Source of the DNA: Sutterella megalosphaeroides
GTDB taxonomy: Bacteria; Pseudomonadota; Gammaproteobacteria; Burkholderiales; Burkholderiaceae_F
Assembly: GCF_003609995.1 (NCBI RefSeq)
Contig: NZ_AP018786.1
Coordinates: 1,870,001 to 1,934,000, forward strand
DNA: 64,000 bases
Direction: 5' to 3'
Made by a program: the position numbers and the translations under genes. The notes beneath the pieces were generated by a model. The model saw only the letters and a program-made list of their open reading frames with translations. It was not told where the DNA came from and ran no database searches. Each line of letters begins with the position of its first letter. Position 1 is the stretch's first letter. This document shows positions 1-64,000 of this stretch, piece after piece.

Positions 1-1209
1 GAGTTTCGTTTTACCGAAATAACCTCTGGGGTCAATAAAGTAGACCTTACCGTTGACGCGATCATAAATCATATTGGAGAAAGTAGGATCTCCATGAATC
101 AACTTAAATTCCTGAGGATAGAAATTCCGGAGGATACGGGCAAGACTATCACGATCGTAGAAAATGTTTTTGTAGTATCGATCGTTAATTCGAATATATT
201 CTTCTCTGGCAAAAGGAACCAGATCCTCAACTTTCTCGAGCCGTTTAAAAGTCTTATCAATGTAATTGTCATCCAGGTCAGAAACTACGGCGGGATGAGC
301 GGGTTCTAGATTGTGAAGAGACTTAAGACCATTGACAATTCCGTCGATAATCTTGCGCTTCTCACTCATGGTGAGACAATCGTATTCGAAGATGTTGTGT
401 CCACGAATACGTTCCATTACCAAGGGTTCAAAGGAATGAATCTTAGGAATTGCTTCGAATCCCAGATTCTTAACATGCTTATACCAAGCAATTTCATCAA
501 CAGCAATTTTTCGCCCTTGATCATCAATACCTCGTTTAGTCACCGTATCTTCATTAAAGATAACTTCATTAAACGGTCGACAAACTGCCGGGCTACTATA
601 AGATTCAAAAACACGCATCGTTCCCACTTCATCTATATTTTCAAGATAGAAGGGGGTAAACTGAATATCTCGGCTCTGCAACCAGGGGACAAGTGCTCCT
701 TCTTTAGGAACGTCTGCAAGTTCGTCCTTATTTTTAAACACGAAGAAACCAGCAACCCCAGCAGAGGAGGAAGCACTATGCTTTAAGCGGCCATTATCAA
801 AGGACCAGCGGCAAGGAAAAGTACCAGAGAGCCCTATCAAATTTTGTTCAATAGGGGCCTTCATGATATTAGGCATGGACCAATTCTGATGGAATAACAG
901 GTCACACCAAAGTACGACTACGGGATCGTTATCATTAAAGTTCTGTATGGCATTACGAATACCAGATGCAGTCCCCTTCCCATCTGCATCAACTACGCGA
1001 ATGCGATATTGCGGACCAAACGCAGCCAAATACTTAACCAGAGCATCCTGCTTGTAATCACAGATAACCGTAATATCGTGATCTTTAAAAGCCTCAAATG
1101 CCCAGAAAATCATGGGACGATTATTGACCGGAACTAAGCATTTCGGTCGATTTCGAGTCAACCCCTCAAGGCGCGTCCCTTTTCCGCCTGCTTGAATAAT
1201 TACGTGCAT
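1..1209 (-). CDS. Nucleotidyltransferase fused to choline/aminoglycoside kinase-like domain (3' end outside window)
   Basis: The reverse strand is open from an ATG at 1209 to the window edge, giving 403 residues with no stop, so the C-terminus is missing. The N-terminus carries the sugar-nucleotide/CTP transferase signature (IIQAGGKGTRL, then RPKCLVPVNNRPM), and this domain spans roughly residues 1-225. From about residue 230 it continues as a phosphotransferase of the APH/choline kinase fold: the catalytic loop HGDPTFSNM is near residue 371 and the metal-binding FIDPRG near 393. Fusions of this kind occur in capsule and LPS loci and are thought to activate and transfer a phosphorylated substituent (compare the separate LicC and LicA functions). 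The actual substrate cannot be read from the sequence. An AAGGG ribosome site precedes the ATG, and the gene lies 12 bp downstream of kpsF, so it is probably in the same operon. Base composition is AT-rich, like the next four genes. Confidence 0.85.
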   Translation of the reverse strand, partial: MHVIIQAGGKGTRLEGLTRNRPKCLVPVNNRPMIFWAFEAFKDHDITVICDYKQDALVKYLAAFGPQYRIRVVDADGKGTASGIRNAIQNFNDNDPVVVLWCDLLFHQNWSMPNIMKAPIEQNLIGLSGTFPCRWSFDNGRLKHSASSSAGVAGFFVFKNKDELADVPKEGALVPWLQSRDIQFTPFYLENIDEVGTMRVFESYSSPAVCRPFNEVIFNEDTVTKRGIDDQGRKIAVDEIAWYKHVKNLGFEAIPKIHSFEPLVMERIRGHNIFEYDCLTMSEKRKIIDGIVNGLKSLHNLEPAHPAVVSDLDDNYIDKTFKRLEKVEDLVPFAREEYIRINDRYYKNIFYDRDSLARILRNFYPQEFKLIHGDPTFSNMIYDRVNGKVYFIDPRGYFGKTKL

Positions 1210-1221
1210 ATAAACCCTTTT

Positions 1222-2193
1222 TTAACAGACTTTTCTAGCAATCAAATCTTGAATATGGACTATCCCAGAAAAATTCTTATCGCTATCGATAACAATGAGT
1301 TGATTAACCTTATATTTTTTGATCTCTTCCAAGGCGGAATGAGCCGACAAGTGAGAATAAATTGATTTAAGCTCACGACTCATAACATCTTTAAAGGAAA
1401 CCTTATTGATATCGATTGTATTCCTTAATATCTTACAAAGATCTCCCTCAGTAAAAATGCCTTCGGGAATACCAGAGCTATCGACACCAATAACAACGCC
1501 CAACTTTCCCTTAGACATAGCTTCTACTGCATCCATAAGAGATGCTTGAGAAGATACTATCGGGAGATTTTGGGTTCGCATCACATCTTGGACACGCATT
1601 AAAAGCCGCCGACCTAAGGCTCCAGCAGGATGAGATCGTGCAAAATCTTCACGACTAAACTTTTTTGCCCCCATAACAGCACTTGCAATAGCATCTCCCA
1701 GTGCCATTGTAACTGTGGTTGAGGAAGTGGGCGCGAGATTCAATGGGCAGGCCTCGCGAGTGATTTTAGTTACTAAGCTAACATCAGCAGCACGTGCTAG
1801 AGAACTCTCCGCTCGACCCGTCATTGCAATAATCCGAATATTAAGATTCTTTAATGCCGGAAGGATGGTTAAAAGCTCATCGGATTCGCCAGAAAAGGAA
1901 ATTGCCACAAACACGTCATCTGGTTTAATCATTCCAAGATCACCGTGTGCAGCTTCATCGGAATGCACAAAGAACGATGTAGTTCCTGTTGAGGAAAATG
2001 TAGCTGCAAGCTTACGACCTACATGACCAGACTTTCCAACACCTGAGAAAATCACATTTCCTTTAGTGTTCAGGATCAATTTGACTGCATCGACAAAAGG
2101 CTGTCCTAATTCTTTTTCAACACTGTCGATAGAATCACGCTCTATCCGGAGAGCCTTGCGGCCCTCCTCTAGAAGAACCTCATCAGGGGTCAT
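1222..2193 (-). CDS. kpsF: Arabinose-5-phosphate isomerase KpsF/KdsD
   Basis: Converts ribulose-5-phosphate to arabinose-5-phosphate, the first committed step to Kdo, the sugar that links group 2 capsules to their lipid. An N-terminal SIS domain contains GVGKSGHVGRK (about residues 52-61) and the HGDLG loop near 83. Two CBS domains fill the last ~120 residues. The length (323 aa) is normal for the family. The frame is open further upstream to a TTG at 2217, which would overlap the preceding gene by 4 bp, but the ATG at 2193 has a GAAGGA ribosome site 7 nt upstream and gives the usual family N-terminus, so it is preferred. It sits inside the AT-rich serotype block rather than next to kpsD, which is a less common arrangement. 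Confidence 0.93.
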   Translation of the reverse strand: MTPDEVLLEEGRKALRIERDSIDSVEKELGQPFVDAVKLILNTKGNVIFSGVGKSGHVGRKLAATFSSTGTTSFFVHSDEAAHGDLGMIKPDDVFVAISFSGESDELLTILPALKNLNIRIIAMTGRAESSLARAADVSLVTKITREACPLNLAPTSSTTVTMALGDAIASAVMGAKKFSREDFARSHPAGALGRRLLMRVQDVMRTQNLPIVSSQASLMDAVEAMSKGKLGVVIGVDSSGIPEGIFTEGDLCKILRNTIDINKVSFKDVMSRELKSIYSHLSAHSALEEIKKYKVNQLIVIDSDKNFSGIVHIQDLIARKVC

Positions 2194-2213
2194 ATTCAAA
2201 TCCTTCGCAAATT

Positions 2214-2903
2214 TCAAAGATTATCTTTGAGTTTGCTGTAATGATTATAAAGAATCGAGGCTACCTCGAAATCTTGATTATCGTTGATATCGACCAATGG
2301 GCGAGTTGTTTCAAAGAGATAGGGATTCCTACCAATTTGGTACCAAGCCTGCTCAAGCATCTCCCGGCGCATGATAAAAGCCGACCACGTCACTTCAAAT
2401 AATTTTGGGAGATCTTGTGAAATTTTGTGCCAATATCCAAAATTGAAATTTACGGGATTCCCATTGGCATCAAGAATATGATGCCCGACTCTTTTTACAA
2501 CAGCAATGCTATCGTACTTGGGATCCAGATTGCTATAGCAATCAATAAGACGATCAAACTCATCAAAGAGAGGTTGCGTTACCTGACACCACATAATATC
2601 GGGAGCACCAGGAATCGCGTTAACAATTGCAGAAACAATCTGGTTTTCTTTGGCCGTGCTCTTGGTAAGAGCAAGGTCGCGCAGGTGGAAGTTAAAACCA
2701 TACTTTGCGCAAAGTTTTTCTACAGCTTCGTTCTCCGACGAAACATATACATCATCAGGCGAGAAAACCTTGAGTAATTGCTTAGCTTTGATATCGAAGA
2801 GACTATCTTCACCACAGAAGGGACGAAGATTTTTGTTGGGAACTCTTTCAGAGTTTGTTTTCAAGGGAATAGCAACCTTGAGTTCACGGTCGTTGATTTT
2901 CAC
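2214..2903 (-). CDS. CMP-sugar synthetase-like cytidylyltransferase (NeuA/acylneuraminate family)
   Basis: A 229-residue protein of the acylneuraminate cytidylyltransferase family. The nucleotide-binding stretch KTNSERVPNKNLRPF (residues 15-29) is the family hallmark, and the later region with CQVTQP and the terminal DINDNQDFEVA fits the same fold. Known members couple CTP to an acidic nine-carbon or related sugar (CMP-Neu5Ac, CMP-pseudaminic or CMP-legionaminic acid). The substrate here is unknown, because no sialic- or pseudaminic-acid synthase is visible in the window. It is distinct from the CMP-Kdo synthetase at 18.2 kb. The start is GTG at 2903, with a strong GGAGGT site 5 nt upstream. 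It lies directly upstream of kpsF in one leftward operon and probably activates a capsule-specific sugar. Confidence 0.8.
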   Translation of the reverse strand: MKINDRELKVAIPLKTNSERVPNKNLRPFCGEDSLFDIKAKQLLKVFSPDDVYVSSENEAVEKLCAKYGFNFHLRDLALTKSTAKENQIVSAIVNAIPGAPDIMWCQVTQPLFDEFDRLIDCYSNLDPKYDSIAVVKRVGHHILDANGNPVNFNFGYWHKISQDLPKLFEVTWSAFIMRREMLEQAWYQIGRNPYLFETTRPLVDINDNQDFEVASILYNHYSKLKDNL

Positions 2904-2914
2904 TCTTACCTCCG

Positions 2915-3874
2915 TTATTCCATAATAATTTCAGGGAAAATCCCCTTCAGTCCGACAGGATTCACTGAAATAATTTCTACATCGGGATAGAAGCATTCAA
3001 TAAAATATTGAATATTTTTCCAACCCTTAATTAAAAGTTCCGAATTAAACCGGTCCGATTGTGCAGTTTTATCAAAATAGCCATTTGCAGCGCAATCACA
3101 ACCTACCAGATAAATTCGACGAGCCCCAGCATACAAGGCAAAGTAGACGGCTGAAAAAACACAGGACCCAAGATCAGGAAGAGCTTGGCTTTCAATGTCC
3201 CGGTTAATTGACTCCGATGGGTGGTCAAAATAGAATTTTTCAGCATTATCAAACTTCGAAATTAGTCTATCAGAGTAATTCCAAAGCTTGCCTTGATTTC
3301 GTGATAAGTATAGATGATCGCGATTGCTGGAACTACAAACCCCGAAAAATTTCGTGAAGTGGGTTTGCTGGAGTTCTAAATGATACTGGTTCGTAACGGA
3401 ATTATCAATTGCAAACCAATAATCCAAGTCAGGAAATAGCAAAAATGATTTATTCACGCCAATGTGAATAGCATCTTCAATCTTTTTATATCGACACAAA
3501 GTCGGCCCAGTGGCCAAAATAACAAAATCCTTCCCTTCGTGTTTATTTTTGTATTTAGGGAAAACCATACCGTGCTGGCGAGCAATAGCAATGCCCATTT
3601 GATGCTTGATTCTGAGCTCCTTAACATCAGCTTGCAAGGCATCAATCTTCTTTGTCATTGCATCAACTTTAATGAGCAAAGGATTTTTCTTTGAAGAAAA
3701 GAAGGGAATTCCAAAAATCCGCCGCTTAATTTCTTTGTCATTTTCGATGGTTTTATAGACAAAGAAATAGCGAGTTGCCGTCGCCTCCTTCAATTTGGTT
3801 TGTACAACAAGATTCAACCCAAAATATTTTTCTGTGATTTTCCCAGGTTTAGTTATTTTTCGGTAAATTTTCAT
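2915..3874 (-). CDS. Capsule-locus protein with DUF115/MptE-like or sialyltransferase-like fold
   Basis: A 319-residue protein without a signal peptide. Residues 1-60 hold a short FGIPFFSSKK module that resembles the FLGLPILHYG stretch in the next gene. Residues ~65-95 look like a short coiled coil. From residue 115 the pattern DFVILATGPTL, then IGVNKSFLLFPDLDYW, then GSCVFSAVYFALYAGARRI followed by YLVGCD resembles the DUF115 (MptE-like) and GT42 sialyltransferase-like Rossmann folds. Those proteins act on surface glycans or bind nucleotide-activated sugars. A role as a glycosyltransferase of the capsule repeat is therefore likely but not certain. Its start overlaps the stop of the upstream glycosyltransferase by 4 bp, implying translational coupling. 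It is AT-rich, unlike the export genes to the right. Confidence 0.6.
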   Translation of the reverse strand: MKIYRKITKPGKITEKYFGLNLVVQTKLKEATATRYFFVYKTIENDKEIKRRIFGIPFFSSKKNPLLIKVDAMTKKIDALQADVKELRIKHQMGIAIARQHGMVFPKYKNKHEGKDFVILATGPTLCRYKKIEDAIHIGVNKSFLLFPDLDYWFAIDNSVTNQYHLELQQTHFTKFFGVCSSSNRDHLYLSRNQGKLWNYSDRLISKFDNAEKFYFDHPSESINRDIESQALPDLGSCVFSAVYFALYAGARRIYLVGCDCAANGYFDKTAQSDRFNSELLIKGWKNIQYFIECFYPDVEIISVNPVGLKGIFPEIIME

Positions 3875-4908
3875 TTGAGAGATCCGACGATTGTATTGAT
3901 GATTTGTTGGGCCGACTCTTGATCATAAGAGTATTCGAAAGTATGTTCTTTATCAATAAAAGGATACCCTAACATAGAGTGAATCTCTAAGGTTCTTTCA
4001 GTCCCAATATCCGAAAAGCGGTGAGGCGTGTACAGGACATGCATAGGTCGTTTCAAAATACTAAAGACCTCAAGAATGCCACAGCGCAAACCGATGATTG
4101 CCTTGCTTTTACTTGCCAGATAGGTAACCTCTTCGACAGTTAAGGATTCAGAAAATCCTAACTTCGTTGGTGATCCATTCTTTGTATTGACAAAAATATC
4201 ATACCCTTTGGCCCGAATTTCGGTCGCTAATTTTTCCCAGAATTTTTCATCGACAGGCAGCACACTCTTTGCTTCAGGCTGAAGGAGTACAAATTTCTCA
4301 AGGTTTAGATCTTGTATTGATTCAACCCTTTGAATTGCCTCCGGAGAAAATTTTGGTGCGCTATAGATAAATTCATCTGCATTCGAATTCTCTCGAATTA
4401 CTTCTGCATAATGCTTTTTCAAGCCATTCTTGTATTTTATTCTAAAGAGTTCGTTAAGTTCATCTACACCACAGTGATGCGTTCTAAAGACTGTTCCTTG
4501 ATACTTATATTCCTTATCTTGAAGAACATCATTTAGAACAAGATTGGATATATTTGTTGTGATGATAGGTGCATCAACAAACATACGAAGCATATTTGCA
4601 TGGACTTCATTATGAACGACAAAGCAAAACTTCTTGGTTTTATATTTTTCCAGTACGCTTTTATACAATTGCGTTAGAAGGTAGTTTTCTCCCAAAGCAT
4701 TCACTCGACAAATCCATACGAGATCATACTTTTCGCCGATTTGTTTATATATGGACGACAAAATTGTGGTCTCGAAGGACTCAGGAAATAGCTCCACATA
4801 GTCCTCAAAGCCATTTGGTAGAGGAAGTCTGCCATAGTGAAGAATGGGAAGCCCAAGGAACTTCACTTCGTATTCCTTTTGTTTCCTATTTTTTTTGATA
4901 ATTTTCAT
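3871..4908 (-). CDS. GT-B glycosyltransferase, GT9 (heptosyltransferase)-like
   Basis: A 345-residue cytoplasmic protein. The C-terminal half shows the GT-B nucleotide-sugar site pattern of family GT9-like enzymes: LQPEAKSV, a WEKLATEIRAKGYDIFVNT stretch, then YLASKSKAIIGLRCGILEVF. It begins with a basic stretch and FLGLPILHYG, a motif often found at the N-terminus of surface-polysaccharide transferases and partly shared with the downstream protein. It probably adds one residue of the capsule repeat; donor and acceptor are unknown. It sits between two other assembly genes with a 1-nt gap upstream and a 4-nt overlap downstream, so it is clearly co-translated with them. Confidence 0.65.
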   Translation of the reverse strand: MKIIKKNRKQKEYEVKFLGLPILHYGRLPLPNGFEDYVELFPESFETTILSSIYKQIGEKYDLVWICRVNALGENYLLTQLYKSVLEKYKTKKFCFVVHNEVHANMLRMFVDAPIITTNISNLVLNDVLQDKEYKYQGTVFRTHHCGVDELNELFRIKYKNGLKKHYAEVIRENSNADEFIYSAPKFSPEAIQRVESIQDLNLEKFVLLQPEAKSVLPVDEKFWEKLATEIRAKGYDIFVNTKNGSPTKLGFSESLTVEEVTYLASKSKAIIGLRCGILEVFSILKRPMHVLYTPHRFSDIGTERTLEIHSMLGYPFIDKEHTFEYSYDQESAQQIINTIVGSLK

Positions 4909-4909
4909 T

Positions 4910-5767
4910 TCACAACATTAAAAGATTTAGCGGGTAAGTTTTATCAATGTATTGAGTCAGAGGAAACGAACATTCTAGATGTGAACTCTGATGACTCTCA
5001 GCTGCGCTGATCATTGTCTCAATCTTCACTCTGAAACGCCTGGCATTCCTATTTCTTTCTTCTTTATAGTCAGATTTTTTACCTTTCCGGTGATAAATAT
5101 GTCTTGCAATGAGGCCATTCCTTAGTTGATCAATTGCAAATACTGCTAATTTTGCCCTAAACCCCTGAGCGAGAATAGCAGAGTCGTATGTTTCATCCAA
5201 CAAATCCTCATCTGTTATCTTGTATTTATTGACAGAAACGAGATAGCGAATGATAAAATCAAAGTCTTCATATCCATGCCCGACGTATCCTTCATCAAAC
5301 AAGATCTCATTCTTCTGGAAACAAATAATAGAAGAAGGAATGGCAATATGGGTATAACTCTTTCTGAGTTCCCTTATTCTTTTTGTTTTTAGATTCTTAT
5401 TCTGCGCACCAAACCGGCAATATACGCAAGGGAACATTAAGAAATCTTCCCTTTTTGATCGAAGACAACGATCAATAATTTCTTTGGGCAATATAACATC
5501 AAGGTCGCACAGTAAAACTTTGCCTTCTACTTCTCTTAAGGCATAGTTTCTTAACTTGGATCGATTTACGCCCCCAGAATATTTACAAATGATAATGTTG
5601 CCCTTGTCAAACCGGTTTAAAATCCAACGCAGAATTAAATTGCTTCGAGGATTAACAGCAAATTTCACTACAACATTCTCATTTTGTAGTTTCATCAGGC
5701 GAAACATATGCCGCAAGGCATAAAGAACTCCTCGATGAAAATCAACTGGAACAATAATATTTAACAT
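4910..5767 (-). CDS. GT-A glycosyltransferase (GT2/GT27, Glyco_transf_7C-like)
   Basis: A 285-residue GT-A-type glycosyltransferase. It shows a donor-side GGVNRSKLRNYAL motif (residues 65-77), a metal-binding DxD in LLCDLDVILP (residues 85-94), and a galactosyltransferase-7C-type acidic acceptor motif GHGYEDFDFIIRYL (163-176), as in chondroitin- and hyaluronan-type polymerase domains. Such enzymes add GalNAc, GlcNAc or related residues to capsule chains. The exact sugar cannot be stated. It is the first gene of the AT-rich block and follows kpsD by only 5 bp, so it probably belongs to the transcript coming from the kps export genes. Confidence 0.72.
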   Translation of the reverse strand: MLNIIVPVDFHRGVLYALRHMFRLMKLQNENVVVKFAVNPRSNLILRWILNRFDKGNIIICKYSGGVNRSKLRNYALREVEGKVLLCDLDVILPKEIIDRCLRSKREDFLMFPCVYCRFGAQNKNLKTKRIRELRKSYTHIAIPSSIICFQKNEILFDEGYVGHGYEDFDFIIRYLVSVNKYKITDEDLLDETYDSAILAQGFRAKLAVFAIDQLRNGLIARHIYHRKGKKSDYKEERNRNARRFRVKIETMISAAESHQSSHLECSFPLTQYIDKTYPLNLLML

Positions 5768-5772
5768 CTGTC

Positions 5773-7599
5773 TTAAAGATCAACAGCAACTTTTGTAGCA
5801 ACAGCAATCTGATAAATAATCTGCATCAGGTCTTTCGCCATCAGCATGCCCTTGGTATCCACCTTAGGCAGAACCAGGATACGATCCCCAGGACCGATTC
5901 CCAGTTTCTCGGCCAAGCCCACCTCGCCGTTTTGCTTGGCAACAAGAATTTGTTTGTCGTTCGCACGGGCCGACACCCCGCCGGCAGCGGCAAGGTAGTC
6001 GTCGAGCGACATCTTCGACTCGAAGGCCACAGCCTTCGGAAGAACGACTTCGCCCGTCACGAGAACAACGTTCGACTTCTGCGGGATCACAATTTCGTCA
6101 CCGTCCTCTAGCCACAGATCGGAGACCTGTCCGCCGCGAGAGACCACCACCACGCCGTCGGGTTCAAGCTGTGAAGCACGCTTCACGAAGTCTTGAATCA
6201 GCTGAGCTTCCTGAACGCGCACCTGAGCTTCCTCAGGCGTAGAGGAGGTCGCCGTCAAAGCCGTCTGCTCGAGGCGACGCAGAGAGTCCTGAATAACGGC
6301 CTTCTGATCGCGAGCGACGCTCTTACGACGGATATAGATCGATTCGGTAGCGGCAAGCTCGGGCTCAACCTCGATTTGACGCAGAAGTTCTCTAAGCTTG
6401 ACCGTTTTGGCAACTGGATATCGGGATGCCCCGGTGATGGCACCGCTCACCGTCGCCATGATCGTTTCGCCCGGCTTGTCCGCAACGAACTCGACGATGT
6501 CACCGTCGGCCAGCGCAAACTTGCGGAATTCTTCAAGATCGAAGTACCGGTTGAACGGCTTCTGATCGCGCGTCCCCGTGACGCTCACGTGCGAAACGTT
6601 GCGAAGCGGAGAAGCGAGCTCAATGAGCCCAGAGCCCTTGGCGACAGACGGCTTCGAGAATTCGTACTCCGCCTCTTCGCGAAGAAGGCCGTAGGCCGAA
6701 ACCGAAACGCCCTTTTCCTTCACCAGAATCACGTCGCCGTTCTTGAGGCGCAGGTTGGGAACGCTCCCCTCCAACGCAAAGCGGTAAAGGTCGAGCTTTG
6801 CCACGACCTTCTTGTTGCGAAGCACCTCGATGTGGCGATAGCTGCCGCGATCGACGTCGATCCCGCCCGCTCGATCGATGAACGACAAGATGGAATCGAC
6901 GGAACCGCCCGCGTAACGGCCAGGACTATTCACGAAACCCGCCACATAGACCGCGACGGGCTGAGCACTCTGAAGGTTGACATAGACCTGCACGTTGTCC
7001 GTATAGACGCGAGCAATGGCATTGCGAACGGTCGAGAGCAGATTCCCCTGACGGACGCCCCCCACATGGATCGGGCCCACCTCGGGAAGGAAGAGGTTAC
7101 CCTGCTGATCGACCACAAGGACGTCGTCAAACGTGCGGGCACCCCACACGCGGACGACTACACGGTCGCCCGGAGCCAGGACGTAATCGGGCGAAGCCGC
7201 ATCGCTGAACGTGTTCGCGAAGCGCCCTTCAAAGAGGTTCGCTGCGAACGGACGAAGCGCCACGGAAGTGGCACTCACGAGCTGCCCCTGAGCCCAAGCG
7301 GGCGGAGCTACGTTCACGGAAGGAAGCATCGTCTGTGTATAGCCCGTCGGCTGGGTACCGGTCATCACCGTACCGTTGGGGCCGACCTGAACGCCCGCAG
7401 GCATGGCCGAGGGCGTCGTACCGAGTCCGGTGCTCGCGGGGGCGGGATTGGTCGAAACCCCCAGGCTCAACGGATTGACGGTCGTCACCGCAGCGGCGGT
7501 GGCCGCAACGGCGCCGGCAGAACCGAGCACTGTCGTCATGCAGGCAAGGGTGAGAAGCGAAATTCGCGTTCGGTTGAATCGCATAGTCAAAAAATCCAT
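5773..7599 (-). CDS. kpsD: Outer-membrane-associated polysaccharide export protein KpsD
   Basis: A 608-residue homologue of KpsD, the periplasmic/outer-membrane exporter of ABC-dependent capsules. A signal peptide is visible (RISLLTLACMTTVLGSAGA), followed by a Pro/Thr-rich stretch. The polysaccharide export (PES) domain starts near residue 140 with YVLAPGDRVVVRVWG, and several SLBB-type beta-grasp repeats follow (for example PVAVYVAGFVNSPGRY and NVVLVTGEVVLPKAV). E. coli KpsD is 558 aa, so the length fits. Translation may begin at the first ATG (7599) or at an ATG five codons later that directly precedes the signal peptide. It starts 3 bp after the stop of kpsE and works with KpsE and KpsMT as an export channel across the envelope. 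Confidence 0.93.
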   Translation of the reverse strand: MDFLTMRFNRTRISLLTLACMTTVLGSAGAVAATAAAVTTVNPLSLGVSTNPAPASTGLGTTPSAMPAGVQVGPNGTVMTGTQPTGYTQTMLPSVNVAPPAWAQGQLVSATSVALRPFAANLFEGRFANTFSDAASPDYVLAPGDRVVVRVWGARTFDDVLVVDQQGNLFLPEVGPIHVGGVRQGNLLSTVRNAIARVYTDNVQVYVNLQSAQPVAVYVAGFVNSPGRYAGGSVDSILSFIDRAGGIDVDRGSYRHIEVLRNKKVVAKLDLYRFALEGSVPNLRLKNGDVILVKEKGVSVSAYGLLREEAEYEFSKPSVAKGSGLIELASPLRNVSHVSVTGTRDQKPFNRYFDLEEFRKFALADGDIVEFVADKPGETIMATVSGAITGASRYPVAKTVKLRELLRQIEVEPELAATESIYIRRKSVARDQKAVIQDSLRRLEQTALTATSSTPEEAQVRVQEAQLIQDFVKRASQLEPDGVVVVSRGGQVSDLWLEDGDEIVIPQKSNVVLVTGEVVLPKAVAFESKMSLDDYLAAAGGVSARANDKQILVAKQNGEVGLAEKLGIGPGDRILVLPKVDTKGMLMAKDLMQIIYQIAVATKVAVDL

Positions 7600-7602
7600 T
7601 CG

Positions 7603-9153
7603 TCAGAAACCCGCGTGCTCGCGAATCGAGGCCACGATGAGTCGTACAAGACCGTAAATCAAGAAGAAGCCGAAGAAAGCGCAGAGTGTGAAGACCCACG
7701 TCCGGGGGTAACGAGACTCGTCGGGCAAAGTAGGCTGCTGAATCGCCACGAGGTAGCGGCTCTTCGCCAACGCCATCGAGCGGGCCTGCTCGTACGCCGA
7801 CATGGCGGTCGTCAGCTGCTTCTGCGCGAATTCGCTCTCGATCATCAGGTTCTCATACTCAGAAACCCAAGAATTGATCGCACTCCCGCCTGCGGGATTC
7901 CCCGCGATGCGAGCCTTCTCTGCATTCAACTGCGATTCCACGGCGGCAAGGCGCTTTTCAAGTGCCTTTACCTGCGGCGCAGTCGGCTTCATATAGGAGC
8001 GCGCTTCGGCAAGTTCGGCCTTCACCTTCGAGCGTTCCCCTTCGAGTTCGAAGACCAGGGTCTGCAAGCCCGTGGCCGTTGCCTTTGGGTCGAGTTCCTT
8101 ATGTTCGTCGCGGAACGCCTCAAGCGCCTTCTGGGCCTTGACGATGCGTTCCTGCGCAACCTTTACTTCGGACTCGGCCAAACGAATCGCATCGTTGCGT
8201 GAGCGGTCGTTCATCTCGTTGATAAGCGCTTCGCCTTGACGCAAAATACCGGCCGCGATGTTTTGAGCCATGTCGGGGGTGTAGGCACGCACCGTAAAGG
8301 TCACGATGCCGCTGTCGACGTCGATCTTCGGCTGGGCCACGCGATGCCAAAACGACTCTTTATCCCAAAGCGTCGGCGAGGAAGCAAGACGCGACACCCA
8401 GTCGCGACTCGTATCGCTGTAATGCTTCGTCAGCTGAAGTTCGCCGTCCAACGTTTCAAAGACATCAGGCGAGCGAAGGTACGCGTCCACGATGCGCGCA
8501 TCTTGAACGCTCGTCGACGCGGTCTTGAAGAGCTGTGAGGCAATGTCGATCCCCATCGGCTGCTCGACCGCACTGCGGACGGCAAACTTCGTCTCCGACA
8601 CGTACATGGGCGAAGCCACGAACGCGCAGTAGCCGAAGGTGAGCAACGTCGGCAAAAGCACGAAGAGCCCGACTTCCTTTTCAAAAGTCGAGCGCCGCGA
8701 CCACCAATTCGATCCTCCGGAAGGTGCGCCGTTCACTTGTTCTTGCGGGGTTACTGCCGCTTGAGCCTTCGACGGCGTCGCGGTAGGAGTTGCCGCCGAG
8801 GCCTGAGCCTTTGGAGCGGCAGGCTTGACCGGAGTGGCAGTAGCCGGCGCTTTCGGAGCCGCGGGTTTCGCGGGGGCAGGCTTAGCCTGAGCAGCAGGAG
8901 CCTGGGGCTGCGGAGCAGCCGGCTTGGCCGGAGTCGCAGCGGCAGGGGCTTTCGGAACCGCAGGTTTAGAAGGGGCAACGGGAGCCGACGCCTTCGGTGC
9001 AGCGGGCTTAGCCGGCGCCGCCGGGGGCTGCGCCGGCGGAGCAACAGGTTTAGCTGGACTCGTCGGGGCCTTCGGGGCATCGGGCTTCACGGAGGTTGCG
9101 CTCTGAGGCTCCGTAGCCAAGGGCTTCTCGTTTGCGTTAGCTTCGTTTGGCAT
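7603..9153 (-). CDS. kpsE: Inner-membrane capsule export protein KpsE with long Pro/Ala-rich N-terminus
   Basis: A PCP-type (Wzz-like) adaptor of the capsule ABC exporter, spanning the periplasm between KpsMT and KpsD. The core shows an N-terminal membrane segment (LFVLLPTLLTFGYCAFVAS), a large periplasmic domain with coiled-coil stretches (KVKAELAEARSYMK and following), and a C-terminal membrane segment (WVFTLCAFFGFFLIYGLVRL). It is 516 aa against ~380 in E. coli, because ~140 residues of low-complexity K-P-A-A-P-K repeats precede the first membrane helix. The frame is open to 9276, but the ATG at 9153 (MPNEANANE) overlaps kpsT by only 17 nt and gives the sensible start. The Pro/Ala region lies on the cytoplasmic side if topology is as in E. 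coli. Confidence 0.9.
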   Translation of the reverse strand: MPNEANANEKPLATEPQSATSVKPDAPKAPTSPAKPVAPPAQPPAAPAKPAAPKASAPVAPSKPAVPKAPAAATPAKPAAPQPQAPAAQAKPAPAKPAAPKAPATATPVKPAAPKAQASAATPTATPSKAQAAVTPQEQVNGAPSGGSNWWSRRSTFEKEVGLFVLLPTLLTFGYCAFVASPMYVSETKFAVRSAVEQPMGIDIASQLFKTASTSVQDARIVDAYLRSPDVFETLDGELQLTKHYSDTSRDWVSRLASSPTLWDKESFWHRVAQPKIDVDSGIVTFTVRAYTPDMAQNIAAGILRQGEALINEMNDRSRNDAIRLAESEVKVAQERIVKAQKALEAFRDEHKELDPKATATGLQTLVFELEGERSKVKAELAEARSYMKPTAPQVKALEKRLAAVESQLNAEKARIAGNPAGGSAINSWVSEYENLMIESEFAQKQLTTAMSAYEQARSMALAKSRYLVAIQQPTLPDESRYPRTWVFTLCAFFGFFLIYGLVRLIVASIREHAGF

Positions 9154-9802
9154 TACAAATTTCCGTATAGGACCGGATAGCGTCTTCGACGTCCGGGAAA
9201 TATTCCAATCGTCCGGCATTGAGGACGGCGCCGCAGACACAGTTCTGTCGCACCGCCCCCATGCTGTGAGAAACAAAAATCAACGTCGACGTCGCCTTCT
9301 TCGCTTCGAGAGCTGCGTCGGCCTTGCGGCGAAATGCCGCGTCGCCGACGGAGTAGGCTTCGTCGATCAAATAAAAATCAAAACCGATGGCCATGGAAAG
9401 TCCAAAAGCCAATTTGCTTCGCATACCGGAAGAATAGGTCTTTACGGGCATGTCCATGTAGTCGCCGAGCTCGGCAAAGTCTTCCACATACTCGGTGACC
9501 TTACGGATATCTGCGCCATAGACACGAGCCACAAAACGAAGATTCTCTCTTCCTGTGAGCGATCCATGAAAGCAACCAGCAAAACCAATTGGCCAAGAAA
9601 CACGCGATGTACGAATTACACGCCCAGAATCCGGCCGTTCCGCTCCGCCTAGAATTCGAATCATGGTCGACTTCCCTGCGCCGTTAACGCCAAGGATACC
9701 TATGCTTTTCCCTTCCTCAATCTTCAGATTGACATTGTCCAGCACAGTATGCCAACCACTTTTTACACGGTAGCGCTTGCACACGTTCTGCAACTCGATC
9801 AT
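9137..9802 (-). CDS. kpsT: Capsule ABC transporter ATPase KpsT
   Basis: A 221-residue ATPase of the polysaccharide ABC exporter. Walker A GVNGAGKST is at residues 38-46, the signature region TYSSGMRSKLAFGLSMA near 137-153, Walker B with FYLIDEAYSVGD near 157-168, and the switch histidine in VSHSM. The length matches E. coli KpsT (~219 aa). It overlaps the start of kpsE and begins 4 bp inside the end of kpsM (ATGA), the usual coupled KpsM-KpsT pair. The 5' part of the gene (about 9540-9802) is AT-richer than the 3' part, which suggests a recombination joint inside the gene. Confidence 0.96.
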   Translation of the reverse strand: MIELQNVCKRYRVKSGWHTVLDNVNLKIEEGKSIGILGVNGAGKSTMIRILGGAERPDSGRVIRTSRVSWPIGFAGCFHGSLTGRENLRFVARVYGADIRKVTEYVEDFAELGDYMDMPVKTYSSGMRSKLAFGLSMAIGFDFYLIDEAYSVGDAAFRRKADAALEAKKATSTLIFVSHSMGAVRQNCVCGAVLNAGRLEYFPDVEDAIRSYTEICNAKRS

Positions 9803-10620
9803 TCATCCCTCCGACGCGTCCTGACGTAACGCTCCAGATATCCTCCAATTGCACACGTCACAATGGTACTCATCAAAACATAGGTTGAACTAACGCCAGT
9901 TACCTCATAAGACTCATGAAGACTCATGCGGATCAATTCGATTGCATGCAATATTGGATTCAGTAGCAAAAACTCCGAAACCGACTGACTGAACACAGAA
10001 ACCGAAAAGAAAACACCCGATACAAAGAAAAGAATTCTTAGGACCATAGGGACAATATTATTCAGAGCGGGCATAAAAACTGCCATCGATGATAAAATCA
10101 TCCCACAACCCAAAGTCAACATGGGAACCGCAAGAATCAAAACTAGAAGTAATGATAGACTACCGAATATTATGACATCACCTAAAAGCACCATTGAAAT
10201 AGCGCAAATTATAATAGCGGTAATTATCTGCGTCGCAGATATCACAATGATCCGAGCCAGCATAACATCAAATTCGGTGACCTGAGGGAAAGTCAAAAGA
10301 GTTTTATTTGCCTCTACTGCTGTCATGCATCGACTAATGCCATTAGAAAAAATATTCCAAAAGGCAAAGCCTGTAGCCAAAAAAACTGCCATGTTCATCC
10401 CATGTGGTGCTTGCCCCGCCCCCATGAAATATCGAACCCCCCAGAACACCCCGATACTGAAAATACTCTGAATCAGAACCCAGAGGTAGCCCAAATGGCT
10501 GTTGCCGTTGATCGTGTGGATCTCGCGCAACACGAGCGCTCCGATCACGCGCCCCTGAACGATCATGCCGTGTCGGAGTTCGGAGAGCGTCTCCGAAAGC
10601 TTAGAGGCTTGCATCGACAT
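9799..10620 (-). CDS. kpsM: Capsule ABC transporter permease KpsM
   Basis: An ABC-2 family permease that moves the finished lipid-linked capsule across the inner membrane. VLREIHTINGNSHLGYLW near the N-terminus is the conserved cytoplasmic entry motif of KpsM/Wzm proteins. Six hydrophobic segments follow, and FLLLNPILHAIELIR near the end matches the family WNPL(V/I)H motif. The start is uncertain. The frame is open to 10674 inside the upstream lipoprotein gene; ATGs at 10620 and 10614 lie around its stop codon, and a later ATG at 10566 would give the E. coli-like length. None has a strong ribosome site. Most of the gene (to about 10490) is AT-rich although its neighbours on the right are GC-rich. 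Confidence 0.93.
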   Translation of the reverse strand: MSMQASKLSETLSELRHGMIVQGRVIGALVLREIHTINGNSHLGYLWVLIQSIFSIGVFWGVRYFMGAGQAPHGMNMAVFLATGFAFWNIFSNGISRCMTAVEANKTLLTFPQVTEFDVMLARIIVISATQIITAIIICAISMVLLGDVIIFGSLSLLLVLILAVPMLTLGCGMILSSMAVFMPALNNIVPMVLRILFFVSGVFFSVSVFSQSVSEFLLLNPILHAIELIRMSLHESYEVTGVSSTYVLMSTIVTCAIGGYLERYVRTRRRDE

Positions 10621-10966
10621 AGCGCCAGACACCGTCGGCACCCTGACACACGGCGCCGCGACGTTGCGTTTCATTGTTCTTCACGACCACGCGACGGCAC
10701 GCTTCGCCGAGCGCGTTCTTGAAAGCGCGCTCGACCTGCACCTGCGCGACGCCGAGGGGCGTCTCGTTCATCACGGTGGTCGTACCGACTTCAAGCCCAG
10801 CCGCAGCTTCGGCAAAATTTCGGGCGTCGGAGGCTTGAGGAGCATCCCGAACGACTTCGGGCGGCGTCACCTCATGCTGAAGGCCGCGGGGCGCGGAGCA
10901 CCCCGCCAAAACGACAACGGCCGTCGCCAAAGCGAGGCCGAATCCCGCACGCAATGTCAAACTCAT
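10601..10966 (-). CDS. Small predicted lipoprotein in capsule locus
   Basis: A 121-residue protein with a lipoprotein signal peptide: basic start, hydrophobic LALATAVVVLAG, lipobox LAGC with the acylated Cys at residue 23. The mature part is short and hydrophilic, with two Cys residues (EACRRVVV and AVCQG) that could form a disulfide, and ends with an aromatic DGVWRYVDASL. I do not recognise the family with certainty. Small lipoproteins of this kind accompany kpsMT/kpsC genes in several proteobacterial capsule loci. The gene lies between kpsC and kpsM in the same direction and overlaps the kpsM frame, so it is likely co-transcribed. A periplasmic role in export or assembly is possible but unproven. 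Confidence 0.75.
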   Translation of the reverse strand: MSLTLRAGFGLALATAVVVLAGCSAPRGLQHEVTPPEVVRDAPQASDARNFAEAAAGLEVGTTTVMNETPLGVAQVQVERAFKNALGEACRRVVVKNNETQRRGAVCQGADGVWRYVDASL

Positions 10967-11014
10967 TGATTTTTTCCTTGTTCTTCGTTTATAGGGCCGA
11001 TTTTCCCGCAGTTT

Positions 11015-13108
11015 TCAGTTTGCCAATAACTTCCGGTAAATCCACAGAATGACGCGGCAAAAGCGGATCCAGGGGCCGACTTCCGGTTGTTCGCCTTTGA
11101 CTATCCGAGCACACACATCCTCGGGGCGGCAGAAAATACCAGTCTTCCAGTCCCAATAGCTTGGGTATAGTATCAGAGTTCCCCCTACCAGTTCTTCCTT
11201 ACTCAGGGTTACCCCTTTGGGCACATCGGGTCCCGCTTCGTCAACGCTCAACCCCCAGCCCGCATAGAAGGGTTTTCCATAAGTCACCACGCGCTTCCCG
11301 CGAATCAGGGCCTCGAAGCCGGAAAGGCTTGTCAACGTATGGACCTCGTCCACGTGCGGCAGGATGTCAATAATCGACCCCTCTTCGAGCACGCGGTCCG
11401 CGCAACGAGCAAGCACGTCCTCGGGCACACGCCCGATGCGGTTTCCGCTCGTGACGTCGGGGTGAGGCTTGAAGACGATAAAGCCCTCGGGGTTGCGGGT
11501 CCGAACGGCTTCGAGCAGCTCCCGGTTCGACTGAATCCTCCCGCCTCCGCGTTTCACGGACGCGTCGTCGTCCACCTGGCCGGGGACGAGAATGATGCGC
11601 TTATCCTTCGGAAACGTACGGCAGAGCGCCGCCGTCGCAGGATCCGACGGCATGTTGTACTTCGTGAGGTTGTGCTTGCGGATAAGCTCGATCAGGACGC
11701 GGCTGCGTTCGATCAGGCGCTCGCGGTCGGGGTGCATCGGGACCGAACGCAAAATCTTCGTCAAGTCCGATTCGCGCTTCGGGTCATAGTAGATGCCGCT
11801 TTCGTCAAGGACGAGCGAGTACGGGTGATTGAAGTCCGACCCGAGCCCCACGGAGCGAATGAAGCCGTCCTCCATGCGCCACAGCCGCACCACATTCAAA
11901 GCTCGCGCCCGCTCAAGCACCTCGTCGGTGCATTTCGACGACCAAAGGACCGCGTCGGCTCCGGATGCCGCAGCCTTTTGAAGGCCCTCTTCCACGCCCC
12001 ACACGAAGTCGATGCGGGAAGCCGTTCCCGAAAGGAATGCGCGCACGTGGGGCTTTTTCCAGTAGCGAAAGCCGATTGCGACGTAGTGCTTGCGGTTGCG
12101 CTCGTTCTGCCGACGCTGTTCGGCCAAGAGGTCGATCGCCTCTTCGATTTCCATGCGAGTTTGCGTTACGGGATTCACATAGCGGCAAAGACGCATGTAG
12201 GCGGCCGCAAACACAGCTTCGAAGGACGGCCGCGCGCGACGACGTTCGGGCACCGTGCCGTGATCCACCGTAAGACCCCACCCGGCATAAAAGGGCGCAC
12301 CGTACGTGTGCACGGTCTTCCCGAGCATCAGGGCTTCAAACCCGAGCTGTGAGGTCGCCGTATAGACCGCGTCGAAAATCTTGAGGAACGAGAGCGGCGC
12401 AAAGGATTCCGTCAGAACATGCACGCCCTCGGGGACGTGCTTCAACGCGCCCTTTTTTTTGCCGGCTGCGACGTCCGGGTGCGTCTTCACAATGACAACG
12501 GCATTCGGCTCCTTCAACGCGTCGGCAAGCATGCGGGAGAGAGCCTCGTCGTCGGCTCCGCCCAAGGTGAGGCTTGCGTCCCCCGCCGTTTGGTCGACAA
12601 CGAGAATGAGGCGCGACTCGGGTCGAGCACCCACGGCGTTCCGAAGTCGGACTTCGTCGTCCGTCGTAAAACTCGGAGCGTTGTTGTATTTGGAAAGGTC
12701 ATAAAGCCGCAGACGGCGCACCGCCTCCCGAGCTCGATGTTCAAGCTCGGGCGTCATCCACGATTCCCAGTCGTTCAACCACTCTTCGAGTTGAGAAGGC
12801 TGCGTCGCGTCGTAATAGACGCCCACGGGGTCCACGGAGAGCGACAGGGGTTGCGCCCCTTCAACTCCCAACGCGACGGAACGCAAAAAACCGTCCTCAA
12901 CCGCCACATAGGGCAATCCCTTTTCCGCCGCAAACCTGCGGGCCTTTTCGGCCGTGGCTTTGTGCCCCCAACCGAGGACGGCACGAACGCTATCCGAATC
13001 CGACGAACCCGACGAAAAAGCGAAACTCCCGTACGCATCGATTTCTTCCGAGAGGAACGCGGTGAGATTGTCGATTTTCCGTATACCGTTCGAAAAGATG
13101 CGAATCAT
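11015..13108 (-). CDS. kpsC: Capsule beta-Kdo transferase KpsC (dual domain)
   Basis: A 697-residue protein made of two tandem homologous Kdo-transferase modules, as in E. coli KpsC (675 aa). The first has VAVEDGFLRS near residue 70 and KTHPDV near 208. The second has WRMEDGFIRSVGLG near 415 and FKPHPDV near 545. Each half also repeats GFEAL(M/I)xGK and TYGxPFYAGWGL. In group 2 capsules KpsC extends the poly-Kdo linker on lyso-phosphatidylglycerol after KpsS adds the first residue, alternating beta-2,4 and beta-2,7 linkages. Its presence with KpsS, KpsF and KpsU argues strongly for a poly-Kdo-linked capsule. It starts 12 bp after the stop of the upstream membrane protein gene. Confidence 0.95.
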   Translation of the reverse strand: MIRIFSNGIRKIDNLTAFLSEEIDAYGSFAFSSGSSDSDSVRAVLGWGHKATAEKARRFAAEKGLPYVAVEDGFLRSVALGVEGAQPLSLSVDPVGVYYDATQPSQLEEWLNDWESWMTPELEHRAREAVRRLRLYDLSKYNNAPSFTTDDEVRLRNAVGARPESRLILVVDQTAGDASLTLGGADDEALSRMLADALKEPNAVVIVKTHPDVAAGKKKGALKHVPEGVHVLTESFAPLSFLKIFDAVYTATSQLGFEALMLGKTVHTYGAPFYAGWGLTVDHGTVPERRRARPSFEAVFAAAYMRLCRYVNPVTQTRMEIEEAIDLLAEQRRQNERNRKHYVAIGFRYWKKPHVRAFLSGTASRIDFVWGVEEGLQKAAASGADAVLWSSKCTDEVLERARALNVVRLWRMEDGFIRSVGLGSDFNHPYSLVLDESGIYYDPKRESDLTKILRSVPMHPDRERLIERSRVLIELIRKHNLTKYNMPSDPATAALCRTFPKDKRIILVPGQVDDDASVKRGGGRIQSNRELLEAVRTRNPEGFIVFKPHPDVTSGNRIGRVPEDVLARCADRVLEEGSIIDILPHVDEVHTLTSLSGFEALIRGKRVVTYGKPFYAGWGLSVDEAGPDVPKGVTLSKEELVGGTLILYPSYWDWKTGIFCRPEDVCARIVKGEQPEVGPWIRFCRVILWIYRKLLAN

Positions 13109-13120
13109 GGGTCGATTAAA

Positions 13121-14722
13121 TCAGAAGTTCGAAGAGTTCGTTTTATTCGGATGATCGTGATCGTTCGGAACGATCGGGTTGATCGCCGTCAACCGTTCCG
13201 GGCGAAGGGAAGACGATACCACGGATTCGCGGTGCGGCCACCGCACCCACAGGGTGTCGGACGGAATTTCGTCCTCGCGCCCCCGCAGGACGCCGAGCCC
13301 CGGCAGGTGGTCGCCGTAGATGCAGAGGTCGATTCCTCGGCCCGGAGCCTCCGAAGCTTTCCTCCCCTCTTCCGCCTCGACGATCCGGCACAACCCCGCA
13401 TCGAGGTGCTTCAAATGCGTTTCGTAGCGCTCGACTTCGGTGAGCTTTTCCGCCCCCGGGAATTTGTCCTTCGACCAGGGACCGTGCGCTTCCATCGTCA
13501 CGACGAAGAGAAAGACGGGTTCCCGGGCTTTTTCGAGGTACTCCGCCGCCCACGCAAGGAGTGCTTCGTCCGAGACGTAATGCCCGCAGTACGCTTCGGG
13601 CTTCGTAAAACGCGCATCAAGCTTTTTCAAGGCCTCCAGATCGATGAACTCGTCAAACCCCAAATTCGGCATCACGCGGTTGCGATCGAAAAAGCGCCCG
13701 TCGTTCGGATGGCAGACGACCGTACGGTACCCCTGAAGCTTCATGCGTCGGGCGAGACTCTCCATCGGCACCATGGCCGCCAACCGATAGGGGTCGAACC
13801 CGTAGGTTTCAAGCGCCCGGGGCTTCAACCCCGTCAGCACCGCGAATTCGCTTCGCATCGTATAGGCCCCGCGCCAGTCGAGCTCCAGGGCTCCCGACGC
13901 ACCCTCCGCCGCCAGTCGGTCGAGGACGGGCGTCACGCTCGGACGCCCCAAGAGCCGCCCGATGGGTGCGAGCGACTCCGCCTGGACGAGAAGGAGGTGC
14001 CGCTTTTCGCTTTCACCCAAAACACCCTTCGAACCCTCTTCCGGCGAAACCTCCCGCTCCTCAAAGCGGAACCGCTCCCGCAACGCATGACGCCGCTGCC
14101 CGTGCCAAAGCACATGCAGAAGCGCCGCACCGATCGGCGTGTAGGTCGCGGCATCGGTCTGGGTGTCGAAGGTCAGGGGGTAGTTCGCAAGAAACGCCTC
14201 CACCCGCGGGTTGGGCCGACGTACATACGCCACAAAACCAGCAAAAGCCAGAAGAATCGCCGCCGCGATGCCGATTCGCATCCCGACGGACCCGAGGCGG
14301 GCGGCGGGCTCAAGAGACACCCCCCACGCAAGGAGCGCAAAGGCTCCGACGACCAACGGCCACACCCACAAGGGCGCATAGCCGAAGTAGAGCCTCGGGT
14401 AACGCAATGCGTGGCCTGCCAAAAAGACGTCCGAAAAAACGAGCACCTCCGAGAGGATCGCCGCCTTCAAGCGGTTCCCCGCCCAAAGAAGCACGATCAA
14501 AAGAAGCCCCAGAGCGAAACTCGCGATCGGTCGGTCGAAAAGGACGAGGAGCAACGGATAGACGAGCGACGCCGTGAGGCCGCACGTGAGGTGCCCGATT
14601 CCGTAAGCGCGAAAGGGCACTTTCATTCCGCGTCCCGCAGCCAAAGGCGTCGCCTCACGGTTCGCAAGCGCCAAGAGCCCCATGAGGACGATGTCCGAAA
14701 GGAGTACGAAGAGAACGGTCAT
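13121..14722 (-). CDS. Membrane sulfatase-fold (LTA synthase-like) transferase in capsule locus
   Basis: A 533-residue integral membrane protein with about five N-terminal transmembrane segments (residues ~1-185) and a C-terminal alkaline-phosphatase/sulfatase-fold domain. Visible site elements are a metal ligand in VQAESLAPI, a probable nucleophile Thr in GAYTMRSEFAVLTG near residue 287, a histidine in MEAHGPW near 412 and the metal-binding YGDHLPG near 471. This is the architecture of lipoteichoic acid synthase, OpgB and phosphoethanolamine transferases, which move phosphoglycerol or phosphoethanolamine from phospholipids. A gene in the equivalent place, wcbQ, occurs in the Burkholderia pseudomallei capsule locus; I recall that assignment from memory. 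It probably modifies the capsule or its lipid. The start codon overlaps the stop of the upstream SDR gene by 4 bp. Confidence 0.78.
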   Translation of the reverse strand: MTVLFVLLSDIVLMGLLALANREATPLAAGRGMKVPFRAYGIGHLTCGLTASLVYPLLLVLFDRPIASFALGLLLIVLLWAGNRLKAAILSEVLVFSDVFLAGHALRYPRLYFGYAPLWVWPLVVGAFALLAWGVSLEPAARLGSVGMRIGIAAAILLAFAGFVAYVRRPNPRVEAFLANYPLTFDTQTDAATYTPIGAALLHVLWHGQRRHALRERFRFEEREVSPEEGSKGVLGESEKRHLLLVQAESLAPIGRLLGRPSVTPVLDRLAAEGASGALELDWRGAYTMRSEFAVLTGLKPRALETYGFDPYRLAAMVPMESLARRMKLQGYRTVVCHPNDGRFFDRNRVMPNLGFDEFIDLEALKKLDARFTKPEAYCGHYVSDEALLAWAAEYLEKAREPVFLFVVTMEAHGPWSKDKFPGAEKLTEVERYETHLKHLDAGLCRIVEAEEGRKASEAPGRGIDLCIYGDHLPGLGVLRGREDEIPSDTLWVRWPHRESVVSSSLRPERLTAINPIVPNDHDHPNKTNSSNF

Positions 14723-15702
14723 CGGGACACACCTCGATCGACATCATTCTCCGTTGCAGAGGAATTTCCACGAGAGCAAGCGCTCGCTTTCTCTCCTGGG
14801 TCCCCTTCGCAACCCTTCTCCACGCAGGCCTTCGTACCGCCTTCTCCGCGACTCTCCCGATCGGGCTCCACCGTAAAGAAGAACCCGTTGAGGAAGAGAT
14901 GCTCAAGCGAAGCGGGCACCAACTTCAAAAGCGCAATCCCGACTGCCAGAATCTTCGGGAAAGCGTATTCGCGCTTTCCCCCGTCGATCGCCCGCTTCAT
15001 GAGGCGGGCGGCTTTCTCCGCGGACATCAACCACGGCTTCGAGCCTTGATACCTGCGACTCATGTCGGATTCGACGTAGCCCGGGAAAAGCACCGTGACG
15101 CCGACGTCTTTCCCGCGAAGGAGTCGCCTAAGCGCCTCCCCGTACGTACGCAACGCCGCTTTGGAGGCGGAGTATCCGGGGGACCCCGGGAGACCCGTCA
15201 AAGCGGCAAGAGACGCCACGAACGCGATTTGCACGTGCTTGAGAGGCACAACCCCTTCCCGGCGCGCAAGCAGCAGCGCACGCACGAAAGCATTCGCTGC
15301 AAGGATGTTTCCCGTCGCATTCACGTCAAGCTCCCGCAGAAGGTCGTCGTTCTTTTCGGGAAGCCACAGCGTTTCTACGTCTCCCGAATCACGCTCAATA
15401 CCTTCCACCGACGCCGACACGCCCGCTCCGAGGATGAGAGTGTCGGCCCCACGACGAGCCGCCTCTTCGCACCAAGCAACGAGCGCCGCACGGTCCCGAA
15501 GGTCGAAGGCCGCCGTACAAACGGTCGCGCCCTTCGCTTGCGCCACGGTCTCCAGTCGCTCAAGCGCCTTCGTGCGGCGCCCCGCCAAGAGGAGCTCCGT
15601 CCCCGGGGCGGCATAGACGTCGACGAGCGCTTCGCCGATCCCGCCCGTCGCGCCGCAGACGGCGACGATGCGGTCTTGATGTTGAGTGGCGTCGGTGGTC
15701 AT
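14719..15702 (-). CDS. Short-chain dehydrogenase/reductase (WcbP-like)
   Basis: A 327-residue NAD(P)-dependent SDR. The cofactor loop GATGGIGEA is near residues 17-25, and the catalytic YSASK near residue 177, with the upstream Ser in FVASLAAL. The core ends near 250. A hydrophobic stretch (ALLKLVPASLEHLFLNGFFF) could bind the membrane, as in 3-ketosphinganine-type reductases, and a hydrophilic tail of ~55 residues follows. The B. pseudomallei capsule locus carries a comparable dehydrogenase (wcbP) together with a PKS-like gene and an oxoamine synthase. By analogy this enzyme may reduce the ketone made by the oxoamine synthase at 19.1 kb to an amino alcohol. That step is inferred from context, not from sequence alone. 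Confidence 0.82.
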   Translation of the reverse strand: MTTDATQHQDRIVAVCGATGGIGEALVDVYAAPGTELLLAGRRTKALERLETVAQAKGATVCTAAFDLRDRAALVAWCEEAARRGADTLILGAGVSASVEGIERDSGDVETLWLPEKNDDLLRELDVNATGNILAANAFVRALLLARREGVVPLKHVQIAFVASLAALTGLPGSPGYSASKAALRTYGEALRRLLRGKDVGVTVLFPGYVESDMSRRYQGSKPWLMSAEKAARLMKRAIDGGKREYAFPKILAVGIALLKLVPASLEHLFLNGFFFTVEPDRESRGEGGTKACVEKGCEGDPGEKASACSRGNSSATENDVDRGVSR

Positions 15703-15798
15703 AGGACGTATCGTTTCTCGAATTCACAAAAGAAGTGAGCGGTCGCTTTCGGTTTTCGGGCGTATTCCTCGGCTCTTGCTTTACGTTCACGTCCTTTT

Positions 15799-16407
15799 TT
15801 ACTTGGTTCCGGCCACCGGCTTCACCCAAAGCTCGCCCCCCGCGGGGTGACGCTCCAAGAGCGGCCCGCCCGAGGGGGTGGCACCCGCCTTCACGAACCC
15901 CGCCTTTTCGTAAAAGCGGATGGCACGCGCGTTGTCGGCCCAGCAGTGAAGCGCCAGCGCTTTCTTCCCCGAATCGCGCGCCATGTCTTCGGCCATGCTC
16001 ATCATGAGGCGCGAGAGCCCCTGACCTCGGAATTCGTCCGCCACCCAGAAGGTGTTGATCCAGAGCGCTTCCGGGTAGGCCGCTTCGAGAAGCGGTCGCA
16101 CGGGGTCGAGCTTCGCTTTGGCAATGAACCCCTCCATCACGGCGGGCACCTTCTGAAGCGACGCGTCGTAGGAGAAAAGAAGCCCCGCCAACGTCCCGCG
16201 AACTTCGAAGAGCACGATGTTTTTGAGGTCGTACGCCCCCTGCCCGCGCATCAGAACCATCTGCAAAAGCTTCTCGGGCCCCATACCGGGAACGACCCCC
16301 GTCAAGAGGTGTTCGATCACGCCTTCGGAGACGACATTCAAAATGTGAGCGACGGCGGGAACGTCGTCCTCACCGGCCAGGCGCATGTTGAGTTCGGGAG
16401 AAATCAT
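15799..16407 (-). CDS. GNAT-family N-acetyltransferase
   Basis: A 202-residue GNAT protein. The acetyl-CoA loop region is INTFWVADEFRGQGLSRLM (beta4 then the R-G-Q-G-L P-loop), followed by ALALHCWADNARAIRFYEKAGF, the standard C-terminal half of the fold. The frame is open to 16470, but the ATG at 16407 has an AAGGA site 6 nt upstream and is preferred. The substrate is unknown. It sits between kpsS and the SDR, all in one direction, so N-acetylation of an amino group on the capsule, its sugar precursors or the predicted amino-lipid is possible. A generic housekeeping GNAT that happens to be in the operon cannot be excluded. Confidence 0.85.
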   Translation of the reverse strand: MISPELNMRLAGEDDVPAVAHILNVVSEGVIEHLLTGVVPGMGPEKLLQMVLMRGQGAYDLKNIVLFEVRGTLAGLLFSYDASLQKVPAVMEGFIAKAKLDPVRPLLEAAYPEALWINTFWVADEFRGQGLSRLMMSMAEDMARDSGKKALALHCWADNARAIRFYEKAGFVKAGATPSGGPLLERHPAGGELWVKPVAGTK

Positions 16408-16510
16408 GAAAAATCCTTGGTAGTCCGAAAATGGGTGGCTGCTCGTCAAAGCCGTACAAAAAGCGATCAAAGTAGCGTACGAGGAAGCGAACAGGGATGC
16501 AATCAGGAGG

Positions 16511-16535
16511 AAAGGCGCTTATCAAATACGCCTTT
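16511..16535 (-). terminator. Weak hairpin after kpsS
   Basis: AAAGGCG and CGCCTTT form a 7-bp stem around an 11-nt loop just beyond the kpsS stop. On the minus strand it is followed by a pyrimidine-rich TTTCCTCCT stretch rather than a clean U-run, so termination is probably partial. Confidence 0.35.
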
Positions 16536-16556
16536 CGACACTCTGTTCCTTCGTGT

Positions 16557-18107
16557 TCAGACGGTTTTTTCCCCAACACGTCCGGAAGGCACAGCCTCAA
16601 GACTGGCGACGACCTCCGCCACCCCTTGTTCTTCGGCAAGGCGAAGCACCATCATGCCGCTCTTGGGTTTCGTGCGTTCCGAGCGCGCAAAGCGCTCCAC
16701 GGCGTCCTCTGCCGCGAGTTTCATCGCCTTGTCCGTATAGAAGTTCCCCCGCACGAGCGCTCTCTCGCCCAAGACGCGCTTGAAATCCCGATAGAGTTCC
16801 GGGTCGGGCGCTTGAGGGGCCCGCCAGAAGCGGTCGAGCGTGACGTAGGGAAGGCACTGCGTGAGGCCTCTTAAGTTGTAGATCGACCGCCCCAAGCAAT
16901 AGACGGGCTTACCCGCTTCGAGCGCCATCAACCCCACGGTGCTGTTCACAAGCACGACGCCTCGCGAACCGCGGATCATCTTCATCGTATTGCCGTCTTC
17001 GACATACGTCACACGGTCTTCGATCCCGAGCTCCCGCGCGAAGCCGCGGATGAAGTCCCCGTAACGAATGAGACCGTTGTCAAGGGGATGGTTGCGTATC
17101 AGAAGGCGCGTTTTGGGAAACGCACAGCGCGCAAAGGACGAAAGCACGTCCGCAATCGCTTCCTGCACGCGTACGTACGGGGAATAAAGCTGAATCTGAC
17201 TGTCGGTAACGAGCTGGAGCGGAAAGAAGAAGTAGGGTTCCGTCCGCTCTTCGAAGGCCTTCAGGGTCTCCTGCGAGGTCTTGGCACGCGACGCGCGCTT
17301 GAGGTAGCGCGGCAAAATCCCCAGAAGCTCGAAAAAGATGTTCGTCGGGCGGTGGGTGCGGTAGTGACGGTACTTGGGCCAGAGGAAGAAATTCCCCGCA
17401 TGGTGAAGAATCGCCTTCGTCACCTTGTCGTGGAGGTCGTTCTCAAGCTTTGCTTCCGTCGGATCCGGCAGGTCCTGCGCCAGGGCATGGATTTCCTTCG
17501 GGTTCGTGGGGAGAGACGACCGCCCGTTGACGCCGTTTTCTTCGAGCGTTGAAAAGCCCGAACGGAGATACCCTTCTTCAAACACCCACACGCGGATCCC
17601 GCGCACGTGCGCGAGTCGCACCGCTTCCCAATGCAAAGGTCGCCAGTCGCCGTAGAGGCAAATGTCCGTGATGCCGCGTTCGCGATAGAGGTCCCCCACC
17701 CACTCGGGCCAGCCGTAGATGTCTCCGGTGTAGGCAATGGCGGGATTCGTGAGGCCCCAGAGCACCGCATCCCCGCCGCAAAAGTTCACCTTGGCGACCG
17801 TGGCACCTTCCGCGCGCAGGCGGTCGGCGAGACGACGGAAGAAGAGACTCTGAGGGCCCTGAAGAAGAAGGAAAGAACGACCCGAGAGCGATCCTGAGGT
17901 GGCAGCAGTAGCGGAGGATTTCGATTGCTCGGATATTTCCGGAGAAGTCAACGTAGACGATGAATTTGAAGCCTTTGCCAAGGGAGCAGTTTCCGCTCCG
18001 GGACGACGAATGCGGTTTTTCTCCGCCGAACGCTTCTCCGGGCGGCCTTTCGACTTTACATCCTTACCGCGAGCCGTAGACGACGATTGTTGGGTGACCT
18101 CTTTCAT
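16557..18107 (-). CDS. kpsS: Capsule Kdo transferase KpsS with basic N-terminal extension
   Basis: The KpsS enzyme adds the first beta-Kdo to the lipid acceptor of the capsule. Recognisable elements are LLLQGPQSLFFRRLADRL, the FEEGYLRSG motif near residue 182, RNHPLDNG near 340 and VNSTVGLMALEAGKPVYCLG near 380-400, all typical of KpsS/LipB-type capsule proteins. The protein is 516 aa against ~390 in E. coli. About 75 extra N-terminal residues are rich in Ser, Lys and Arg and look disordered. The gene is divergent from kpsU, 132 bp away, so a promoter for the leftward capsule transcript probably lies in that gap. No clear ribosome site precedes the ATG, so a start somewhat downstream, removing part of the extension, is possible. 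Confidence 0.92.
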   Translation of the reverse strand: MKEVTQQSSSTARGKDVKSKGRPEKRSAEKNRIRRPGAETAPLAKASNSSSTLTSPEISEQSKSSATAATSGSLSGRSFLLLQGPQSLFFRRLADRLRAEGATVAKVNFCGGDAVLWGLTNPAIAYTGDIYGWPEWVGDLYRERGITDICLYGDWRPLHWEAVRLAHVRGIRVWVFEEGYLRSGFSTLEENGVNGRSSLPTNPKEIHALAQDLPDPTEAKLENDLHDKVTKAILHHAGNFFLWPKYRHYRTHRPTNIFFELLGILPRYLKRASRAKTSQETLKAFEERTEPYFFFPLQLVTDSQIQLYSPYVRVQEAIADVLSSFARCAFPKTRLLIRNHPLDNGLIRYGDFIRGFARELGIEDRVTYVEDGNTMKMIRGSRGVVLVNSTVGLMALEAGKPVYCLGRSIYNLRGLTQCLPYVTLDRFWRAPQAPDPELYRDFKRVLGERALVRGNFYTDKAMKLAAEDAVERFARSERTKPKSGMMVLRLAEEQGVAEVVASLEAVPSGRVGEKTV

Positions 18108-18239
18108 TTTTTTCTACAATAGATCCTCTCCGTCGGGATCCCGAAAGTTTATCAAAGCGGGCCGCGACGGCGGTTTTACGTTTTACATTACCTTCGACGA
18201 CGATTCTTCCCGACCGTGGGCGGATCGTTTTCCAAACCG

Positions 18240-19010
18240 ATGTCCTACACCATTCTCATCCCCGCGCGCATGCACTCCAAGCGCCTTCCGGACAAACCCC
18301 TCAAGCTTCTTGCCGGGAAACCCATGATTGTGAGGGTTGTCGAAAATGTTCGCGGTACCTCCGCCGAACGCATCGTCGTGGCCACGGATCATGAAGCCAT
18401 TTTTGACGCTTGCCGCCAGGAAGGCATCGAATGTGTCATGACCCGACACGACCACCGCACCGGAACCGATCGTCTGAGCGAAGCCGTTACGAAGCTCGGG
18501 CTTCCCGACGACGCCGTCGTCGTGAACGTTCAGGGTGACGAACCCATGATCCCCACGTCGGTCGTCGATCGCGTGGCTCAACTTCTCGTCGAACATCCGG
18601 AATGCGCCATCGCCACGGCCGCCCATCCGATCGACGATGTCGAAAGCTTCCTCAACCCCAACATCGTGAAGGTCGTGCTCGACGGTCGCGGCAACGCGTT
18701 GACCTTCTCCCGTGCGCCCATCCCCTGGCCCGACGGCTGCGAGTCCCCGAAGGCGCTCACCGCCCTGCCGGAAGGTTGCCATCCCCTTCACCACATGGGG
18801 ATCTACGCCTACCGCGTCGGATTTCTCAAGAAGTTCCCGACCCTTCCCCGTGCGCCGATGGAAGCGGCCGAGAGCCTCGAGCAGCTTCGCGCGCTCTACA
18901 ACGGCGACAAAATCGCCGTGACCGTGCTCGAAGAGTCCCTCCCCGCAGGTGTCGATACCGCCGAGGACCTCGAACGTCTGCAAGCTGCGTATTCTCAGAA
19001 AAACGCGTAA
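18240..19010 (+). CDS. kpsU: CMP-Kdo synthetase KpsU/KdsB
   Basis: Couples CTP to Kdo, giving the CMP-Kdo donor for KpsC and KpsS (and for lipid A core). The N-terminal IPARMHSKRLPDKPL, followed by GKPMIVRVVENV, matches the KdsB/KpsU pattern, as do VNVQGDEPMIP and HMGIYAYRVGFLKKF further on. At 256 residues the length is right. An upstream GTG at 18216 is in frame, but the ATG at 18240 gives the family N-terminus (MSYTILIPAR). It is the only capsule gene on the plus strand; it is followed by a strong terminator and faces the oxoamine synthase gene. Whether it is the only CMP-Kdo synthetase of the cell (kdsB) or a capsule-specific second copy (kpsU) cannot be decided here. Confidence 0.95.
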   Translation: MSYTILIPARMHSKRLPDKPLKLLAGKPMIVRVVENVRGTSAERIVVATDHEAIFDACRQEGIECVMTRHDHRTGTDRLSEAVTKLGLPDDAVVVNVQGDEPMIPTSVVDRVAQLLVEHPECAIATAAHPIDDVESFLNPNIVKVVLDGRGNALTFSRAPIPWPDGCESPKALTALPEGCHPLHHMGIYAYRVGFLKKFPTLPRAPMEAAESLEQLRALYNGDKIAVTVLEESLPAGVDTAEDLERLQAAYSQKNA

Positions 19011-19028
19011 CTACACCTTGCGTTACCG

Positions 19029-19064
19029 AACGGAGGCGAGCTTTGCGGCTCGCCTCCGTTTTTT
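19029..19064 (+). terminator. Rho-independent terminator after kpsU
   Basis: AACGGAGGCGAGC pairs perfectly with GCTCGCCTCCGTT across a 6-nt loop and is followed by a run of T. It lies between two convergent genes and may serve both directions, though only the plus-strand side has a good U-tract. Confidence 0.92.
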
Positions 19065-19089
19065 CGTACCCGCAGTGCCCTCAGTTCCC

Positions 19090-20481
19090 TTACCGCCCCA
19101 TCGCGGCCACGTCTTCGCGGGCCTTCGGGAGCTCTTCCACCACGATGTCGATCGCACGACGGACGTGCTCCACGTCGTGCGCGGCGGAAAGGAAAAAGCG
19201 CAGACGCGCGGCACCTTCTTCGACGACGGGGTAGATGATGGGCATCACGTTCACGTGTCGGGCGAAAAGACGCGCGGCGAGCTTCCCCGCAAGCAAGGAG
19301 CTTCCGAGCATGATCGGCACCACCGCATAGCCTTCCGCAGCCCCGGTATCAAGGCCCTTCTCTTTGGCGTAGCGCACGAACTCGTGACTCACCACCTGAA
19401 GCTTCGCGACGCGTTCGGGTTCGGCGAGCATCAGTTCGATCGCACGGCGCGATGCGGCCGCCAAGACGGGCGACATCCCGACGCTGTAGACGAACCCGGG
19501 CGAGGTGAATTTCAAGAGTTCCACGAGCCCCTTCGTCCCCGCGATATACCCGCCGCAGCCGCAGCAGGTTTTGGACAACGTCCCCATCCAGAGGTCGACG
19601 AGCTTGGGGTCGACCCCGAAGTGCTCGAACGTCCCGCGACCGGTCTTACCCAGAACCCCCAACGCGTGCGCTTCGTCGACCATGAGGAAGCACCCCCAGG
19701 TTTTCTTGAGGCGCAGAAGTCCCGGCAGGTCGCAGATGTTCCCGTCCATCGAGAAGACGCCTTCCGTCACGATCAAAGCGCGCTGCGCCTTCGGGCGGTG
19801 TTCCTTCAGGAGGCGCTCCAAGGCGGCCGTATCGTTGTGGGGGTAGCTGATGCGACGCGCCCCGGAGGCGAGCGCCCCCATCACGATCGAATTGTGCGCG
19901 AGCGCGTCGTGAAAGATCACGTCCTGGGGGCCGAAGAGCTTTCCGATCGTGGAAACGTTCGTCGCGTGGCCGCTCACATAGACAATCGCGTCTTCGGTTT
20001 CGTAAAGGTCCGCAATCGTCTTTTCAAGCGCACGGTGCGGGGGTCGTTCGCCCGACACCAAGCGCGAAGCCGACGCGCTCGTTCCCCACCGCTCCATCGC
20101 CTCGATGCCGGCCTTTTCAAGCTCCGGGTGCCCGTTCAGATCGAGGTAGTCGTAGGTCGAGAAATTGAGGAAAGGAACGCCGCCGATGCGGGTCTCGGCT
20201 TTTGCGATCCCGTCGTGGCACTGAAAGAAGGGATTCAGAATCCCCGCGCGTTCGGCGACGCTCTGCTCCATGCGGAGCTGCTTCAGAGCGGGAAACTCTT
20301 CAAAGGAGAGGGTCTTCGGGTCCGGAGTCCAGCGGGCTTCGTCGAGCGCACGGCCGCCGGCCGAGCCGGCAGCCCCGGAAGCCCCAGCCGCACCACTAGC
20401 GGCGTTCTTCTTCAGCCGCGCGAGCAGATTCGAGCGGTCCGCGCTCGTCAGTCCGAAAATCGAATTTTGTTTGTCGGTCAC
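19090..20481 (-). CDS. PLP-dependent alpha-oxoamine synthase (BioF/serine palmitoyltransferase family)
   Basis: A 463-residue fold-type I PLP enzyme. The Schiff-base lysine lies in GTLSKTCCGCGG near residue 303, and MVDEAHALGVLG carries the PLP-binding Asp and His. These enzymes condense an amino acid with an acyl thioester, losing CO2, to give an alpha-amino ketone (BioF, Kbl, serine palmitoyltransferase). At ~460 aa it is longer than BioF (~385), because an N-terminal region with an Ala/Gly-rich linker precedes the catalytic core. No biotin genes are nearby. The next gene upstream is a PKS ending in a carrier protein with no thioesterase, so this enzyme is the obvious candidate to offload the chain. 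A comparable gene (wcbT) is in the B. pseudomallei capsule locus. A GTG at 20481 after a GAGAG site is chosen over an in-frame TTG at 20496. Confidence 0.88.
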   Translation of the reverse strand: MTDKQNSIFGLTSADRSNLLARLKKNAASGAAGASGAAGSAGGRALDEARWTPDPKTLSFEEFPALKQLRMEQSVAERAGILNPFFQCHDGIAKAETRIGGVPFLNFSTYDYLDLNGHPELEKAGIEAMERWGTSASASRLVSGERPPHRALEKTIADLYETEDAIVYVSGHATNVSTIGKLFGPQDVIFHDALAHNSIVMGALASGARRISYPHNDTAALERLLKEHRPKAQRALIVTEGVFSMDGNICDLPGLLRLKKTWGCFLMVDEAHALGVLGKTGRGTFEHFGVDPKLVDLWMGTLSKTCCGCGGYIAGTKGLVELLKFTSPGFVYSVGMSPVLAAASRRAIELMLAEPERVAKLQVVSHEFVRYAKEKGLDTGAAEGYAVVPIMLGSSLLAGKLAARLFARHVNVMPIIYPVVEEGAARLRFFLSAAHDVEHVRRAIDIVVEELPKAREDVAAMGR

Positions 20482-20912
20482 GGGAATTTCTCTCAAAAGT
20501 CTTGTGGTTGCTTTTGTCGGTGTTTTCGCTGTTTTCGCTTGTTTCGCTTTTTGCCGTTTGGCTTTCCTGCCGTCTTCGTCTTCGTCGAATCCGTCGCCTC
20601 GCGTGCGTTCCTCCGCGGTTCGGTTGCCCGAGAGCGTAACGCAAAACGCGACAAGCGTCGCTTGCGCTCAAAAAACGGTGACGAACGTTGAAGGCCGTCG
20701 GGAAGCGGGGAAGGCGGGCGAAGGACGGTGAAGGATTCGAAAGGACTCGAAGAGCAGACCTCCGAAAAAGCATCGGGCGCTCGAGCCCCTTGCCTCTTTC
20801 GGGGACGGCGTGCGGGTTGCACGCCCGCCGTCCCCGATTCCTTACCGACTCCTCGGCGACTCTTCGGCGTTCCTTCAGTCCTTCACCTCACTTCACCTCA
20901 CCTCAGCTCGAT
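20482..20912. other. Gap between PKS and oxoamine synthase genes
   Basis: No convincing gene. Reading frames here encode only low-complexity basic sequence. The stretch contains a large imperfect hairpin at 20801-20835 (GGGGACGGC against GCCGTCCCC, with an inner GTGC/GCAC pair) and a short CTCACTTCAC-type repeat at about 20881-20910. The hairpin could attenuate transcription between the two genes, or act in mRNA processing. No U-run follows it on the minus strand. Confidence 0.5.
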
Positions 20913-23900
20913 TCACGCCCCCTTCCCCGAAGCCCCGACGTCCGCGAGGACGCCTTCCTTCAGTTCGGCGGAGAGTGCGACCCCGTGACGGTGCGCGAGA
21001 TCGTCGAGCGTCTGTTCGCCTTCGTTCTTGACGTTCAACATCTTCCAGAAGCGCTCGGCCATCGTGCGAATCGTCGCACCGCCCGAAAGCGACACGGCGG
21101 GGATCTTGAATCCAAGACGCTCTTCGAGCGCAGCCGCCAATTCCACCACCATGAGGGAGTCCATCCCCAAGTCCGCCACGGGCTGGTGGGCGTTCAATTC
21201 CGAGGCCGCCACACCCATGAGTTTCGCCACTTCCGATGCAACGAGCTCGGTGAGGATTCCGACCGCCTCTTCTTCGCTCTTACCCGTCAGCAAGTCGCGA
21301 ATCGAACCCGCATCGGCGCGCTTTTCCCCGACCGTCGCCCAAATCCCCGCAAAGCGCGGATCGCGTGCGGCAGGCAATTGGTCCACGCGGCTCCAGTCGA
21401 TCGCAAAGAAGTGGAGCGGCGTACGGCCGCCCTTTTCCACCATGGCGTCAAGGGCCGCCAAGACTTCCGTCGAATCGAGTGCCGGAGTACCCAAGGTCGA
21501 CTCGAGGATCTTCTTCGCGCTCGGGTTGACTTTCAGCATCCCGACGTCGCCGACCGGACCCCAGCCGATCACACGCGAAACGAAACCCGCACGACGGGCG
21601 CGTTCCGCGAGGACTTCCAGCGCGGCGTTCGCCGCCACGTAGTTCGCCTGACCGGGGTTCCCAAGCAAGACCGTAGCGGAAGAGAAAAGGACGCAGAAGG
21701 GAGCGGTCTTCTTTTCGAACGCTTCAACCTTTTCCTCTTCTTCCTCAGCCTTCGCTTCTTCCCGAGCCTTATGGGCCTCAAGCGCCGCCAGGAGGTTTTC
21801 CGCCCCCTTCACCTTCGGCCCCCAGACGCGCTCGCACGCTTCCCGCGTCAGGTTCGGGATCATGGCGTCCGCCAACACCCCGGCCGCGTGCACGACGCCC
21901 GCCAAGGGGGGCATCGTTTCCAGGACCGAAAGAAGCGTCGTCACGACGGCAGTGCGGTCACCCGCAATGTCCAAAGCCGGAGCCGCAACCTTGAGCCCCG
22001 CGAAGCGTTCTTCCAAAGACCGCACGAATTCGGCCGCGTCCTGATCCGCCAAGCCGCGACGCGAGAGAAGGACGAGCCCCGTCGCACCCGCACGGGCGTA
22101 GTGTTCCGCGGCCTTCCGCCCCAAGCCCCCGAGACCGCCCGAGAGGACGACCGTACGACCCGAAACGGAACGCGGAAGGGCTTCGGTCGAAACCGGCGTT
22201 TCCTTCACGTCATGCACGTCATGCACGTCATGCGCTTCATGCGTTTCAGCAGCTTCGTCGGTCGCTTCGCTTTGCGTGCGATACGCGACGACGAGCTTTC
22301 CGATATGAACGGAACTTTGCATCGTCGCAAAGGCGTCGCCCGCCGCATCCGCGGGGAAGATCATGAGGGGCAACGGACGGAAGACGCCCTCTTCGAAGCG
22401 CGCGAGGAGCTCGCGGAAGAGGTCCGAAGCGAGCGCCGGGCAGTCGACCAACATCTGGTCGACGTCGATACCGAAGTAGGAGATATTGCGACGGAAGGGT
22501 CGCAGGAACATCGGGCTGTCGGCGTAGAAGTCGCGCTTACCGAGCTCGAGGAACCGTCCGAAGGGTGCCAAAAGCCCCAGGGACTTTTCGGCGCCGTTCC
22601 CTGCCAAGGAGTTGAGCACGAGGTCCACCCCGCGCCCCTTCGTATCGCGTCGGATTTCGTCCGCAAAGGCGAGCGAGCGCGAATCGTAGACGTGTTTGAC
22701 GCCCAAGCGCTTCAGAAGCGACCGCTTCGCGTCCGACCCTGCGGTTGCGAAGACTTCGAGCCCCAGGTGGGCGGCGATCTGAATGGCCGCCAGCCCCGCA
22801 CCGCCCGCGGCGCCGTGAATGAGGATCGACTCCCCGCGGCGCGCGCGACCGAGGTAATGAATCGCGTACCAGGAGGTAAAGAACGCAACCGGAACGGAAG
22901 CCGCTTCGGCAAAGGTAAGGTTCGAGGGCTTCTTCGCCACGGCTTCTTCCGTCGTACGCACGACCGTGCTGAAGCACGCGGGGGCAAAGGCCACGACGGC
23001 GTCGCCCGGCTTCACGCTCGTGACGCTCTTACCCGTACGGCGCACCACACCCGAGGCTTCCAAGCCCATCGTCGGACCCGAGAACCCGTTTTCGAGCGCT
23101 TCTTCAGGCAGCAACCCCATCGCCCACATGACGTCGCGGAAGTTGAAACCCGTCGCACGGACGTCGATTTCGACTTCGGTGTCGCCCAAGGGGGCGGTGA
23201 AGCGGTCCGACTTCCAGTAGAGGTGGTCGAGCTTGCCCGGAACGTCAAAAGCGAGCGTACGGCGGGGCGTGAGGTCGCCCTCCTTCGAAGAAGACGAAGC
23301 CCTCGAAGAAAGCGAAGCGGTCCCAGAGGTCTCAGAGGTCGCACCCTGCAATTCCTCAGCCTCGTCCGAGAGGTCGCACGTTTCGACGTAGCGTCGGTAG
23401 AGGCGCCCTTCGGAAACGGCCGTTTCGCTTTCGAATTGCGCAACCGATTCCTTCGGTTCTTCACCCGATGCTTCATCCGAACGTGCCGTCCCCCCGGCCG
23501 TGAAGCCGCGAAGGAGTTCCACGGAGGCGCGCTCGATCGATGCGTCCGTTCCGTCCTGAAGAGCAACCGTGCGCACCGTCACCGACGGGCATTCGTTCGC
23601 AAAGACGCGCAGAAGCCCCACGGCCGCACGGGCGGCGGGGGATTCCACCTCATCCGCACCCGTCGTGCACGGCACGCCCGAGAGCGCATCCGTAACCACG
23701 ACGACCTCAAGCCCGGCAGGAAGAGTTCCCGCCTTTTCCGCCGCCACCGCGGCGCGGCAGAAGGCGAAGAGTTCGTGCGGGAAGGCGTCCGCGGCTTCAG
23801 AAACGTACGGTTCGTTCTTTTCGATCTTTTCGCTAGTCGTCTTCACGAGGTCGAAGAACCCGAGGATACGCGTACCCGCGGGCAACGCAGCGAGCCGTTC

Positions 23901-26900
23901 GTTCCAAGCGACAGTGAGGCGCTCAAGCATATCGGAATCGTCACGCGTTTCACTCGATTCGGAGTGTTCGCTGCCGCCCGACACCGTCACGAGCTCAACC
24001 CCCGTCGTGCGAACGAGCGTCGAGAGAAGCGAAGCACGCGCAGCCGAAAGGGTCGAACCGTCGCCCTCTTCCTTCCCGTCCGTCAAGAAGCCTTCCGCCG
24101 ACGCCCCCGCAACGATGCGAAGACGGTCCGCGGGGAGGAAAGCCAAGAGCGACGCCGTCGTGCCCTCCGTCGTGCCATGAAGGGCGCGATCCTCTTCGGC
24201 GCTCTCAACCACCGCCGCAATCAGCATGCGGGGGGCAAGCCCCGTTTCTTCCGTATCGACGCGCGAAGCGGCAAAGCCCGCGCGTTCCAAAGCGGCAAGC
24301 CACGCGGCTTCGTCGGCAAGGGGCCCCGAGTAGGTACCGTTCCCTTCCGCATGCCACCAGGCGGCGTCCGCCCCGTTGAGGATGTCCGCCATCGTGTTGG
24401 GGGCTTCTTCAACGAGGAAAAGCGGCGCACCCGGAAGCATTCGAGCAGCCAAGGTCTTGAGGCACGCCGCGGGGTCCGCGAGGAACGCGAGCCCCTCGGG
24501 GAGGAGCACCGCGTCGAAGTAAGCATTCGAGAACGTATCGGCAAGCTGCGCGATCCCCGTCACCTTCACGCGGGGGTTTTCCGCGTATTCGGCACGAAGG
24601 CGCTCCAACATCGACGCTTCTTCCGAGTCGTCGGCGGCGATCACCAGCGTCACCGAGCGCGGGAGGGTCGAGGCCAAAAGCTTCGCGTAAGTCGAGCCCG
24701 AGCGGGTAACGAGAAGAATGTTCGGACGAACGGGGGTCTTCTTCGCTTCGAGTGCCTCCGTCACTTCGCGTACGTACCGGCACACGGCATAGGGCGCAAG
24801 AGCGCGCTTGGGCATGCGCTCGAACAAAGCCTTCATCACGGTCGCGCGCTTCGGGAAGACGACGTCGGCGGTGACGTCGCCCGCCACCAAGTCCGCACGA
24901 CGGGCGTCGAGCGTATCAAGAGCCGTGAGTTCCGGCCACAATTCGGGGCTTTCCGCCAAAACCGTACGGAAGAGGTCGTCGCAGGCGGGACAGTCGGCGG
25001 CAGAGAGCACGCGCACAAGCCCGTCCTTTCTTTCCGCAAGGCCGTTTTCCACCATCCGGTCAACGAGCACCTTCGCCCAGGGCTCCGCCTCTTCGGCAAG
25101 CCACGCTCCGTTCGTCAAGAGCGTCTCTTCCGCCACCCATTCGTCCTTCACGGGAACGGATTCGCAGAGACCCGCGAGGACGGTCCACATAAGGAGCGTA
25201 TCCGCATCGAGCGCGGCTTCGGGGTTCCATTCCATGGAACGGGCGGTGTCGGAAAGGGCGCGGGAGAGCGCACGACGAAGGCGAGAGACGTCGGCGGTCG
25301 TCCCTTCAGTCGTGGTGCCATTCGACTTTTCACCCGGCTCTTCGACCTTCCCTTCGCACGTCGCTCCGTTTTTCACTTCGGCGAAGATCGACGCACGGTC
25401 CGTATCGGCCGCGTACCAGGCTTCGGAGTAGAAAGCAGGGAGCACGCCCTTCGCTTTCTTATGAACGCGCAGGAACCGTACGCCTTCGAGGCGCGCGAGC
25501 ACGTCGCCCTTCGCGTCGTAGAGCGTGTAGAGGGCCTTGGCGGAGCGGTCCGTGAGGCTCAGGAGGTCCGCGGTCGCCCAAACGGGCGTGCCGCGCTCCC
25601 AAATCACGGTGCGCTCGAACCACGTAGGCAAATAGGTCGCACGAGAGGAAGCCCCGGAAGTCTTTTCGGAATTCTCACGAGCCGCTTTCGCATTCGCCGC
25701 CGCTTCTTCAAGCGCGAAGAAAAGCCCCTGAAGCGCACCGTCCACGAGCGCGGGCGAAAGCCCCTCGCCGCGGTCCGCTTCTTCGGATCGGCTCGCGAGC
25801 TTGACGACGACGCGGTGCGTGCCCGCAGCACGCTCCTTCGTTTCGAGCGTCTCAAGGCCGATGCGGGCGGATTCCGAATCGTCCTTCACGAAAAGGGCCG
25901 CTTCGATCGGGCGGAAGGCGCCCGCGTAGCAAAGACCTTCGGCCGCAAGCCGCTCGTAGAAGGGTTCGATGTCAAACGTCTTTTCGGCGTCGCGCAGGAA
26001 CGCTTCCGGGTTGACGGCCGCAGGACGCGGGGCATCCGAAACGGTCGCACGGCCCGAGAGGTTGACGAGAGCGTCGTCCTCGGACATTTCGTCGCGGGTC
26101 GAAAGCGTCAGCGTCCCCGCATCGTCCACCTTGGTGGAAAAAACCTTCGCGGGGGCGTCCGCGAGAGGAGCGGGACGCAGGATCATGAGGTTCTTGAGCT
26201 CAAGCGCACGCTCGGGGGCGAGCGCACGGCGGGCGGCCTCGGCCGCGACCTCAAGGAACCCCGCCGCCGGGAAGAGCACCGTCGCATCGATCTCGTGGCC
26301 TGCGAGCCACGGACGCGTCTGAAGGTCGAAGACCGCCTCCCAGGCGTTTTTCGCGTGCGGGATGCGACGCCCGAGAAGCGGGTGCTCCTCGGGGTCGCGA
26401 ACAAAAAGTCGGCGCGATTCCGGCGTCGCTTCCGCCCAGAAGCGCTTTTTGGCCCAGCGGTAGCGCGGAAGCGTACGGTCGCGGGAAACGGCGGGCCACG
26501 CAGCGAGCAAAGCCGCGTGCGGCCAGGCGGCGGCAACCGTTGCCGCCGATCGACCCCACGCCGAAGCCGCATCCTCGCGGCGCATGACGAAAAGGGTCTT
26601 CGCGTCGACCGACTTCGTCTTCGCGATCGCGCGCACGTACCCCGTCAGAATCCCGTGGGGACCCACTTCGACAAAGCGGTCGACGCCGAGATCGAGGAGC
26701 GTTTCGACGGCCGACTCAAAGCGCACGGCTTCGCGGATGTTGCGCCACCAGTAGTCGGCCGTGAGCTTTTCACCCTCCGTCACCTTCCCGTCGACGCTCG
26801 ACACAAAGAGCGTGCGGGAGGCCTTCGGGGAAAGGCGCCCGAGCGTACGTCGCACGTCCCCTTCCAAGGGCGCCATGCGGGAGCTGTGGAAGGCGTAGGG

Positions 26901-29138
26901 AATGCCGAGGAGCTTGCAGAGGCCCCCTTCCGACTTGATGACGGTGCGAAGGTGCTCGATCCCCTCGGGGTCCCCGGAGAGCGTGTAATTGTCGGGCGCG
27001 TTGTAGCCCGCGATTTCAACGCCCGGGTATGCGGCCAAGAGTTCCTTCAAACGCGCTTCGGGGAGCTTGACGGCCGCCATCGTGCCCGAACCCGCCATGC
27101 GTCCCTGCAAAAGGGACCGCTCGTAAATCACCGTGACGGCGTCTTCGAGCGTCAACGCGCCCGAAGCCCAAGCGGCGGCCACTTCGCCGACGCTGTGGCC
27201 CGTTGCGGCATCCGCCTCAATGCCTTCGGCACGAAGGAGTTCGGTCATGCCGATTTGCATCGCAAAGAGAAGCGGTTGCGCGACTTCGGTGCGCTCCAGG
27301 GTCCAGTCGGCTGCGGGCTTCGCGAGGTAGTCCGCAATCGACCAGCCCGCGAGCGGCGCGAAAATCGCGTCCACGCGTTCGATCGCGGCGCTAAAGCACG
27401 CGTTCGCCTTCAAAAGATCAGACCCCATCCCGACCCACTGGGAGCCGTTGCCGGAATAGACGAAGGCCGTACGGATGCGAGGGCGGCCCGCACCCGCCGA
27501 GGCGGCCGCGGCGGCCGTGCTTTCGGTCTTTCCGTCCTTCTTCGTGTCCGAAGCATGGTCGTACGCGGCCGTCGCCCCGTCGGGGAAGCGTTCCGTGTCG
27601 GCGTAAGCCGTAAGCCACCGGGCGGCTTCTTCGGGCGTTTCCGCACGCAGCCACACCGCGTGCGGCAGGCGATCGCGCTGATGCGCGGCCGCGGCGGCCG
27701 TACGGTTGAATTCCGCGGGAGAAAGGCCCTTCACGCGCTCGGCGTAGGCGCGAGCGAGCGACTTCAAGCTTTCGCGACTCTTCGCGGAAACAAGAAGCGG
27801 AAGGAGACGTTCGTCACCGGTCGTCGAGGAAACGGCGACTTCCGGAGCTTCGGGCGCTTCTTCGAGCACCGCGTGCGCGTTCGTGCCGCCGAAGCCGAAG
27901 GAATTGAGCCCCACGAGCGCGGGACCGTCCGTCTTCGGCAAGGGTTCCGAAACGGTCGGCACGCGAATGCCGAGCCCCTCGAAGTCGATCTTCGGGTTGG
28001 GTTCGGTCAAAAGGATGTTCGCGGGAATCGTCTTCTTTTCAAGGACCGTGAGGGCCTTCGCAAGGCCCGCCATGCCGGAGCCCGTTTCCAGGTGCCCGAC
28101 GTTCGACTTCACGGAGCCGACGGGCAAGGGTTCGCTTCCCGGCCGGCCCAAGACGCGGCCGATGCTCGCCGTTTCGATGGGGTCGCCCGCGGCCGTCCCC
28201 GTCCCGTGCGCTTCGACGTACGCGACGCGCGAAGCGGGGACTCGGGGGTCCGTATAGATGGACGTCAAAAGGGCGGCTTGCGCATCCCCGTTCGGAAGGG
28301 CGATGCCTGCCGTACGGCCGTCGGAATTGACGCCCGTAGCGCGGATCACGGCGTGAATCGCGTCGCCCGCTGCGAGCGCGGCTTCGAGGGGCTTCAGGAT
28401 GATGACGGCACCGCCTTCGGAGCGGACGTAACCGTTCCCCTTCGCGTCAAAGACCTTGCAGCGACCGTCTTCCGAGAGCATGTGGGCTTTGGAGAACCCG
28501 ACGAAGGGCATGGGCGAAAGGAGCACGTTCACGCCACCGACGAGCGCCATGGGGAGGTTTTCTTCCGCCATCGCGCGGCAGGCTTCGTTCAAAGCCACAA
28601 GGCTCGAGGAGCACGCCGTATCGATCGTCATGCTCGGGCCGTGGAGGTCGAAGAAGTAGGAAAGGCGATTCGCGATGATCGAAAGCGACGTCCCCGTCAT
28701 CCCGTAGGGGCCCGTCACCGCCATATCGTCCGAGCGAATCATCCCCATGTCGGTCGAAGCGGCACCGACGTAGACCGCGGCCTTGCTGCCCGCGACCGAG
28801 GACGGAGGAATCCCCGCGTCTTCGAACGCTTCCCAGGCCATTTCGAGGACCATGCGCTGCTGCGGGTCGAGCGCTTCCGCCTCCTTCGGGCTCATCCCGA
28901 AGAAGGTCGCGTCGAATTGCGTCAGGTCGCCCACGATCCCCGCACTCGTCGTGCAGGTGCGGCCCGGGGCCTTGCGGTCCGGATGCCAATAGCGTCCGAG
29001 GTCGAACCGCTCCCCGGGAATCGAAGTGACGACGTCCGTCCCTTCGGACAAAACCTTCCACAAGCCGTCGAGCGAATCGATGCCGCCCGGAAAGCGGCAG
29101 CCGATACCGACGATGGCAAATCCCTTGTCGTAAATCAT
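20913..29138 (-). CDS. Iterative highly reducing type I polyketide synthase (KS-AT-DH-psiMT-ER-KR-ACP)
   Basis: A 2,741-residue single-module synthase. The ketosynthase has DTACSSSL near residue 176, EAHGTGT near 311 and NVGHLE near 346. The acyltransferase has GHSVGE near 648 and YAFHSS. The dehydratase starts near 905; its GHEIDATVLFP loop has Ala where HxxxGxxxxP expects Gly, and VDGALQ near 1130 supplies the second acid. Residues ~1290-1640 resemble a C-methyltransferase, but the SAM loop (NILLVTRSGSTYAK) is degenerate. The enoylreductase has GAAGGAG near 2110, the ketoreductase SGGLGGLG near 2335 and ANYVAAN near 2500, and the carrier domain GMDSLM near 2660. There is no thioesterase. 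An ATG at 29138 with AAGGG upstream is chosen; longer frames lack homology. The product is probably a saturated long acyl chain released by the neighbouring oxoamine synthase, as proposed for wcbR of Burkholderia. Confidence 0.93.
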   Translation of the reverse strand: MIYDKGFAIVGIGCRFPGGIDSLDGLWKVLSEGTDVVTSIPGERFDLGRYWHPDRKAPGRTCTTSAGIVGDLTQFDATFFGMSPKEAEALDPQQRMVLEMAWEAFEDAGIPPSSVAGSKAAVYVGAASTDMGMIRSDDMAVTGPYGMTGTSLSIIANRLSYFFDLHGPSMTIDTACSSSLVALNEACRAMAEENLPMALVGGVNVLLSPMPFVGFSKAHMLSEDGRCKVFDAKGNGYVRSEGGAVIILKPLEAALAAGDAIHAVIRATGVNSDGRTAGIALPNGDAQAALLTSIYTDPRVPASRVAYVEAHGTGTAAGDPIETASIGRVLGRPGSEPLPVGSVKSNVGHLETGSGMAGLAKALTVLEKKTIPANILLTEPNPKIDFEGLGIRVPTVSEPLPKTDGPALVGLNSFGFGGTNAHAVLEEAPEAPEVAVSSTTGDERLLPLLVSAKSRESLKSLARAYAERVKGLSPAEFNRTAAAAAHQRDRLPHAVWLRAETPEEAARWLTAYADTERFPDGATAAYDHASDTKKDGKTESTAAAAASAGAGRPRIRTAFVYSGNGSQWVGMGSDLLKANACFSAAIERVDAIFAPLAGWSIADYLAKPAADWTLERTEVAQPLLFAMQIGMTELLRAEGIEADAATGHSVGEVAAAWASGALTLEDAVTVIYERSLLQGRMAGSGTMAAVKLPEARLKELLAAYPGVEIAGYNAPDNYTLSGDPEGIEHLRTVIKSEGGLCKLLGIPYAFHSSRMAPLEGDVRRTLGRLSPKASRTLFVSSVDGKVTEGEKLTADYWWRNIREAVRFESAVETLLDLGVDRFVEVGPHGILTGYVRAIAKTKSVDAKTLFVMRREDAASAWGRSAATVAAAWPHAALLAAWPAVSRDRTLPRYRWAKKRFWAEATPESRRLFVRDPEEHPLLGRRIPHAKNAWEAVFDLQTRPWLAGHEIDATVLFPAAGFLEVAAEAARRALAPERALELKNLMILRPAPLADAPAKVFSTKVDDAGTLTLSTRDEMSEDDALVNLSGRATVSDAPRPAAVNPEAFLRDAEKTFDIEPFYERLAAEGLCYAGAFRPIEAALFVKDDSESARIGLETLETKERAAGTHRVVVKLASRSEEADRGEGLSPALVDGALQGLFFALEEAAANAKAARENSEKTSGASSRATYLPTWFERTVIWERGTPVWATADLLSLTDRSAKALYTLYDAKGDVLARLEGVRFLRVHKKAKGVLPAFYSEAWYAADTDRASIFAEVKNGATCEGKVEEPGEKSNGTTTEGTTADVSRLRRALSRALSDTARSMEWNPEAALDADTLLMWTVLAGLCESVPVKDEWVAEETLLTNGAWLAEEAEPWAKVLVDRMVENGLAERKDGLVRVLSAADCPACDDLFRTVLAESPELWPELTALDTLDARRADLVAGDVTADVVFPKRATVMKALFERMPKRALAPYAVCRYVREVTEALEAKKTPVRPNILLVTRSGSTYAKLLASTLPRSVTLVIAADDSEEASMLERLRAEYAENPRVKVTGIAQLADTFSNAYFDAVLLPEGLAFLADPAACLKTLAARMLPGAPLFLVEEAPNTMADILNGADAAWWHAEGNGTYSGPLADEAAWLAALERAGFAASRVDTEETGLAPRMLIAAVVESAEEDRALHGTTEGTTASLLAFLPADRLRIVAGASAEGFLTDGKEEGDGSTLSAARASLLSTLVRTTGVELVTVSGGSEHSESSETRDDSDMLERLTVAWNERLAALPAGTRILGFFDLVKTTSEKIEKNEPYVSEAADAFPHELFAFCRAAVAAEKAGTLPAGLEVVVVTDALSGVPCTTGADEVESPAARAAVGLLRVFANECPSVTVRTVALQDGTDASIERASVELLRGFTAGGTARSDEASGEEPKESVAQFESETAVSEGRLYRRYVETCDLSDEAEELQGATSETSGTASLSSRASSSSKEGDLTPRRTLAFDVPGKLDHLYWKSDRFTAPLGDTEVEIDVRATGFNFRDVMWAMGLLPEEALENGFSGPTMGLEASGVVRRTGKSVTSVKPGDAVVAFAPACFSTVVRTTEEAVAKKPSNLTFAEAASVPVAFFTSWYAIHYLGRARRGESILIHGAAGGAGLAAIQIAAHLGLEVFATAGSDAKRSLLKRLGVKHVYDSRSLAFADEIRRDTKGRGVDLVLNSLAGNGAEKSLGLLAPFGRFLELGKRDFYADSPMFLRPFRRNISYFGIDVDQMLVDCPALASDLFRELLARFEEGVFRPLPLMIFPADAAGDAFATMQSSVHIGKLVVAYRTQSEATDEAAETHEAHDVHDVHDVKETPVSTEALPRSVSGRTVVLSGGLGGLGRKAAEHYARAGATGLVLLSRRGLADQDAAEFVRSLEERFAGLKVAAPALDIAGDRTAVVTTLLSVLETMPPLAGVVHAAGVLADAMIPNLTREACERVWGPKVKGAENLLAALEAHKAREEAKAEEEEEKVEAFEKKTAPFCVLFSSATVLLGNPGQANYVAANAALEVLAERARRAGFVSRVIGWGPVGDVGMLKVNPSAKKILESTLGTPALDSTEVLAALDAMVEKGGRTPLHFFAIDWSRVDQLPAARDPRFAGIWATVGEKRADAGSIRDLLTGKSEEEAVGILTELVASEVAKLMGVAASELNAHQPVADLGMDSLMVVELAAALEERLGFKIPAVSLSGGATIRTMAERFWKMLNVKNEGEQTLDDLAHRHGVALSAELKEGVLADVGASGKGA

Positions 29139-29717
29139 GTGCAACCCTTCTGTAGTGGACTTCGTGCGTTGGCAACCCCGAACCCCGCCGACTGCGCTCG
29201 ATCGAAAGTCAAGCGTAAGGACACGACTCGGGGACGATCGTTCGTCGTCCCCGTCGGTCTTCCCATCGGTCCCGCTCCGCCGAGTTTTCAGATCGGCGGA
29301 GGGTTTCCCCAAGCGTCCGCATGCGCACGTCGGTCGACGCGAATACGACGAAGCCGCCTCCCCTCCTTGGCTTCTGGCCTCAAGGGGAAGCGTCCATCGC
29401 GTTCGGTCGCCCTCCGAAACGGGAGGCACCTCGAAAGGGCGCGTGCCTCGGACGCCGTCGGTTGGCGTTCGGTCGGTTTCACACCGCACCGTGTTCTCAC
29501 CCATGACCTTTCAAGTAAGGAGCATCCGAGAGCTCGACTCAAGGAAAAGGGGCATGGGTCAGAAGGAGCGTACGGGGAAAGGAAGCCTCTGCGCTACGAC
29601 CGAAAGGTGAAGTGTCGGTTGGTTGAGAGTTGGCTGAAACCAAGGGGAAAACCCTCGAAAAACCTCATAAAAAAGACCGTTCGGGGGCGGGTTTTGCGGT
29701 TCCCCAACAAAGAGAAG
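29139..29717. other. Long leader/promoter region upstream of the PKS
   Basis: No gene is supported in these ~580 bases. A perfect 8-bp inverted repeat (GGGGACGA / TCGTCCCC, 29230-29252) and a TTGGTT/AACCAA repeat near 29617-29642 could be operators or leader hairpins. The PKS promoter should lie here, but I see no convincing -35/-10 pair. Confidence 0.45.
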
Positions 29718-29751
29718 GTTCCGGACAGACCCGTCGATCCGTCCGGAACCT
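29718..29751 (-). terminator. Terminator of porin 1
   Basis: GGTTCCGGAC and GTCCGGAACC form a perfect 10-bp stem, followed on the minus strand by TTCTCTTTG. It lies ~65 bp beyond the porin stop codon. Confidence 0.85.
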
Positions 29752-29817
29752 CGCATTCATTCGATTGTCGGAATGCTTTCAGTCGACATCAAGCTTCCGC
29801 AATCCGAGCGCCTTGGC

Positions 29818-30969
29818 TTAGAAGCTGTGCTTCACGCCGGCAACAACCTGAGCCACGGAGGGGTTGGTGTTGTCGACCGTGTCTTCGAACCAAGCGGCAC
29901 CGCCGTAGACGGCCGTACGCTTGCTGAGAGCGTATTCGTAGCCGCCGCCGACCGTCCAGCGCGTAACTTCCTTGTTGGCGCGGTCGCTGTCGGCGTCCAT
30001 GTAGCCGGCCATACCGTAGGCCGTGCCGCCCATGACCGGGAACTTCGTGCCGAGGACGATGCCGTAGCCGTCGATGTCGCCGTAGCTGACGCCGCTCACG
30101 CCGTTGGCGAGCTCGACACCGAAGTCTTCGGTGCTCATGCCGCCGCCGACCCAGTTGGCGTCCTTGAAGTACTGCGCGGCGAGGTAGGTCGTCGCGAAGC
30201 CGCAGTCGTAGTTGGCGCCGAGGGTGATCGTCATCTGATCCTTGCCGCGAACGCCGTCCGTACCGGCGGAATACTTGCCTTCGTCGAGGTAGTCGAAGGC
30301 GCCGATGAAGCCGAGGCTGCCCACCTTGTAGGTGGCACCGATGGCGGCGTAGCGGTCGGCGGAGGACTTGCCTTCAACGCCCGTCGTGTCGAGTTCGTTG
30401 TCGTTCTTGAAGGAGTACTGAGCGTAGACCTTCGCGCCGTAGAGGTCGGGCGATTCGTAGACGATGGCGTTGTCAACACGGCCGGCGTTCGTCGCGAAGA
30501 CGAGGTTCTGGTTGCCGATGATGGAACCCCAGCCGCTGCCCATCGGGGAGAGGTCGGCGAGGATGCCGTACGTGCCGTTGTCGCTCACGAGCGTGCCCAT
30601 GCGGCCGAAGGAGAACGTACCGAAGTCCGTCTGGAGGAAGAGGCGGGATTCGCGACCGAAGAGGCGGCCGTCGTTGCCGAGCTTGCCGTCGTCGGCCGAG
30701 AAGCCGTTTTCGAGCTGGAAGCCGACCACCATGCCGTTGCCGAGTTCTTCAACGCCCTTGAGGCCGAACTTGGAAGCGGAGTTGTTGCCGGAGTCGAGCG
30801 TGAACGTCGTGTCGTTCATGTCGGCGGCTTCGTAGCGGGCGTTGTGGTCGCCCGCGACCGAGGTCATGCCGAAACCGACGTCGACGGTACCGTAAAGGGT
30901 AACCGAAGCGGCCGAAGCGGTACCCGCGACGGCACCGAAGAGAGCCAGAGCAAGAAGCGTCTTCTTCAT
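29818..30969 (-). CDS. Gram-negative porin 1 (Burkholderiales-type trimeric porin)
   Basis: A 383-residue general porin. The signal peptide MKKTLLALALFGAVAGTASA is followed by the family start ASVTLYGTVDVGFGM. GRLFGRESRLFLQTDFGTFSFGR corresponds to the region leading into the constriction loop, and the chain ends in a C-terminal Phe (VAGVKHSF), as required for BamA-dependent outer membrane insertion. It should form a 16-stranded barrel that lets small hydrophilic solutes through. An AGGAAGG ribosome site lies just upstream. It is a single gene with its own terminator. A second porin of the same length is at 40.2 kb; the two have diverged clearly, so they are not a recent duplicate. Confidence 0.97.
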   Translation of the reverse strand: MKKTLLALALFGAVAGTASAASVTLYGTVDVGFGMTSVAGDHNARYEAADMNDTTFTLDSGNNSASKFGLKGVEELGNGMVVGFQLENGFSADDGKLGNDGRLFGRESRLFLQTDFGTFSFGRMGTLVSDNGTYGILADLSPMGSGWGSIIGNQNLVFATNAGRVDNAIVYESPDLYGAKVYAQYSFKNDNELDTTGVEGKSSADRYAAIGATYKVGSLGFIGAFDYLDEGKYSAGTDGVRGKDQMTITLGANYDCGFATTYLAAQYFKDANWVGGGMSTEDFGVELANGVSGVSYGDIDGYGIVLGTKFPVMGGTAYGMAGYMDADSDRANKEVTRWTVGGGYEYALSKRTAVYGGAAWFEDTVDNTNPSVAQVVAGVKHSF

Positions 30970-30989
30970 AATAAGAACCTTCCTAATTT

Positions 30990-31590
30990 CAAGAGAGTTT
31001 GTTCTTTCCCCTTAAGGCCGATCTCCAAGATCGTATGCACGCCCGATCTTCGAGCGGGTCGGAGGGAAAAAACGGTGTTTCATTGCGGACGTGCGACGGA
31101 TTCGCCCCGCCCCGCTCGTCCCGTGAGGCTCCTCACGCGTCTGCGATCGGTTAGCCGCTTCGGAGCGGTCGGGTCGACGGTGGCGGCGGCCTTGAAGCCT
31201 TTTCGTGTCGGGCTCCGGTACACCGTGAGCAACGTTCCGCGGTTCGGTCTTCGCCCCGAGCGTCCGCTTGAGCGTTTTGGAAACGCCGCAACACCCGAGT
31301 CGTACGACCCCCATGGGGAGTTCTCACGTAAAGAACCCGCACCATACGGGTGGAATAATACCAAGTCTCGGCCTCGAAACGTAGAACGCCCGCGAATTTC
31401 AAGCAAAAAAGCGTTGCGAAAACGCCACACAAGCTTTTCATGTCGGAAAAAGAGCGCGACTCCCGACAGGTCTTCGACGGGAAATCGACAGTCAACACCC
31501 GCGGCCGTTCTCCCAAATCTCCGCGGGATTTGAAAAGCGATTTTGCCGTCCGACGGTTTTCCTCTTTTCCACGGTTGGTTTTCACGGAAA
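30990..31590. other. Upstream region of porin 1 without a supported gene
   Basis: The stretch must carry the porin promoter, but no clear hexamer pair is visible. The frames that cross it (for example a 200-codon minus frame at 31151-31753) encode arginine-rich, low-order sequence and look like chance openings. Confidence 0.4.
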
Positions 31591-31602
31591 TGGAGGTAGG
31601 AT

Positions 31603-31812
31603 GTGTATTTCGTACAACATGGTGAGGAAGCCGTGCTCGGCCGCAGTCCACGGCGGGCCGACCGCGAAAGAACTTCGCGGTCGTTTCATGGTCGTCTTTT
31701 GCTCGTCGACAGCGCGGAAATCGCCCTCCGGACGCCCGAACGCGAGCGCGCAACGGGAGCTGAAAGTGCTTATTTACGGAACATCATAGAAATTCCCGAT
31801 GAAGGTCATTGA
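31603..31812 (+). CDS. Possible small ORF with SixA-like first residues
   Basis: A GTG at 31603 follows a good GGAGG site by a few bases and opens a 69-codon frame. Its first residues, MYFVQHGEEA, look like the N-terminus of SixA-type phosphohistidine phosphatases (LVQHGEA, where the His is catalytic). The rest does not match that family well and is far shorter than the usual ~160 aa. It may be a degraded gene, a chance resemblance or an unrelated small protein. A genuine terminator lies 65 bp downstream on the same strand, which is the main reason to list it. Confidence 0.22.
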   Translation: MYFVQHGEEAVLGRSPRRADRERTSRSFHGRLLLVDSAEIALRTPERERATGAESAYLRNIIEIPDEGH

Positions 31813-31876
31813 AAACAATGCGGCCGGATTTCGGATGAAAACGAAAGCGTCTTTCGAATCCGTCCGGAAAGACCGT

Positions 31877-31904
31877 ATCGATTCGGGAAAAGAATCGATT
31901 TTTA
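31877..31904 (+). terminator. Rho-independent terminator with no obvious upstream gene
   Basis: ATCGATTC and GAATCGAT form a perfect 8-bp stem with a 7-nt loop and are followed by TTTTTATT on the plus strand. The transcript it would end is unknown. Confidence 0.7.
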
Positions 31905-32147
31905 TTCCTCCGACGATTCGGACAAGTAAACGCATTTCCGTTTTTTTTCAGGACGAAAAGTTCGAGCATGTCGAACGGATAAAACCCTCCGAATTCCTCT
32001 CGATCCGTCGGGAATCCTCATGGGTTTTTTACCTAGCCTGTTGGGGGTCGGCTTTTCGGATGAGGGCCGAGTCGAAAATCGAATGCGCGCGAATGTCTTC
32101 GAACGAAGGAGAACGAGGTGTTCGATGGGTTCGGTGCGTTCGGCAGG

Positions 32148-32186
32148 TTCGGGATGGTCATGCGCGTTCGGGATGGTCATGCGCGT
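32148..32186. repeat. Two tandem copies of a 19-bp unit
   Basis: GTTCGGGATGGTCATGCGC occurs twice in direct succession, and related GTTCGG-containing pieces flank it. It lies in a non-coding stretch between the terminator at 31.9 kb and the hypothetical gene at 32.4 kb. Confidence 0.75.
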
Positions 32187-32439
32187 TCGTCATGCTCAAC
32201 CGGGTCGGTCGGGCTGCGGGCTCCGTTTTTCGGGGCCCCCAACCCTCCCCGCGTTTTCCTGTACGATGCGCGGTACCTTTTCGGAGCCGTTTCGATGCGT
32301 GTTGATGCGTGTTGACCCGCACGGTTGCGGGGCCTTACGGGATTACGCGTTCTTCGGGGCACGTCGTTTCGTTCTTGCTCCCGACGCGCTTCCCAACGTC
32401 TTTCCGACTCCTTTTCACCGTTTTTCGTTGTCCGCCGCC

Positions 32440-32892
32440 ATGCCGCTTCGCAAACTTCTTCGCAAAAAAGCCGTTCGCACCGCCCTTCGTCAAACCCTCA
32501 CCCAGAGTACGGCTGCCGCTGCCGGCACCTCCGCCGCGGGCGGGAGCCTCACGAGCATCCTCACCGCGCTCGCGACGGGTGCGGCGGGTACCGCGGGCGT
32601 GGCGGGCGTAGCCAACCTTACGGGCCTCAACATGGCGGACGTCGGTGCGATGGTCGATACGGTCCTTGCGCATGCGAGCCGGATCGACTTTGCGGCGCTC
32701 TCCGGTCACGTCGCGGACGGAGCACGTACGGTTGCGGACTTCGGGGGCGACGCGCTCGCCTTCGTGAAAGCCCGCATGCCCGAATGGGCGACCTTTGAGA
32801 ACGCCGCGAAACTCGCGCGCGAGCTTTTCGACACCCTTCGTCACGCGGCGGGCGAAGGCCTCGAAAAGCTCGGGGAGTTCATCAAATCATAA
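32440..32892 (+). CDS. Hypothetical Gly/Ala-rich protein
   Basis: A 150-residue protein I do not recognise. After a basic start (MPLRKLLRKKAVR) comes a Gly/Ala/Thr-rich hydrophobic segment (residues ~25-60, with small-residue spacing suited to helix packing in a membrane). Then follow mixed amphipathic helices ending in EGLEKLGEFIKS. A membrane-associated or membrane-active role is possible but unproven. No strong ribosome site precedes the ATG; the frame is open upstream, but those residues look non-coding. It converges with the next gene and overlaps its end by 11 bp. Confidence 0.5.
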   Translation: MPLRKLLRKKAVRTALRQTLTQSTAAAAGTSAAGGSLTSILTALATGAAGTAGVAGVANLTGLNMADVGAMVDTVLAHASRIDFAALSGHVADGARTVADFGGDALAFVKARMPEWATFENAAKLARELFDTLRHAAGEGLEKLGEFIKS

Positions 32893-33958
32893 GCATGCCG
32901 TTACGGTACGCGAGCCCTTCGAGGGGATCGAGCACCACGCGGTCGGTGGAACTCAAGGGGCGCAGGATCTTCGTTTTCGACGCGAACGCCGCACGGGCTC
33001 CGAAGAGGCTCGGCATGGGGCTTGCCAGACGCACGCCCGCGCGAACGAGCGCACCGTAAAAGACCCGGGACCAAAGAAGGGCCGACGCCGGAAGCGTTTT
33101 CTTATCCAGGTGCGCCGTCCCGAACCACTCGAACCCCCAGTGAAGCGCGGGGTCGGCCTCTGTCCCGCGCACGCCCTCGGGAACGAAGATCGACGTACGG
33201 AAGTCTTCCGACACCCGGATCGCGAGCGAACAACGGGCCGCATCCGCAAGGCCCGCGTCGTTCTTCGACATCATGAAGGCACGCGCTCGGAAGGGAGCGT
33301 GCAAAAGGGCGGCGGGGTCGCAAAGCGCCGCACGCTCCTCTTCGCAGAAGTCGACTTCGGCGGGCATCCCGGCCGCAACGGTCAGGGACGCAATCGTCGT
33401 CAGATCTTTCGTCACGTCCCAACGACGAAGCTCCGTCTTGACCGCCTTCGTGCGGGAGTAAAGGAGCAACTCCGTACTCGTCGTCCAGGCGGCGTAGGCA
33501 TTCAACAACCCGACCGCCACGGGGACGGAGCCGAAGTTTTCCAACGCGAGGCACCGAACATTTTCGTCCGCCGGATCGTCGAAGATCAAAAGAAGCGGAA
33601 AGAGGTGCCGGCGTACGGCTCCGGGGCGGCTCTGCTCCAGGTCGACGCGCGGGTCGTAGGCGGAGTGGACGAGTTCGGTCGGAGCAGAGGTTGAAGGGAT
33701 TGAAGCACAGGCCGGAGCAGCGGAAGGCTCGGCTGCGGGAGCGGGTTCGGCCGCCTCGGCGGTCGGCATGTGTCGGGCGGACTCCTCATTCACATCCGCT
33801 CCGGCGAGCGCCTCCGCACGGATGTGCACCAACGCTTCCTGGAGCGCGATGCGCTCTTCGGGCGTAAGCCACAGGTCGGTGCGGCGACGTCCGAGACGTT
33901 CCTGTTCGGCGAGGAATCGGGCTTTGCGTTCCTTGGCGGTGGGATCCTTCGGCGGCAT
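32882..33958 (-). CDS. Hypothetical protein with basic N-terminus
   Basis: A 358-residue cytoplasmic protein of unknown family. The N-terminus (TAKERKARFLAEQERLGR, then RRTDLWLTPEERIALQEAL) resembles the beta-strand plus helix of small ribbon-helix-helix proteins. A Pro/Ala-rich linker (about residues 75-100) separates it from a C-terminal domain (residues ~105-358) with no motif I can name. Within that domain, HWGFEWFGTAHLDKK and a stretch beginning FDDPADENVRCLALENFG look like folded globular sequence. The ATG at 33958 has an AAGGAG site upstream and is preferred to one at 34057. A DNA-binding regulator is one reading of the N-terminus. Confidence 0.6.
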   Translation of the reverse strand: MPPKDPTAKERKARFLAEQERLGRRRTDLWLTPEERIALQEALVHIRAEALAGADVNEESARHMPTAEAAEPAPAAEPSAAPACASIPSTSAPTELVHSAYDPRVDLEQSRPGAVRRHLFPLLLIFDDPADENVRCLALENFGSVPVAVGLLNAYAAWTTSTELLLYSRTKAVKTELRRWDVTKDLTTIASLTVAAGMPAEVDFCEEERAALCDPAALLHAPFRARAFMMSKNDAGLADAARCSLAIRVSEDFRTSIFVPEGVRGTEADPALHWGFEWFGTAHLDKKTLPASALLWSRVFYGALVRAGVRLASPMPSLFGARAAFASKTKILRPLSSTDRVVLDPLEGLAYRNGMLMI

Positions 33959-34182
33959 GTTCGTCTGAACTCCTTTCGATTTTGCGCGGCGAGCGTCGAC
34001 GGGAGAGAGATACGCGGACTCCCTCTGCGACGCGATGTTTTCGGTGTTTTCCACCATTGTAGGGAGTGTACGGACGGTTCGAAAGACGAAACGTGCTTCT
34101 TGTCCGCCATGGGAGGTCGGCGCAAGGGCTGCTTGTTCACAACAACCGAACGACCGAAGCAGTCTTCTCGAAAGACCGTAGA

Positions 34183-34220
34183 CTTAGGAATTTCCCTTAT
34201 CCTAAGATGTTTACCTTAGG
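34183..34220. promoter_or_regulatory. Alternating CTTAGG / CCTAAG repeats upstream of the S8 autotransporter
   Basis: CTTAGGA (34183-34189) and TCCTAAG (34200-34206) form a 7-bp inverted repeat with a 10-nt spacer, and a third CTTAGG follows at 34215-34220. The arrangement lies ~215 bp upstream of the autotransporter ATG, between two divergent genes, and looks like a regulator binding site or an mRNA leader hairpin. I did not see the same motif elsewhere in the window. Confidence 0.4.
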
Positions 34221-34434
34221 TCTTTTGGTCTGAATTCTCCTTCGAAAACACGGGATTAGTACCTAGGACTCCAGGTTGTTTTGAAATGTTTCCGTCTGCG
34301 TTTTCGGGGGTTTTCCCTCTCCGTCCTGGGGCTTGGGAGTCGGTACCGTTGTTCGGTGTTTCGGCCCGGACCACGCGCCCGACGGGGCGTGCGAGGCCGA
34401 GCACACGTTTGCAATCACCTCAGAGGAAAGCAAA

Positions 34435-37400
34435 ATGAATCGTGTTTTCAAGACCCGCTGGAGCGTCGCGCGTCAGCAATACGTCGTCACCGATGAAGAA
34501 CATGCTGCGAAGGGCAAGGCCTCGAAGAGCGTCGTCGCGCTCGCCGTTGCCGCTGCCGCTGCTTTGACGGCAGGCGCCGCCTCGGCCGCCTACGTCGAAC
34601 CCGGCTTCGTGGCTCAAACCGCCGAAGACGTCGCGAAGGCCACGGCTTCGTGGGAAACCGCCGAATACTTCGACGATTGGGGCCTCAAGGCCATGAACGC
34701 CTCGTCCGCTTACGCGCTCGGCTACAACGGTGACGGCATTGCCGTGGGCGTTATGGACTCCGGCGCCCTTCTGTTCGACCATCCCGACCTCAACGGCGAT
34801 CGTTTTCATGCCGTTACGGTTGAAAATCAGTCGTACGGTTCGTGGGGCAACCGCTACCCGCAACATGAAGGCGGTGACGGCATCTACACGCCCGACAGCG
34901 AAGTACCGGATAGCGGTTCCTGGCAAATGGGCATGAACGACTCGCACGGCACGCACGTGACGGGTACCGTGGGCGGCAACCGCGACGGCAACGTCTTCCA
35001 CGGCGTGGCTTGGGGTGCGGACATCTACGTCGGCAACACGGGCGGCACGGACGACACGAACTACGGCCCCTTCCAGGATCCGCAGTTCTTCTACCAGGGT
35101 TGGAACGCCATTGCGAAGGAACTCTCCAAGGCGAACAAGTTCTCCGACGGCACGACCCGCGGCGGCTTTATCAACAACAGCTTCGGCACGAACACCCGCG
35201 TCGTTGACAACGGCAGCACCGGCACCGACGGCGGCAGCACGGGCGTGCATTTCCCGACCGACACGGTTTCCCAGACCGAGTACGAATACTTCCTCTTCAT
35301 GCGCGATGCCGAAAACCGCGTGAACACGGATTCGAAGTGGGATAACAAGTCCTTCGTCGATGCCGCGTTCGACGCCGTGAAGGACGAAAAGGTTGTCCAG
35401 ATCTTCACGACCGGCAACCGCGATTTCGCGAACCCCTTCTATCGTCCGCTCTATCCGTACTTCAACCCCGAAGCCGAACAGCACTGGATTGCCGTGAGCG
35501 GCCTCACGAAGGACGGCGACAATAACTACAAGCTCTGGAATACGGTCAACGAAGCGGGGAACGCGAAGTGGTGGACCGTCGTCGCCCCGGGCACGAACAT
35601 TTCCTCGAGCATCGTGAACGACGACGGCACGCCGGGCTACAGCAACACCTACAGCGGCACGTCGATGGCCGCTCCGCACGTGGACGGCGCCATGGCCGTC
35701 CTCATGCAGCGCTACGACCAGATGGATGCGCTCCAGGTCCGCGACGTGATGCTCACGACCGCGACCCACTACAACCCCGACGGCTCGATCATGGAAGGCT
35801 GGACCAACACCGACGGCACGACGCCGAAGGACGGCGAAGTCTCCGACCGCATGGGTTGGGGCCTGCCCGACCTCAAGAAGGGCATGTACGGTCCGGGCCA
35901 GCTCCTCGGCACCTTCACGTACAACATGCGCGACAAGGACAGCATCGACGTTTGGTCGAACGACATCTCCGAAGTGGCGCTCAACCAGCGCCAGGCCGAA
36001 GATGCGGATTGGAAGGCCGCCGCTGAAAAGTGGTATGCCGCCGGAAAGCCCATTAAGCTTGAAGACGGTACCATCCCGTTCAACGACGAAGAAAAGAAGC
36101 TGATCGGCGACATTCTGCTCGACACGGAAGACGATATCGTCGGTCTGTATCCTGACGATGAAATGATTTCCAAGGAAGAAGCGTTGCGTTGGCGTGACGC
36201 CTACTTCCAGAAGCGCCTGCAGGCCATCGACAAGCGCGAATACGACGGCTCCCTTGTGAAGGAAGGCGAAGGCACGCTCGTCATGACGGGTACCAACTCC
36301 TACGAAGGCACGACGACGGTGAAGGGCGGCACGCTCCTCGCCTTCGGCGAATCGATCGGTAAGAACAAGACCGTCACGGTCGAAGGCGGCACGTTCGGTG
36401 TCATCTCGGGCTACACGGACAACTTCACGCTGACGGGCTCGCACACGAGCACGACGGCGGCCGATACGGGCCTCACGATCAACGTGGCCGACGGCGCCTC
36501 CCTCTACGTGAGCGCTGCGGGCGACGTGACGGTCGACCAAGTGACGTTCGGCTCGAACGCGAAGATCATCGTGGGCGTCGAAGGCGCTGCTCCCGAACAG
36601 CTCGCCAAGGCCTACACGAACGGCGACGCCGTGGACGGTACGTTCACGACGAAGGCGGGTTCTCTCGCCGGTGCCTCGACCTCTATTGAACAGCAGGATT
36701 CCGCGTTCTTCACGGTTTCCAATACGGTCGAATTCTCTGCTGACGGCAAGACCCTCTCGACGAAGCTCGACCGCAAGGAAGGCGTCACCTACGGTACGTT
36801 CGCCCGTACGGCCAACGAACGCGCGATCGCTCAGGCTCTCGAAACTCAGACGAACGCCTTCGCGGGTGAAATCCTCTCGATGACGGCCGACGAAGTTTCG
36901 AACACGTACGCTTCGCTTTCGGACGACATGTACTCGGCTGCCCGCAACGCCCTGGTCGTCAATTCGACCATGGTGACGCGCGCCGTGATCGATCAGGCTC
37001 GCGGCTTCGGCGAAGGCCGTGCGGCGGAACTTGAAAACGGTCGCGGTCGCATTTGGGCCACCGGCATCGGCTTCTGGGGCGATGCAGACGGTTCCGAACG
37101 CAGCCTTGACGTCGACTTCCGTGCCGGGTTCCTCGGCGGCGAAGTCGTGGCTCACGAATCCACCAAGCTCGGTGCCTTCTTCGGCTACGGCTCGACCGAC
37201 TACCAGGGCGACCTCGGCAAGATCGACGGCGACGACCTCCATTACGGTATCTACGGCTTGACCGACATCGGTGCGGTTTCGCTCACTTACGGCGTCAACT
37301 ACACGACCGAAGACCGCGACTCGCAGCACCTGATGGGTGAAACGCAGAACGCTCACTCCGAAGACGCGACCGTTCTTCAGGCGTATGCCGAAGCGGCCTA

Positions 37401-37839
37401 CAAGTTCGACGTGGGCGGCCTCTCGATCGATCCGTACTTGGGCTTTGCCTGGGCGCGCGTCGAAACGGACGGCTTTGCCGAAAACCTCGGCTCGACCGCG
37501 ATGAGCGTCAAGGATCAGAAGGACGACATCCAGATGACCACCTTGGGTGCTCGCTTCACGCTCCCCTTCACGATGGGCACGATGCCCGTCGCGTTTAAGG
37601 CCGATGCGGGTTGGACGCACTACTTCGGCGACACCGAATCGATCACGCAGCTCCAGCTCGGTGCGGGCGGTAACGTCGCTCAGATCCAGGGCAAGGAACT
37701 CAAGGATCAGTTCAACCTCGGTCTGGGCGTGAACGGCCAGGTCGCGAAGAACGTCACGGTCGGCGTTTCGTACACGGGCTCCTTCGGCACCGATACGGAC
37801 ACGCACGGCGTGATCGGCAACGTCCGCTTCGCGTTCTGA
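34435..37839 (+). CDS. Subtilisin-like (S8) serine protease autotransporter
   Basis: A 1,134-residue type Va autotransporter. It begins with an extended signal peptide (MNRVFKTRWSVARQQYVVTD), then a hydrophobic core ending in ASA. The passenger is an S8 protease with Asp in VGVMDSGALL (near residue 108), His in DSHGTHVTG (near 171) and Ser in YSGTSMAAPHVDGA (near 410), so the triad is complete. A connector with an autotransporter beta-strand repeat (EGTLVMTGTNSYEGTTTVKG) sits near residues 615-640. The last ~270 residues form the beta-barrel, from GRIWATGIGFWGD to the terminal RFAF. It is probably a surface-exposed or released protease, possibly maturing itself or other surface proteins. The ATG has a GAGGAAA site; upstream in-frame codons are non-coding. 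Confidence 0.96.
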   Translation: MNRVFKTRWSVARQQYVVTDEEHAAKGKASKSVVALAVAAAAALTAGAASAAYVEPGFVAQTAEDVAKATASWETAEYFDDWGLKAMNASSAYALGYNGDGIAVGVMDSGALLFDHPDLNGDRFHAVTVENQSYGSWGNRYPQHEGGDGIYTPDSEVPDSGSWQMGMNDSHGTHVTGTVGGNRDGNVFHGVAWGADIYVGNTGGTDDTNYGPFQDPQFFYQGWNAIAKELSKANKFSDGTTRGGFINNSFGTNTRVVDNGSTGTDGGSTGVHFPTDTVSQTEYEYFLFMRDAENRVNTDSKWDNKSFVDAAFDAVKDEKVVQIFTTGNRDFANPFYRPLYPYFNPEAEQHWIAVSGLTKDGDNNYKLWNTVNEAGNAKWWTVVAPGTNISSSIVNDDGTPGYSNTYSGTSMAAPHVDGAMAVLMQRYDQMDALQVRDVMLTTATHYNPDGSIMEGWTNTDGTTPKDGEVSDRMGWGLPDLKKGMYGPGQLLGTFTYNMRDKDSIDVWSNDISEVALNQRQAEDADWKAAAEKWYAAGKPIKLEDGTIPFNDEEKKLIGDILLDTEDDIVGLYPDDEMISKEEALRWRDAYFQKRLQAIDKREYDGSLVKEGEGTLVMTGTNSYEGTTTVKGGTLLAFGESIGKNKTVTVEGGTFGVISGYTDNFTLTGSHTSTTAADTGLTINVADGASLYVSAAGDVTVDQVTFGSNAKIIVGVEGAAPEQLAKAYTNGDAVDGTFTTKAGSLAGASTSIEQQDSAFFTVSNTVEFSADGKTLSTKLDRKEGVTYGTFARTANERAIAQALETQTNAFAGEILSMTADEVSNTYASLSDDMYSAARNALVVNSTMVTRAVIDQARGFGEGRAAELENGRGRIWATGIGFWGDADGSERSLDVDFRAGFLGGEVVAHESTKLGAFFGYGSTDYQGDLGKIDGDDLHYGIYGLTDIGAVSLTYGVNYTTEDRDSQHLMGETQNAHSEDATVLQAYAEAAYKFDVGGLSIDPYLGFAWARVETDGFAENLGSTAMSVKDQKDDIQMTTLGARFTLPFTMGTMPVAFKADAGWTHYFGDTESITQLQLGAGGNVAQIQGKELKDQFNLGLGVNGQVAKNVTVGVSYTGSFGTDTDTHGVIGNVRFAF

Positions 37840-37950
37840 TCCCCTTTCGGTTGACCCGAAACCGAAAGCACCGAACGTCGTTCACAGGCACTTGCTTCGA
37901 ACGGCGTTCGGTCTTCCTCCCGGGGAAGCCGATCGCAGAACCGCAAATTG

Positions 37951-37982
37951 AAACCCCCGCTCGACCAATCGAGCGGGGGTTT
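37951..37982 (+). terminator. Terminator of the S8 autotransporter
   Basis: AAACCCCCGCTCG pairs with CGAGCGGGGGTTT across a 6-nt loop, ~110 bp past the stop. The symmetric A- and T-ends make it usable in both directions. Confidence 0.9.
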
Positions 37983-38053
37983 CGTTTGTCTTGGGGCCGG
38001 GCGGCCTTTCGGGCTACGGCTTCCGGATACGGGTACCGCTTCCGGGCAAGGGA

Positions 38054-38095
38054 AAAGGCGGGCGGCGCGAGATCTTCCCGCACCCGCCCGCCTTT
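38054..38095 (-). terminator. Terminator of the UmuD-like gene
   Basis: AAAGGCGGGCGG and CCGCCCGCCTTT form a 12-bp stem just beyond the stop codon, and on the minus strand the hairpin is followed by TTTTCCCTT. Confidence 0.85.
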
Positions 38096-38125
38096 ACGAG
38101 AGGCCGGAACGGTCTTCGAGCCTTC

Positions 38126-38986
38126 TCAGAAGCGTCGAGCAAGCCCCACGACCACGCCTTCGATGCGGAAGCCGTCGAGATCCTCGGGCACGATCTCGGC
38201 GTAGCCCGCCGCTTCGTTGCGGGAGAGAAGCTTCGGGTGCCCCTTTTCCACGGCGAGCTCCTTGATCGTGAAGTTGCCGTCGACGTGCGCCAGGACGATC
38301 TTCCCGGGACGAGGCTCCGCCGTGCGGTCCACGAACACCATGTCGCCGTCGTGGATCCCCGCGTCGATCATGGAGTCGCCGCTCGCTTCGACGACGAAGG
38401 TCGCCTCGGGACGACGTGCCAAATAGTCGGCCGGACTGAAGGCTTCGACGTCCGCATCCGTGCTCGGATTCGGGAAGCCGCAGGCGGCACGCAGATCCAA
38501 CTTCGGCAGCTGAAGGTTCGCGGCGGGGAGATTCGTCAGGATGTCGTGCTTCTTCTCCTCGGCGTACCGGGCGCACACCGTCTGAGGATCCGCGTCGGGA
38601 ACGGAATCCTTGAGGGCGAAATAGTTCGTGAGGAGCGAACGCATCTCGGTACTCCCCGCAGCAATGCAGCGGGCGTGAAGTTCGGCGGAGATGCGAATGC
38701 GGTACGTGGCGGCAAAGCGCTTCCCGTCAATCGGCGGACGGCCCGCGCCGGGGCGCGCTCCGCCGTGAGGACCGCGGGGTTCGCCGCGCTTTTTCCGGAC
38801 GCGCTTGGGCTTTACGGGAGCTTCCGTCGCGGGTGCGGCGGCCGCAGGGGCGTGCGCCTCTACTGCGGACACCGCTTCGGGTTGCGTTGCCGTCGGCTTT
38901 TCGGTCGACACTTCCGACGTCGCCTTGAGGGCTTCCTTCAGGGCTTCCGTCTCTTTTTTCGTTGCGGTTGTTTTTCGAACGGCCAT
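38126..38986 (-). CDS. LexA/UmuD-like S24 self-cleaving protein with long basic N-terminus
   Basis: A 286-residue protein whose C-terminal half is an S24 autoprotease domain: a cleavage-site-like AACGF near residue 168, the nucleophile Ser in EASGDSMIDAGI near 202 and the general-base Lys in FTIKEL near 240. UmuD itself is only ~140 aa. Here ~165 residues precede the cleavage site: a Lys/Ala/Thr-rich tail, a Pro/Ala linker, a basic KPKRVRKKRGEPRG segment, GARPGAGRPP (an AT-hook-like motif), and YRIRISAELHARCIAAG, which resembles a ribbon-helix-helix. No umuC lies beside it. It could be a DNA-damage-responsive repressor rather than a polymerase subunit. The ATG at 38986 is chosen; another lies at 39001. 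Confidence 0.85.
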   Translation of the reverse strand: MAVRKTTATKKETEALKEALKATSEVSTEKPTATQPEAVSAVEAHAPAAAAPATEAPVKPKRVRKKRGEPRGPHGGARPGAGRPPIDGKRFAATYRIRISAELHARCIAAGSTEMRSLLTNYFALKDSVPDADPQTVCARYAEEKKHDILTNLPAANLQLPKLDLRAACGFPNPSTDADVEAFSPADYLARRPEATFVVEASGDSMIDAGIHDGDMVFVDRTAEPRPGKIVLAHVDGNFTIKELAVEKGHPKLLSRNEAAGYAEIVPEDLDGFRIEGVVVGLARRF

Positions 38987-39347
38987 CGAAATTCTCGTCA
39001 TTCAGGTATGAAACCGTCGGCAAGCGGCCGACGAACGCCCCTTTATTGTGCCACGATCCGACCTCCGAGTCGAGTCCCAAGCGTCTTTTTACTGCCTCAA
39101 AAGCACTCCGTCTTCGCTCGAACACGTGCGCACCCCCGACCCCCAATCCGAGGAAAAACCCTCGGTCGGTACTTTTTCGGTCGATTTTGCATTGACAGTC
39201 CGGTTTCCTTTTGATATTGTGACACTAAATCGGGTTTTCGGAAGATTTCGGTATCGGCCTTGGTGCAAAACGACACTTTTCCCGCATCCAAGTCCCCTTC
39301 ACCAAAGCTTCCGGCTCGATCGACCTCACCCTTCAGGGATACCTGCC

Positions 39348-39566
39348 ATGACCCACTCGTTCCTTTCGCATCCCCTTGCCGCGCTGCCCCTTTCGAAGAC
39401 CCGCCTCGTCGAAAACGGCGGCATCGCCGCCCTCGGCTTTCTCGCCTTCGTCGCGACGGGGATTCCCGTTGCGGAGGCGCTCCTCTACACGGGTGCGTTT
39501 CTCGCGATCGGGCTCGGGTTCGACCTCCTGCGTCTGAGCGTCGAAGGTCGCCGGAAGAACCGCTAA
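39348..39566 (+). CDS. Small two-helix membrane protein, unknown function
   Basis: A 72-residue protein with two hydrophobic segments (IAALGFLAFVATGIPVAEA and LLYTGAFLAIGLGFDLL) and a basic C-terminus (EGRRKNR). The ATG at 39348 has an AGGGA site 8 nt upstream. The start is ~360 bp from the divergent UmuD-like gene. No family is recognised; the small size and simple topology suit an inner-membrane accessory protein. Confidence 0.6.
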   Translation: MTHSFLSHPLAALPLSKTRLVENGGIAALGFLAFVATGIPVAEALLYTGAFLAIGLGFDLLRLSVEGRRKNR

Positions 39567-39591
39567 ACGTCTCCTTCCGGTCCTCGGCTTC

Positions 39592-39909
39592 TCAGGACCG
39601 ACGTCGGGGGCGGCTTCGGATGAGTTCAACGCACTTCAACAAGACGTCGTGCTCCATGCGAACTCGACAAACCTCGCCTTCAAGCGTCGCGACCTCCTCT
39701 CGGAGCGCCTGCGTCGTCGCTTTCCGCTCTTCGAGTTGCTTCGAGAGCCGGGCGAGTTGCTCCAAGACCTCCTTGAGGCGTTCCTCTTCGGACGGAGCGC
39801 TCGGAACGGACGACGATTCGAGGGATTCTTTGAAGGGTTCTTTTCCGGAATCATGGTTGTGCGTGTTCGGTTCGGAGTCGGAAAAGCGGGAACTCTGACA
39901 CGGGTTCGG
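39592..39909 (-). pseudogene. Open coiled-coil frame without a normal start, IS3 OrfA-like end
   Basis: The minus strand is open for 105 codons between TAA (39910-39912) and TGA (39592-39594). The second half reads as a heptad-rich coiled coil (LEQLARLSKQLEERKATT, ALREEVATLEGEV) ending in RMEHDVLLKCVELIRSR, similar in style to the C-terminus of IS3-family OrfA (R-M-E-R-D-I-L-K-K-A). There is no ATG or GTG early in the frame; a TTG at 39765 is preceded by AAGGAGG, but only 2 nt away. It may be a transposase or regulator remnant, or a small protein using an unusual start. The amphipathic pattern makes pure chance unlikely, but that is a judgement by eye. Confidence 0.35.
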
Positions 39910-39912
39910 TTA

Positions 39913-40241
39913 CCCGACTCGCACGCATGATGCCTTCGGATCGGCGCGAACCGAATGCTCCGATCGGCATCGAACGCACCTCGCCGAACGCCCGTGTCCA
40001 ATATGGTGTTAACCCAGATATACAGCTTCATCCAATAAGGGTTGATACGTACTCCTTGGGATAGTGTTGTTTGTACGCAACACTTTTCGTGTTTTCTTAA
40101 CCCACTGATTAACCTGGAATTTACAATTTTCTGCTTGTTGTACTTCTTCTCCGACTTCCCTTTTGCGGACAGAATGATTCACGTCTTCCGCGAGCACGCA
40201 GCGGGTGACGTTCATTTTCAAAAAAATCGGAGATTCATATC
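39913..40241. promoter_or_regulatory. AT-rich promoter region of porin 2
   Basis: This AT-rich stretch in a GC-rich neighbourhood ends with a CGGAGA ribosome site before the porin ATG. GTGTTG / CAACAC (about 40064-40083) forms a 6-bp inverted repeat. The porin promoter presumably lies here, but I cannot fix the hexamers. Confidence 0.5.
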
Positions 40242-41393
40242 ATGTTCAAGAAGTCTCTCGCCGCCGTTGCGGTTCTCGCCGCCTTTGCCGGTTCCGCTTA
40301 CGCTGCCGACGTCACGATGTACGGTCGTGTCGACCTCGGCCTTCGTTACACCAACACCGACGCCGACGTTGCCGGTCAGGACGACGTCAGCAAGTTCGAA
40401 ATGGCCTCGGGCAACTACACGGGTTCCCGCTTCGGCCTCAAGGGCGAAGAAGACCTCGGCAACGGCCTCAAGGTGGGCTTCGTCCTCGAAAACGGCTTCG
40501 ACGCCGACGACGGCTCCTTCGACTCGAACGGCGACGACAAGATCTTCGGCCGCCAGGCTTCGCTCCACCTGAAGGGCTCCTTCGGTGAAGTCGCCTTCGG
40601 TCGCATGGGCATCATGAACAGCACGGCGGGCACGTTCGGCATCGGCCAGCTCTCCTCGCTCGAAACGGGCTGGGGCGAAGTCGGCAACCAGAACCTCATC
40701 TGGGGTGCGGGCTTCTCCTCGCGCTACGACAACATGGTGACCTACGCCACGCCGGAATTTGCGGGCGCCAAGGTGATCGCTCAGTACTCCTTTGGCAAGT
40801 CGCACAGCCCCGACGCCGATGACGAGACGACCCAGGTCGAAGGCAAGCCGACCACCGACCGCTACGCCGGTATCGGTGTCACCTACAACGCCAACAACCT
40901 CGCTCTGCGTGCGATCGTCGACACGATCAACAAGAAGAGCGGTGACGTTAATCTCGGTGCCGATTACAAGGACGTCGACGACACGGTTCGCGTCACGGTC
41001 GGCGGCTCCTACGACTTCGGCGTCGTGAAGCCCTTCCTCGCCGCTTCCTACTTCAAGGACGGTACGGTCGGTGCGATGGCCGGCGTCGGCGGCAATTCCG
41101 CCGGCATCTACGACGGCTACGGCTTTGTCCTCGGTGCCGATGCTCCGCTCTTCGGCGGCACGCTGAACGCCACGGTCGGCTACCTCAAGGCCGATGAGCA
41201 GAACCTTGACGCCGGCGTCAAGGCCGAAGACATCGACCGCTTCATCGTCGGTGCGGGCTACGAGTACAAGCTCTCGAAGCGCACCCTCGTCTATGTCGAC
41301 GCCGGCTACGGTCAGGACGACATCGACAACCGTACGAACGGCGACAAGCCTGCCTACTTCCAGGCCGCCTTCGGTATGGCTCACTACTTCTAA
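40242..41393 (+). CDS. Gram-negative porin 2 (Burkholderiales-type trimeric porin)
   Basis: A 383-residue general porin. The signal peptide MFKKSLAAVAVLAAFAGSAYA is followed by ADVTMYGRVDLGLRY, the usual first strand. GDDKIFGRQASLHLKGSFGEVAFGR leads into the constriction loop, and the chain ends in the required terminal Phe (MAHYF). Codon use is strongly biased to C-ending codons, which fits a highly expressed outer membrane protein. It stands alone with its own upstream region and a strong downstream terminator. Porin 1 at 29.8 kb has the same length but differs throughout, especially in the loops, so the two probably have different solute preferences. Confidence 0.97.
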   Translation: MFKKSLAAVAVLAAFAGSAYAADVTMYGRVDLGLRYTNTDADVAGQDDVSKFEMASGNYTGSRFGLKGEEDLGNGLKVGFVLENGFDADDGSFDSNGDDKIFGRQASLHLKGSFGEVAFGRMGIMNSTAGTFGIGQLSSLETGWGEVGNQNLIWGAGFSSRYDNMVTYATPEFAGAKVIAQYSFGKSHSPDADDETTQVEGKPTTDRYAGIGVTYNANNLALRAIVDTINKKSGDVNLGADYKDVDDTVRVTVGGSYDFGVVKPFLAASYFKDGTVGAMAGVGGNSAGIYDGYGFVLGADAPLFGGTLNATVGYLKADEQNLDAGVKAEDIDRFIVGAGYEYKLSKRTLVYVDAGYGQDDIDNRTNGDKPAYFQAAFGMAHYF

Positions 41394-41709
41394 TCGAGTC
41401 TTCGGTTGAAGTCGAGCCGCAGAGGTCGGCGAGGGTGGCGTCCGTGCAAGAGTCCGCTTTCCTTTGACCGGCCGCAGCGGCGGCAGTCACCGACGGAACG
41501 TGCAAGCCGTCGACTGCCACGATGAGTTCGAAGCCCGCGGGGTTCACCCCCGCGGGCTTTTTCATGGCTCGAATTTTTTCGAAAGCTCCTTCGAAGCGTT
41601 CCCTTTGCGTTTTCACAAGGGAGATTGAGCGAGCGTCTGCCTTCGACGAGCTCAATTCCAGACGCGAAATGGCACAATGCGGGGATCGTTTCATCTTTCT
41701 GCTTTCCCC
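41394..41709. other. Porin 2 3' region and molybdoenzyme upstream region
   Basis: No gene is supported. The terminator at 41532-41562 occupies the middle. The 3' part, from about 41565, should carry the promoter of the molybdoenzyme gene, but no clear hexamers or ribosome site can be pointed to. Confidence 0.45.
41532..41562 (+). terminator. Terminator of porin 2
   Basis: AGCCCGCGGGG pairs with CCCCGCGGGCT around a short loop and is followed by TTTTTC. It lies ~140 bp beyond the stop codon, so the porin mRNA has an unusually long 3' end. Confidence 0.9.
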
Positions 41710-44049
41710 ATGACCGCCTCCGCAACCGAAACCTCCGTCCTCACCGCCTCGCACTGGGGCATCGTTCGCGCGTCGGTCCGCGACGGGCGGATCGTGCGCG
41801 TCACTCCGTTCGAACTCGACCGCGCCCCCTCGCCCAATCTCGAGCGTCTCGCGAACCTCCCCTATTCGCCCTCCCGCATCCGCTACCCGATGGTGCGCGA
41901 AGGCTACCTCAAGAAGGGCCCCGCCTCGCGTGCAAACCGCGGGAAGGACAAGTTCGTGCGCGTTTCCTGGGACGAGGCGCTCGATCTCGTTGCGTCCGAA
42001 ATCCGCCGCGTCTACGAGCAGTACGGCCCGAGCGCCGTCTTCGGACGGTCCTACGGCTGGATGTCGACGGGAAAAGCGAACAGTGCGGTCACGCTCCAAA
42101 GACGCCTTCTCAACCTCATGGGCGGGTTCGTGCCGTGCGAGAACAGCTATTCGACCGCGGCCGTCGGGAAGATTCTTCCCTACGTCGTGGGGACGAGCGA
42201 TCCCCGCTCGACCTCGTGGGAGGTGGTGCTTGAGAACACCGAATGCGTCGTCTTCTGGGGTGCGGACCCGTTGGTGACGAATGACGTCGATTGGCTCACC
42301 ACCCTTCACCAAGGCACGGGTTACCTTCGGGCCTTGAAAGAGAAAGGCATCCGCACCGTGAACGTCAACCCGATTCGCACGGACACGGCCGAATTCCTCG
42401 GGTCCGAGCAGATTTCTCCGCGCCCCGGCACCGACTGCGCGCTGATGCTCGGGATGATCCACGAGCTCGTGCGCACGAAGGAGGCGGACCTCGAGTTCCT
42501 CAAGACCCACACGTCGGGCTCACGCGAATTCCTCGACTACGTCGAAGGCAAAACGGACGGCGTTGCGAAGACCCCCGCTTGGGCCGAAACGAAGTGCGGC
42601 GTTCCGGCGGCGAAAATCGCCGAGTTCGCGCACGAACTCAAAGCGCACCGCACGATGCTCATGGTCGGCTGGGGGATTCAGCGCATCCAGTACGGCGAAC
42701 AGTCCCACTGGATGGCGTTTGCTCTGGCGTCGGTCTTGGGGCAGATCGGCCTTCCCGGGGGCGGCATCGGCACCAACTACCACTATTCGAGCGGGGGTTC
42801 CCCCATGGCGTGGGGCCCCTTCCTCGGGGGCATTTCCTCGGCCGTGAAGCCCGTCAAGCCCGTGACAAAGCCCTGGAAGGGGAGCAAAACGATTCCGGTC
42901 GCGCGCTTTGCGGAGTGCTTCCTCCATCCGGGAAAAACGATCGACTTCAACGGTCGTAAGGTCACCTATCCCGAAGTACGGCTCGTCATGTGGGCGGGCG
43001 GGAACCCGTTTGCACATCAGCCGCAGACGAACAAACTGCGCGAAGCCTGGACGAAGCCCGAAACGGTCGTCGTCACCGACACGGTCTGGACCGCCACGGC
43101 GCGCCATGCCGACATCGTGCTTCCGGCCGCGACCGTGTGGGAGCACGCCGACATCACGAATATCGGCACCTATTCGAACGACGGCCTCGTCGCTATGCAG
43201 CAGGCGATTCGCCCGCAGTGGGAATCGAAGTCCGACTACGCGATTTTCAGCGCCTTGGCCGAACGCCTCGGTTGCAAGAAAGAGTTCACGGAAGGTCTCG
43301 ACGAAGCGGGTTGGATCAAGCGTCTTTACAACGAGTCGAAGGCGATGGGCGAGCGCATCGGCGTGAAGCTCCCCGCGTTCGAAGACTTCTGGAAAAAGGG
43401 TTACGTGCTCTTTGACGTGAAGGAAAAGGACCGCCGGTTCGTCGCCTTCGAAGACTTCCGCAAAGACCCGAAGGCGAACGCCCTCTCGACCGAAAGCGGC
43501 TTGATTCAACTCTATTCGCCCAAGATCGCGGGATACGGCTACGACGACTGCCTCGGGCATCCGTCCTATTTCGAGCCGACCGAAGGCGTCAACACGGCGA
43601 CGAAGGCCGCGCCCCTTGCGCTCATGGCCGTCAAGAGCCGCTACCGCATGCACAGCCAGTTGGACGGCACGGTGTCGCACGATTACGCCAACATCGACGG
43701 GCGCGAACCCTTGTGGATCCATCCGAAGGACGCCGAAGCGCGCGGCATCCGCTCCGGGGACCTCGTCCTTGTTGCGAACGGGCGCGGTCGCGCCATGGCG
43801 GGCGCTTACGTGACGGAGCGCGTGATGCCGGGCGTCGTGGTGCTGCACCACGGCGCGTGGTACGCTCCCGTCGAAACGAAGGAAGGGATCCTCGACCTTC
43901 GAGGGAATTCGAACACGCTCACGATGGACGAACCCACGTCGAAACTCGCTTGCGGCAACATCGCCTCGACCGCCCTCGTCGAAGTGACGAAGTGGACGGG
44001 CGACCGCCCGCACGTCTACGTCTTCGATCCGGTCGAAGAAGCCCTCTGA
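41710..44049 (+). CDS. BisC/TorZ-type molybdopterin S-/N-oxide reductase
   Basis: A 779-residue Mo-bisMGD enzyme of the DMSO reductase family. The start MTASATETSVLTASHWG and the FVRVSWDEALDLV box match BisC (biotin sulfoxide reductase, also a methionine sulfoxide reductase) and TorZ/DorA. The Mo-ligating Ser is in SYGWMSTGKANSA (residue 119). PGGGIGTNYHYSSGG and the C-terminal MHSQLDGTVSHDYAN, REPLWIHPKDAEARG and LACGNIASTAL are cofactor-binding segments typical of the family. There is no N-terminal Cys cluster for Fe-S and no Tat signal, so it is probably cytoplasmic like BisC. The frame is open 11 codons further upstream, but the ATG at 41710 gives the family start. The exact substrate is unknown. 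It is the first gene of the duplicated unit. Confidence 0.92.
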   Translation: MTASATETSVLTASHWGIVRASVRDGRIVRVTPFELDRAPSPNLERLANLPYSPSRIRYPMVREGYLKKGPASRANRGKDKFVRVSWDEALDLVASEIRRVYEQYGPSAVFGRSYGWMSTGKANSAVTLQRRLLNLMGGFVPCENSYSTAAVGKILPYVVGTSDPRSTSWEVVLENTECVVFWGADPLVTNDVDWLTTLHQGTGYLRALKEKGIRTVNVNPIRTDTAEFLGSEQISPRPGTDCALMLGMIHELVRTKEADLEFLKTHTSGSREFLDYVEGKTDGVAKTPAWAETKCGVPAAKIAEFAHELKAHRTMLMVGWGIQRIQYGEQSHWMAFALASVLGQIGLPGGGIGTNYHYSSGGSPMAWGPFLGGISSAVKPVKPVTKPWKGSKTIPVARFAECFLHPGKTIDFNGRKVTYPEVRLVMWAGGNPFAHQPQTNKLREAWTKPETVVVTDTVWTATARHADIVLPAATVWEHADITNIGTYSNDGLVAMQQAIRPQWESKSDYAIFSALAERLGCKKEFTEGLDEAGWIKRLYNESKAMGERIGVKLPAFEDFWKKGYVLFDVKEKDRRFVAFEDFRKDPKANALSTESGLIQLYSPKIAGYGYDDCLGHPSYFEPTEGVNTATKAAPLALMAVKSRYRMHSQLDGTVSHDYANIDGREPLWIHPKDAEARGIRSGDLVLVANGRGRAMAGAYVTERVMPGVVVLHHGAWYAPVETKEGILDLRGNSNTLTMDEPTSKLACGNIASTALVEVTKWTGDRPHVYVFDPVEEAL

Positions 44050-44135
44050 CGCGACTCCGATGTCGGCGGGCGCCTCTCCGGCTCTTCAATTTCATTCGAA
44101 GGGCCGCGAGGCTGCACGCTTGACGTGGCGTCCTC

Positions 44136-44187
44136 AAACGGCCGCGGCCCGGAGCGGGTTCATTCCTGTTCGGGCCGCGGCCGTTTT
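44136..44187 (+). terminator. Terminator of the molybdoenzyme gene
   Basis: AAACGGCCGCGGCCCG pairs with CGGGCCGCGGCCGTTT in a 16-bp stem, followed by TTTTG. It is one of the strongest hairpins in the window. Confidence 0.9.
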
Positions 44188-44825
44188 GCGGTCCTTGCGT
44201 CGGAACGAAGCTGCGATCGGAAAGACCGAGGACGAACGACGCACCGAAACACGTGTTTGCCCCGAACAACCGAAAGAAAAAAAAGGGCCGCGAGTCGAAG
44301 CCCGTGCGACCTCAAGAACGAATTTAGAAAACCGCGACTCGGGGACAGCCGTCGACCGATAGACTTCGGGAAATCGAGCATTCGAATTTATCGTCGATTT
44401 TCAGGAATGAAAACAAATTTTCCGATGCAGGAAGAATCCAATCCATCTTTGCAAACACATGGATTCACCCGAATATACGGCGATATTTTCCGAAGTAAAT
44501 CACACTCTTTCCGAGCGATTTCACCATGAAATCCGCCCCGAAATTCATCCCGAACTTCGTGTTGCAAGGTTCGAGAATTCCGATGGAAAATGAAACCATT
44601 GACGGTATTTTCCGTTTGAAATCGCATGCCGAATTCGTCCTTGCATTCGTCCTCGAATGGCTCGACGACGAAGTACGGGCTTTCGGCCTGCCCTGACGGG
44701 GAACTCCGATCCGGGCGCTTGTGACGGCGGTTGTCCGCATTCGTTTCGCCTCGGAAACGGTCGCTCCCCGAACCGTTCTCGGGCGCCTCGTGCGCTCGGA
44801 CGGGCTACCTCATCGGAGGAGACTT
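44188..44825. promoter_or_regulatory. Upstream region of giant autotransporter 1
   Basis: About 640 bases without a supported gene. The middle (44,330-44,650) is clearly AT-richer than its surroundings and includes an AATCCAT/ATGGATT inverted repeat around 44438-44465. The region ends with a GGAGGAGA ribosome site before the ATG at 44826. A promoter must be here, but no hexamers are assigned. Confidence 0.45.
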
Positions 44826-47800
44826 ATGAACCGCATCTATCGGACTCGCAAAAACCGGCGCACCGGCGCTTTGACGGCCGTTTCGGAATTGAAGCACGCC
44901 GACGGGAAGAAAACCGTTTCGCTCTGCGCCGCGGCGGTGACCTCGGCGCTCGTCGCCCTGGGTCTAGCCGTCTCGCCCGCCGTGCTTGCCACCCCCTGGT
45001 CGACGGGGGAAGACATCAATCTCTCGAAAGAAATCGACGACGGGATGACCCATATCCCGGGGCCCGATTTTACCGAAGGCGACGTAGCCTTTGCGTTCGG
45101 CGACTCGAAGACGCCCGCCAAGACCTACGTCACGGACATTTACCTTGCGGACTCCGATCCGTCGGCCCTGAAAACCTACTTCCACTTTCAGGGGAAGGAT
45201 TCGGGCGAAGTGACGCTCGATCTGACGAGCGGCACCGTGCTCGACCTCTTCGCGCAGACGAAGGGCTTCGAGCAGACGCTCGTGAGTACCACGGGGCACA
45301 TCGACACGACGGGCGGCGTGCCGTGGGGCGATCTGCGCGACCGCTTTTATCTGAGCACGGGTAACGGCGAAGAGAATACCCCCGAGACGAGCATTTTCTA
45401 CCAGTACCTCGCCTACGGCCCCGACACGTCGGATCGCATCGGCCGCGCCTCGTACGTCATCGGCGAAGAAGCTTTGAACCTCCTGGGCGTTTCCGTCGAC
45501 AAGTCCGACTATATCAACGGTCTGAAGTGGACCGATCAAACGGTCGGGACCTATGTCGTACTTTCGGGAATCGATCTCAATGAAGGGAAAACGCTCTCGC
45601 TTTCCGTCCCTGCGGGTTCGCAAACGTTCGGAGCGAAGCTTACGGGCGCGGGCGGCATCGCACTTACGGGCGCGGGGCGCGACACGTCGACCGTTCGGTT
45701 CGAGCCCCTCTACCGGAGCAACGACCCGACGATCGACGCGCTTTTTGCGGGAGCGAACACCTTTACGGGCGGCGTACGCCTGAGCGGCCTCAAGGTCGAA
45801 CTGGCCCGACCGACCGCGCTCGGCACGGGCAATACGATCCATGCGTCGAACGCGTACGTTTGGGAAACGACGGACGGAAGCCTCGCCGACAACCACGCGA
45901 TCAACTTCTCGGATTCCGAGTTTTCGGTTATCAACGGACTCACGGCCGCGAATACGACCTTTTTGGGGACGAACTCCGTCAACTCCTCGGGGCAGACCTC
46001 GGACGGGAACGCCTTCCGAGCGGCAAACGTCGACATCTACGCCTCGAGCTCGCTCACGGTCTCGGGCGGCAACGCTACGACCGGTACCCTCGCCATGCGC
46101 GGCGGAGCGACGCTCACCCTCACGAACGACGGGGCTATGGTTTCGGGCACCGACGTCACCGTTTTCAGCTGGGGCAACCGGATCGACGCTTCGGAGCTTT
46201 ATGCGTCGACCCTCACCCTCAAAAAGAATACGTCCTCAAGCGCGTACCTCACGGTGACGGGCGGCGCGAAGGTCGAGGGCGCCCTGACGCTTGAGTCGGG
46301 CGGCCTCCTCTCGGCGGCCGACGCCCTCGTAGCGGGCAGCCTCGCGATGACGGGCGGCGAGATCATAGCGAGCACCCTGCGCGTCGACTCGTCGGTCACG
46401 GACCTCCACGGCGCGAACACCCTCAGCGTGAACGCGGCGGGAGAAGCGCTCTTCACGGAAGGCTTCGCTCTTGCGGGCGAAGACACCGAACTCACGGTCA
46501 ACGGGAACTTCACGGCTTGGGGCGATTCGACGCTCGAAGACGCCCAACTCACGACAACGGGAACGTTTGAATTCGGCGACCTTTCGGCCTCGGGCACCTC
46601 GGGGCTCACGGCCGACGGGAATGCCTCGGGCAACGCGCTCGGTCTCACGGAATCGGCCCGAGTCGATTTCACCTCCGGGGCGAAAATCGCAGAAACGGTC
46701 TCGCTCGCGGATTCCGCAACCCTCGCGGCCGAAGGGCGTATCTCCGCGAATTCGCTCGTTCTCGCCGACAATGCGACGCTCGACGTGCCCGAAGCACGCC
46801 TCACCGAGAGCCTCGTCTTTGAGAATACGACGCGCACCTACGAAACGACGACGACCGGGTACGGGAACTCCGCGTACCGCGTCGAGCTTAACGGCTCGGA
46901 CGTCGCCTACGGCGATGCGGCCGGTCAGATGACGCACGTTGCCTCGACCCTCCTGCAAGACGGCTCCTACCTGACGGTCGACTACGCGAACAAGGACTTC
47001 CTCGGGAAATCCGTCGCAATGGAAACGTCGAAGGGACTCTTCAACCGTCTGACATTGAAGTCGGAGAACGGCATTCAAAACCTCGACCTCAAGCTTTCGG
47101 GCGCGACCGAAGACGTGGTCGAACTCAAAGGCTCGGGCGCGGTGACGCTCTCCGATACGTTTGCGGAGAACTCGGCCGACTACGCGGGCTGGATCCGCAT
47201 GACGGGCACGAGCCTCGACCTCACGACCGAATCCGGGAAACTCAACTCGACCCTGACCTCGGGCCAGGGCGTTTCGGTCGGTGCGGGCGGCACGCTCCTC
47301 TACGCGGGAAATACGACGCTCGAATTGAACCGCATCGGCTGGGCCGGCCCGGGCGATAACACCCCGAGCGGCACGCTCGACCTTTCCGGGTTCGATTTTT
47401 CGGCGCTTGACGACGACACGCCCGCCTTGCGGGTCGACTCCGTCACCGTGAACGGCGCCGGTACGATTCGGCTCGATCAGTCGGTCGTGACGGGCCTTGA
47501 CGACGGAACGAGCAGCGTGTCGGGCGACCACATCTTCCAAACGCTCTCCAGCACGAACCGTCGACTCGTCGTTGAAACGACGGCCAACCCGAACGCCAAT
47601 CAGATTCACGGCACGGTCGACGTCAACGTCGTCGGAAGCGAAGAAGACTCCTCCACCCTCACGGGCTACTTCAATGCGAACGGTACGTTTGCCGGCACCG
47701 ATGCGAGCGACGACACGGGCGTCGCCACGGGCACATGGGGCTTCACGACGCTCTTTGAGGACGGGAACCTCTATGTGACGCACGGTCTCGCGCAAGTCGA

Positions 47801-50800
47801 GCTTCGCGGGGAAAAAGCGGATCAAAAAGCGCTCGAACTCGCCGTCGACGGCACGACCGAACAGCGCTTCGACGTCCGTCTCACGGGCTCGGGCGACCTG
47901 CGAAAGACGGGCACCGGGACGCTTCTCCTCAACAACACGCTCTCCGACATGTCGGGGACGACGTACGTCGAAGCGGGTACGCTCGCGGCCGATGCGGGCG
48001 CGCTCGGCACCGCGGCGCTCGATGTCGCGGGAAGTGCGGTCTTCGAACTCCACGGCGGTCAGGATACAAAAAACACTCAGTCGGTGCGCACGCTCAACGT
48101 GGCCGAGGGCGGCACGGTCGAAATCGACTCCGACCCGGCGAGTCCCGACCTCCTCACGCTTTCTTTGACCGAGGGCGGCACCTTTGCCGCGGGCTCGACC
48201 CTGACGGGGACAAGCACCTCGCAGCTCGCGCTTGCGGGCGGGACGCTTGAAATCACCGACCTCGAACAGACGGCCGAAAACTTCAAGGGCTCGATCGATC
48301 TGGCCGCGGGGACGACGCTCAAGCTTTCCGGAGACGATACCGAGAAGCAGGCCGATCTCTCCCTCCTCTCCGGCACGGGTAAGGTGATTCTTGCGGACAA
48401 GGCGCTTTACGGAAGCAAAGCGGGCTTCACCGGAACGATCGTGGTCGACGACGGTTGGCTCACGATCAATAAGGACGCGAACACCGGAACGCCCGGCAAC
48501 CGCGCGTCGCTTGCGATGAGCAAAGGCATCGTCGATTCGACGGATAAAACGCACGTCTTCAAGACGATCACCCTCACGGGCGGCCAACTCGGCGTAGGGA
48601 GCGCCGTTCCCGGCTCGGACGCGACGGGGGCCCTCATTGCAACCGACGGTCTCACGCTCAAGAACATGGTGATCGACGTCGACAACACCGAAAACCAAGC
48701 GGACGTTCCCGCGGAAAGTCTTCTTGCCGTCGACAACGAAACGGGGGCGACGTCCTGGCTCGTGCGGCTTGCGAAGAATTCGACGGCTGAGGCCGTCATC
48801 GACGCCGATTCGATCACCGTCAACGCGAAAGCTCACGAACAAACGAGCGACCTCGTTCAGGACGGTGCGGACGTAGGCGACGTCACCTATGAAACCGGAG
48901 TCGTTGTCGACGCGACGGGTATCGGCATCAACTACCGTGCAACCGCTCTGACGCTCACGGGCGAACTCGAACTCGCGGGTTCGGATACCGTCACCGCCGA
49001 TTCGACCCTCGACCTCAAAATCAATGGAGAGGACTCGGGCGGCATTCGCGTGACGGACAAAACCGTAACGCTCGCGAAGACGGGCACCTACGGGACGCTC
49101 TCCGTCGACGAAGGTGCGAAGGTGGCGGTCAATGGCACCCAGACGCTTGCGCGCGGGGGCGAGATCCTCGGTGCGGTCGAAACGGCCGAGGGGACCGAGT
49201 TGCTCGTGACGGGCGGAACGCTTACGATCGGGGCCGCGGCCTCCACCAAATTTGCGGCCGCGCTCGATGCGAAGGATGCCGCTCGGGGTGCCGCGCTTCG
49301 CTTCGAGGGCCGTCAGGGTACGGCCAAGGGTAAACTCTTTGAGGGTAACCTTGCGGCTCGCAAGGATGCGCGCGTCGAATTTTCCGGGACTTCGGGCAAC
49401 TTCGCCCTCAGCTCGGGAACGGCCGCGTACGTACTCGAAGATGCGAGCCACATCACCTTCGGTCCTGCGGCGGGCAAAGACTTCGTCGCGGACAAGGTCG
49501 CGGTCGACGCGACGAGCACGGCCTACTACGACCTCACGGGTCCTGCGGCGGGCTCGGTCGACCTCTCGGGCGTGACGGGCGAAGGCCGCGTTTCGCTCGG
49601 CTACCGCGAAGCGGGCGGCACGCTCGCGGCTTCCTCCGTGAACGAAGCCTTCACGGGCACGCTCGCCTACTCGAACGCCGAGCTCGTCATCGGGACCGAT
49701 ACGTCCGTCGCGAATTCCGCGCTTACGCACTTTGCATCGCAGCAAGGGAAACTTGAAGTCGGTGCGGGGTCGGTGCTCGGCATCAACAACCTGAAGACGA
49801 TCGGCTCGGACGGCACCGTGGCCCCCGTTCCGATCGCCCTGGCGGGCGACCTGACGGTGGCGGAGGGCGCCACGCTCGACTTCACGCCGGGCATTCGCAT
49901 CGGAAACGGCGAGGGGTACCTCGGAAACGCTTCGGGCGTCTCCGTCAATGCGATCGACATGCGGGGGCACGTGCTTCGCGCCTCGGGCGGCGTGACGGTC
50001 AAGGCCGACATCAAAGACCTCGACTTCGCAAGCGGCTTGCCGGGCAACGGCTCCTTCGACGGGTCGATTCTCGACCTGATCGGCGAAGAGCCCGATTACC
50101 CGGTCCTCGCGCTCATCACGAACGTCGGCGCCGACGCGGATACGCTCGCGCGCCTTGCCGCCGCCATGACGCTCGACGCGGGCGAAGCCGCAAGCGAATT
50201 CACCGTCGATTACTGGCAGCCCGATTGGACGGGCGGCACGGGCGAAGCCCTTCACGTCGCCAACGTCCGTACGGGTGCGAAGATCGTCGCGGACGCGGCG
50301 AATTCGGGCCTTGCGGTCGGTGCGGGGATTACGGGTATCGACATTCGTCCGAACGCCACGCTGCGCATCGACCCCTCCGCCTCGACCGACACGGGCGCTG
50401 AGACGCATACGATGGACGCCGTCATCACCGGGGACGACTCCGTCACGCTCGTCGTCACGGGGAACTACGGCGACGCGAATTCAAGCGTCGTCTTTGCGGC
50501 CGACAACACCTATACGGGTGAAACCCGTATCGAGCGCGGCGCCGAGGTGCGTGCGACGGCCGCGCGCGCTTTTGCCTCGAGCAAACGCGTCTCGGTGGGG
50601 ACCGTCGACCCCGCTCGTCTCGACGAACGCACGACGCTTGCCTTCGCGCACGATGCCGCGCGGTCCGATACGACGACCGAACACGCCGTGCGCGCGCTCG
50701 AAGCGGGCGACGCGGGGACGGTCGTACTCGAAGACCGCACGGCCCTCACGCTTACGGACGGACACTCGTCCTTTGCCGCGGGCTCGATCCTCACGGGCAC

Positions 50801-52550
50801 GGAAAACACCGCCCTTCGCCTGAGCGCCTCGGGCGCGCAGGGGGTTGAGGTCGACTTCGCGAATCCCGCCGAAACCCTGAAGGACTTTGCCGGCACGTTC
50901 GCGCTCGGCGCCGGAACGGTCGTCAATCTCGCGGTCGAGGGCGACACGCCCTTTACGTGGCACAACAACGTGGGTTACCTCCTCGACGCGCGTTCGCGTG
51001 CGCTCTCCTCGGGCGAATTCGTGAAGACCGGTTCGGGCACGCTCGTTATCGACGGCACCGTCACGGATCGCCTCCCCGGCATGTACCTCACGAGTCGCGA
51101 GGGCACGACGCACCTGCGGGGCGGCGCCATGCTCCCCGGCCTTACGGCCGCTTCGCGCGTCACCGTCGACGGGGTGGCCTCCTTCGGGAACCTCACGGCC
51201 CGAACGGGGAACCTCTTCGAGCTCGACGTGGCAACGGGCGTTGCAACGGACTCGACGGACACTCTCGCGAGCGAGACGGCCGGCGAACCCGTCCGCATCG
51301 ATGAGATCGGTGCGAACGGCTCGGACGGCATTCGCGTGCTCGGCACCGCTTCGGGGATCTTCAACGTCGCCGTGACGTCAAGCACGAACCGCGGCGCCGA
51401 GGAACGCATCCGCGTGATGGACATCGCCCGTCGCGACGACGCGAACTTCGGCGTGCGACTCGTCGACGCGACCACGGGAGCCGCGCTCCCGGGGCTTGAA
51501 ATCGGCGGCTACGACTACGTGCTCGTCGCGGACGACCGCATCGAAGATCCGGGCACCGACCTCTGGTTGTCGAGCATTGCAGGCGACGAAGGGTCGCGCA
51601 ACACGGCGGTCTCGGCAGGCTCCTACCTGGGCGTTGCCGCCGCGGCGCAGCTCTTCGACTTGTCGCTTCACGACCGCATGAGCAACCGCTCGTGGCTCAA
51701 AGCAAACGCCGACGGGTCGATCGCCAACGCCTTCTGGGTGGTTGAAAACGTCTCGCACGAGCGCTACGGCGATTCGACGGGCCAGATTTCGGTGCACGAC
51801 ACGGCCTCGACCACGACGCTCGGCTCCGACGTCCTTTCGGGACTTGCGGCGGGCGGCACGTGGTACGCGGGGGCGATGTTCTCCTACGCCACCGAAGACA
51901 CGAAGAGCCGTTCGACGCGCACGGGCCTCGAATCCCGTGCCGACACGGACGCGTGGGGTGCCGGTATCTATGCGGGGTGGCAGCTTGAGGGCGCCGACCG
52001 CACGGGTCCCTACGTCGACGGCTGGCTCATGTGGACCGACGCCGAGAGCGACGTGAAGGGCTTGAACGTCTCCGAAACCGCCGAAGGGAACGGGCTCTCC
52101 GCCTCGCTCGAAGCGGGCTGGGGCTTCAAGGCCTTCTCCTACGACGCGCACGGTCAGGCGGGCGACATCTACGTCGAACCGCACGTCTCCGTCACGTGGT
52201 TCGGTTACGAAGCGGACGACATCTCGAACGACGTTCACGACGTGACCTTCGAAGGGAAGGACAACATCCGCACGAAGCTGGGTGTGAAGACCTACGCCTT
52301 CGGGAAGACGACGGGCGGGTTCTCCCCCTACGTCGAACTCAACTGGATCCACAACACCGAAACCTACGGCGTCACGATGTCGAACGTGACCGTCGAGCAG
52401 ATGGGTGCCGAAGACCAGGCCGAAGTTCGCGCGGGCGCCGACTGGCGCGTGACGGATTCGCTCTCCGTCTGGGGCCACTTCGGTTACGCCTCGGGCTCGA
52501 ACGGCTACTCGGCGAGCGAAGGCACGCTCGGCTTGCGTTACGCCTTCTGA
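44826..52550 (+). CDS. Giant autotransporter 1 (adhesin-type beta-helix passenger)
   Basis: A 2,574-residue type Va autotransporter. The extended signal peptide begins MNRIYRTRKNRRTGALTAVS, with a hydrophobic core ending in AVLA. The passenger is a very long repetitive beta-helix rich in Gly, Thr, Ser and Asp, with many strand-turn units such as GSGAVTLSDTF, GTLLLNNTLSDMSGTTYVEA and GTGKVILADKALYG. No protease or lipase triad is visible. The C-terminal ~300 residues, from SYLGVAAAAQLFDLSLHD to LGLRYAF, form the translocator barrel. Such proteins commonly act in adhesion or aggregation; the ligand is unknown. The ATG at 44826 has a GGAGGAGA site. A homologue with the same layout starts at 55,987, and the C-terminal ends are almost identical in DNA sequence. 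Confidence 0.95.
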   Translation: MNRIYRTRKNRRTGALTAVSELKHADGKKTVSLCAAAVTSALVALGLAVSPAVLATPWSTGEDINLSKEIDDGMTHIPGPDFTEGDVAFAFGDSKTPAKTYVTDIYLADSDPSALKTYFHFQGKDSGEVTLDLTSGTVLDLFAQTKGFEQTLVSTTGHIDTTGGVPWGDLRDRFYLSTGNGEENTPETSIFYQYLAYGPDTSDRIGRASYVIGEEALNLLGVSVDKSDYINGLKWTDQTVGTYVVLSGIDLNEGKTLSLSVPAGSQTFGAKLTGAGGIALTGAGRDTSTVRFEPLYRSNDPTIDALFAGANTFTGGVRLSGLKVELARPTALGTGNTIHASNAYVWETTDGSLADNHAINFSDSEFSVINGLTAANTTFLGTNSVNSSGQTSDGNAFRAANVDIYASSSLTVSGGNATTGTLAMRGGATLTLTNDGAMVSGTDVTVFSWGNRIDASELYASTLTLKKNTSSSAYLTVTGGAKVEGALTLESGGLLSAADALVAGSLAMTGGEIIASTLRVDSSVTDLHGANTLSVNAAGEALFTEGFALAGEDTELTVNGNFTAWGDSTLEDAQLTTTGTFEFGDLSASGTSGLTADGNASGNALGLTESARVDFTSGAKIAETVSLADSATLAAEGRISANSLVLADNATLDVPEARLTESLVFENTTRTYETTTTGYGNSAYRVELNGSDVAYGDAAGQMTHVASTLLQDGSYLTVDYANKDFLGKSVAMETSKGLFNRLTLKSENGIQNLDLKLSGATEDVVELKGSGAVTLSDTFAENSADYAGWIRMTGTSLDLTTESGKLNSTLTSGQGVSVGAGGTLLYAGNTTLELNRIGWAGPGDNTPSGTLDLSGFDFSALDDDTPALRVDSVTVNGAGTIRLDQSVVTGLDDGTSSVSGDHIFQTLSSTNRRLVVETTANPNANQIHGTVDVNVVGSEEDSSTLTGYFNANGTFAGTDASDDTGVATGTWGFTTLFEDGNLYVTHGLAQVELRGEKADQKALELAVDGTTEQRFDVRLTGSGDLRKTGTGTLLLNNTLSDMSGTTYVEAGTLAADAGALGTAALDVAGSAVFELHGGQDTKNTQSVRTLNVAEGGTVEIDSDPASPDLLTLSLTEGGTFAAGSTLTGTSTSQLALAGGTLEITDLEQTAENFKGSIDLAAGTTLKLSGDDTEKQADLSLLSGTGKVILADKALYGSKAGFTGTIVVDDGWLTINKDANTGTPGNRASLAMSKGIVDSTDKTHVFKTITLTGGQLGVGSAVPGSDATGALIATDGLTLKNMVIDVDNTENQADVPAESLLAVDNETGATSWLVRLAKNSTAEAVIDADSITVNAKAHEQTSDLVQDGADVGDVTYETGVVVDATGIGINYRATALTLTGELELAGSDTVTADSTLDLKINGEDSGGIRVTDKTVTLAKTGTYGTLSVDEGAKVAVNGTQTLARGGEILGAVETAEGTELLVTGGTLTIGAAASTKFAAALDAKDAARGAALRFEGRQGTAKGKLFEGNLAARKDARVEFSGTSGNFALSSGTAAYVLEDASHITFGPAAGKDFVADKVAVDATSTAYYDLTGPAAGSVDLSGVTGEGRVSLGYREAGGTLAASSVNEAFTGTLAYSNAELVIGTDTSVANSALTHFASQQGKLEVGAGSVLGINNLKTIGSDGTVAPVPIALAGDLTVAEGATLDFTPGIRIGNGEGYLGNASGVSVNAIDMRGHVLRASGGVTVKADIKDLDFASGLPGNGSFDGSILDLIGEEPDYPVLALITNVGADADTLARLAAAMTLDAGEAASEFTVDYWQPDWTGGTGEALHVANVRTGAKIVADAANSGLAVGAGITGIDIRPNATLRIDPSASTDTGAETHTMDAVITGDDSVTLVVTGNYGDANSSVVFAADNTYTGETRIERGAEVRATAARAFASSKRVSVGTVDPARLDERTTLAFAHDAARSDTTTEHAVRALEAGDAGTVVLEDRTALTLTDGHSSFAAGSILTGTENTALRLSASGAQGVEVDFANPAETLKDFAGTFALGAGTVVNLAVEGDTPFTWHNNVGYLLDARSRALSSGEFVKTGSGTLVIDGTVTDRLPGMYLTSREGTTHLRGGAMLPGLTAASRVTVDGVASFGNLTARTGNLFELDVATGVATDSTDTLASETAGEPVRIDEIGANGSDGIRVLGTASGIFNVAVTSSTNRGAEERIRVMDIARRDDANFGVRLVDATTGAALPGLEIGGYDYVLVADDRIEDPGTDLWLSSIAGDEGSRNTAVSAGSYLGVAAAAQLFDLSLHDRMSNRSWLKANADGSIANAFWVVENVSHERYGDSTGQISVHDTASTTTLGSDVLSGLAAGGTWYAGAMFSYATEDTKSRSTRTGLESRADTDAWGAGIYAGWQLEGADRTGPYVDGWLMWTDAESDVKGLNVSETAEGNGLSASLEAGWGFKAFSYDAHGQAGDIYVEPHVSVTWFGYEADDISNDVHDVTFEGKDNIRTKLGVKTYAFGKTTGGFSPYVELNWIHNTETYGVTMSNVTVEQMGAEDQAEVRAGADWRVTDSLSVWGHFGYASGSNGYSASEGTLGLRYAF

Positions 52551-52626
52551 TCCCGACCGAACCCTTCGGGAACACCCGAAGCGTTTGAGTCGCACCTCAA
52601 CGGCCTCCCCTTCCGGGGAGGCGCTT

Positions 52627-52660
52627 CCCCCCGCCGGAATTCCACGGCGGGGGTCTTTTT
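52627..52660 (+). terminator. Terminator of giant autotransporter 1
   Basis: CCCCCGCCG and CGGCGGGGG form a 9-bp stem followed by TCTTTTT; a second hairpin (CCTCCCC / GGGGAGG) lies just before it. The insertion sequence begins at the base after the T-run. Confidence 0.92.
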
Positions 52661-52682
52661 CCTGAGTTTGACAGTTGCAACT

Positions 52683-52723
52683 AGGGGCAATCCTTGCTCA
52701 GCCTGGGGTTGTGCCCCTTTTTT
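52683..52723 (+). terminator. Terminator-like hairpin inside the IS left end
   Basis: AGGGGCA and TGCCCCT bracket a ~22-nt loop and are followed by a T-run. It stands between the inverted repeat and the transposase promoter and would insulate the transposase from transcription entering from autotransporter 1. Confidence 0.65.
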
Positions 52724-52770
52724 ATCGTCCCCAACATGTTATAATATAGTTATATTTTTATGGGCGCACG

Positions 52771-54510
52771 ATGAATCTCGTTATTCAGAAAACCGGGGGC
52801 AAGGAGTACGTCTCTTTTCGCGAGTCCTTTTGGGACCCTGTAAAGAAGAAAACCTCCAGCAGAACCGTCCGCAACTTCGGACGGCTGGATCTGTTGCTGG
52901 CTCAGGATCCCGAAGCGCTCGACAAGCTGCGTGCTCAGGCCGAGGAGCTCAAGAAAGCACATCAGGAGTCGAAGAATGCGCTCCTGCAGAAACGCGTCAA
53001 AGAGGCTTTGTCAATCAAAGCCCGCGGCGCCTCCACAGGGGACAGCCGCACGGTGATGCTTGGGTCGAGCGTGTACCGCCAGATCTGGGAGCGCCTCGCG
53101 ATGCCGAGAAAACTGCGTGATCTGCAAAGCAAGGGAAACACCCGCTTCGACTTCCCGAACGCGGTCTTCTACATGGTGGCCGCCCGCAGCCTCATGCCCG
53201 ACTCGAAGCTGGCTCAGTGGGAGCGCCGCAATCGGTTTTTGTACGGCAGCGACAAACTCCGGCTCTGCCACCTGTATCGAGCCATCGATCTTCTGTGCGC
53301 CAATAAGGAGCAGCTGGTTGCCTACATGAATAGGCAGATCGCCAAGCAGTACAAGCGGGCGGTCACCGTCGCGCTCTACGACGTCACTACGTACCGGTTC
53401 GAAAGCCAAGACGCCGACACACCGCGCAATTTCGGCTTCTCAAAGGACCACAAATTCAATCAGGTCCAAGTGATGATGGGGCTCTTGATCGATCAAAACG
53501 GCATTCCGATCGATTACGAACTATTCCCCGGCAATACCGGCGAATTCAGCACGATGCTGCCCTTGCTTCGCAAACTCAAGGACACGTACGGCATCGAGCG
53601 GGTGGTGGTTACCGCGGATCGCGGCCTGAACAGCGGCGCGAACCTGTACGCGCTGCGCGAGATGGGGCTCGATTATGTCATCGCGTACCGCTTGCGCAGC
53701 AACGCCGCCAAGATGCTGCCGCTGATCCGCGACAGCGAGGGCTGGACCGTGCGGAACAGCAGTGTTCGCACCGATGTCTCGAAGTTCCGAGTCACCGAGG
53801 AGACACGGCGTGTTCGAGTTACCGATGAATGCACCGGCCGGCCCAAATTCATTGACATCACATCGAAGCTGCTGCTCAACTATTCGGAGCACAGAGCTCG
53901 AAAAGATGCGCACGACAGAAGCAGCCTGGTCGCAAAGGCCGAGCGTTACGCCGAACATCCGGGATTGCTCAAAAGCGACCTGCGACGCGGCGGCAAGAGC
54001 TATCTCAAGCTGAAGGAAGGCAACTTGGGAGCCGGCCCGGACACCGAGCGCATCGAAGAAACTGAAGCCTTCGATGGGTATTGCGGAATTTGCTACTCAG
54101 ATGCGAAAATGACGCCCGACGAAGTCCTGAGGATTCATCACAGTCTCCGGCAAATCGAAGAGTCCTTCAGAATTTCGAAGTCGCTACTGGAGGCGCGCCC
54201 GTGCTTTCACTGGACGGAATCACGCATTCGAGGCCACTTTCTGATCTGCTACATCGCCTTGGTCATCCATCGCCTCTTGGAGACCGAGCTGGCGGCAGCC
54301 GATGAGAGCATCACCGCGGAGCGGATCATCGAAGCGCTGAGCGAGGCAACGTTGACGGAAGTGCAGTTGCCGGACGGCGAGAAGTTCTACACGAAATCCA
54401 ACACCGCGGGCGATTTCGAGACCATAGCAAGAGTGGTCGGACTGAAACCGTTGCCGGGTCTTGCGAGCGAGGCGGACGTAAAGCGCGCACTAAGAGTGAA
54501 GGCCTTATAA
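52771..54510 (+). CDS. IS1634/IS4-family DDE transposase
   Basis: A 579-residue, apparently intact transposase. The catalytic acids are visible: Asp in ALYDVTTYRFES (near residue 203), Asp in VVTADRGLNSGA (near 282) and Glu in the YREK-like RQIEESFRISKS (near 463). The long N-terminal region (SSRTVRNFGRLDLLL and a Lys/Glu-rich helix) fits IS1634-type proteins, which are longer than IS4 proper. Codon use and base composition (~57% GC by eye) differ slightly from the surrounding genes. The reading frame is complete, so the element could still move if both ends are functional. Confidence 0.93.
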   Translation: MNLVIQKTGGKEYVSFRESFWDPVKKKTSSRTVRNFGRLDLLLAQDPEALDKLRAQAEELKKAHQESKNALLQKRVKEALSIKARGASTGDSRTVMLGSSVYRQIWERLAMPRKLRDLQSKGNTRFDFPNAVFYMVAARSLMPDSKLAQWERRNRFLYGSDKLRLCHLYRAIDLLCANKEQLVAYMNRQIAKQYKRAVTVALYDVTTYRFESQDADTPRNFGFSKDHKFNQVQVMMGLLIDQNGIPIDYELFPGNTGEFSTMLPLLRKLKDTYGIERVVVTADRGLNSGANLYALREMGLDYVIAYRLRSNAAKMLPLIRDSEGWTVRNSSVRTDVSKFRVTEETRRVRVTDECTGRPKFIDITSKLLLNYSEHRARKDAHDRSSLVAKAERYAEHPGLLKSDLRRGGKSYLKLKEGNLGAGPDTERIEETEAFDGYCGICYSDAKMTPDEVLRIHHSLRQIEESFRISKSLLEARPCFHWTESRIRGHFLICYIALVIHRLLETELAAADESITAERIIEALSEATLTEVQLPDGEKFYTKSNTAGDFETIARVVGLKPLPGLASEADVKRALRVKAL

Positions 54511-54534
54511 CAGCTTACGAACGGTGGAAAAACA

Positions 54535-54573
54535 GGCGAGAGCCCTTGCCGGGCAAGGTTTCTCGCCATTTTT
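54535..54573 (+). terminator. Transposase terminator at the IS right end
   Basis: GGCGAGA / TCTCGCC encloses an inner CCTTGCC / GGCAAGG stem, followed by ATTTTT. It directly abuts the right inverted repeat. Confidence 0.85.
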
Positions 54574-54589
54574 AACTGTCAAACTCAGG

Positions 54590-55005
54590 AGAGCCGCTAC
54601 CGCATGCACAGCCAGTTGGACGGCACGGTGTCGCACGACTACGCCAACATCGACGGGCGCGAACCCTTGTGGATCCATCCGAAGGACGCCGAAGCGCGCG
54701 GCATCCGCTCCGGGGACCTCGTCCTTGTTGCGAACGGGCGCGGTCGCGCCATGGCGGGCGCTTACGTAACGGAGCGCGTGATGCCGGGCGTCGTGGTGTT
54801 TCATCACGGCGCATGGTACGCTCCCGTCGAAACGAAGGAAGGGATCCTCGACCTCCGAGGGAATTCGAACACGCTCACGATGGACGAACCCACGTCGAAA
54901 CTTGCCTGCGGCAACATCGCCTCGACCGCCCTCGTTGAGGTCGCCCGATGGACGGGCGAACGCCGTCACGTCTATGTCTTCGATCCGATCGAAGAAGCCC
55001 TCTGA
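54590..55005 (+). pseudogene. 3' remnant of a second BisC/TorZ-type reductase gene
   Basis: From the first base after the IS, the sequence is homologous to the last ~416 bp of the molybdoenzyme gene at 41.7 kb, in the same frame and ending at the equivalent stop. The 138 or so encoded residues differ from copy 1 at only about six positions (for example VFHHGAW for VLHHGAW, and VEVARWTGERR for VEVTKWTGDRP). The first ~640 codons, including the Mo-ligating Ser, are missing, so no active enzyme can be made. Most nucleotide changes are synonymous, which suggests the copy was functional until recently. An internal ATG at 54604 could start a short peptide, but there is no reason to think it is used. 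Confidence 0.93.
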
Positions 55006-55098
55006 CGCGATTTCGACAGCCCCCGCGCCTCGCCGACTCTTCGACTCCGCTCGATGAGCATCGGGGCGTGAGCTCGACGTCGAGCCCATAAACGACTC

Positions 55099-55139
55099 GC
55101 GCCCCGGAGACCTGAGGTTTTCCGGGGCGCGTTCTTTTT
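55099..55139 (+). terminator. Terminator of the truncated reductase copy
   Basis: GCGCCCCGGA pairs with TCCGGGGCGC across a 12-nt loop and is followed by GTTCTTTTT. It occupies the same relative place as the terminator of copy 1 but differs in sequence. Confidence 0.88.
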
Positions 55140-55986
55140 CCTCGGGCTTTTCCTCGGAATTCGCTCGTTTTCGAGACCGTGCGCGCGATCGGAAAGGCTC
55201 TGCGGCTTCAAAACCGATGACAGTTCCATTCGAATTTTATTGCGGATTTCACCGCTTTCGGTACGGTTCTTTTCAACGCATATGAGCGCGGTGCGGAAAT
55301 TCGCTTTTTATCCGGCGAAATCGGGAAAAAGTGCTTTAAAGACCGTCCTTCTCGCCATGGGCGGTATTCGCCCCCGAAAATCCTGTAAATACACGGACTT
55401 CTCAAATATCCTCCAATTTCTTAAGGTAAACACGACAATTCAAAAAATACCTTCCGCGCGTTTACAGCTGTTTTCCGAATAATCCGCATTTTTTGCGTAC
55501 GAAAGACCCCGAAGTGCCCGTGAAAAACCGTATGGACAAAATCGGATCGTCCTACGGACAATAAGATTGTCGGAGGATCTTTCAATGATCGTTCCCAAGG
55601 TTGGAAATTTTCGGTCGGCTTCGTGCGACTTTCGTGTTTTTTTCACGAAAGCCCCGGGGAAAAGGGTCCCCGATTGAGGGGCGTTCGATCCGACTTTCCG
55701 CGGCCTCACAGGCCTCGACGCGCCTTTTTCCCTTTTTTTGCGCGTACCGTTGCGCCCGCGGCGTTCTCACGGTTTTTCTCCCCTTTGCACGTCGGTTGAT
55801 CCTCCCGTCGGCCCGGAAGCCGACTTTCGTACCGCGCGGGCGTCGCTCGAGTGTTCGTCATGTGCATTTTCCGCGTGCCTTCGTACGGCTCCCTCGTTTC
55901 GGTTGTCCGTTTGCAAAGGACTCGGAATATCGGAACGGAGCTCTTGCGCGTTCCGCCGGCGCATTTTTCATTTCCGGAGTTTTCTT
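55140..55986. promoter_or_regulatory. Upstream region of giant autotransporter 2
   Basis: About 850 bases with no supported gene. The part from 55,200 to 55,620 is AT-rich. GACAAT / ATTGTC (about 55557-55572) is a compact palindrome. GGGGAAAAGGGTCCCC (about 55657-55672) is another partial inverted repeat. The start of the autotransporter has a CGGAG ribosome site. The region is only loosely similar to the one upstream of autotransporter 1, so the two genes are probably regulated differently. Confidence 0.45.
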
Positions 55987-58900
55987 ATGAACCGCATATT
56001 CAAAACTCAAAAGAACCGCCGCACCGGTGCTTTGACCGCCGTATCGGAGTTGCAACGTTCCGCGGGCAAGAAGTCCGTCTCGATCTGTGCGGCGGCGGTC
56101 GCCTCGGCGCTTTTGGCCGCAGGCCTCGTCGCGTCGCCCGGCGCGCTTGCCGCCCCCGGGTCGCCGGACGAAGACACCCCCTGGTCGACGGGCAACGACA
56201 TCAACCTCTCGATGGAAATCGACAACGGGACGACCCACATTCAGGGCTCGACCGACTTTGAAGAGGGCGACGTCGCGTTCGCCTTCGGCGATTCGAAGGT
56301 CGCGGCGAAGACCTACGTGACGGACATCTACCTTAAGGAGCTCTTCGACACCCCGAAAACCTATTTCCACTTCAACGGAGAGGCCTCGGGCGAGGTGACG
56401 CTCGATCTCGGGAGCGAGAGCGACACCATGCTTTCGCTTGCCGAGCAGTCGGCGGGCTTCGAGCAGGCGCTCGTGACGACGACGGGGCGAATCTACAATC
56501 AGGGAAAGCACTGGCCCGATTACACCGATTTGCGAGAGCGTTTCTACCTCAGCACGGGTAACGGCGACGCGGGTTCTTCCGAATCGAACGTTTTCTACCA
56601 GTACCTGGCCGACGGCGCCGAACGGGTCGGACGCGCCGCGTACGTGATCGGCGAAGCGGCGCTCGGCCTCAAGCTCGTTTCGGACGGCTCCGCCATCCGC
56701 GACCGATCCGACTACATCAACGGCCTTCTCTGGGGTGAGAACTCCGTCTCGACGACCGTCGTCATGGCGGGGATCGAACTCTATGACGGGAAGGTCCTTC
56801 CTCTTCAAGCCGAAAGCGGGACGCCTACGTTCGGAGCGAAACTGTGGGGTGCGGGCGGCATTGCCGTGACGGGTACGAATCCGACCGACTCGGTGCTCGT
56901 CTTCGACACGCTTTACGAAAGCGACGACGCATTCGTGAACGACCTCTTTGCGGGCGGCAACACCTTTACGGGTCGCACCTACCTCAAGGACGTCGCGGTC
57001 GACCTCAAACGTCAGACGTCGCTCGGCTCGGGTAACACGATTACGGCCCAAAACGCCCGCGTCACCGAACGCATCGACGGGGCGCTCGCCGACAATCACG
57101 CCCTGCGGGTCGGCAATACGACCTTCGACGTCCTCAACGGCCTTACGGTCCGAAACGCCGATTTCAGCGGCCAAAACACCCTTCAATCGACGGGTACGAC
57201 CGCGGAAGGGAACGCTTTTTCGAGTCAAGGCTTGGTCGTACTCGGCAATGCCTCGACGCTCGCCGTCAAGGGCGGCAATTTCACGTCCGCGGGCGGCCTT
57301 GAGTTGAACGGCTCCTCCGTGCTCGACGCCACGGGAGAGAACGTCACCGTTACGGGCACGACCACCGTTTGGGGCGAGGGGAACGAAAGCATCGCGCTGC
57401 TTACGACGATGAGCGGTCTTCACCTCAACCCCGATACCGGATACGCGGTCACCGGAGAGCTTGTCGTTACGGGGGAAACGACGCTCGATCCGGGCAGCGA
57501 CCTTACCGCAACGGGCAACTTGACGACGCACGACCTCACGATGGCGAGCGCCCGACTCGAAGGCGAAGCGATCACGATCGGAACCGACCCCGGCGCGAAC
57601 CTCACGGGCGACAACACGATCAAGTCGCACTCGACGACCGACTTCCTATCGGGTCTGACGCTCGCATCGGACACGACGCTCCAAGTCGACGGGATACTCA
57701 ACACGACCGAGTACCTCAAGCTCTCGGGTTCGGCGCAACTCACGACGGACAACAACATCGATGCGGGACGGTTCGTCGCCGCGTCGGGCACCTCGGTCCT
57801 TCATACGGAGGGACTCCTGCACGTCTACGACAGGATCACCGCGACCGGCGAGGCCCGGCTTACGGCGGGCGAACTTGATGCCGAGCGGCTCGAAGCGAGT
57901 TCCGAAGCCAACCTTTCGATCTCGGGGGACGTCTCCGTTGATAACGAAACGACGCTTCGCGACGAAGCGCGCTTCGTCGCGCGCGGCGATGCGGACCTCG
58001 GCGACGTGAACCTTTCGGGCGACTCGGCCTTTGCCGTGCAGGGCACCACCCGGGTTTGGGGGACGCTCACGATCGGTGGAAACGCCGCACTTGAAACCGC
58101 CAACGTAAAAACCAACGACCTTCGGATCGGTGAGGCGCTCGTCTTCGACGATACGACGCGCAATTTCTTCACCAAGACCTCGTCCAAAAACGCGTCCGAC
58201 TATGACGTGCGACTCGTGAAGTCGGACGTCACCTACGAGGAAAACATCGGCAACCTGCTGACTGGAGTCGGTGAAACTCAACTCGACGGCTCGAACCTCA
58301 CGCTCGCCTACGCCGACAAGGCCTACCTCGGCGACGCCGTCGCGATGACGAACGACCAGGGCAACAACCGCCTCACGCTTACCGCGAAGGAAGGCGTCTC
58401 TGGGCTCGATCTCGCGCTTTCGGGCACCACGGAGGACGTAGTCGAAGTGAAGGGCTCGGGTGCGGTGACGCTTGCCGATACGTTTAAGGGGACTTCGGCC
58501 GACTACAAAGGCTGGCTTCGCATGACGGGCACGAGCCTCAACCTCACGACCGAAGCTTCGAAGCTCGGTACGACGACGGGCGTTTCGGTCGGCACGGGCG
58601 GCACGCTGCGCTATGCGGGAAATACGACGCTCGAACTGAACCGCATCGGCTGGGCCGACCCGAGCGACAACAAGCCGAACGGCACGCTCGACCTTTCCGA
58701 ATTTGATTTCTCGGCCCTGACCGACACTACGCCCGCCCTGCGGGTCGACTCCGTCACCGTGAACGGCGCCGGTACGATTCTGCTCGATCAGTCGGCTGTG
58801 ACGGGCCTTGACGACGGCTCGCCGAGCCAGCAGGGCGACCACATCTTCGACACGCTCGCAAGCGAAAGCCGTCGACTCGTCATTGAAACGACGGCCGATC

Positions 58901-61900
58901 CGAACGCCAATCAGATTCACGGCACGGTCGGCGTCAATGTCGTCGGAAGCGAAGAAGACTCCTCCACCCTCACGGGCTACTTCAACGCGGACGGCACCTT
59001 TGCGGGCACCGACTTGAACGACGACACGGGCGTAGCCACGGGCAAGTGGTACTTCACGACGCTCTTTGAGGACGGGGACCTCTACGTGACGCACGGCCTG
59101 ACCGAGCTCGAACTCCGAGGCCTCAAAAAGCCCGAGGCTTCGAACGCCCTCGAACTCACGGTCGACGGCGCCGCCGAACAGTCCTTCTTCGCGAAGCTGA
59201 CGGGCACGGGCGACCTGCGTAAGACGGGCTCGGGAATGCTCCACCTCTACAACACGCAGTCCGTCATGTCGGGGACGGCTTACGTCGAAGCGGGCACGCT
59301 CGTGGCCGATGCGGGCGCGCTCGGCACCGCGGCGCTCGACGTCGCGGGAAATGCGACCTTCGAACTCCACGGCGGTCAGGATACGGCGAACACCCAGTCG
59401 GTTCGCACGCTCGACGTGGCCGAGGGCGGCACGGTGGCGCTCGAATCCGATCCGAACCCCCCGTCGCTTCTCACCCTCAAGCTCCTTGGAGGCGGCACCC
59501 TCGCCGCGGGCTCGACCCTGACGGGGACGGAGAGCTCCGAACTTGAACTCGCCTCGGGAACGCTCGACATTACAGACCTTGAAATAACGGGCTCGACCTA
59601 CCTCGGCACGATCCGCGTGGACGCAGGGACGACGCTCAATCTCACGGGCACCGATACGACGGATGACGTCGACCTCTCCCTCATGCGCGGCGAAGGCACG
59701 ATTCTCCTTGCCGACCATGCGGTCTACGGCAGCGAAGCGGGCTTTACCGGAACGATCGTGGTCGACGACGGTTGGCTCACGATCGACGAAAAAGCGAACA
59801 CCGGAACGCGCGAAAAACGCGCGTCTCTCGAGATGACCTCGGGTATCGTCGATTCGACGGGGACGAAGCACATCTTCCGGACGATCGACATTTCGGGCGG
59901 TGAGCTCGGCGTCGGCGCCGTCCTTCCGGGATCCGACGCGACGGGTGCCCTCATTGCGACCGACGGTCTCACGCTCAAGAACATGGTGATCGACGTCGAC
60001 AACACCGCTTTCCAAGCGGACGTTCCCTCGGAGAGCCTCCTTTCCGTCGACAACGCGACGGGCGCCACCTCGTGGCTCGTACGCCTGGCAGAGGGTTCGA
60101 CGGCCACGGCTTCGATCGACGCCGATTCGATCACCGTCAATGCGCAAACCGGCGGCGAATGGACGAGCAACCTCCTTCAGGACGGCGAAGACGTGGGTGA
60201 CATCACCTACACCTCGAACATCGTCCGCGACGCGAAGGGTATCGGCATCAACTACCGTGCAACCGATCTGAAACTGGAGGGCGAACTCCTTCTTGCCGGG
60301 GCCGACGAGCAAACGGGCGACACGACGCTCGACCTTGCGATTACGGGTTACCCCGACGGCGGCATTCGCGTGACGGACAAAACCGTAACGCTCGCGAAGA
60401 CGGGCACCTACGGGACGCTCTCCGTCAATGAAGGCGCGGGCGTCATCGTCAACGCGACGCAAACGCTCGCTTCGGGCGGCGAAATCCTCGGTACGGTTAC
60501 GACCGAGGATAATGCCGAATTGCTCGTGACGGGCGGAACGCTTACGATCGGGGCCGCGGCCTCCACCAAATTTGCGGCCGCGCTCGACGCGAAGGATGCC
60601 GCTCGGGGTGCCGCGCTTCGCTTCGAGGGCCGTCAGGGTACGGCCGAGGGTAAGCTCTTTGAGGGTAACCTTGCGGCTCGCAAGGATGCGCGCGTCGAAT
60701 TTTCCGAGACTTCGGGCAACTTCGCCCTCAGCTCGGGAACGGCCGCGTACGTACTCAAAAATTCGAGCAACATTACGTTCGGTCCGGCGGCGGGCAAAGA
60801 CTTCGTCGCGGACAAGGTCGCGGTCGACGCGACGAGCACGGCCTACTACGACCTCACGGGTCCCGCGGCGGGCTCGGTCGACCTCTCGGGCGTGACGGGC
60901 GAAGGCCGCGTTTCGCTCGGCTACCGCGAAGCGGGCGGCACGCTCGCGGCTTCCTCCGTGAACGAAGCCTTCACGGGCACGCTCGCCTACTCGAACGCCG
61001 AGCTCGTCATCGGGACCGATACGTCCGTCGCGAATTCCGCGCTTACGCACTTTGCATCGCAGCAAGGGAAACTTGAAGTCGGTGCGGGGTCGGTGCTCGG
61101 CATCAACAACCTGAAGACGATCGGCTCGGACGGCACCGTGGCCCCCGTTCCGATCGCCCTGGCGGGCGACCTGACGGTGGCGGAGGGCGCCACGCTCGAC
61201 TTCACGCCGGGCATTCGCATCGGCAACGGAGACGGGTACTTCGGGAACGCCTCGGGCGTTTCGGTGAACGCAATCGACCTGAATCAGCACAAGCTCATTC
61301 ACACGGGCGGGACCGTCACCGTCAAGGCCGACATCAAAGACCTCGACTTCGCGAGCGGCTTGCCGGGCAACGGCTCCTTCGACGGGTCGATTCTCGACCT
61401 GATCGGCGAAGAGCCCGATTACCCGGTCCTCGCGCTGATTACGGACGTCAATGCGGACGAGACCGAACTCAAGCGCCTTGCGGCCGGAATGAAGCTCGAC
61501 GCGAGCAACGCGTCGGAAACCTTCACGGTCGAATACTGGCAGCCCTCCTGGGATCCGGACGCGACTGACAAAACGGTGCACGTCGCCGACGTGCATACGG
61601 GTGCGAAGGTGGTTGCCGACGTCGACAACAAGAGCCTCGCGATCGGTGCGGGCATCACGAAGATCGACATCCTCTCGAGCGCGACCCTGCGCATCGACGC
61701 GTCGAAGTCCCTCGTCGAAGGTACGCATCTTCTCGATGCCGAGATCACGGGCGGCGCCGATACGAAGGTCGTCGTCACGAACAACCTCACGCCCGATTCG
61801 GCCTCGGTGACCTTTGCCGCCGACAATTCGTACACGGGTGAAACCCGGATCGACCTGGGGGCGGTCGTCGACGTGATCGCATCGGGCGCCTTTGCCGAAA

Positions 61901-63831
61901 GCAGCCGCGTCTCGATCGGCACGATGACCGAAGGCGAAGAAGGCGAAGCGATTCAAGATCGCTCCGTCGTGACGCTCAACGCCGCGGCCGAAGGCGTGCT
62001 CGATCCCGTGCGCATGAAGGCGCTCGACCTGGGTGCGAACGGCACCCTCGCTCTGGCCGATCGCAACATCCTCGCGCTTACCGAAGGCAACTCCGAATTC
62101 GCCGAGGGTTCGGCCGTTACGGGTTCGGGCGAGAGCGCGCTCGTTCTCGCGGGCGGCGACCTCGTGCTGCACGACCCCAAGGGTACGCTCGAGCAGTTCG
62201 GCGGCATCGTCGCGACCGCCTCGGGTTCGACGATCGAACTCGCGCTCGAGGGCGACTACACGTGGAAGAACTCCGTGCGCGGCTACGGCGACGTGCGGCA
62301 GCGCACGGTCGGTTCGGGCGAATTCGTGAAGACGGGTGCGGGAGAACTCACCCTCACCGGTGCAATCACGAAAGACCTCTCCGCCATGAACCTGCGCGCC
62401 CTCGAAGGCTCGACCCGTCTTGCGGGCAACGTTCGCCTCGGCAACCTCGCCGCGGCTTCGCGCATCGTCGTCGACGGCGTGGCCGAAATGCAAAACCTCG
62501 CGGCCGAAGCGGGGAACATCTTCGCGCTTGACGTCGAGACCGGGAAGAGCCCGGCCGCCGACAACGCCGAAGAAACGAGCGTGACGTGGGGGCTTGGTGA
62601 AAACGGCTCCGACGGCATCCGCGTGACGGGTACCGCCTCGGGGACCTTGAACCTTGCCGTGACGCCGAAGGACCTCGATAAGGGAGCCGAAGAAAGCATC
62701 CAGCTCGTCGACACGGCGAGCGCCGCCGAGGGCTTCACCGTGAATCTCGTCGACGCGACGGGTGCCGAGGTGAAAGCCCTGACGGCGGGTGCCTACGACT
62801 ACACGCTCGTTCGCAAGGACGACGCGAGTAACGGCACCGACGTGTTCCTTTCGAGCATCACGGGTGACGGCGACGTTCGCAACACGACTGTCACGGCCGG
62901 TTCCTACTTGGGGGTTGCCGCCGCGGCGCAGCTCTTCGACTTGTCGCTTCACGACCGCATGAGCAACCGCTCGTGGCTCAAAGCAAACGCCGACGGGTCG
63001 ATCGCCAACGCCTTCTGGGTGGTTGAAAACGTCTCGCACGAGCGCTACGGCGATTCGACGGGCCAGATTTCGGTGCACGACACGGCCTCGACCACGACGC
63101 TCGGCTCCGACGTCCTTTCGGGACTTGCGGCGGGCGGCACGTGGTACGCGGGGGCGATGTTCTCCTACGCCACCGAAGACACGAAGAGCCGTTCGACGCG
63201 CACGGGCCTCGAATCCCGTGCCGACACGGACGCGTGGGGTGCCGGTATCTATGCGGGGTGGCAGCTTGAGGGCGCCGACCGCACGGGTCCCTACGTCGAC
63301 GGCTGGCTCATGTGGACCGACGCCGAGAGCGACGTGAAGGGCTTGAACGTCTCCGAAACCGCCGACGGGAACGGGCTCTCCGCCTCGCTCGAAGCGGGCT
63401 GGGGCTTCAAGGCCTTCTCCTACGACGCGCACGGTCAAGCAGGCGACATCTACGTCGAACCGCACGTCTCCGTCACGTGGTTCGGTTACGAAGCGGACGA
63501 CATCTCGAACGACGTTCACGACGTGACCTTCGAAGGGAAGGACAACATCCGCACGAAGCTGGGTGTGAAGACCTACGCCTTCGGGAAGACGACGGGCGGG
63601 TTCTCCCCCTACGTCGAACTCAACTGGATCCACAACACCGAAACCTACGGCGTCACGATGTCGAACGTGACCGTCGAGCAGATGGGTGCCGAAGACCAGG
63701 CCGAAGTTCGCGCGGGCGCCGACTGGCGCGTGACGGATTCGCTCTCCGTCTGGGGCCACTTCGGTTACGCCTCGGGCTCGAACGGCTACTCGGCGAGCGA
63801 AGGCACGCTCGGCTTGCGTTACGCCTTCTGA
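55987..63831 (+). CDS. Giant autotransporter 2 (adhesin-type beta-helix passenger)
   Basis: A 2,614-residue homologue of autotransporter 1. The extended signal peptide starts MNRIFKTQKNRRTGALTAVS and ends around ALAAPG. The N-terminal third of the passenger is clearly diverged from copy 1. The middle and end contain blocks that are almost identical, for example TVAEGATLDFTPGIRIGNG and DLDFASGLPGNGSFDGSI, and the whole barrel from SYLGVAAAAQLFDL to LGLRYAF. No enzyme active site is visible; an adhesin or aggregation role is likely. The ATG at 55987 follows CGGAG by 8 nt; upstream codons in frame are non-coding. Together with the reductase remnant at 54.6 kb it forms the second copy of a duplicated two-gene unit. 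Confidence 0.95.
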   Translation: MNRIFKTQKNRRTGALTAVSELQRSAGKKSVSICAAAVASALLAAGLVASPGALAAPGSPDEDTPWSTGNDINLSMEIDNGTTHIQGSTDFEEGDVAFAFGDSKVAAKTYVTDIYLKELFDTPKTYFHFNGEASGEVTLDLGSESDTMLSLAEQSAGFEQALVTTTGRIYNQGKHWPDYTDLRERFYLSTGNGDAGSSESNVFYQYLADGAERVGRAAYVIGEAALGLKLVSDGSAIRDRSDYINGLLWGENSVSTTVVMAGIELYDGKVLPLQAESGTPTFGAKLWGAGGIAVTGTNPTDSVLVFDTLYESDDAFVNDLFAGGNTFTGRTYLKDVAVDLKRQTSLGSGNTITAQNARVTERIDGALADNHALRVGNTTFDVLNGLTVRNADFSGQNTLQSTGTTAEGNAFSSQGLVVLGNASTLAVKGGNFTSAGGLELNGSSVLDATGENVTVTGTTTVWGEGNESIALLTTMSGLHLNPDTGYAVTGELVVTGETTLDPGSDLTATGNLTTHDLTMASARLEGEAITIGTDPGANLTGDNTIKSHSTTDFLSGLTLASDTTLQVDGILNTTEYLKLSGSAQLTTDNNIDAGRFVAASGTSVLHTEGLLHVYDRITATGEARLTAGELDAERLEASSEANLSISGDVSVDNETTLRDEARFVARGDADLGDVNLSGDSAFAVQGTTRVWGTLTIGGNAALETANVKTNDLRIGEALVFDDTTRNFFTKTSSKNASDYDVRLVKSDVTYEENIGNLLTGVGETQLDGSNLTLAYADKAYLGDAVAMTNDQGNNRLTLTAKEGVSGLDLALSGTTEDVVEVKGSGAVTLADTFKGTSADYKGWLRMTGTSLNLTTEASKLGTTTGVSVGTGGTLRYAGNTTLELNRIGWADPSDNKPNGTLDLSEFDFSALTDTTPALRVDSVTVNGAGTILLDQSAVTGLDDGSPSQQGDHIFDTLASESRRLVIETTADPNANQIHGTVGVNVVGSEEDSSTLTGYFNADGTFAGTDLNDDTGVATGKWYFTTLFEDGDLYVTHGLTELELRGLKKPEASNALELTVDGAAEQSFFAKLTGTGDLRKTGSGMLHLYNTQSVMSGTAYVEAGTLVADAGALGTAALDVAGNATFELHGGQDTANTQSVRTLDVAEGGTVALESDPNPPSLLTLKLLGGGTLAAGSTLTGTESSELELASGTLDITDLEITGSTYLGTIRVDAGTTLNLTGTDTTDDVDLSLMRGEGTILLADHAVYGSEAGFTGTIVVDDGWLTIDEKANTGTREKRASLEMTSGIVDSTGTKHIFRTIDISGGELGVGAVLPGSDATGALIATDGLTLKNMVIDVDNTAFQADVPSESLLSVDNATGATSWLVRLAEGSTATASIDADSITVNAQTGGEWTSNLLQDGEDVGDITYTSNIVRDAKGIGINYRATDLKLEGELLLAGADEQTGDTTLDLAITGYPDGGIRVTDKTVTLAKTGTYGTLSVNEGAGVIVNATQTLASGGEILGTVTTEDNAELLVTGGTLTIGAAASTKFAAALDAKDAARGAALRFEGRQGTAEGKLFEGNLAARKDARVEFSETSGNFALSSGTAAYVLKNSSNITFGPAAGKDFVADKVAVDATSTAYYDLTGPAAGSVDLSGVTGEGRVSLGYREAGGTLAASSVNEAFTGTLAYSNAELVIGTDTSVANSALTHFASQQGKLEVGAGSVLGINNLKTIGSDGTVAPVPIALAGDLTVAEGATLDFTPGIRIGNGDGYFGNASGVSVNAIDLNQHKLIHTGGTVTVKADIKDLDFASGLPGNGSFDGSILDLIGEEPDYPVLALITDVNADETELKRLAAGMKLDASNASETFTVEYWQPSWDPDATDKTVHVADVHTGAKVVADVDNKSLAIGAGITKIDILSSATLRIDASKSLVEGTHLLDAEITGGADTKVVVTNNLTPDSASVTFAADNSYTGETRIDLGAVVDVIASGAFAESSRVSIGTMTEGEEGEAIQDRSVVTLNAAAEGVLDPVRMKALDLGANGTLALADRNILALTEGNSEFAEGSAVTGSGESALVLAGGDLVLHDPKGTLEQFGGIVATASGSTIELALEGDYTWKNSVRGYGDVRQRTVGSGEFVKTGAGELTLTGAITKDLSAMNLRALEGSTRLAGNVRLGNLAAASRIVVDGVAEMQNLAAEAGNIFALDVETGKSPAADNAEETSVTWGLGENGSDGIRVTGTASGTLNLAVTPKDLDKGAEESIQLVDTASAAEGFTVNLVDATGAEVKALTAGAYDYTLVRKDDASNGTDVFLSSITGDGDVRNTTVTAGSYLGVAAAAQLFDLSLHDRMSNRSWLKANADGSIANAFWVVENVSHERYGDSTGQISVHDTASTTTLGSDVLSGLAAGGTWYAGAMFSYATEDTKSRSTRTGLESRADTDAWGAGIYAGWQLEGADRTGPYVDGWLMWTDAESDVKGLNVSETADGNGLSASLEAGWGFKAFSYDAHGQAGDIYVEPHVSVTWFGYEADDISNDVHDVTFEGKDNIRTKLGVKTYAFGKTTGGFSPYVELNWIHNTETYGVTMSNVTVEQMGAEDQAEVRAGADWRVTDSLSVWGHFGYASGSNGYSASEGTLGLRYAF

Positions 63832-63907
63832 TCCCGACCGAACCCTTCGGGAACACCCGAAGCGTTTGAGTCGCACTTCAACGGCCTCCCCTTCCGGGGA
63901 GGCGCTT

Positions 63908-63941
63908 CCCCCCGCCGGAATTCCACGGCGGGGGTCTTTTT
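63908..63941 (+). terminator. Terminator of giant autotransporter 2
   Basis: The same CCCCCGCCG / CGGCGGGGG hairpin as after copy 1, followed by TCTTTTTT. The identity with copy 1 continues through the hairpin and ends in the T-run, exactly where the IS starts in copy 1. Confidence 0.92.
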
Positions 63942-64000
63942 TCACGTGTTCCCTCGGGTTTTCCCTCCCAAGAAACAGCGTCCTACCGCCCCCAAGGAAG

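What the first reader, a model, noticed from the sequence alone, without database searches (positions are those of the whole stretch)
14719..29138. Capsule locus encoding a PKS plus alpha-oxoamine synthase: a predicted sphingoid-like amino-lipid
A complete reducing iterative PKS ends in a carrier domain with no thioesterase. The next gene is a PLP oxoamine synthase with no biotin genes nearby, and an SDR lies in the same cluster. Known chemistry of each family would give: long acyl chain on the ACP, then decarboxylative condensation with an amino acid to an alpha-amino ketone, then reduction to an amino alcohol. This is serine palmitoyltransferase-like logic driven by a PKS instead of acyl-CoA. 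KpsC, KpsS and KpsU show that a poly-Kdo capsule is also made, so the lipid could replace or accompany lyso-phosphatidylglycerol as the anchor, or decorate the glycan. Burkholderia wcb loci have a similar gene set, but the product is not settled as far as I know.
Basis: partly seen in the sequence, partly recalled or inferred. Interest (0 to 1): 0.85.

Follow-up and report, generated by a model that had tools for sequence, protein, structure and literature searches.

The report
Capsule locus predicting a sphingolipid anchor
This capsule gene cluster carries a fatty-chain-building enzyme and a partner that should turn its product into a sphingosine-like lipid, which probably replaces the usual phospholipid that tethers the sugar capsule to the cell.

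Summary
In detail: a minus-strand PKS (KS-AT-DH-ER-KR-ACP, no thioesterase), then an alpha-oxoamine synthase (AOS), with an SDR, inside a KpsC/S/M/T/E/D capsule locus. The genome's biotin cluster is elsewhere. The chemistry has a tested precedent: PfSgaAB of Pseudomonas fluorescens gives sphinganines and probable phosphoglycerol-sphinganines (PMC12134224); a lipid-carrier role for rkp-1/wcb capsule genes is an older proposal. My searches found no held paper joining them.
New here: (1) the PF00884 gene beside the SDR resembles phosphoglycerol transferases (GacH/LtaS); its subfamily occurs in 12 of 16 PKS-AOS genomes and 2 of 382 others; (2) S. meliloti order PKS-AOS-SDR-PF00884-KpsS fits rkpA-GHIJ; (3) KpsS, which puts the first Kdo on lipid, splits by PKS-AOS presence with one change on a 32-genome tree, while KpsC, which extends Kdo, needs six.
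Best reading: the locus makes sphinganine, probably capped with phosphoglycerol as a lyso-PG mimic, and a specialised KpsS starts the poly-Kdo linker on it. The anchor role is inferred; transferase topology and GNAT role are open; no chemistry exists for this organism.

The parts
20913..29138 (-). iterative fully reducing type I PKS (KS-AT-DH-unassigned region-ER-KR-ACP), no thioesterase; RkpA/WcbR/SgaA type
   Evidence: Pfam; motifs; start; best PDB match by sequence mycocerosic acid synthase
19090..20496 (-). PLP alpha-oxoamine synthase, RkpG/SgaB type (conserved from about residue 64; start uncertain)
   Evidence: (best PDB: serine palmitoyltransferase 3a2b/8guh), tree
18216..19010 (+). CMP-Kdo synthetase (KdsB/KpsU)
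   Evidence: PF02348 196 bits
16557..18107 (-). KpsS, first-Kdo transferase, on the PKS-AOS side of the KpsS tree
   Evidence: PF05159; trees
15799..16470 (-). GNAT-family acyltransferase (ATG at 16407 also possible), role unknown
   Evidence: PF00583; relatives in L087, L088, L090, L099; starts
14719..15702 (-). SDR, predicted 3-ketosphinganine reductase (N128, S164, Y177, K181 invariant in 20 of 20)
   Evidence: PF00106
13121..14722 (-). membrane PF00884 protein, predicted phosphoglycerol transferase (E249, T288, H413, D471, H472 invariant in 18 of 18)
   Evidence: (best PDB GacH 5wcx, 124 bits); overlaps the SDR by 4 bases
11015..13108 (-). KpsC, Kdo-extending transferase
   Evidence: PF05159, two stretches
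10601..10966 (-). 17-kDa-antigen-like protein (DUF5061)
9799..10674 (-). KpsM, ABC exporter membrane protein
   Evidence: PF01061
9137..9802 (-). KpsT, ABC exporter ATPase
   Evidence: PF00005
7603..9276 (-). KpsE-like inner-membrane export protein (start uncertain)
   Evidence: no Pfam hit; its profile finds genes beside KpsM/KpsT in many loci
5773..7599 (-). KpsD-like polysaccharide export protein
   Evidence: PF02563 and SLBB
4910..5767 (-). glycosyltransferase in the low-GC region
   Evidence: PF10111; GC
2214..2903 (-). second cytidylyltransferase (PF02348, 37 bits)
1222..2217 (-). KpsF/KdsD-like sugar-phosphate isomerase
   Evidence: PF01380 + CBS

Best explanation
The locus makes and uses its own sphingoid capsule anchor. 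Steps: (1) the PKS iteratively builds a long, saturated, probably unbranched chain and keeps it on its ACP; (2) the AOS takes the acyl thioester and condenses it with an amino acid, most likely L-serine, releasing a 3-ketosphinganine; (3) the SDR reduces it to sphinganine; (4) the PF00884 enzyme caps the 1-hydroxyl with glycerol phosphate from phosphatidylglycerol, giving sphinganine-phosphoglycerol, a look-alike of lyso-phosphatidylglycerol; (5) a KpsS subtype specialised for this lipid adds the first Kdo, KpsC extends it, and KpsMTED exports the lipid-linked capsule. Shown here from sequence: gene content, families, conserved residues, association and trees. Shown elsewhere by experiment for a homologous pair (PfSgaAB): steps 1-2, and the presence of sphinganine and probable phosphoglycerol-sphinganine. 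Inferred: steps 3-5 for this lipid, and all of it for this organism.
For: Precedent PMC12134224 (abstract, three sections and passages seen). AOS 3' of the ACP in 100 of 100 loci; AOS and PKS domains in one open frame in G363 and G351. AOS clade of 53 rows (100/99), all with HN[S/C] where BioF, KBL and SPT references have HAS. Rhodobacterial SPTs prefer acyl-ACP (PMC9386255, abstract and passages). PF05159 in 9 of 11 (order) and 15 of 16 (phylum; separate AOS ORF >=375 bits with PKS) PKS-AOS genomes against 20 of 200 and 66 of 398 overall. PF00884 subfamily (>=330 bits) in 12 of those 16 and 2 of the other 382; among 66 PF05159 genomes 12 of 15 against 2 of 51; best PDB match GacH. S. meliloti PKS-AOS-SDR-PF00884-KpsS fits rkpA-G-H-I-J by order. 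Pseudomonas TMW 2.1634: four genes (PhyH, KpsC-like, GNAT, 'LTA synthase') between AOS and SDR, the same locus-tag spacing as sgaB-sgaC in MYb115. KpsS label: 1 change on 32 matched genomes (94/94; 95% of bootstrap trees); KpsC 6, at least 4 forced; one clade of the 15 KpsC rejected, p-AU 2.9e-35. E. coli KpsS lies on the PKS-less side.
Against: GacH/LtaS-type catalytic domains are extracytoplasmic and KpsS cytoplasmic (both recalled), so step 4 before step 5 needs a flip or another topology; a charge tally on 10 orthologues did not settle it. 4 of 16 PKS-AOS genomes lack the PF00884 subfamily. G061 and G107 (order) and G211 (phylum) have PKS-AOS but no PF05159 at E<=1e-10. The four other PKS-linked genomes (G239, G351, G363, G504; fused or lower-scoring AOS) lack PF05159, so such pairs serve other products too. 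9 of 42 full-flank PKS loci show no kps or PF00884 gene within 10 kb. L087, L088 and L090 show no SDR in the held stretch. KpsS is often next to SDR and PF00884, so co-inheritance could explain part of the split. In MYb115 the lipids were found free, and PfSgaB was assayed with acyl-CoA, not acyl-ACP. No curated AOS model reaches its cut-off, and BioF scores highest. 12 of the 53 AOS in the clade come from loci with no type I PKS detected, and one PKS-linked AOS (L078) lies just outside it with HAS.
Confidence: 0.62

Rival explanations
1. The PKS-AOS-SDR makes a free sphingoid lipid or secondary metabolite (as described for MYb115); its place in a capsule locus is mere linkage or co-regulation, and the capsule keeps lyso-PG as anchor.
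For: MYb115 sphinganines and PG-sphingolipids are extractable and affect a host (PMC12134224). 9 of 42 full-flank PKS loci show no kps or PF00884 gene within 10 kb, and G239, G351, G363 and G504 lack PF05159.
Against: KpsS, not KpsC, tracks PKS-AOS over 32 matched genomes. In the 57-row KpsS tree this holds also where KpsS lies on another contig or tens of kb from the AOS (G048, G160, G079, G378; places). Rhizobial rkp-1 is reported as a lipid-carrier region needed for capsule and poly-Kdo secretion (PMC3557214, PMC4881576, passages).
Confidence: 0.2
2. The lipid or the phosphoglycerol decorates the capsular glycan rather than anchoring it: the PF00884 enzyme adds glycerol phosphate to sugar in the periplasm, as GacH does.
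For: GacH, the nearest solved relative by sequence, modifies a polysaccharide (recalled); periplasmic topology would be natural.
Against: PF00884 tracks PKS-AOS rather than capsule genes in general (12 of 15 against 2 of 51 PF05159 genomes). Probable phosphoglycerol-sphinganines exist in MYb115, whose locus-tag spacing fits a PF00884 gene between sgaB and sgaC (inference).
Confidence: 0.12
3. The AOS is a biotin (BioF) or threonine-breakdown (KBL) enzyme that happens to lie beside a PKS.
For: Highest-scoring NCBIfam model is BioF, 335 bits.
Against: Below the BioF cut-off of 426; the genome has a bioA-bioF-bioC cluster elsewhere (its BioF also scores below the cut-off, 272 bits); AOS 3' of the ACP in 100 of 100 loci; E. 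coli BioF and KBL lie outside the clade.
Confidence: 0.03

Closest known systems
PfSgaAB(C) of Pseudomonas fluorescens MYb115 (PMC12134224)
   Same: Iterative PKS followed by an AOS, with an SDR in the cluster; tested product sphinganine. Pseudomonas relatives with an sga-like layout (L111, L168) fall with the window's type.
   Different: Described as a two-gene secondary-metabolite cluster; the main text holds no 'capsul', 'wcb' or 'rkp'. The MYb115 sequence itself was not seen here.
rkp-1 region (rkpA, rkpGHIJ) of Sinorhizobium meliloti
   Same: Same five functions in the order PKS-AOS-SDR-PF00884-KpsS in one S. meliloti record; later papers call the region one for a lipid carrier or anchor of capsule (passages).
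   Different: The window has AOS-KdsB(plus)-KpsS-GNAT-SDR-PF00884-KpsC order and an extra GNAT. Gene names assigned by order, not from the record.
wcb loci of Burkholderia and Cobetia
   Same: PKS and lipid-carrier genes; in Cobetia next to kpsSC (PMC11766843 passages).
   Different: A Paraburkholderia relative (L170) has an LpxC-like gene between PKS and AOS; the window does not.
E. coli group 2/3 capsule with PG-poly-Kdo terminus
   Same: KpsC, KpsS and KpsMTED-type export (PMC12220298 passages).
   Different: PKS, AOS and PF00884 partner not mentioned there; three E. coli KpsS fall on the other side of the KpsS tree.
Fungal PKS + AOS sphinganine analogues (fumonisin type)
   Same: Reducing PKS without thioesterase, released by an AOS (recalled; papers seen as a listing only).
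   Different: Eukaryotic, toxin products, no capsule.

Membership tests
SgaAB/RkpA-RkpG type PKS-AOS pair | complete reducing iterative PKS, terminal ACP, no thioesterase | tested here: met
SgaAB/RkpA-RkpG type PKS-AOS pair | AOS next on the same strand, in the mostly PKS-linked AOS clade | tested here: met
   416-base gap between PKS and AOS with no family match for the two small ORFs there
SgaAB/RkpA-RkpG type PKS-AOS pair | uses L-serine and a long acyl thioester to give 3-ketosphinganine | not testable with these tools
   reported for PfSgaB
ABC-transporter capsule with poly-Kdo linker | KpsC, KpsS, KpsM, KpsT, export proteins, CMP-Kdo synthetase | tested here: met
ABC-transporter capsule with poly-Kdo linker | lyso-PG/PG lipid terminus | not testable with these tools
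   predicted to differ; KpsS evidence
BioF (8-amino-7-oxononanoate synthase) | reaches the curated NCBIfam cut-off / lies with biotin genes | tested here: not met
   335 against 426.45 bits; biotin cluster elsewhere. The genome's own BioF also misses the cut-off (272), so context weighs more than score
Canonical serine palmitoyltransferase | reaches NCBIfam SPT cut-offs | tested here: not met
   266 of 640, 234 of 500, 164 of 670 bits; SPT 3a2b is nevertheless the best PDB match
LtaS/GacH phosphoglycerol transferases | PF00884 domain, invariant candidate catalytic residues, best match to GacH/LtaS | tested here: met
   residue roles recalled
LtaS/GacH phosphoglycerol transferases | extracytoplasmic catalytic domain | tested here: inconclusive
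   hydropathy and charge tally

The most novel reading that the evidence does not exclude
A whole branch of poly-Kdo capsules (rkp-1/wcb/sga loci in alpha-, beta-, gamma- and deltaproteobacteria) is anchored by sphinganine-phosphoglycerol instead of lyso-PG. The PF00884 gene is the missing phosphoglycerol step, KpsS has split into two acceptor types, and the 'protective sphingolipids' of MYb115 are capsule-anchor precursors.
Probability: 0.5. Interest if true: 0.85.

Novelty: new variant of a known kind. Interest (0 to 1): 0.68.

Why it matters
The lipid made by rkp-1/wcb capsule genes has been postulated since the 1990s (papers of 1993 and 1997 as cited; not read). I saw no structure for it. 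Joining it to the 2025 SgaAB chemistry, with a candidate phosphoglycerol step and a KpsS subtype that tracks it, makes the question directly testable. It would show that bacteria use sphingolipids as capsule anchors, would suggest why sgaAB homologues are so common in Burkholderia (as that paper reports), and would recast a host-active bacterial sphingolipid as part of surface-polysaccharide assembly.

Tried and rejected
Tried without result: structure prediction (switched off), so no fold search was made. GNAT role: relatives of the window's GNAT in four loci only (117 loci searched), so no function assigned. PF00884 topology: undecided. Kiss 1997 and the DOI, meant for a paper on the B. pseudomallei capsule region, are not held; what I say of rkp genes comes from passages in later papers.

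Rejected: the 266-aa ORF at 18183-18983 as a gene (antisense of KdsB). Biotin role of the AOS. Whole-cassette transfer as the sole cause of the KpsS split (KpsC control). A PKS-AOS fusion in G239/L073 is not claimed, because disagree on its open frame.

Choices made after seeing scores: the 375-bit line for 'PKS-AOS genomes' and the 330-bit line for the PF00884 subfamily. Without them: PF05159 in 15 of 20 PKS-linked and 16 of 24 AOS genomes of the phylum set; G363 (375.6 bits, fused to the PKS) was left out of the 16, and with it the count is 15 of 17.

Rows dropped: none in the 57-row KpsS tree; eight in the 40-row KpsC tree as too short (L234, L235, L236, L238, L056, L217, L226, L241). Not every PF05159 genome was fetched: for KpsS 20 + 20 stretches plus loci in hand; for KpsC 20 + 16 (one gene asked twice). 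The 32-genome comparison uses genomes with both genes in hand.
Full report
WHAT IS THERE. The minus strand of the window from about 29.1 kb down to 1.2 kb reads as one capsule locus. In reading order: PKS (29138-20913), AOS (20496-19090), KpsS (18107-16557), GNAT (16470-15799), SDR (15702-14719), a PF00884 membrane protein (14722-13121, overlapping the SDR by 4 bases), KpsC (13108-11015), a 17-kDa-antigen-like protein, KpsM, KpsT, KpsE-like, KpsD-like, genes of a low-GC region including a glycosyltransferase, a cytidylyltransferase and KpsF. The CMP-Kdo synthetase is on the plus strand at 18216-19010. The window lies in a 2.73-Mb one-contig genome.

PKS. Pfam gives KS, AT, DH, ER, KR and one ACP and no release domain. 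Motifs are present, and GHSVGE with YAFH points to malonyl units (motif reading recalled). The best PDB match by sequence is mycocerosic acid synthase, a reducing iterative enzyme (recalled). A saturated long chain held on the ACP is the expected product; chain length cannot be read from sequence.

AOS. The 11 AOS-family NCBIfam models that match stay below their cut-offs (BioF 335 of 426, SPT 266 of 640), and the same 11 match all 28 members of my first AOS alignment. With the profile of these 28 the best PDB chains are serine palmitoyltransferases 3a2b and 8guh (326 bits). Lys309, His201, Asp274 and His277 are invariant in 28 of 28, and Asn202 stands where the references have the Ala of HAS in 28 of 28 (roles recalled). 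On a 60-row tree, 53 AOS form one group (100/99) with HN[S/C]; E. coli BioF and KBL, the genome's own BioF, a Thermus enzyme and SPT 3a2b lie outside, SPT nearest as drawn (long branches make the outer order unsure). 12 of the 53 come from loci in which I detected no type I PKS (L027, L072, L074-L077, L080, L082, L085, L086, L143, L150), and one PKS-linked AOS, L078, lies just outside with HAS. PfSgaB itself is not in the tree. The window enzyme groups with gut and rumen Desulfovibrionaceae and Ruminobacter, which suggests transfer.

NOT BIOTIN. The genome has a second AOS at C1:1427517-1428605, beside bioA (522 bits, cut-off 405) and a BioC-like gene (134 bits, cut-off 185). That enzyme also misses the BioF cut-off (272 bits), so the argument rests on context.

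NEIGHBOURHOOD TEST. Among the 48 with both flanks (>=21 kb), 42 have the PKS; of these 26 have a kps gene, 20 KpsC or KpsS, 15 the PF00884 gene, 20 the SDR, and 33 a kps or PF00884 gene within 10 kb. As a rough control, 17 of the 117 loci have no adjacent type I PKS, and only one of them (L143) shows KpsC or KpsS, against 23 of the 70 named PKS loci (my count; 59). In 100 of 100 loci with AOS and ACP hits the AOS is directly 3' of the ACP. In two genomes AOS and PKS domains share one open frame (G363, G351), and on a Streptomyces plasmid a KS-AT region and an AOS lie in one annotated protein.

GENOME CO-OCCURRENCE. In 200 genomes of the order, 13 have the AOS (E<=1e-60) and 20 have PF05159 (E<=1e-10); 9 of the 11 PKS-linked ones have PF05159 (Fisher 7e-9). 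In 398 genomes of the phylum, 15 of 16 with a separate AOS ORF of >=375 bits and a PKS have PF05159, against 66 of 398 (6e-12). With every PKS-linked AOS it is 15 of 20 (4e-9), with every AOS 16 of 24 (2e-8). The same-genus genome G149 has neither at these limits.

PHOSPHOGLYCEROL TRANSFERASE. The PF00884 protein alone was a weak LtaS/OpgB match. With a profile of 18 sequences the best PDB match is the phosphoglycerol transferase GacH (124 bits), then the lipoteichoic acid primase and synthases. E249, T288, H413, D471 and H472 are invariant in 18 of 18; that T is the nucleophile and others bind metal is recalled from LtaS. At >=330 bits the subfamily occurs in 14 of 398 genomes: 12 of the 16 PKS-AOS genomes and 2 of the other 382 (6e-18). 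Among the 66 PF05159 genomes it is 12 of 15 against 2 of 51 (8e-9). The line at 330 bits was set after seeing the scores; at E<=1e-30 it is 12 of 16 and 25 of 382, and among PF05159 genomes 12 of 15 and 4 of 51 (my count). So it goes with the PKS-AOS lipid more than with poly-Kdo capsules in general. In MYb115 the sphinganines come with +154-Da forms assigned as most likely phosphoglycerol sphingolipids; I propose this gene as the source. G487 and G509 have the gene without an AOS hit; they have KpsC, KpsS and KpsMTE, and sulfate-activation genes lie near it in G509. They are unexplained.

KNOWN LOCI. In an S. meliloti record labelled pSymB (strain Ak57) the order is PKS-AOS-SDR-PF00884-KpsS, which fits rkpA-rkpG-H-I-J by order; the record does not give these names. 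Later papers state that rkp-1 makes and modifies a lipid carrier or anchor, and is needed for secretion of capsule and poly-Kdo (PMC3557214, PMC4881576 passages). In Pseudomonas sp. TMW 2.1634, on a plasmid typed as mobilizable, PKS and AOS are followed on the other strand by PhyH, a KpsC-like protein, GNAT, 'LTA synthase', SDR, KpsS and KpsC. The paper gives sgaB as RS19800 and sgaC as RS19775, i.e. four tags between, as in this plasmid. I did not see the MYb115 sequence, so this is an inference. P. putida L111 has a closely similar set, and on a Paraburkholderia plasmid the order is KpsS-SDR-'LTA synthase'-PKS-LpxC-like-AOS-GNAT.

KPSS AGAINST KPSC. KpsS puts the first Kdo on the lipid; KpsC extends it (PMC12220298 passages). 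On 57 KpsS proteins, all 26 from genomes without an AOS hit lie on one side of a branch (91/96; 93% of bootstrap trees), and 28 from PKS-AOS genomes plus 3 with only a PF00884 gene on the other. On 32 matched genomes (15 with, 17 without) KpsS needs one change of label (94/94, 95% of bootstrap trees; shuffled mean 10.9); KpsC needs six, at least four forced, still fewer than shuffled labels (10.9). Holding the 15 KpsC together is rejected (p-AU 2.9e-35). Three E. coli KpsS fall deep on the side without PKS-AOS. Both sides of the 57-row tree hold genomes of the window's order, of other orders of its class and of other classes of its phylum, and several KpsS genes there lie far from, or on other contigs than, the PKS-AOS. 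The simple reading is that KpsS has adapted to this lipid. A weaker reading is that KpsS travels with SDR and PF00884 as an operon; that too ties it to the lipid.

LIMITS. No chemistry for this organism. The phosphoglycerol step may lie on the wrong side of the membrane for KpsS; a hydropathy and charge tally was undecided. The GNAT could N-acylate or N-acetylate the base; unknown. PfSgaB was assayed with acyl-CoA surrogates, not with its PKS ACP.

LITERATURE. No held paper that I saw joins SgaAB-type sphingolipids with capsule anchors: searches (of 613 papers only the first 20 listed were seen), and a word search of PMC12134224. The library holds only CC0, CC BY and CC BY-SA papers, so this is a limited statement. 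The Cobetia paper calls the wcb operon 'lipid carrier biosynthesis', 'probably fatty acids' (passages). Acyl-ACP as preferred substrate of rhodobacterial SPTs: PMC9386255 (abstract and passages). PMC3908369 links wcb and rkp PKS genes to capsule clusters (abstract and passages).

VERDICT. The locus is a member of the rkp-1/wcb/sga kind; the proposed sphingoid-phosphoglycerol anchor with a matching KpsS subtype would be a new variant of the poly-Kdo capsule. On checking this report against the calls I changed wording and added counts, not odds.

Noticed in passing
L080-L086; L082:6040-9801 minus: Desulfovibrio-type AOS about 60% identical to the window's, without a type I PKS detected; in D. 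piger it is divergent from a 1253-aa ORF with AT and ACP domains and next to a glycosyltransferase.
   Followed up: partly
L019, L020, L066, L089, L091, L094: PKS-AOS next to KpsM/KpsT/KpsE-like genes; three of the genomes (G061, G107, G211) have no PF05159 hit: perhaps a Kdo-free use of the same lipid.
   Followed up: partly
L143: Nitrospira locus with AOS, KpsE/M/T and KpsC/KpsS but no PKS hit within the held 21 kb.
   Followed up: no
L170:10890-11804: LpxC-like deacetylase annotated between PKS and AOS on a Paraburkholderia plasmid; the wider PKS-AOS gap in Burkholderia loci may hold the same gene.
   Followed up: no
L168 (NZ_CP016850.1): The PKS-AOS-capsule set lies on a Pseudomonas plasmid typed as mobilizable.
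   Followed up: no
L161, L162 (G487, G509): PF00884 subfamily and a KpsS on the PKS-type side without an AOS hit, with KpsC; sulfate-activation genes nearby in G509.
   Followed up: partly
window 1-6000: GC falls to 39-42% from about 60%, over the sugar genes: likely acquired serotype region.
   Followed up: no
window 34333-37839, 44721-52550, 55738-63831 plus: A subtilase autotransporter (1168 aa) and two very large ORFs with extended type V signal peptides (2609 and 2697 aa).
   Followed up: no
window 52771-54510 plus; 41677-44049 plus: DDE transposase and a molybdopterin oxidoreductase.
   Followed up: no
window PKS residues about 1360-2090 of the long ORF: About 700 residues between DH and ER without a Pfam hit, part of which reads by eye like a decayed methyltransferase.
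   Followed up: no
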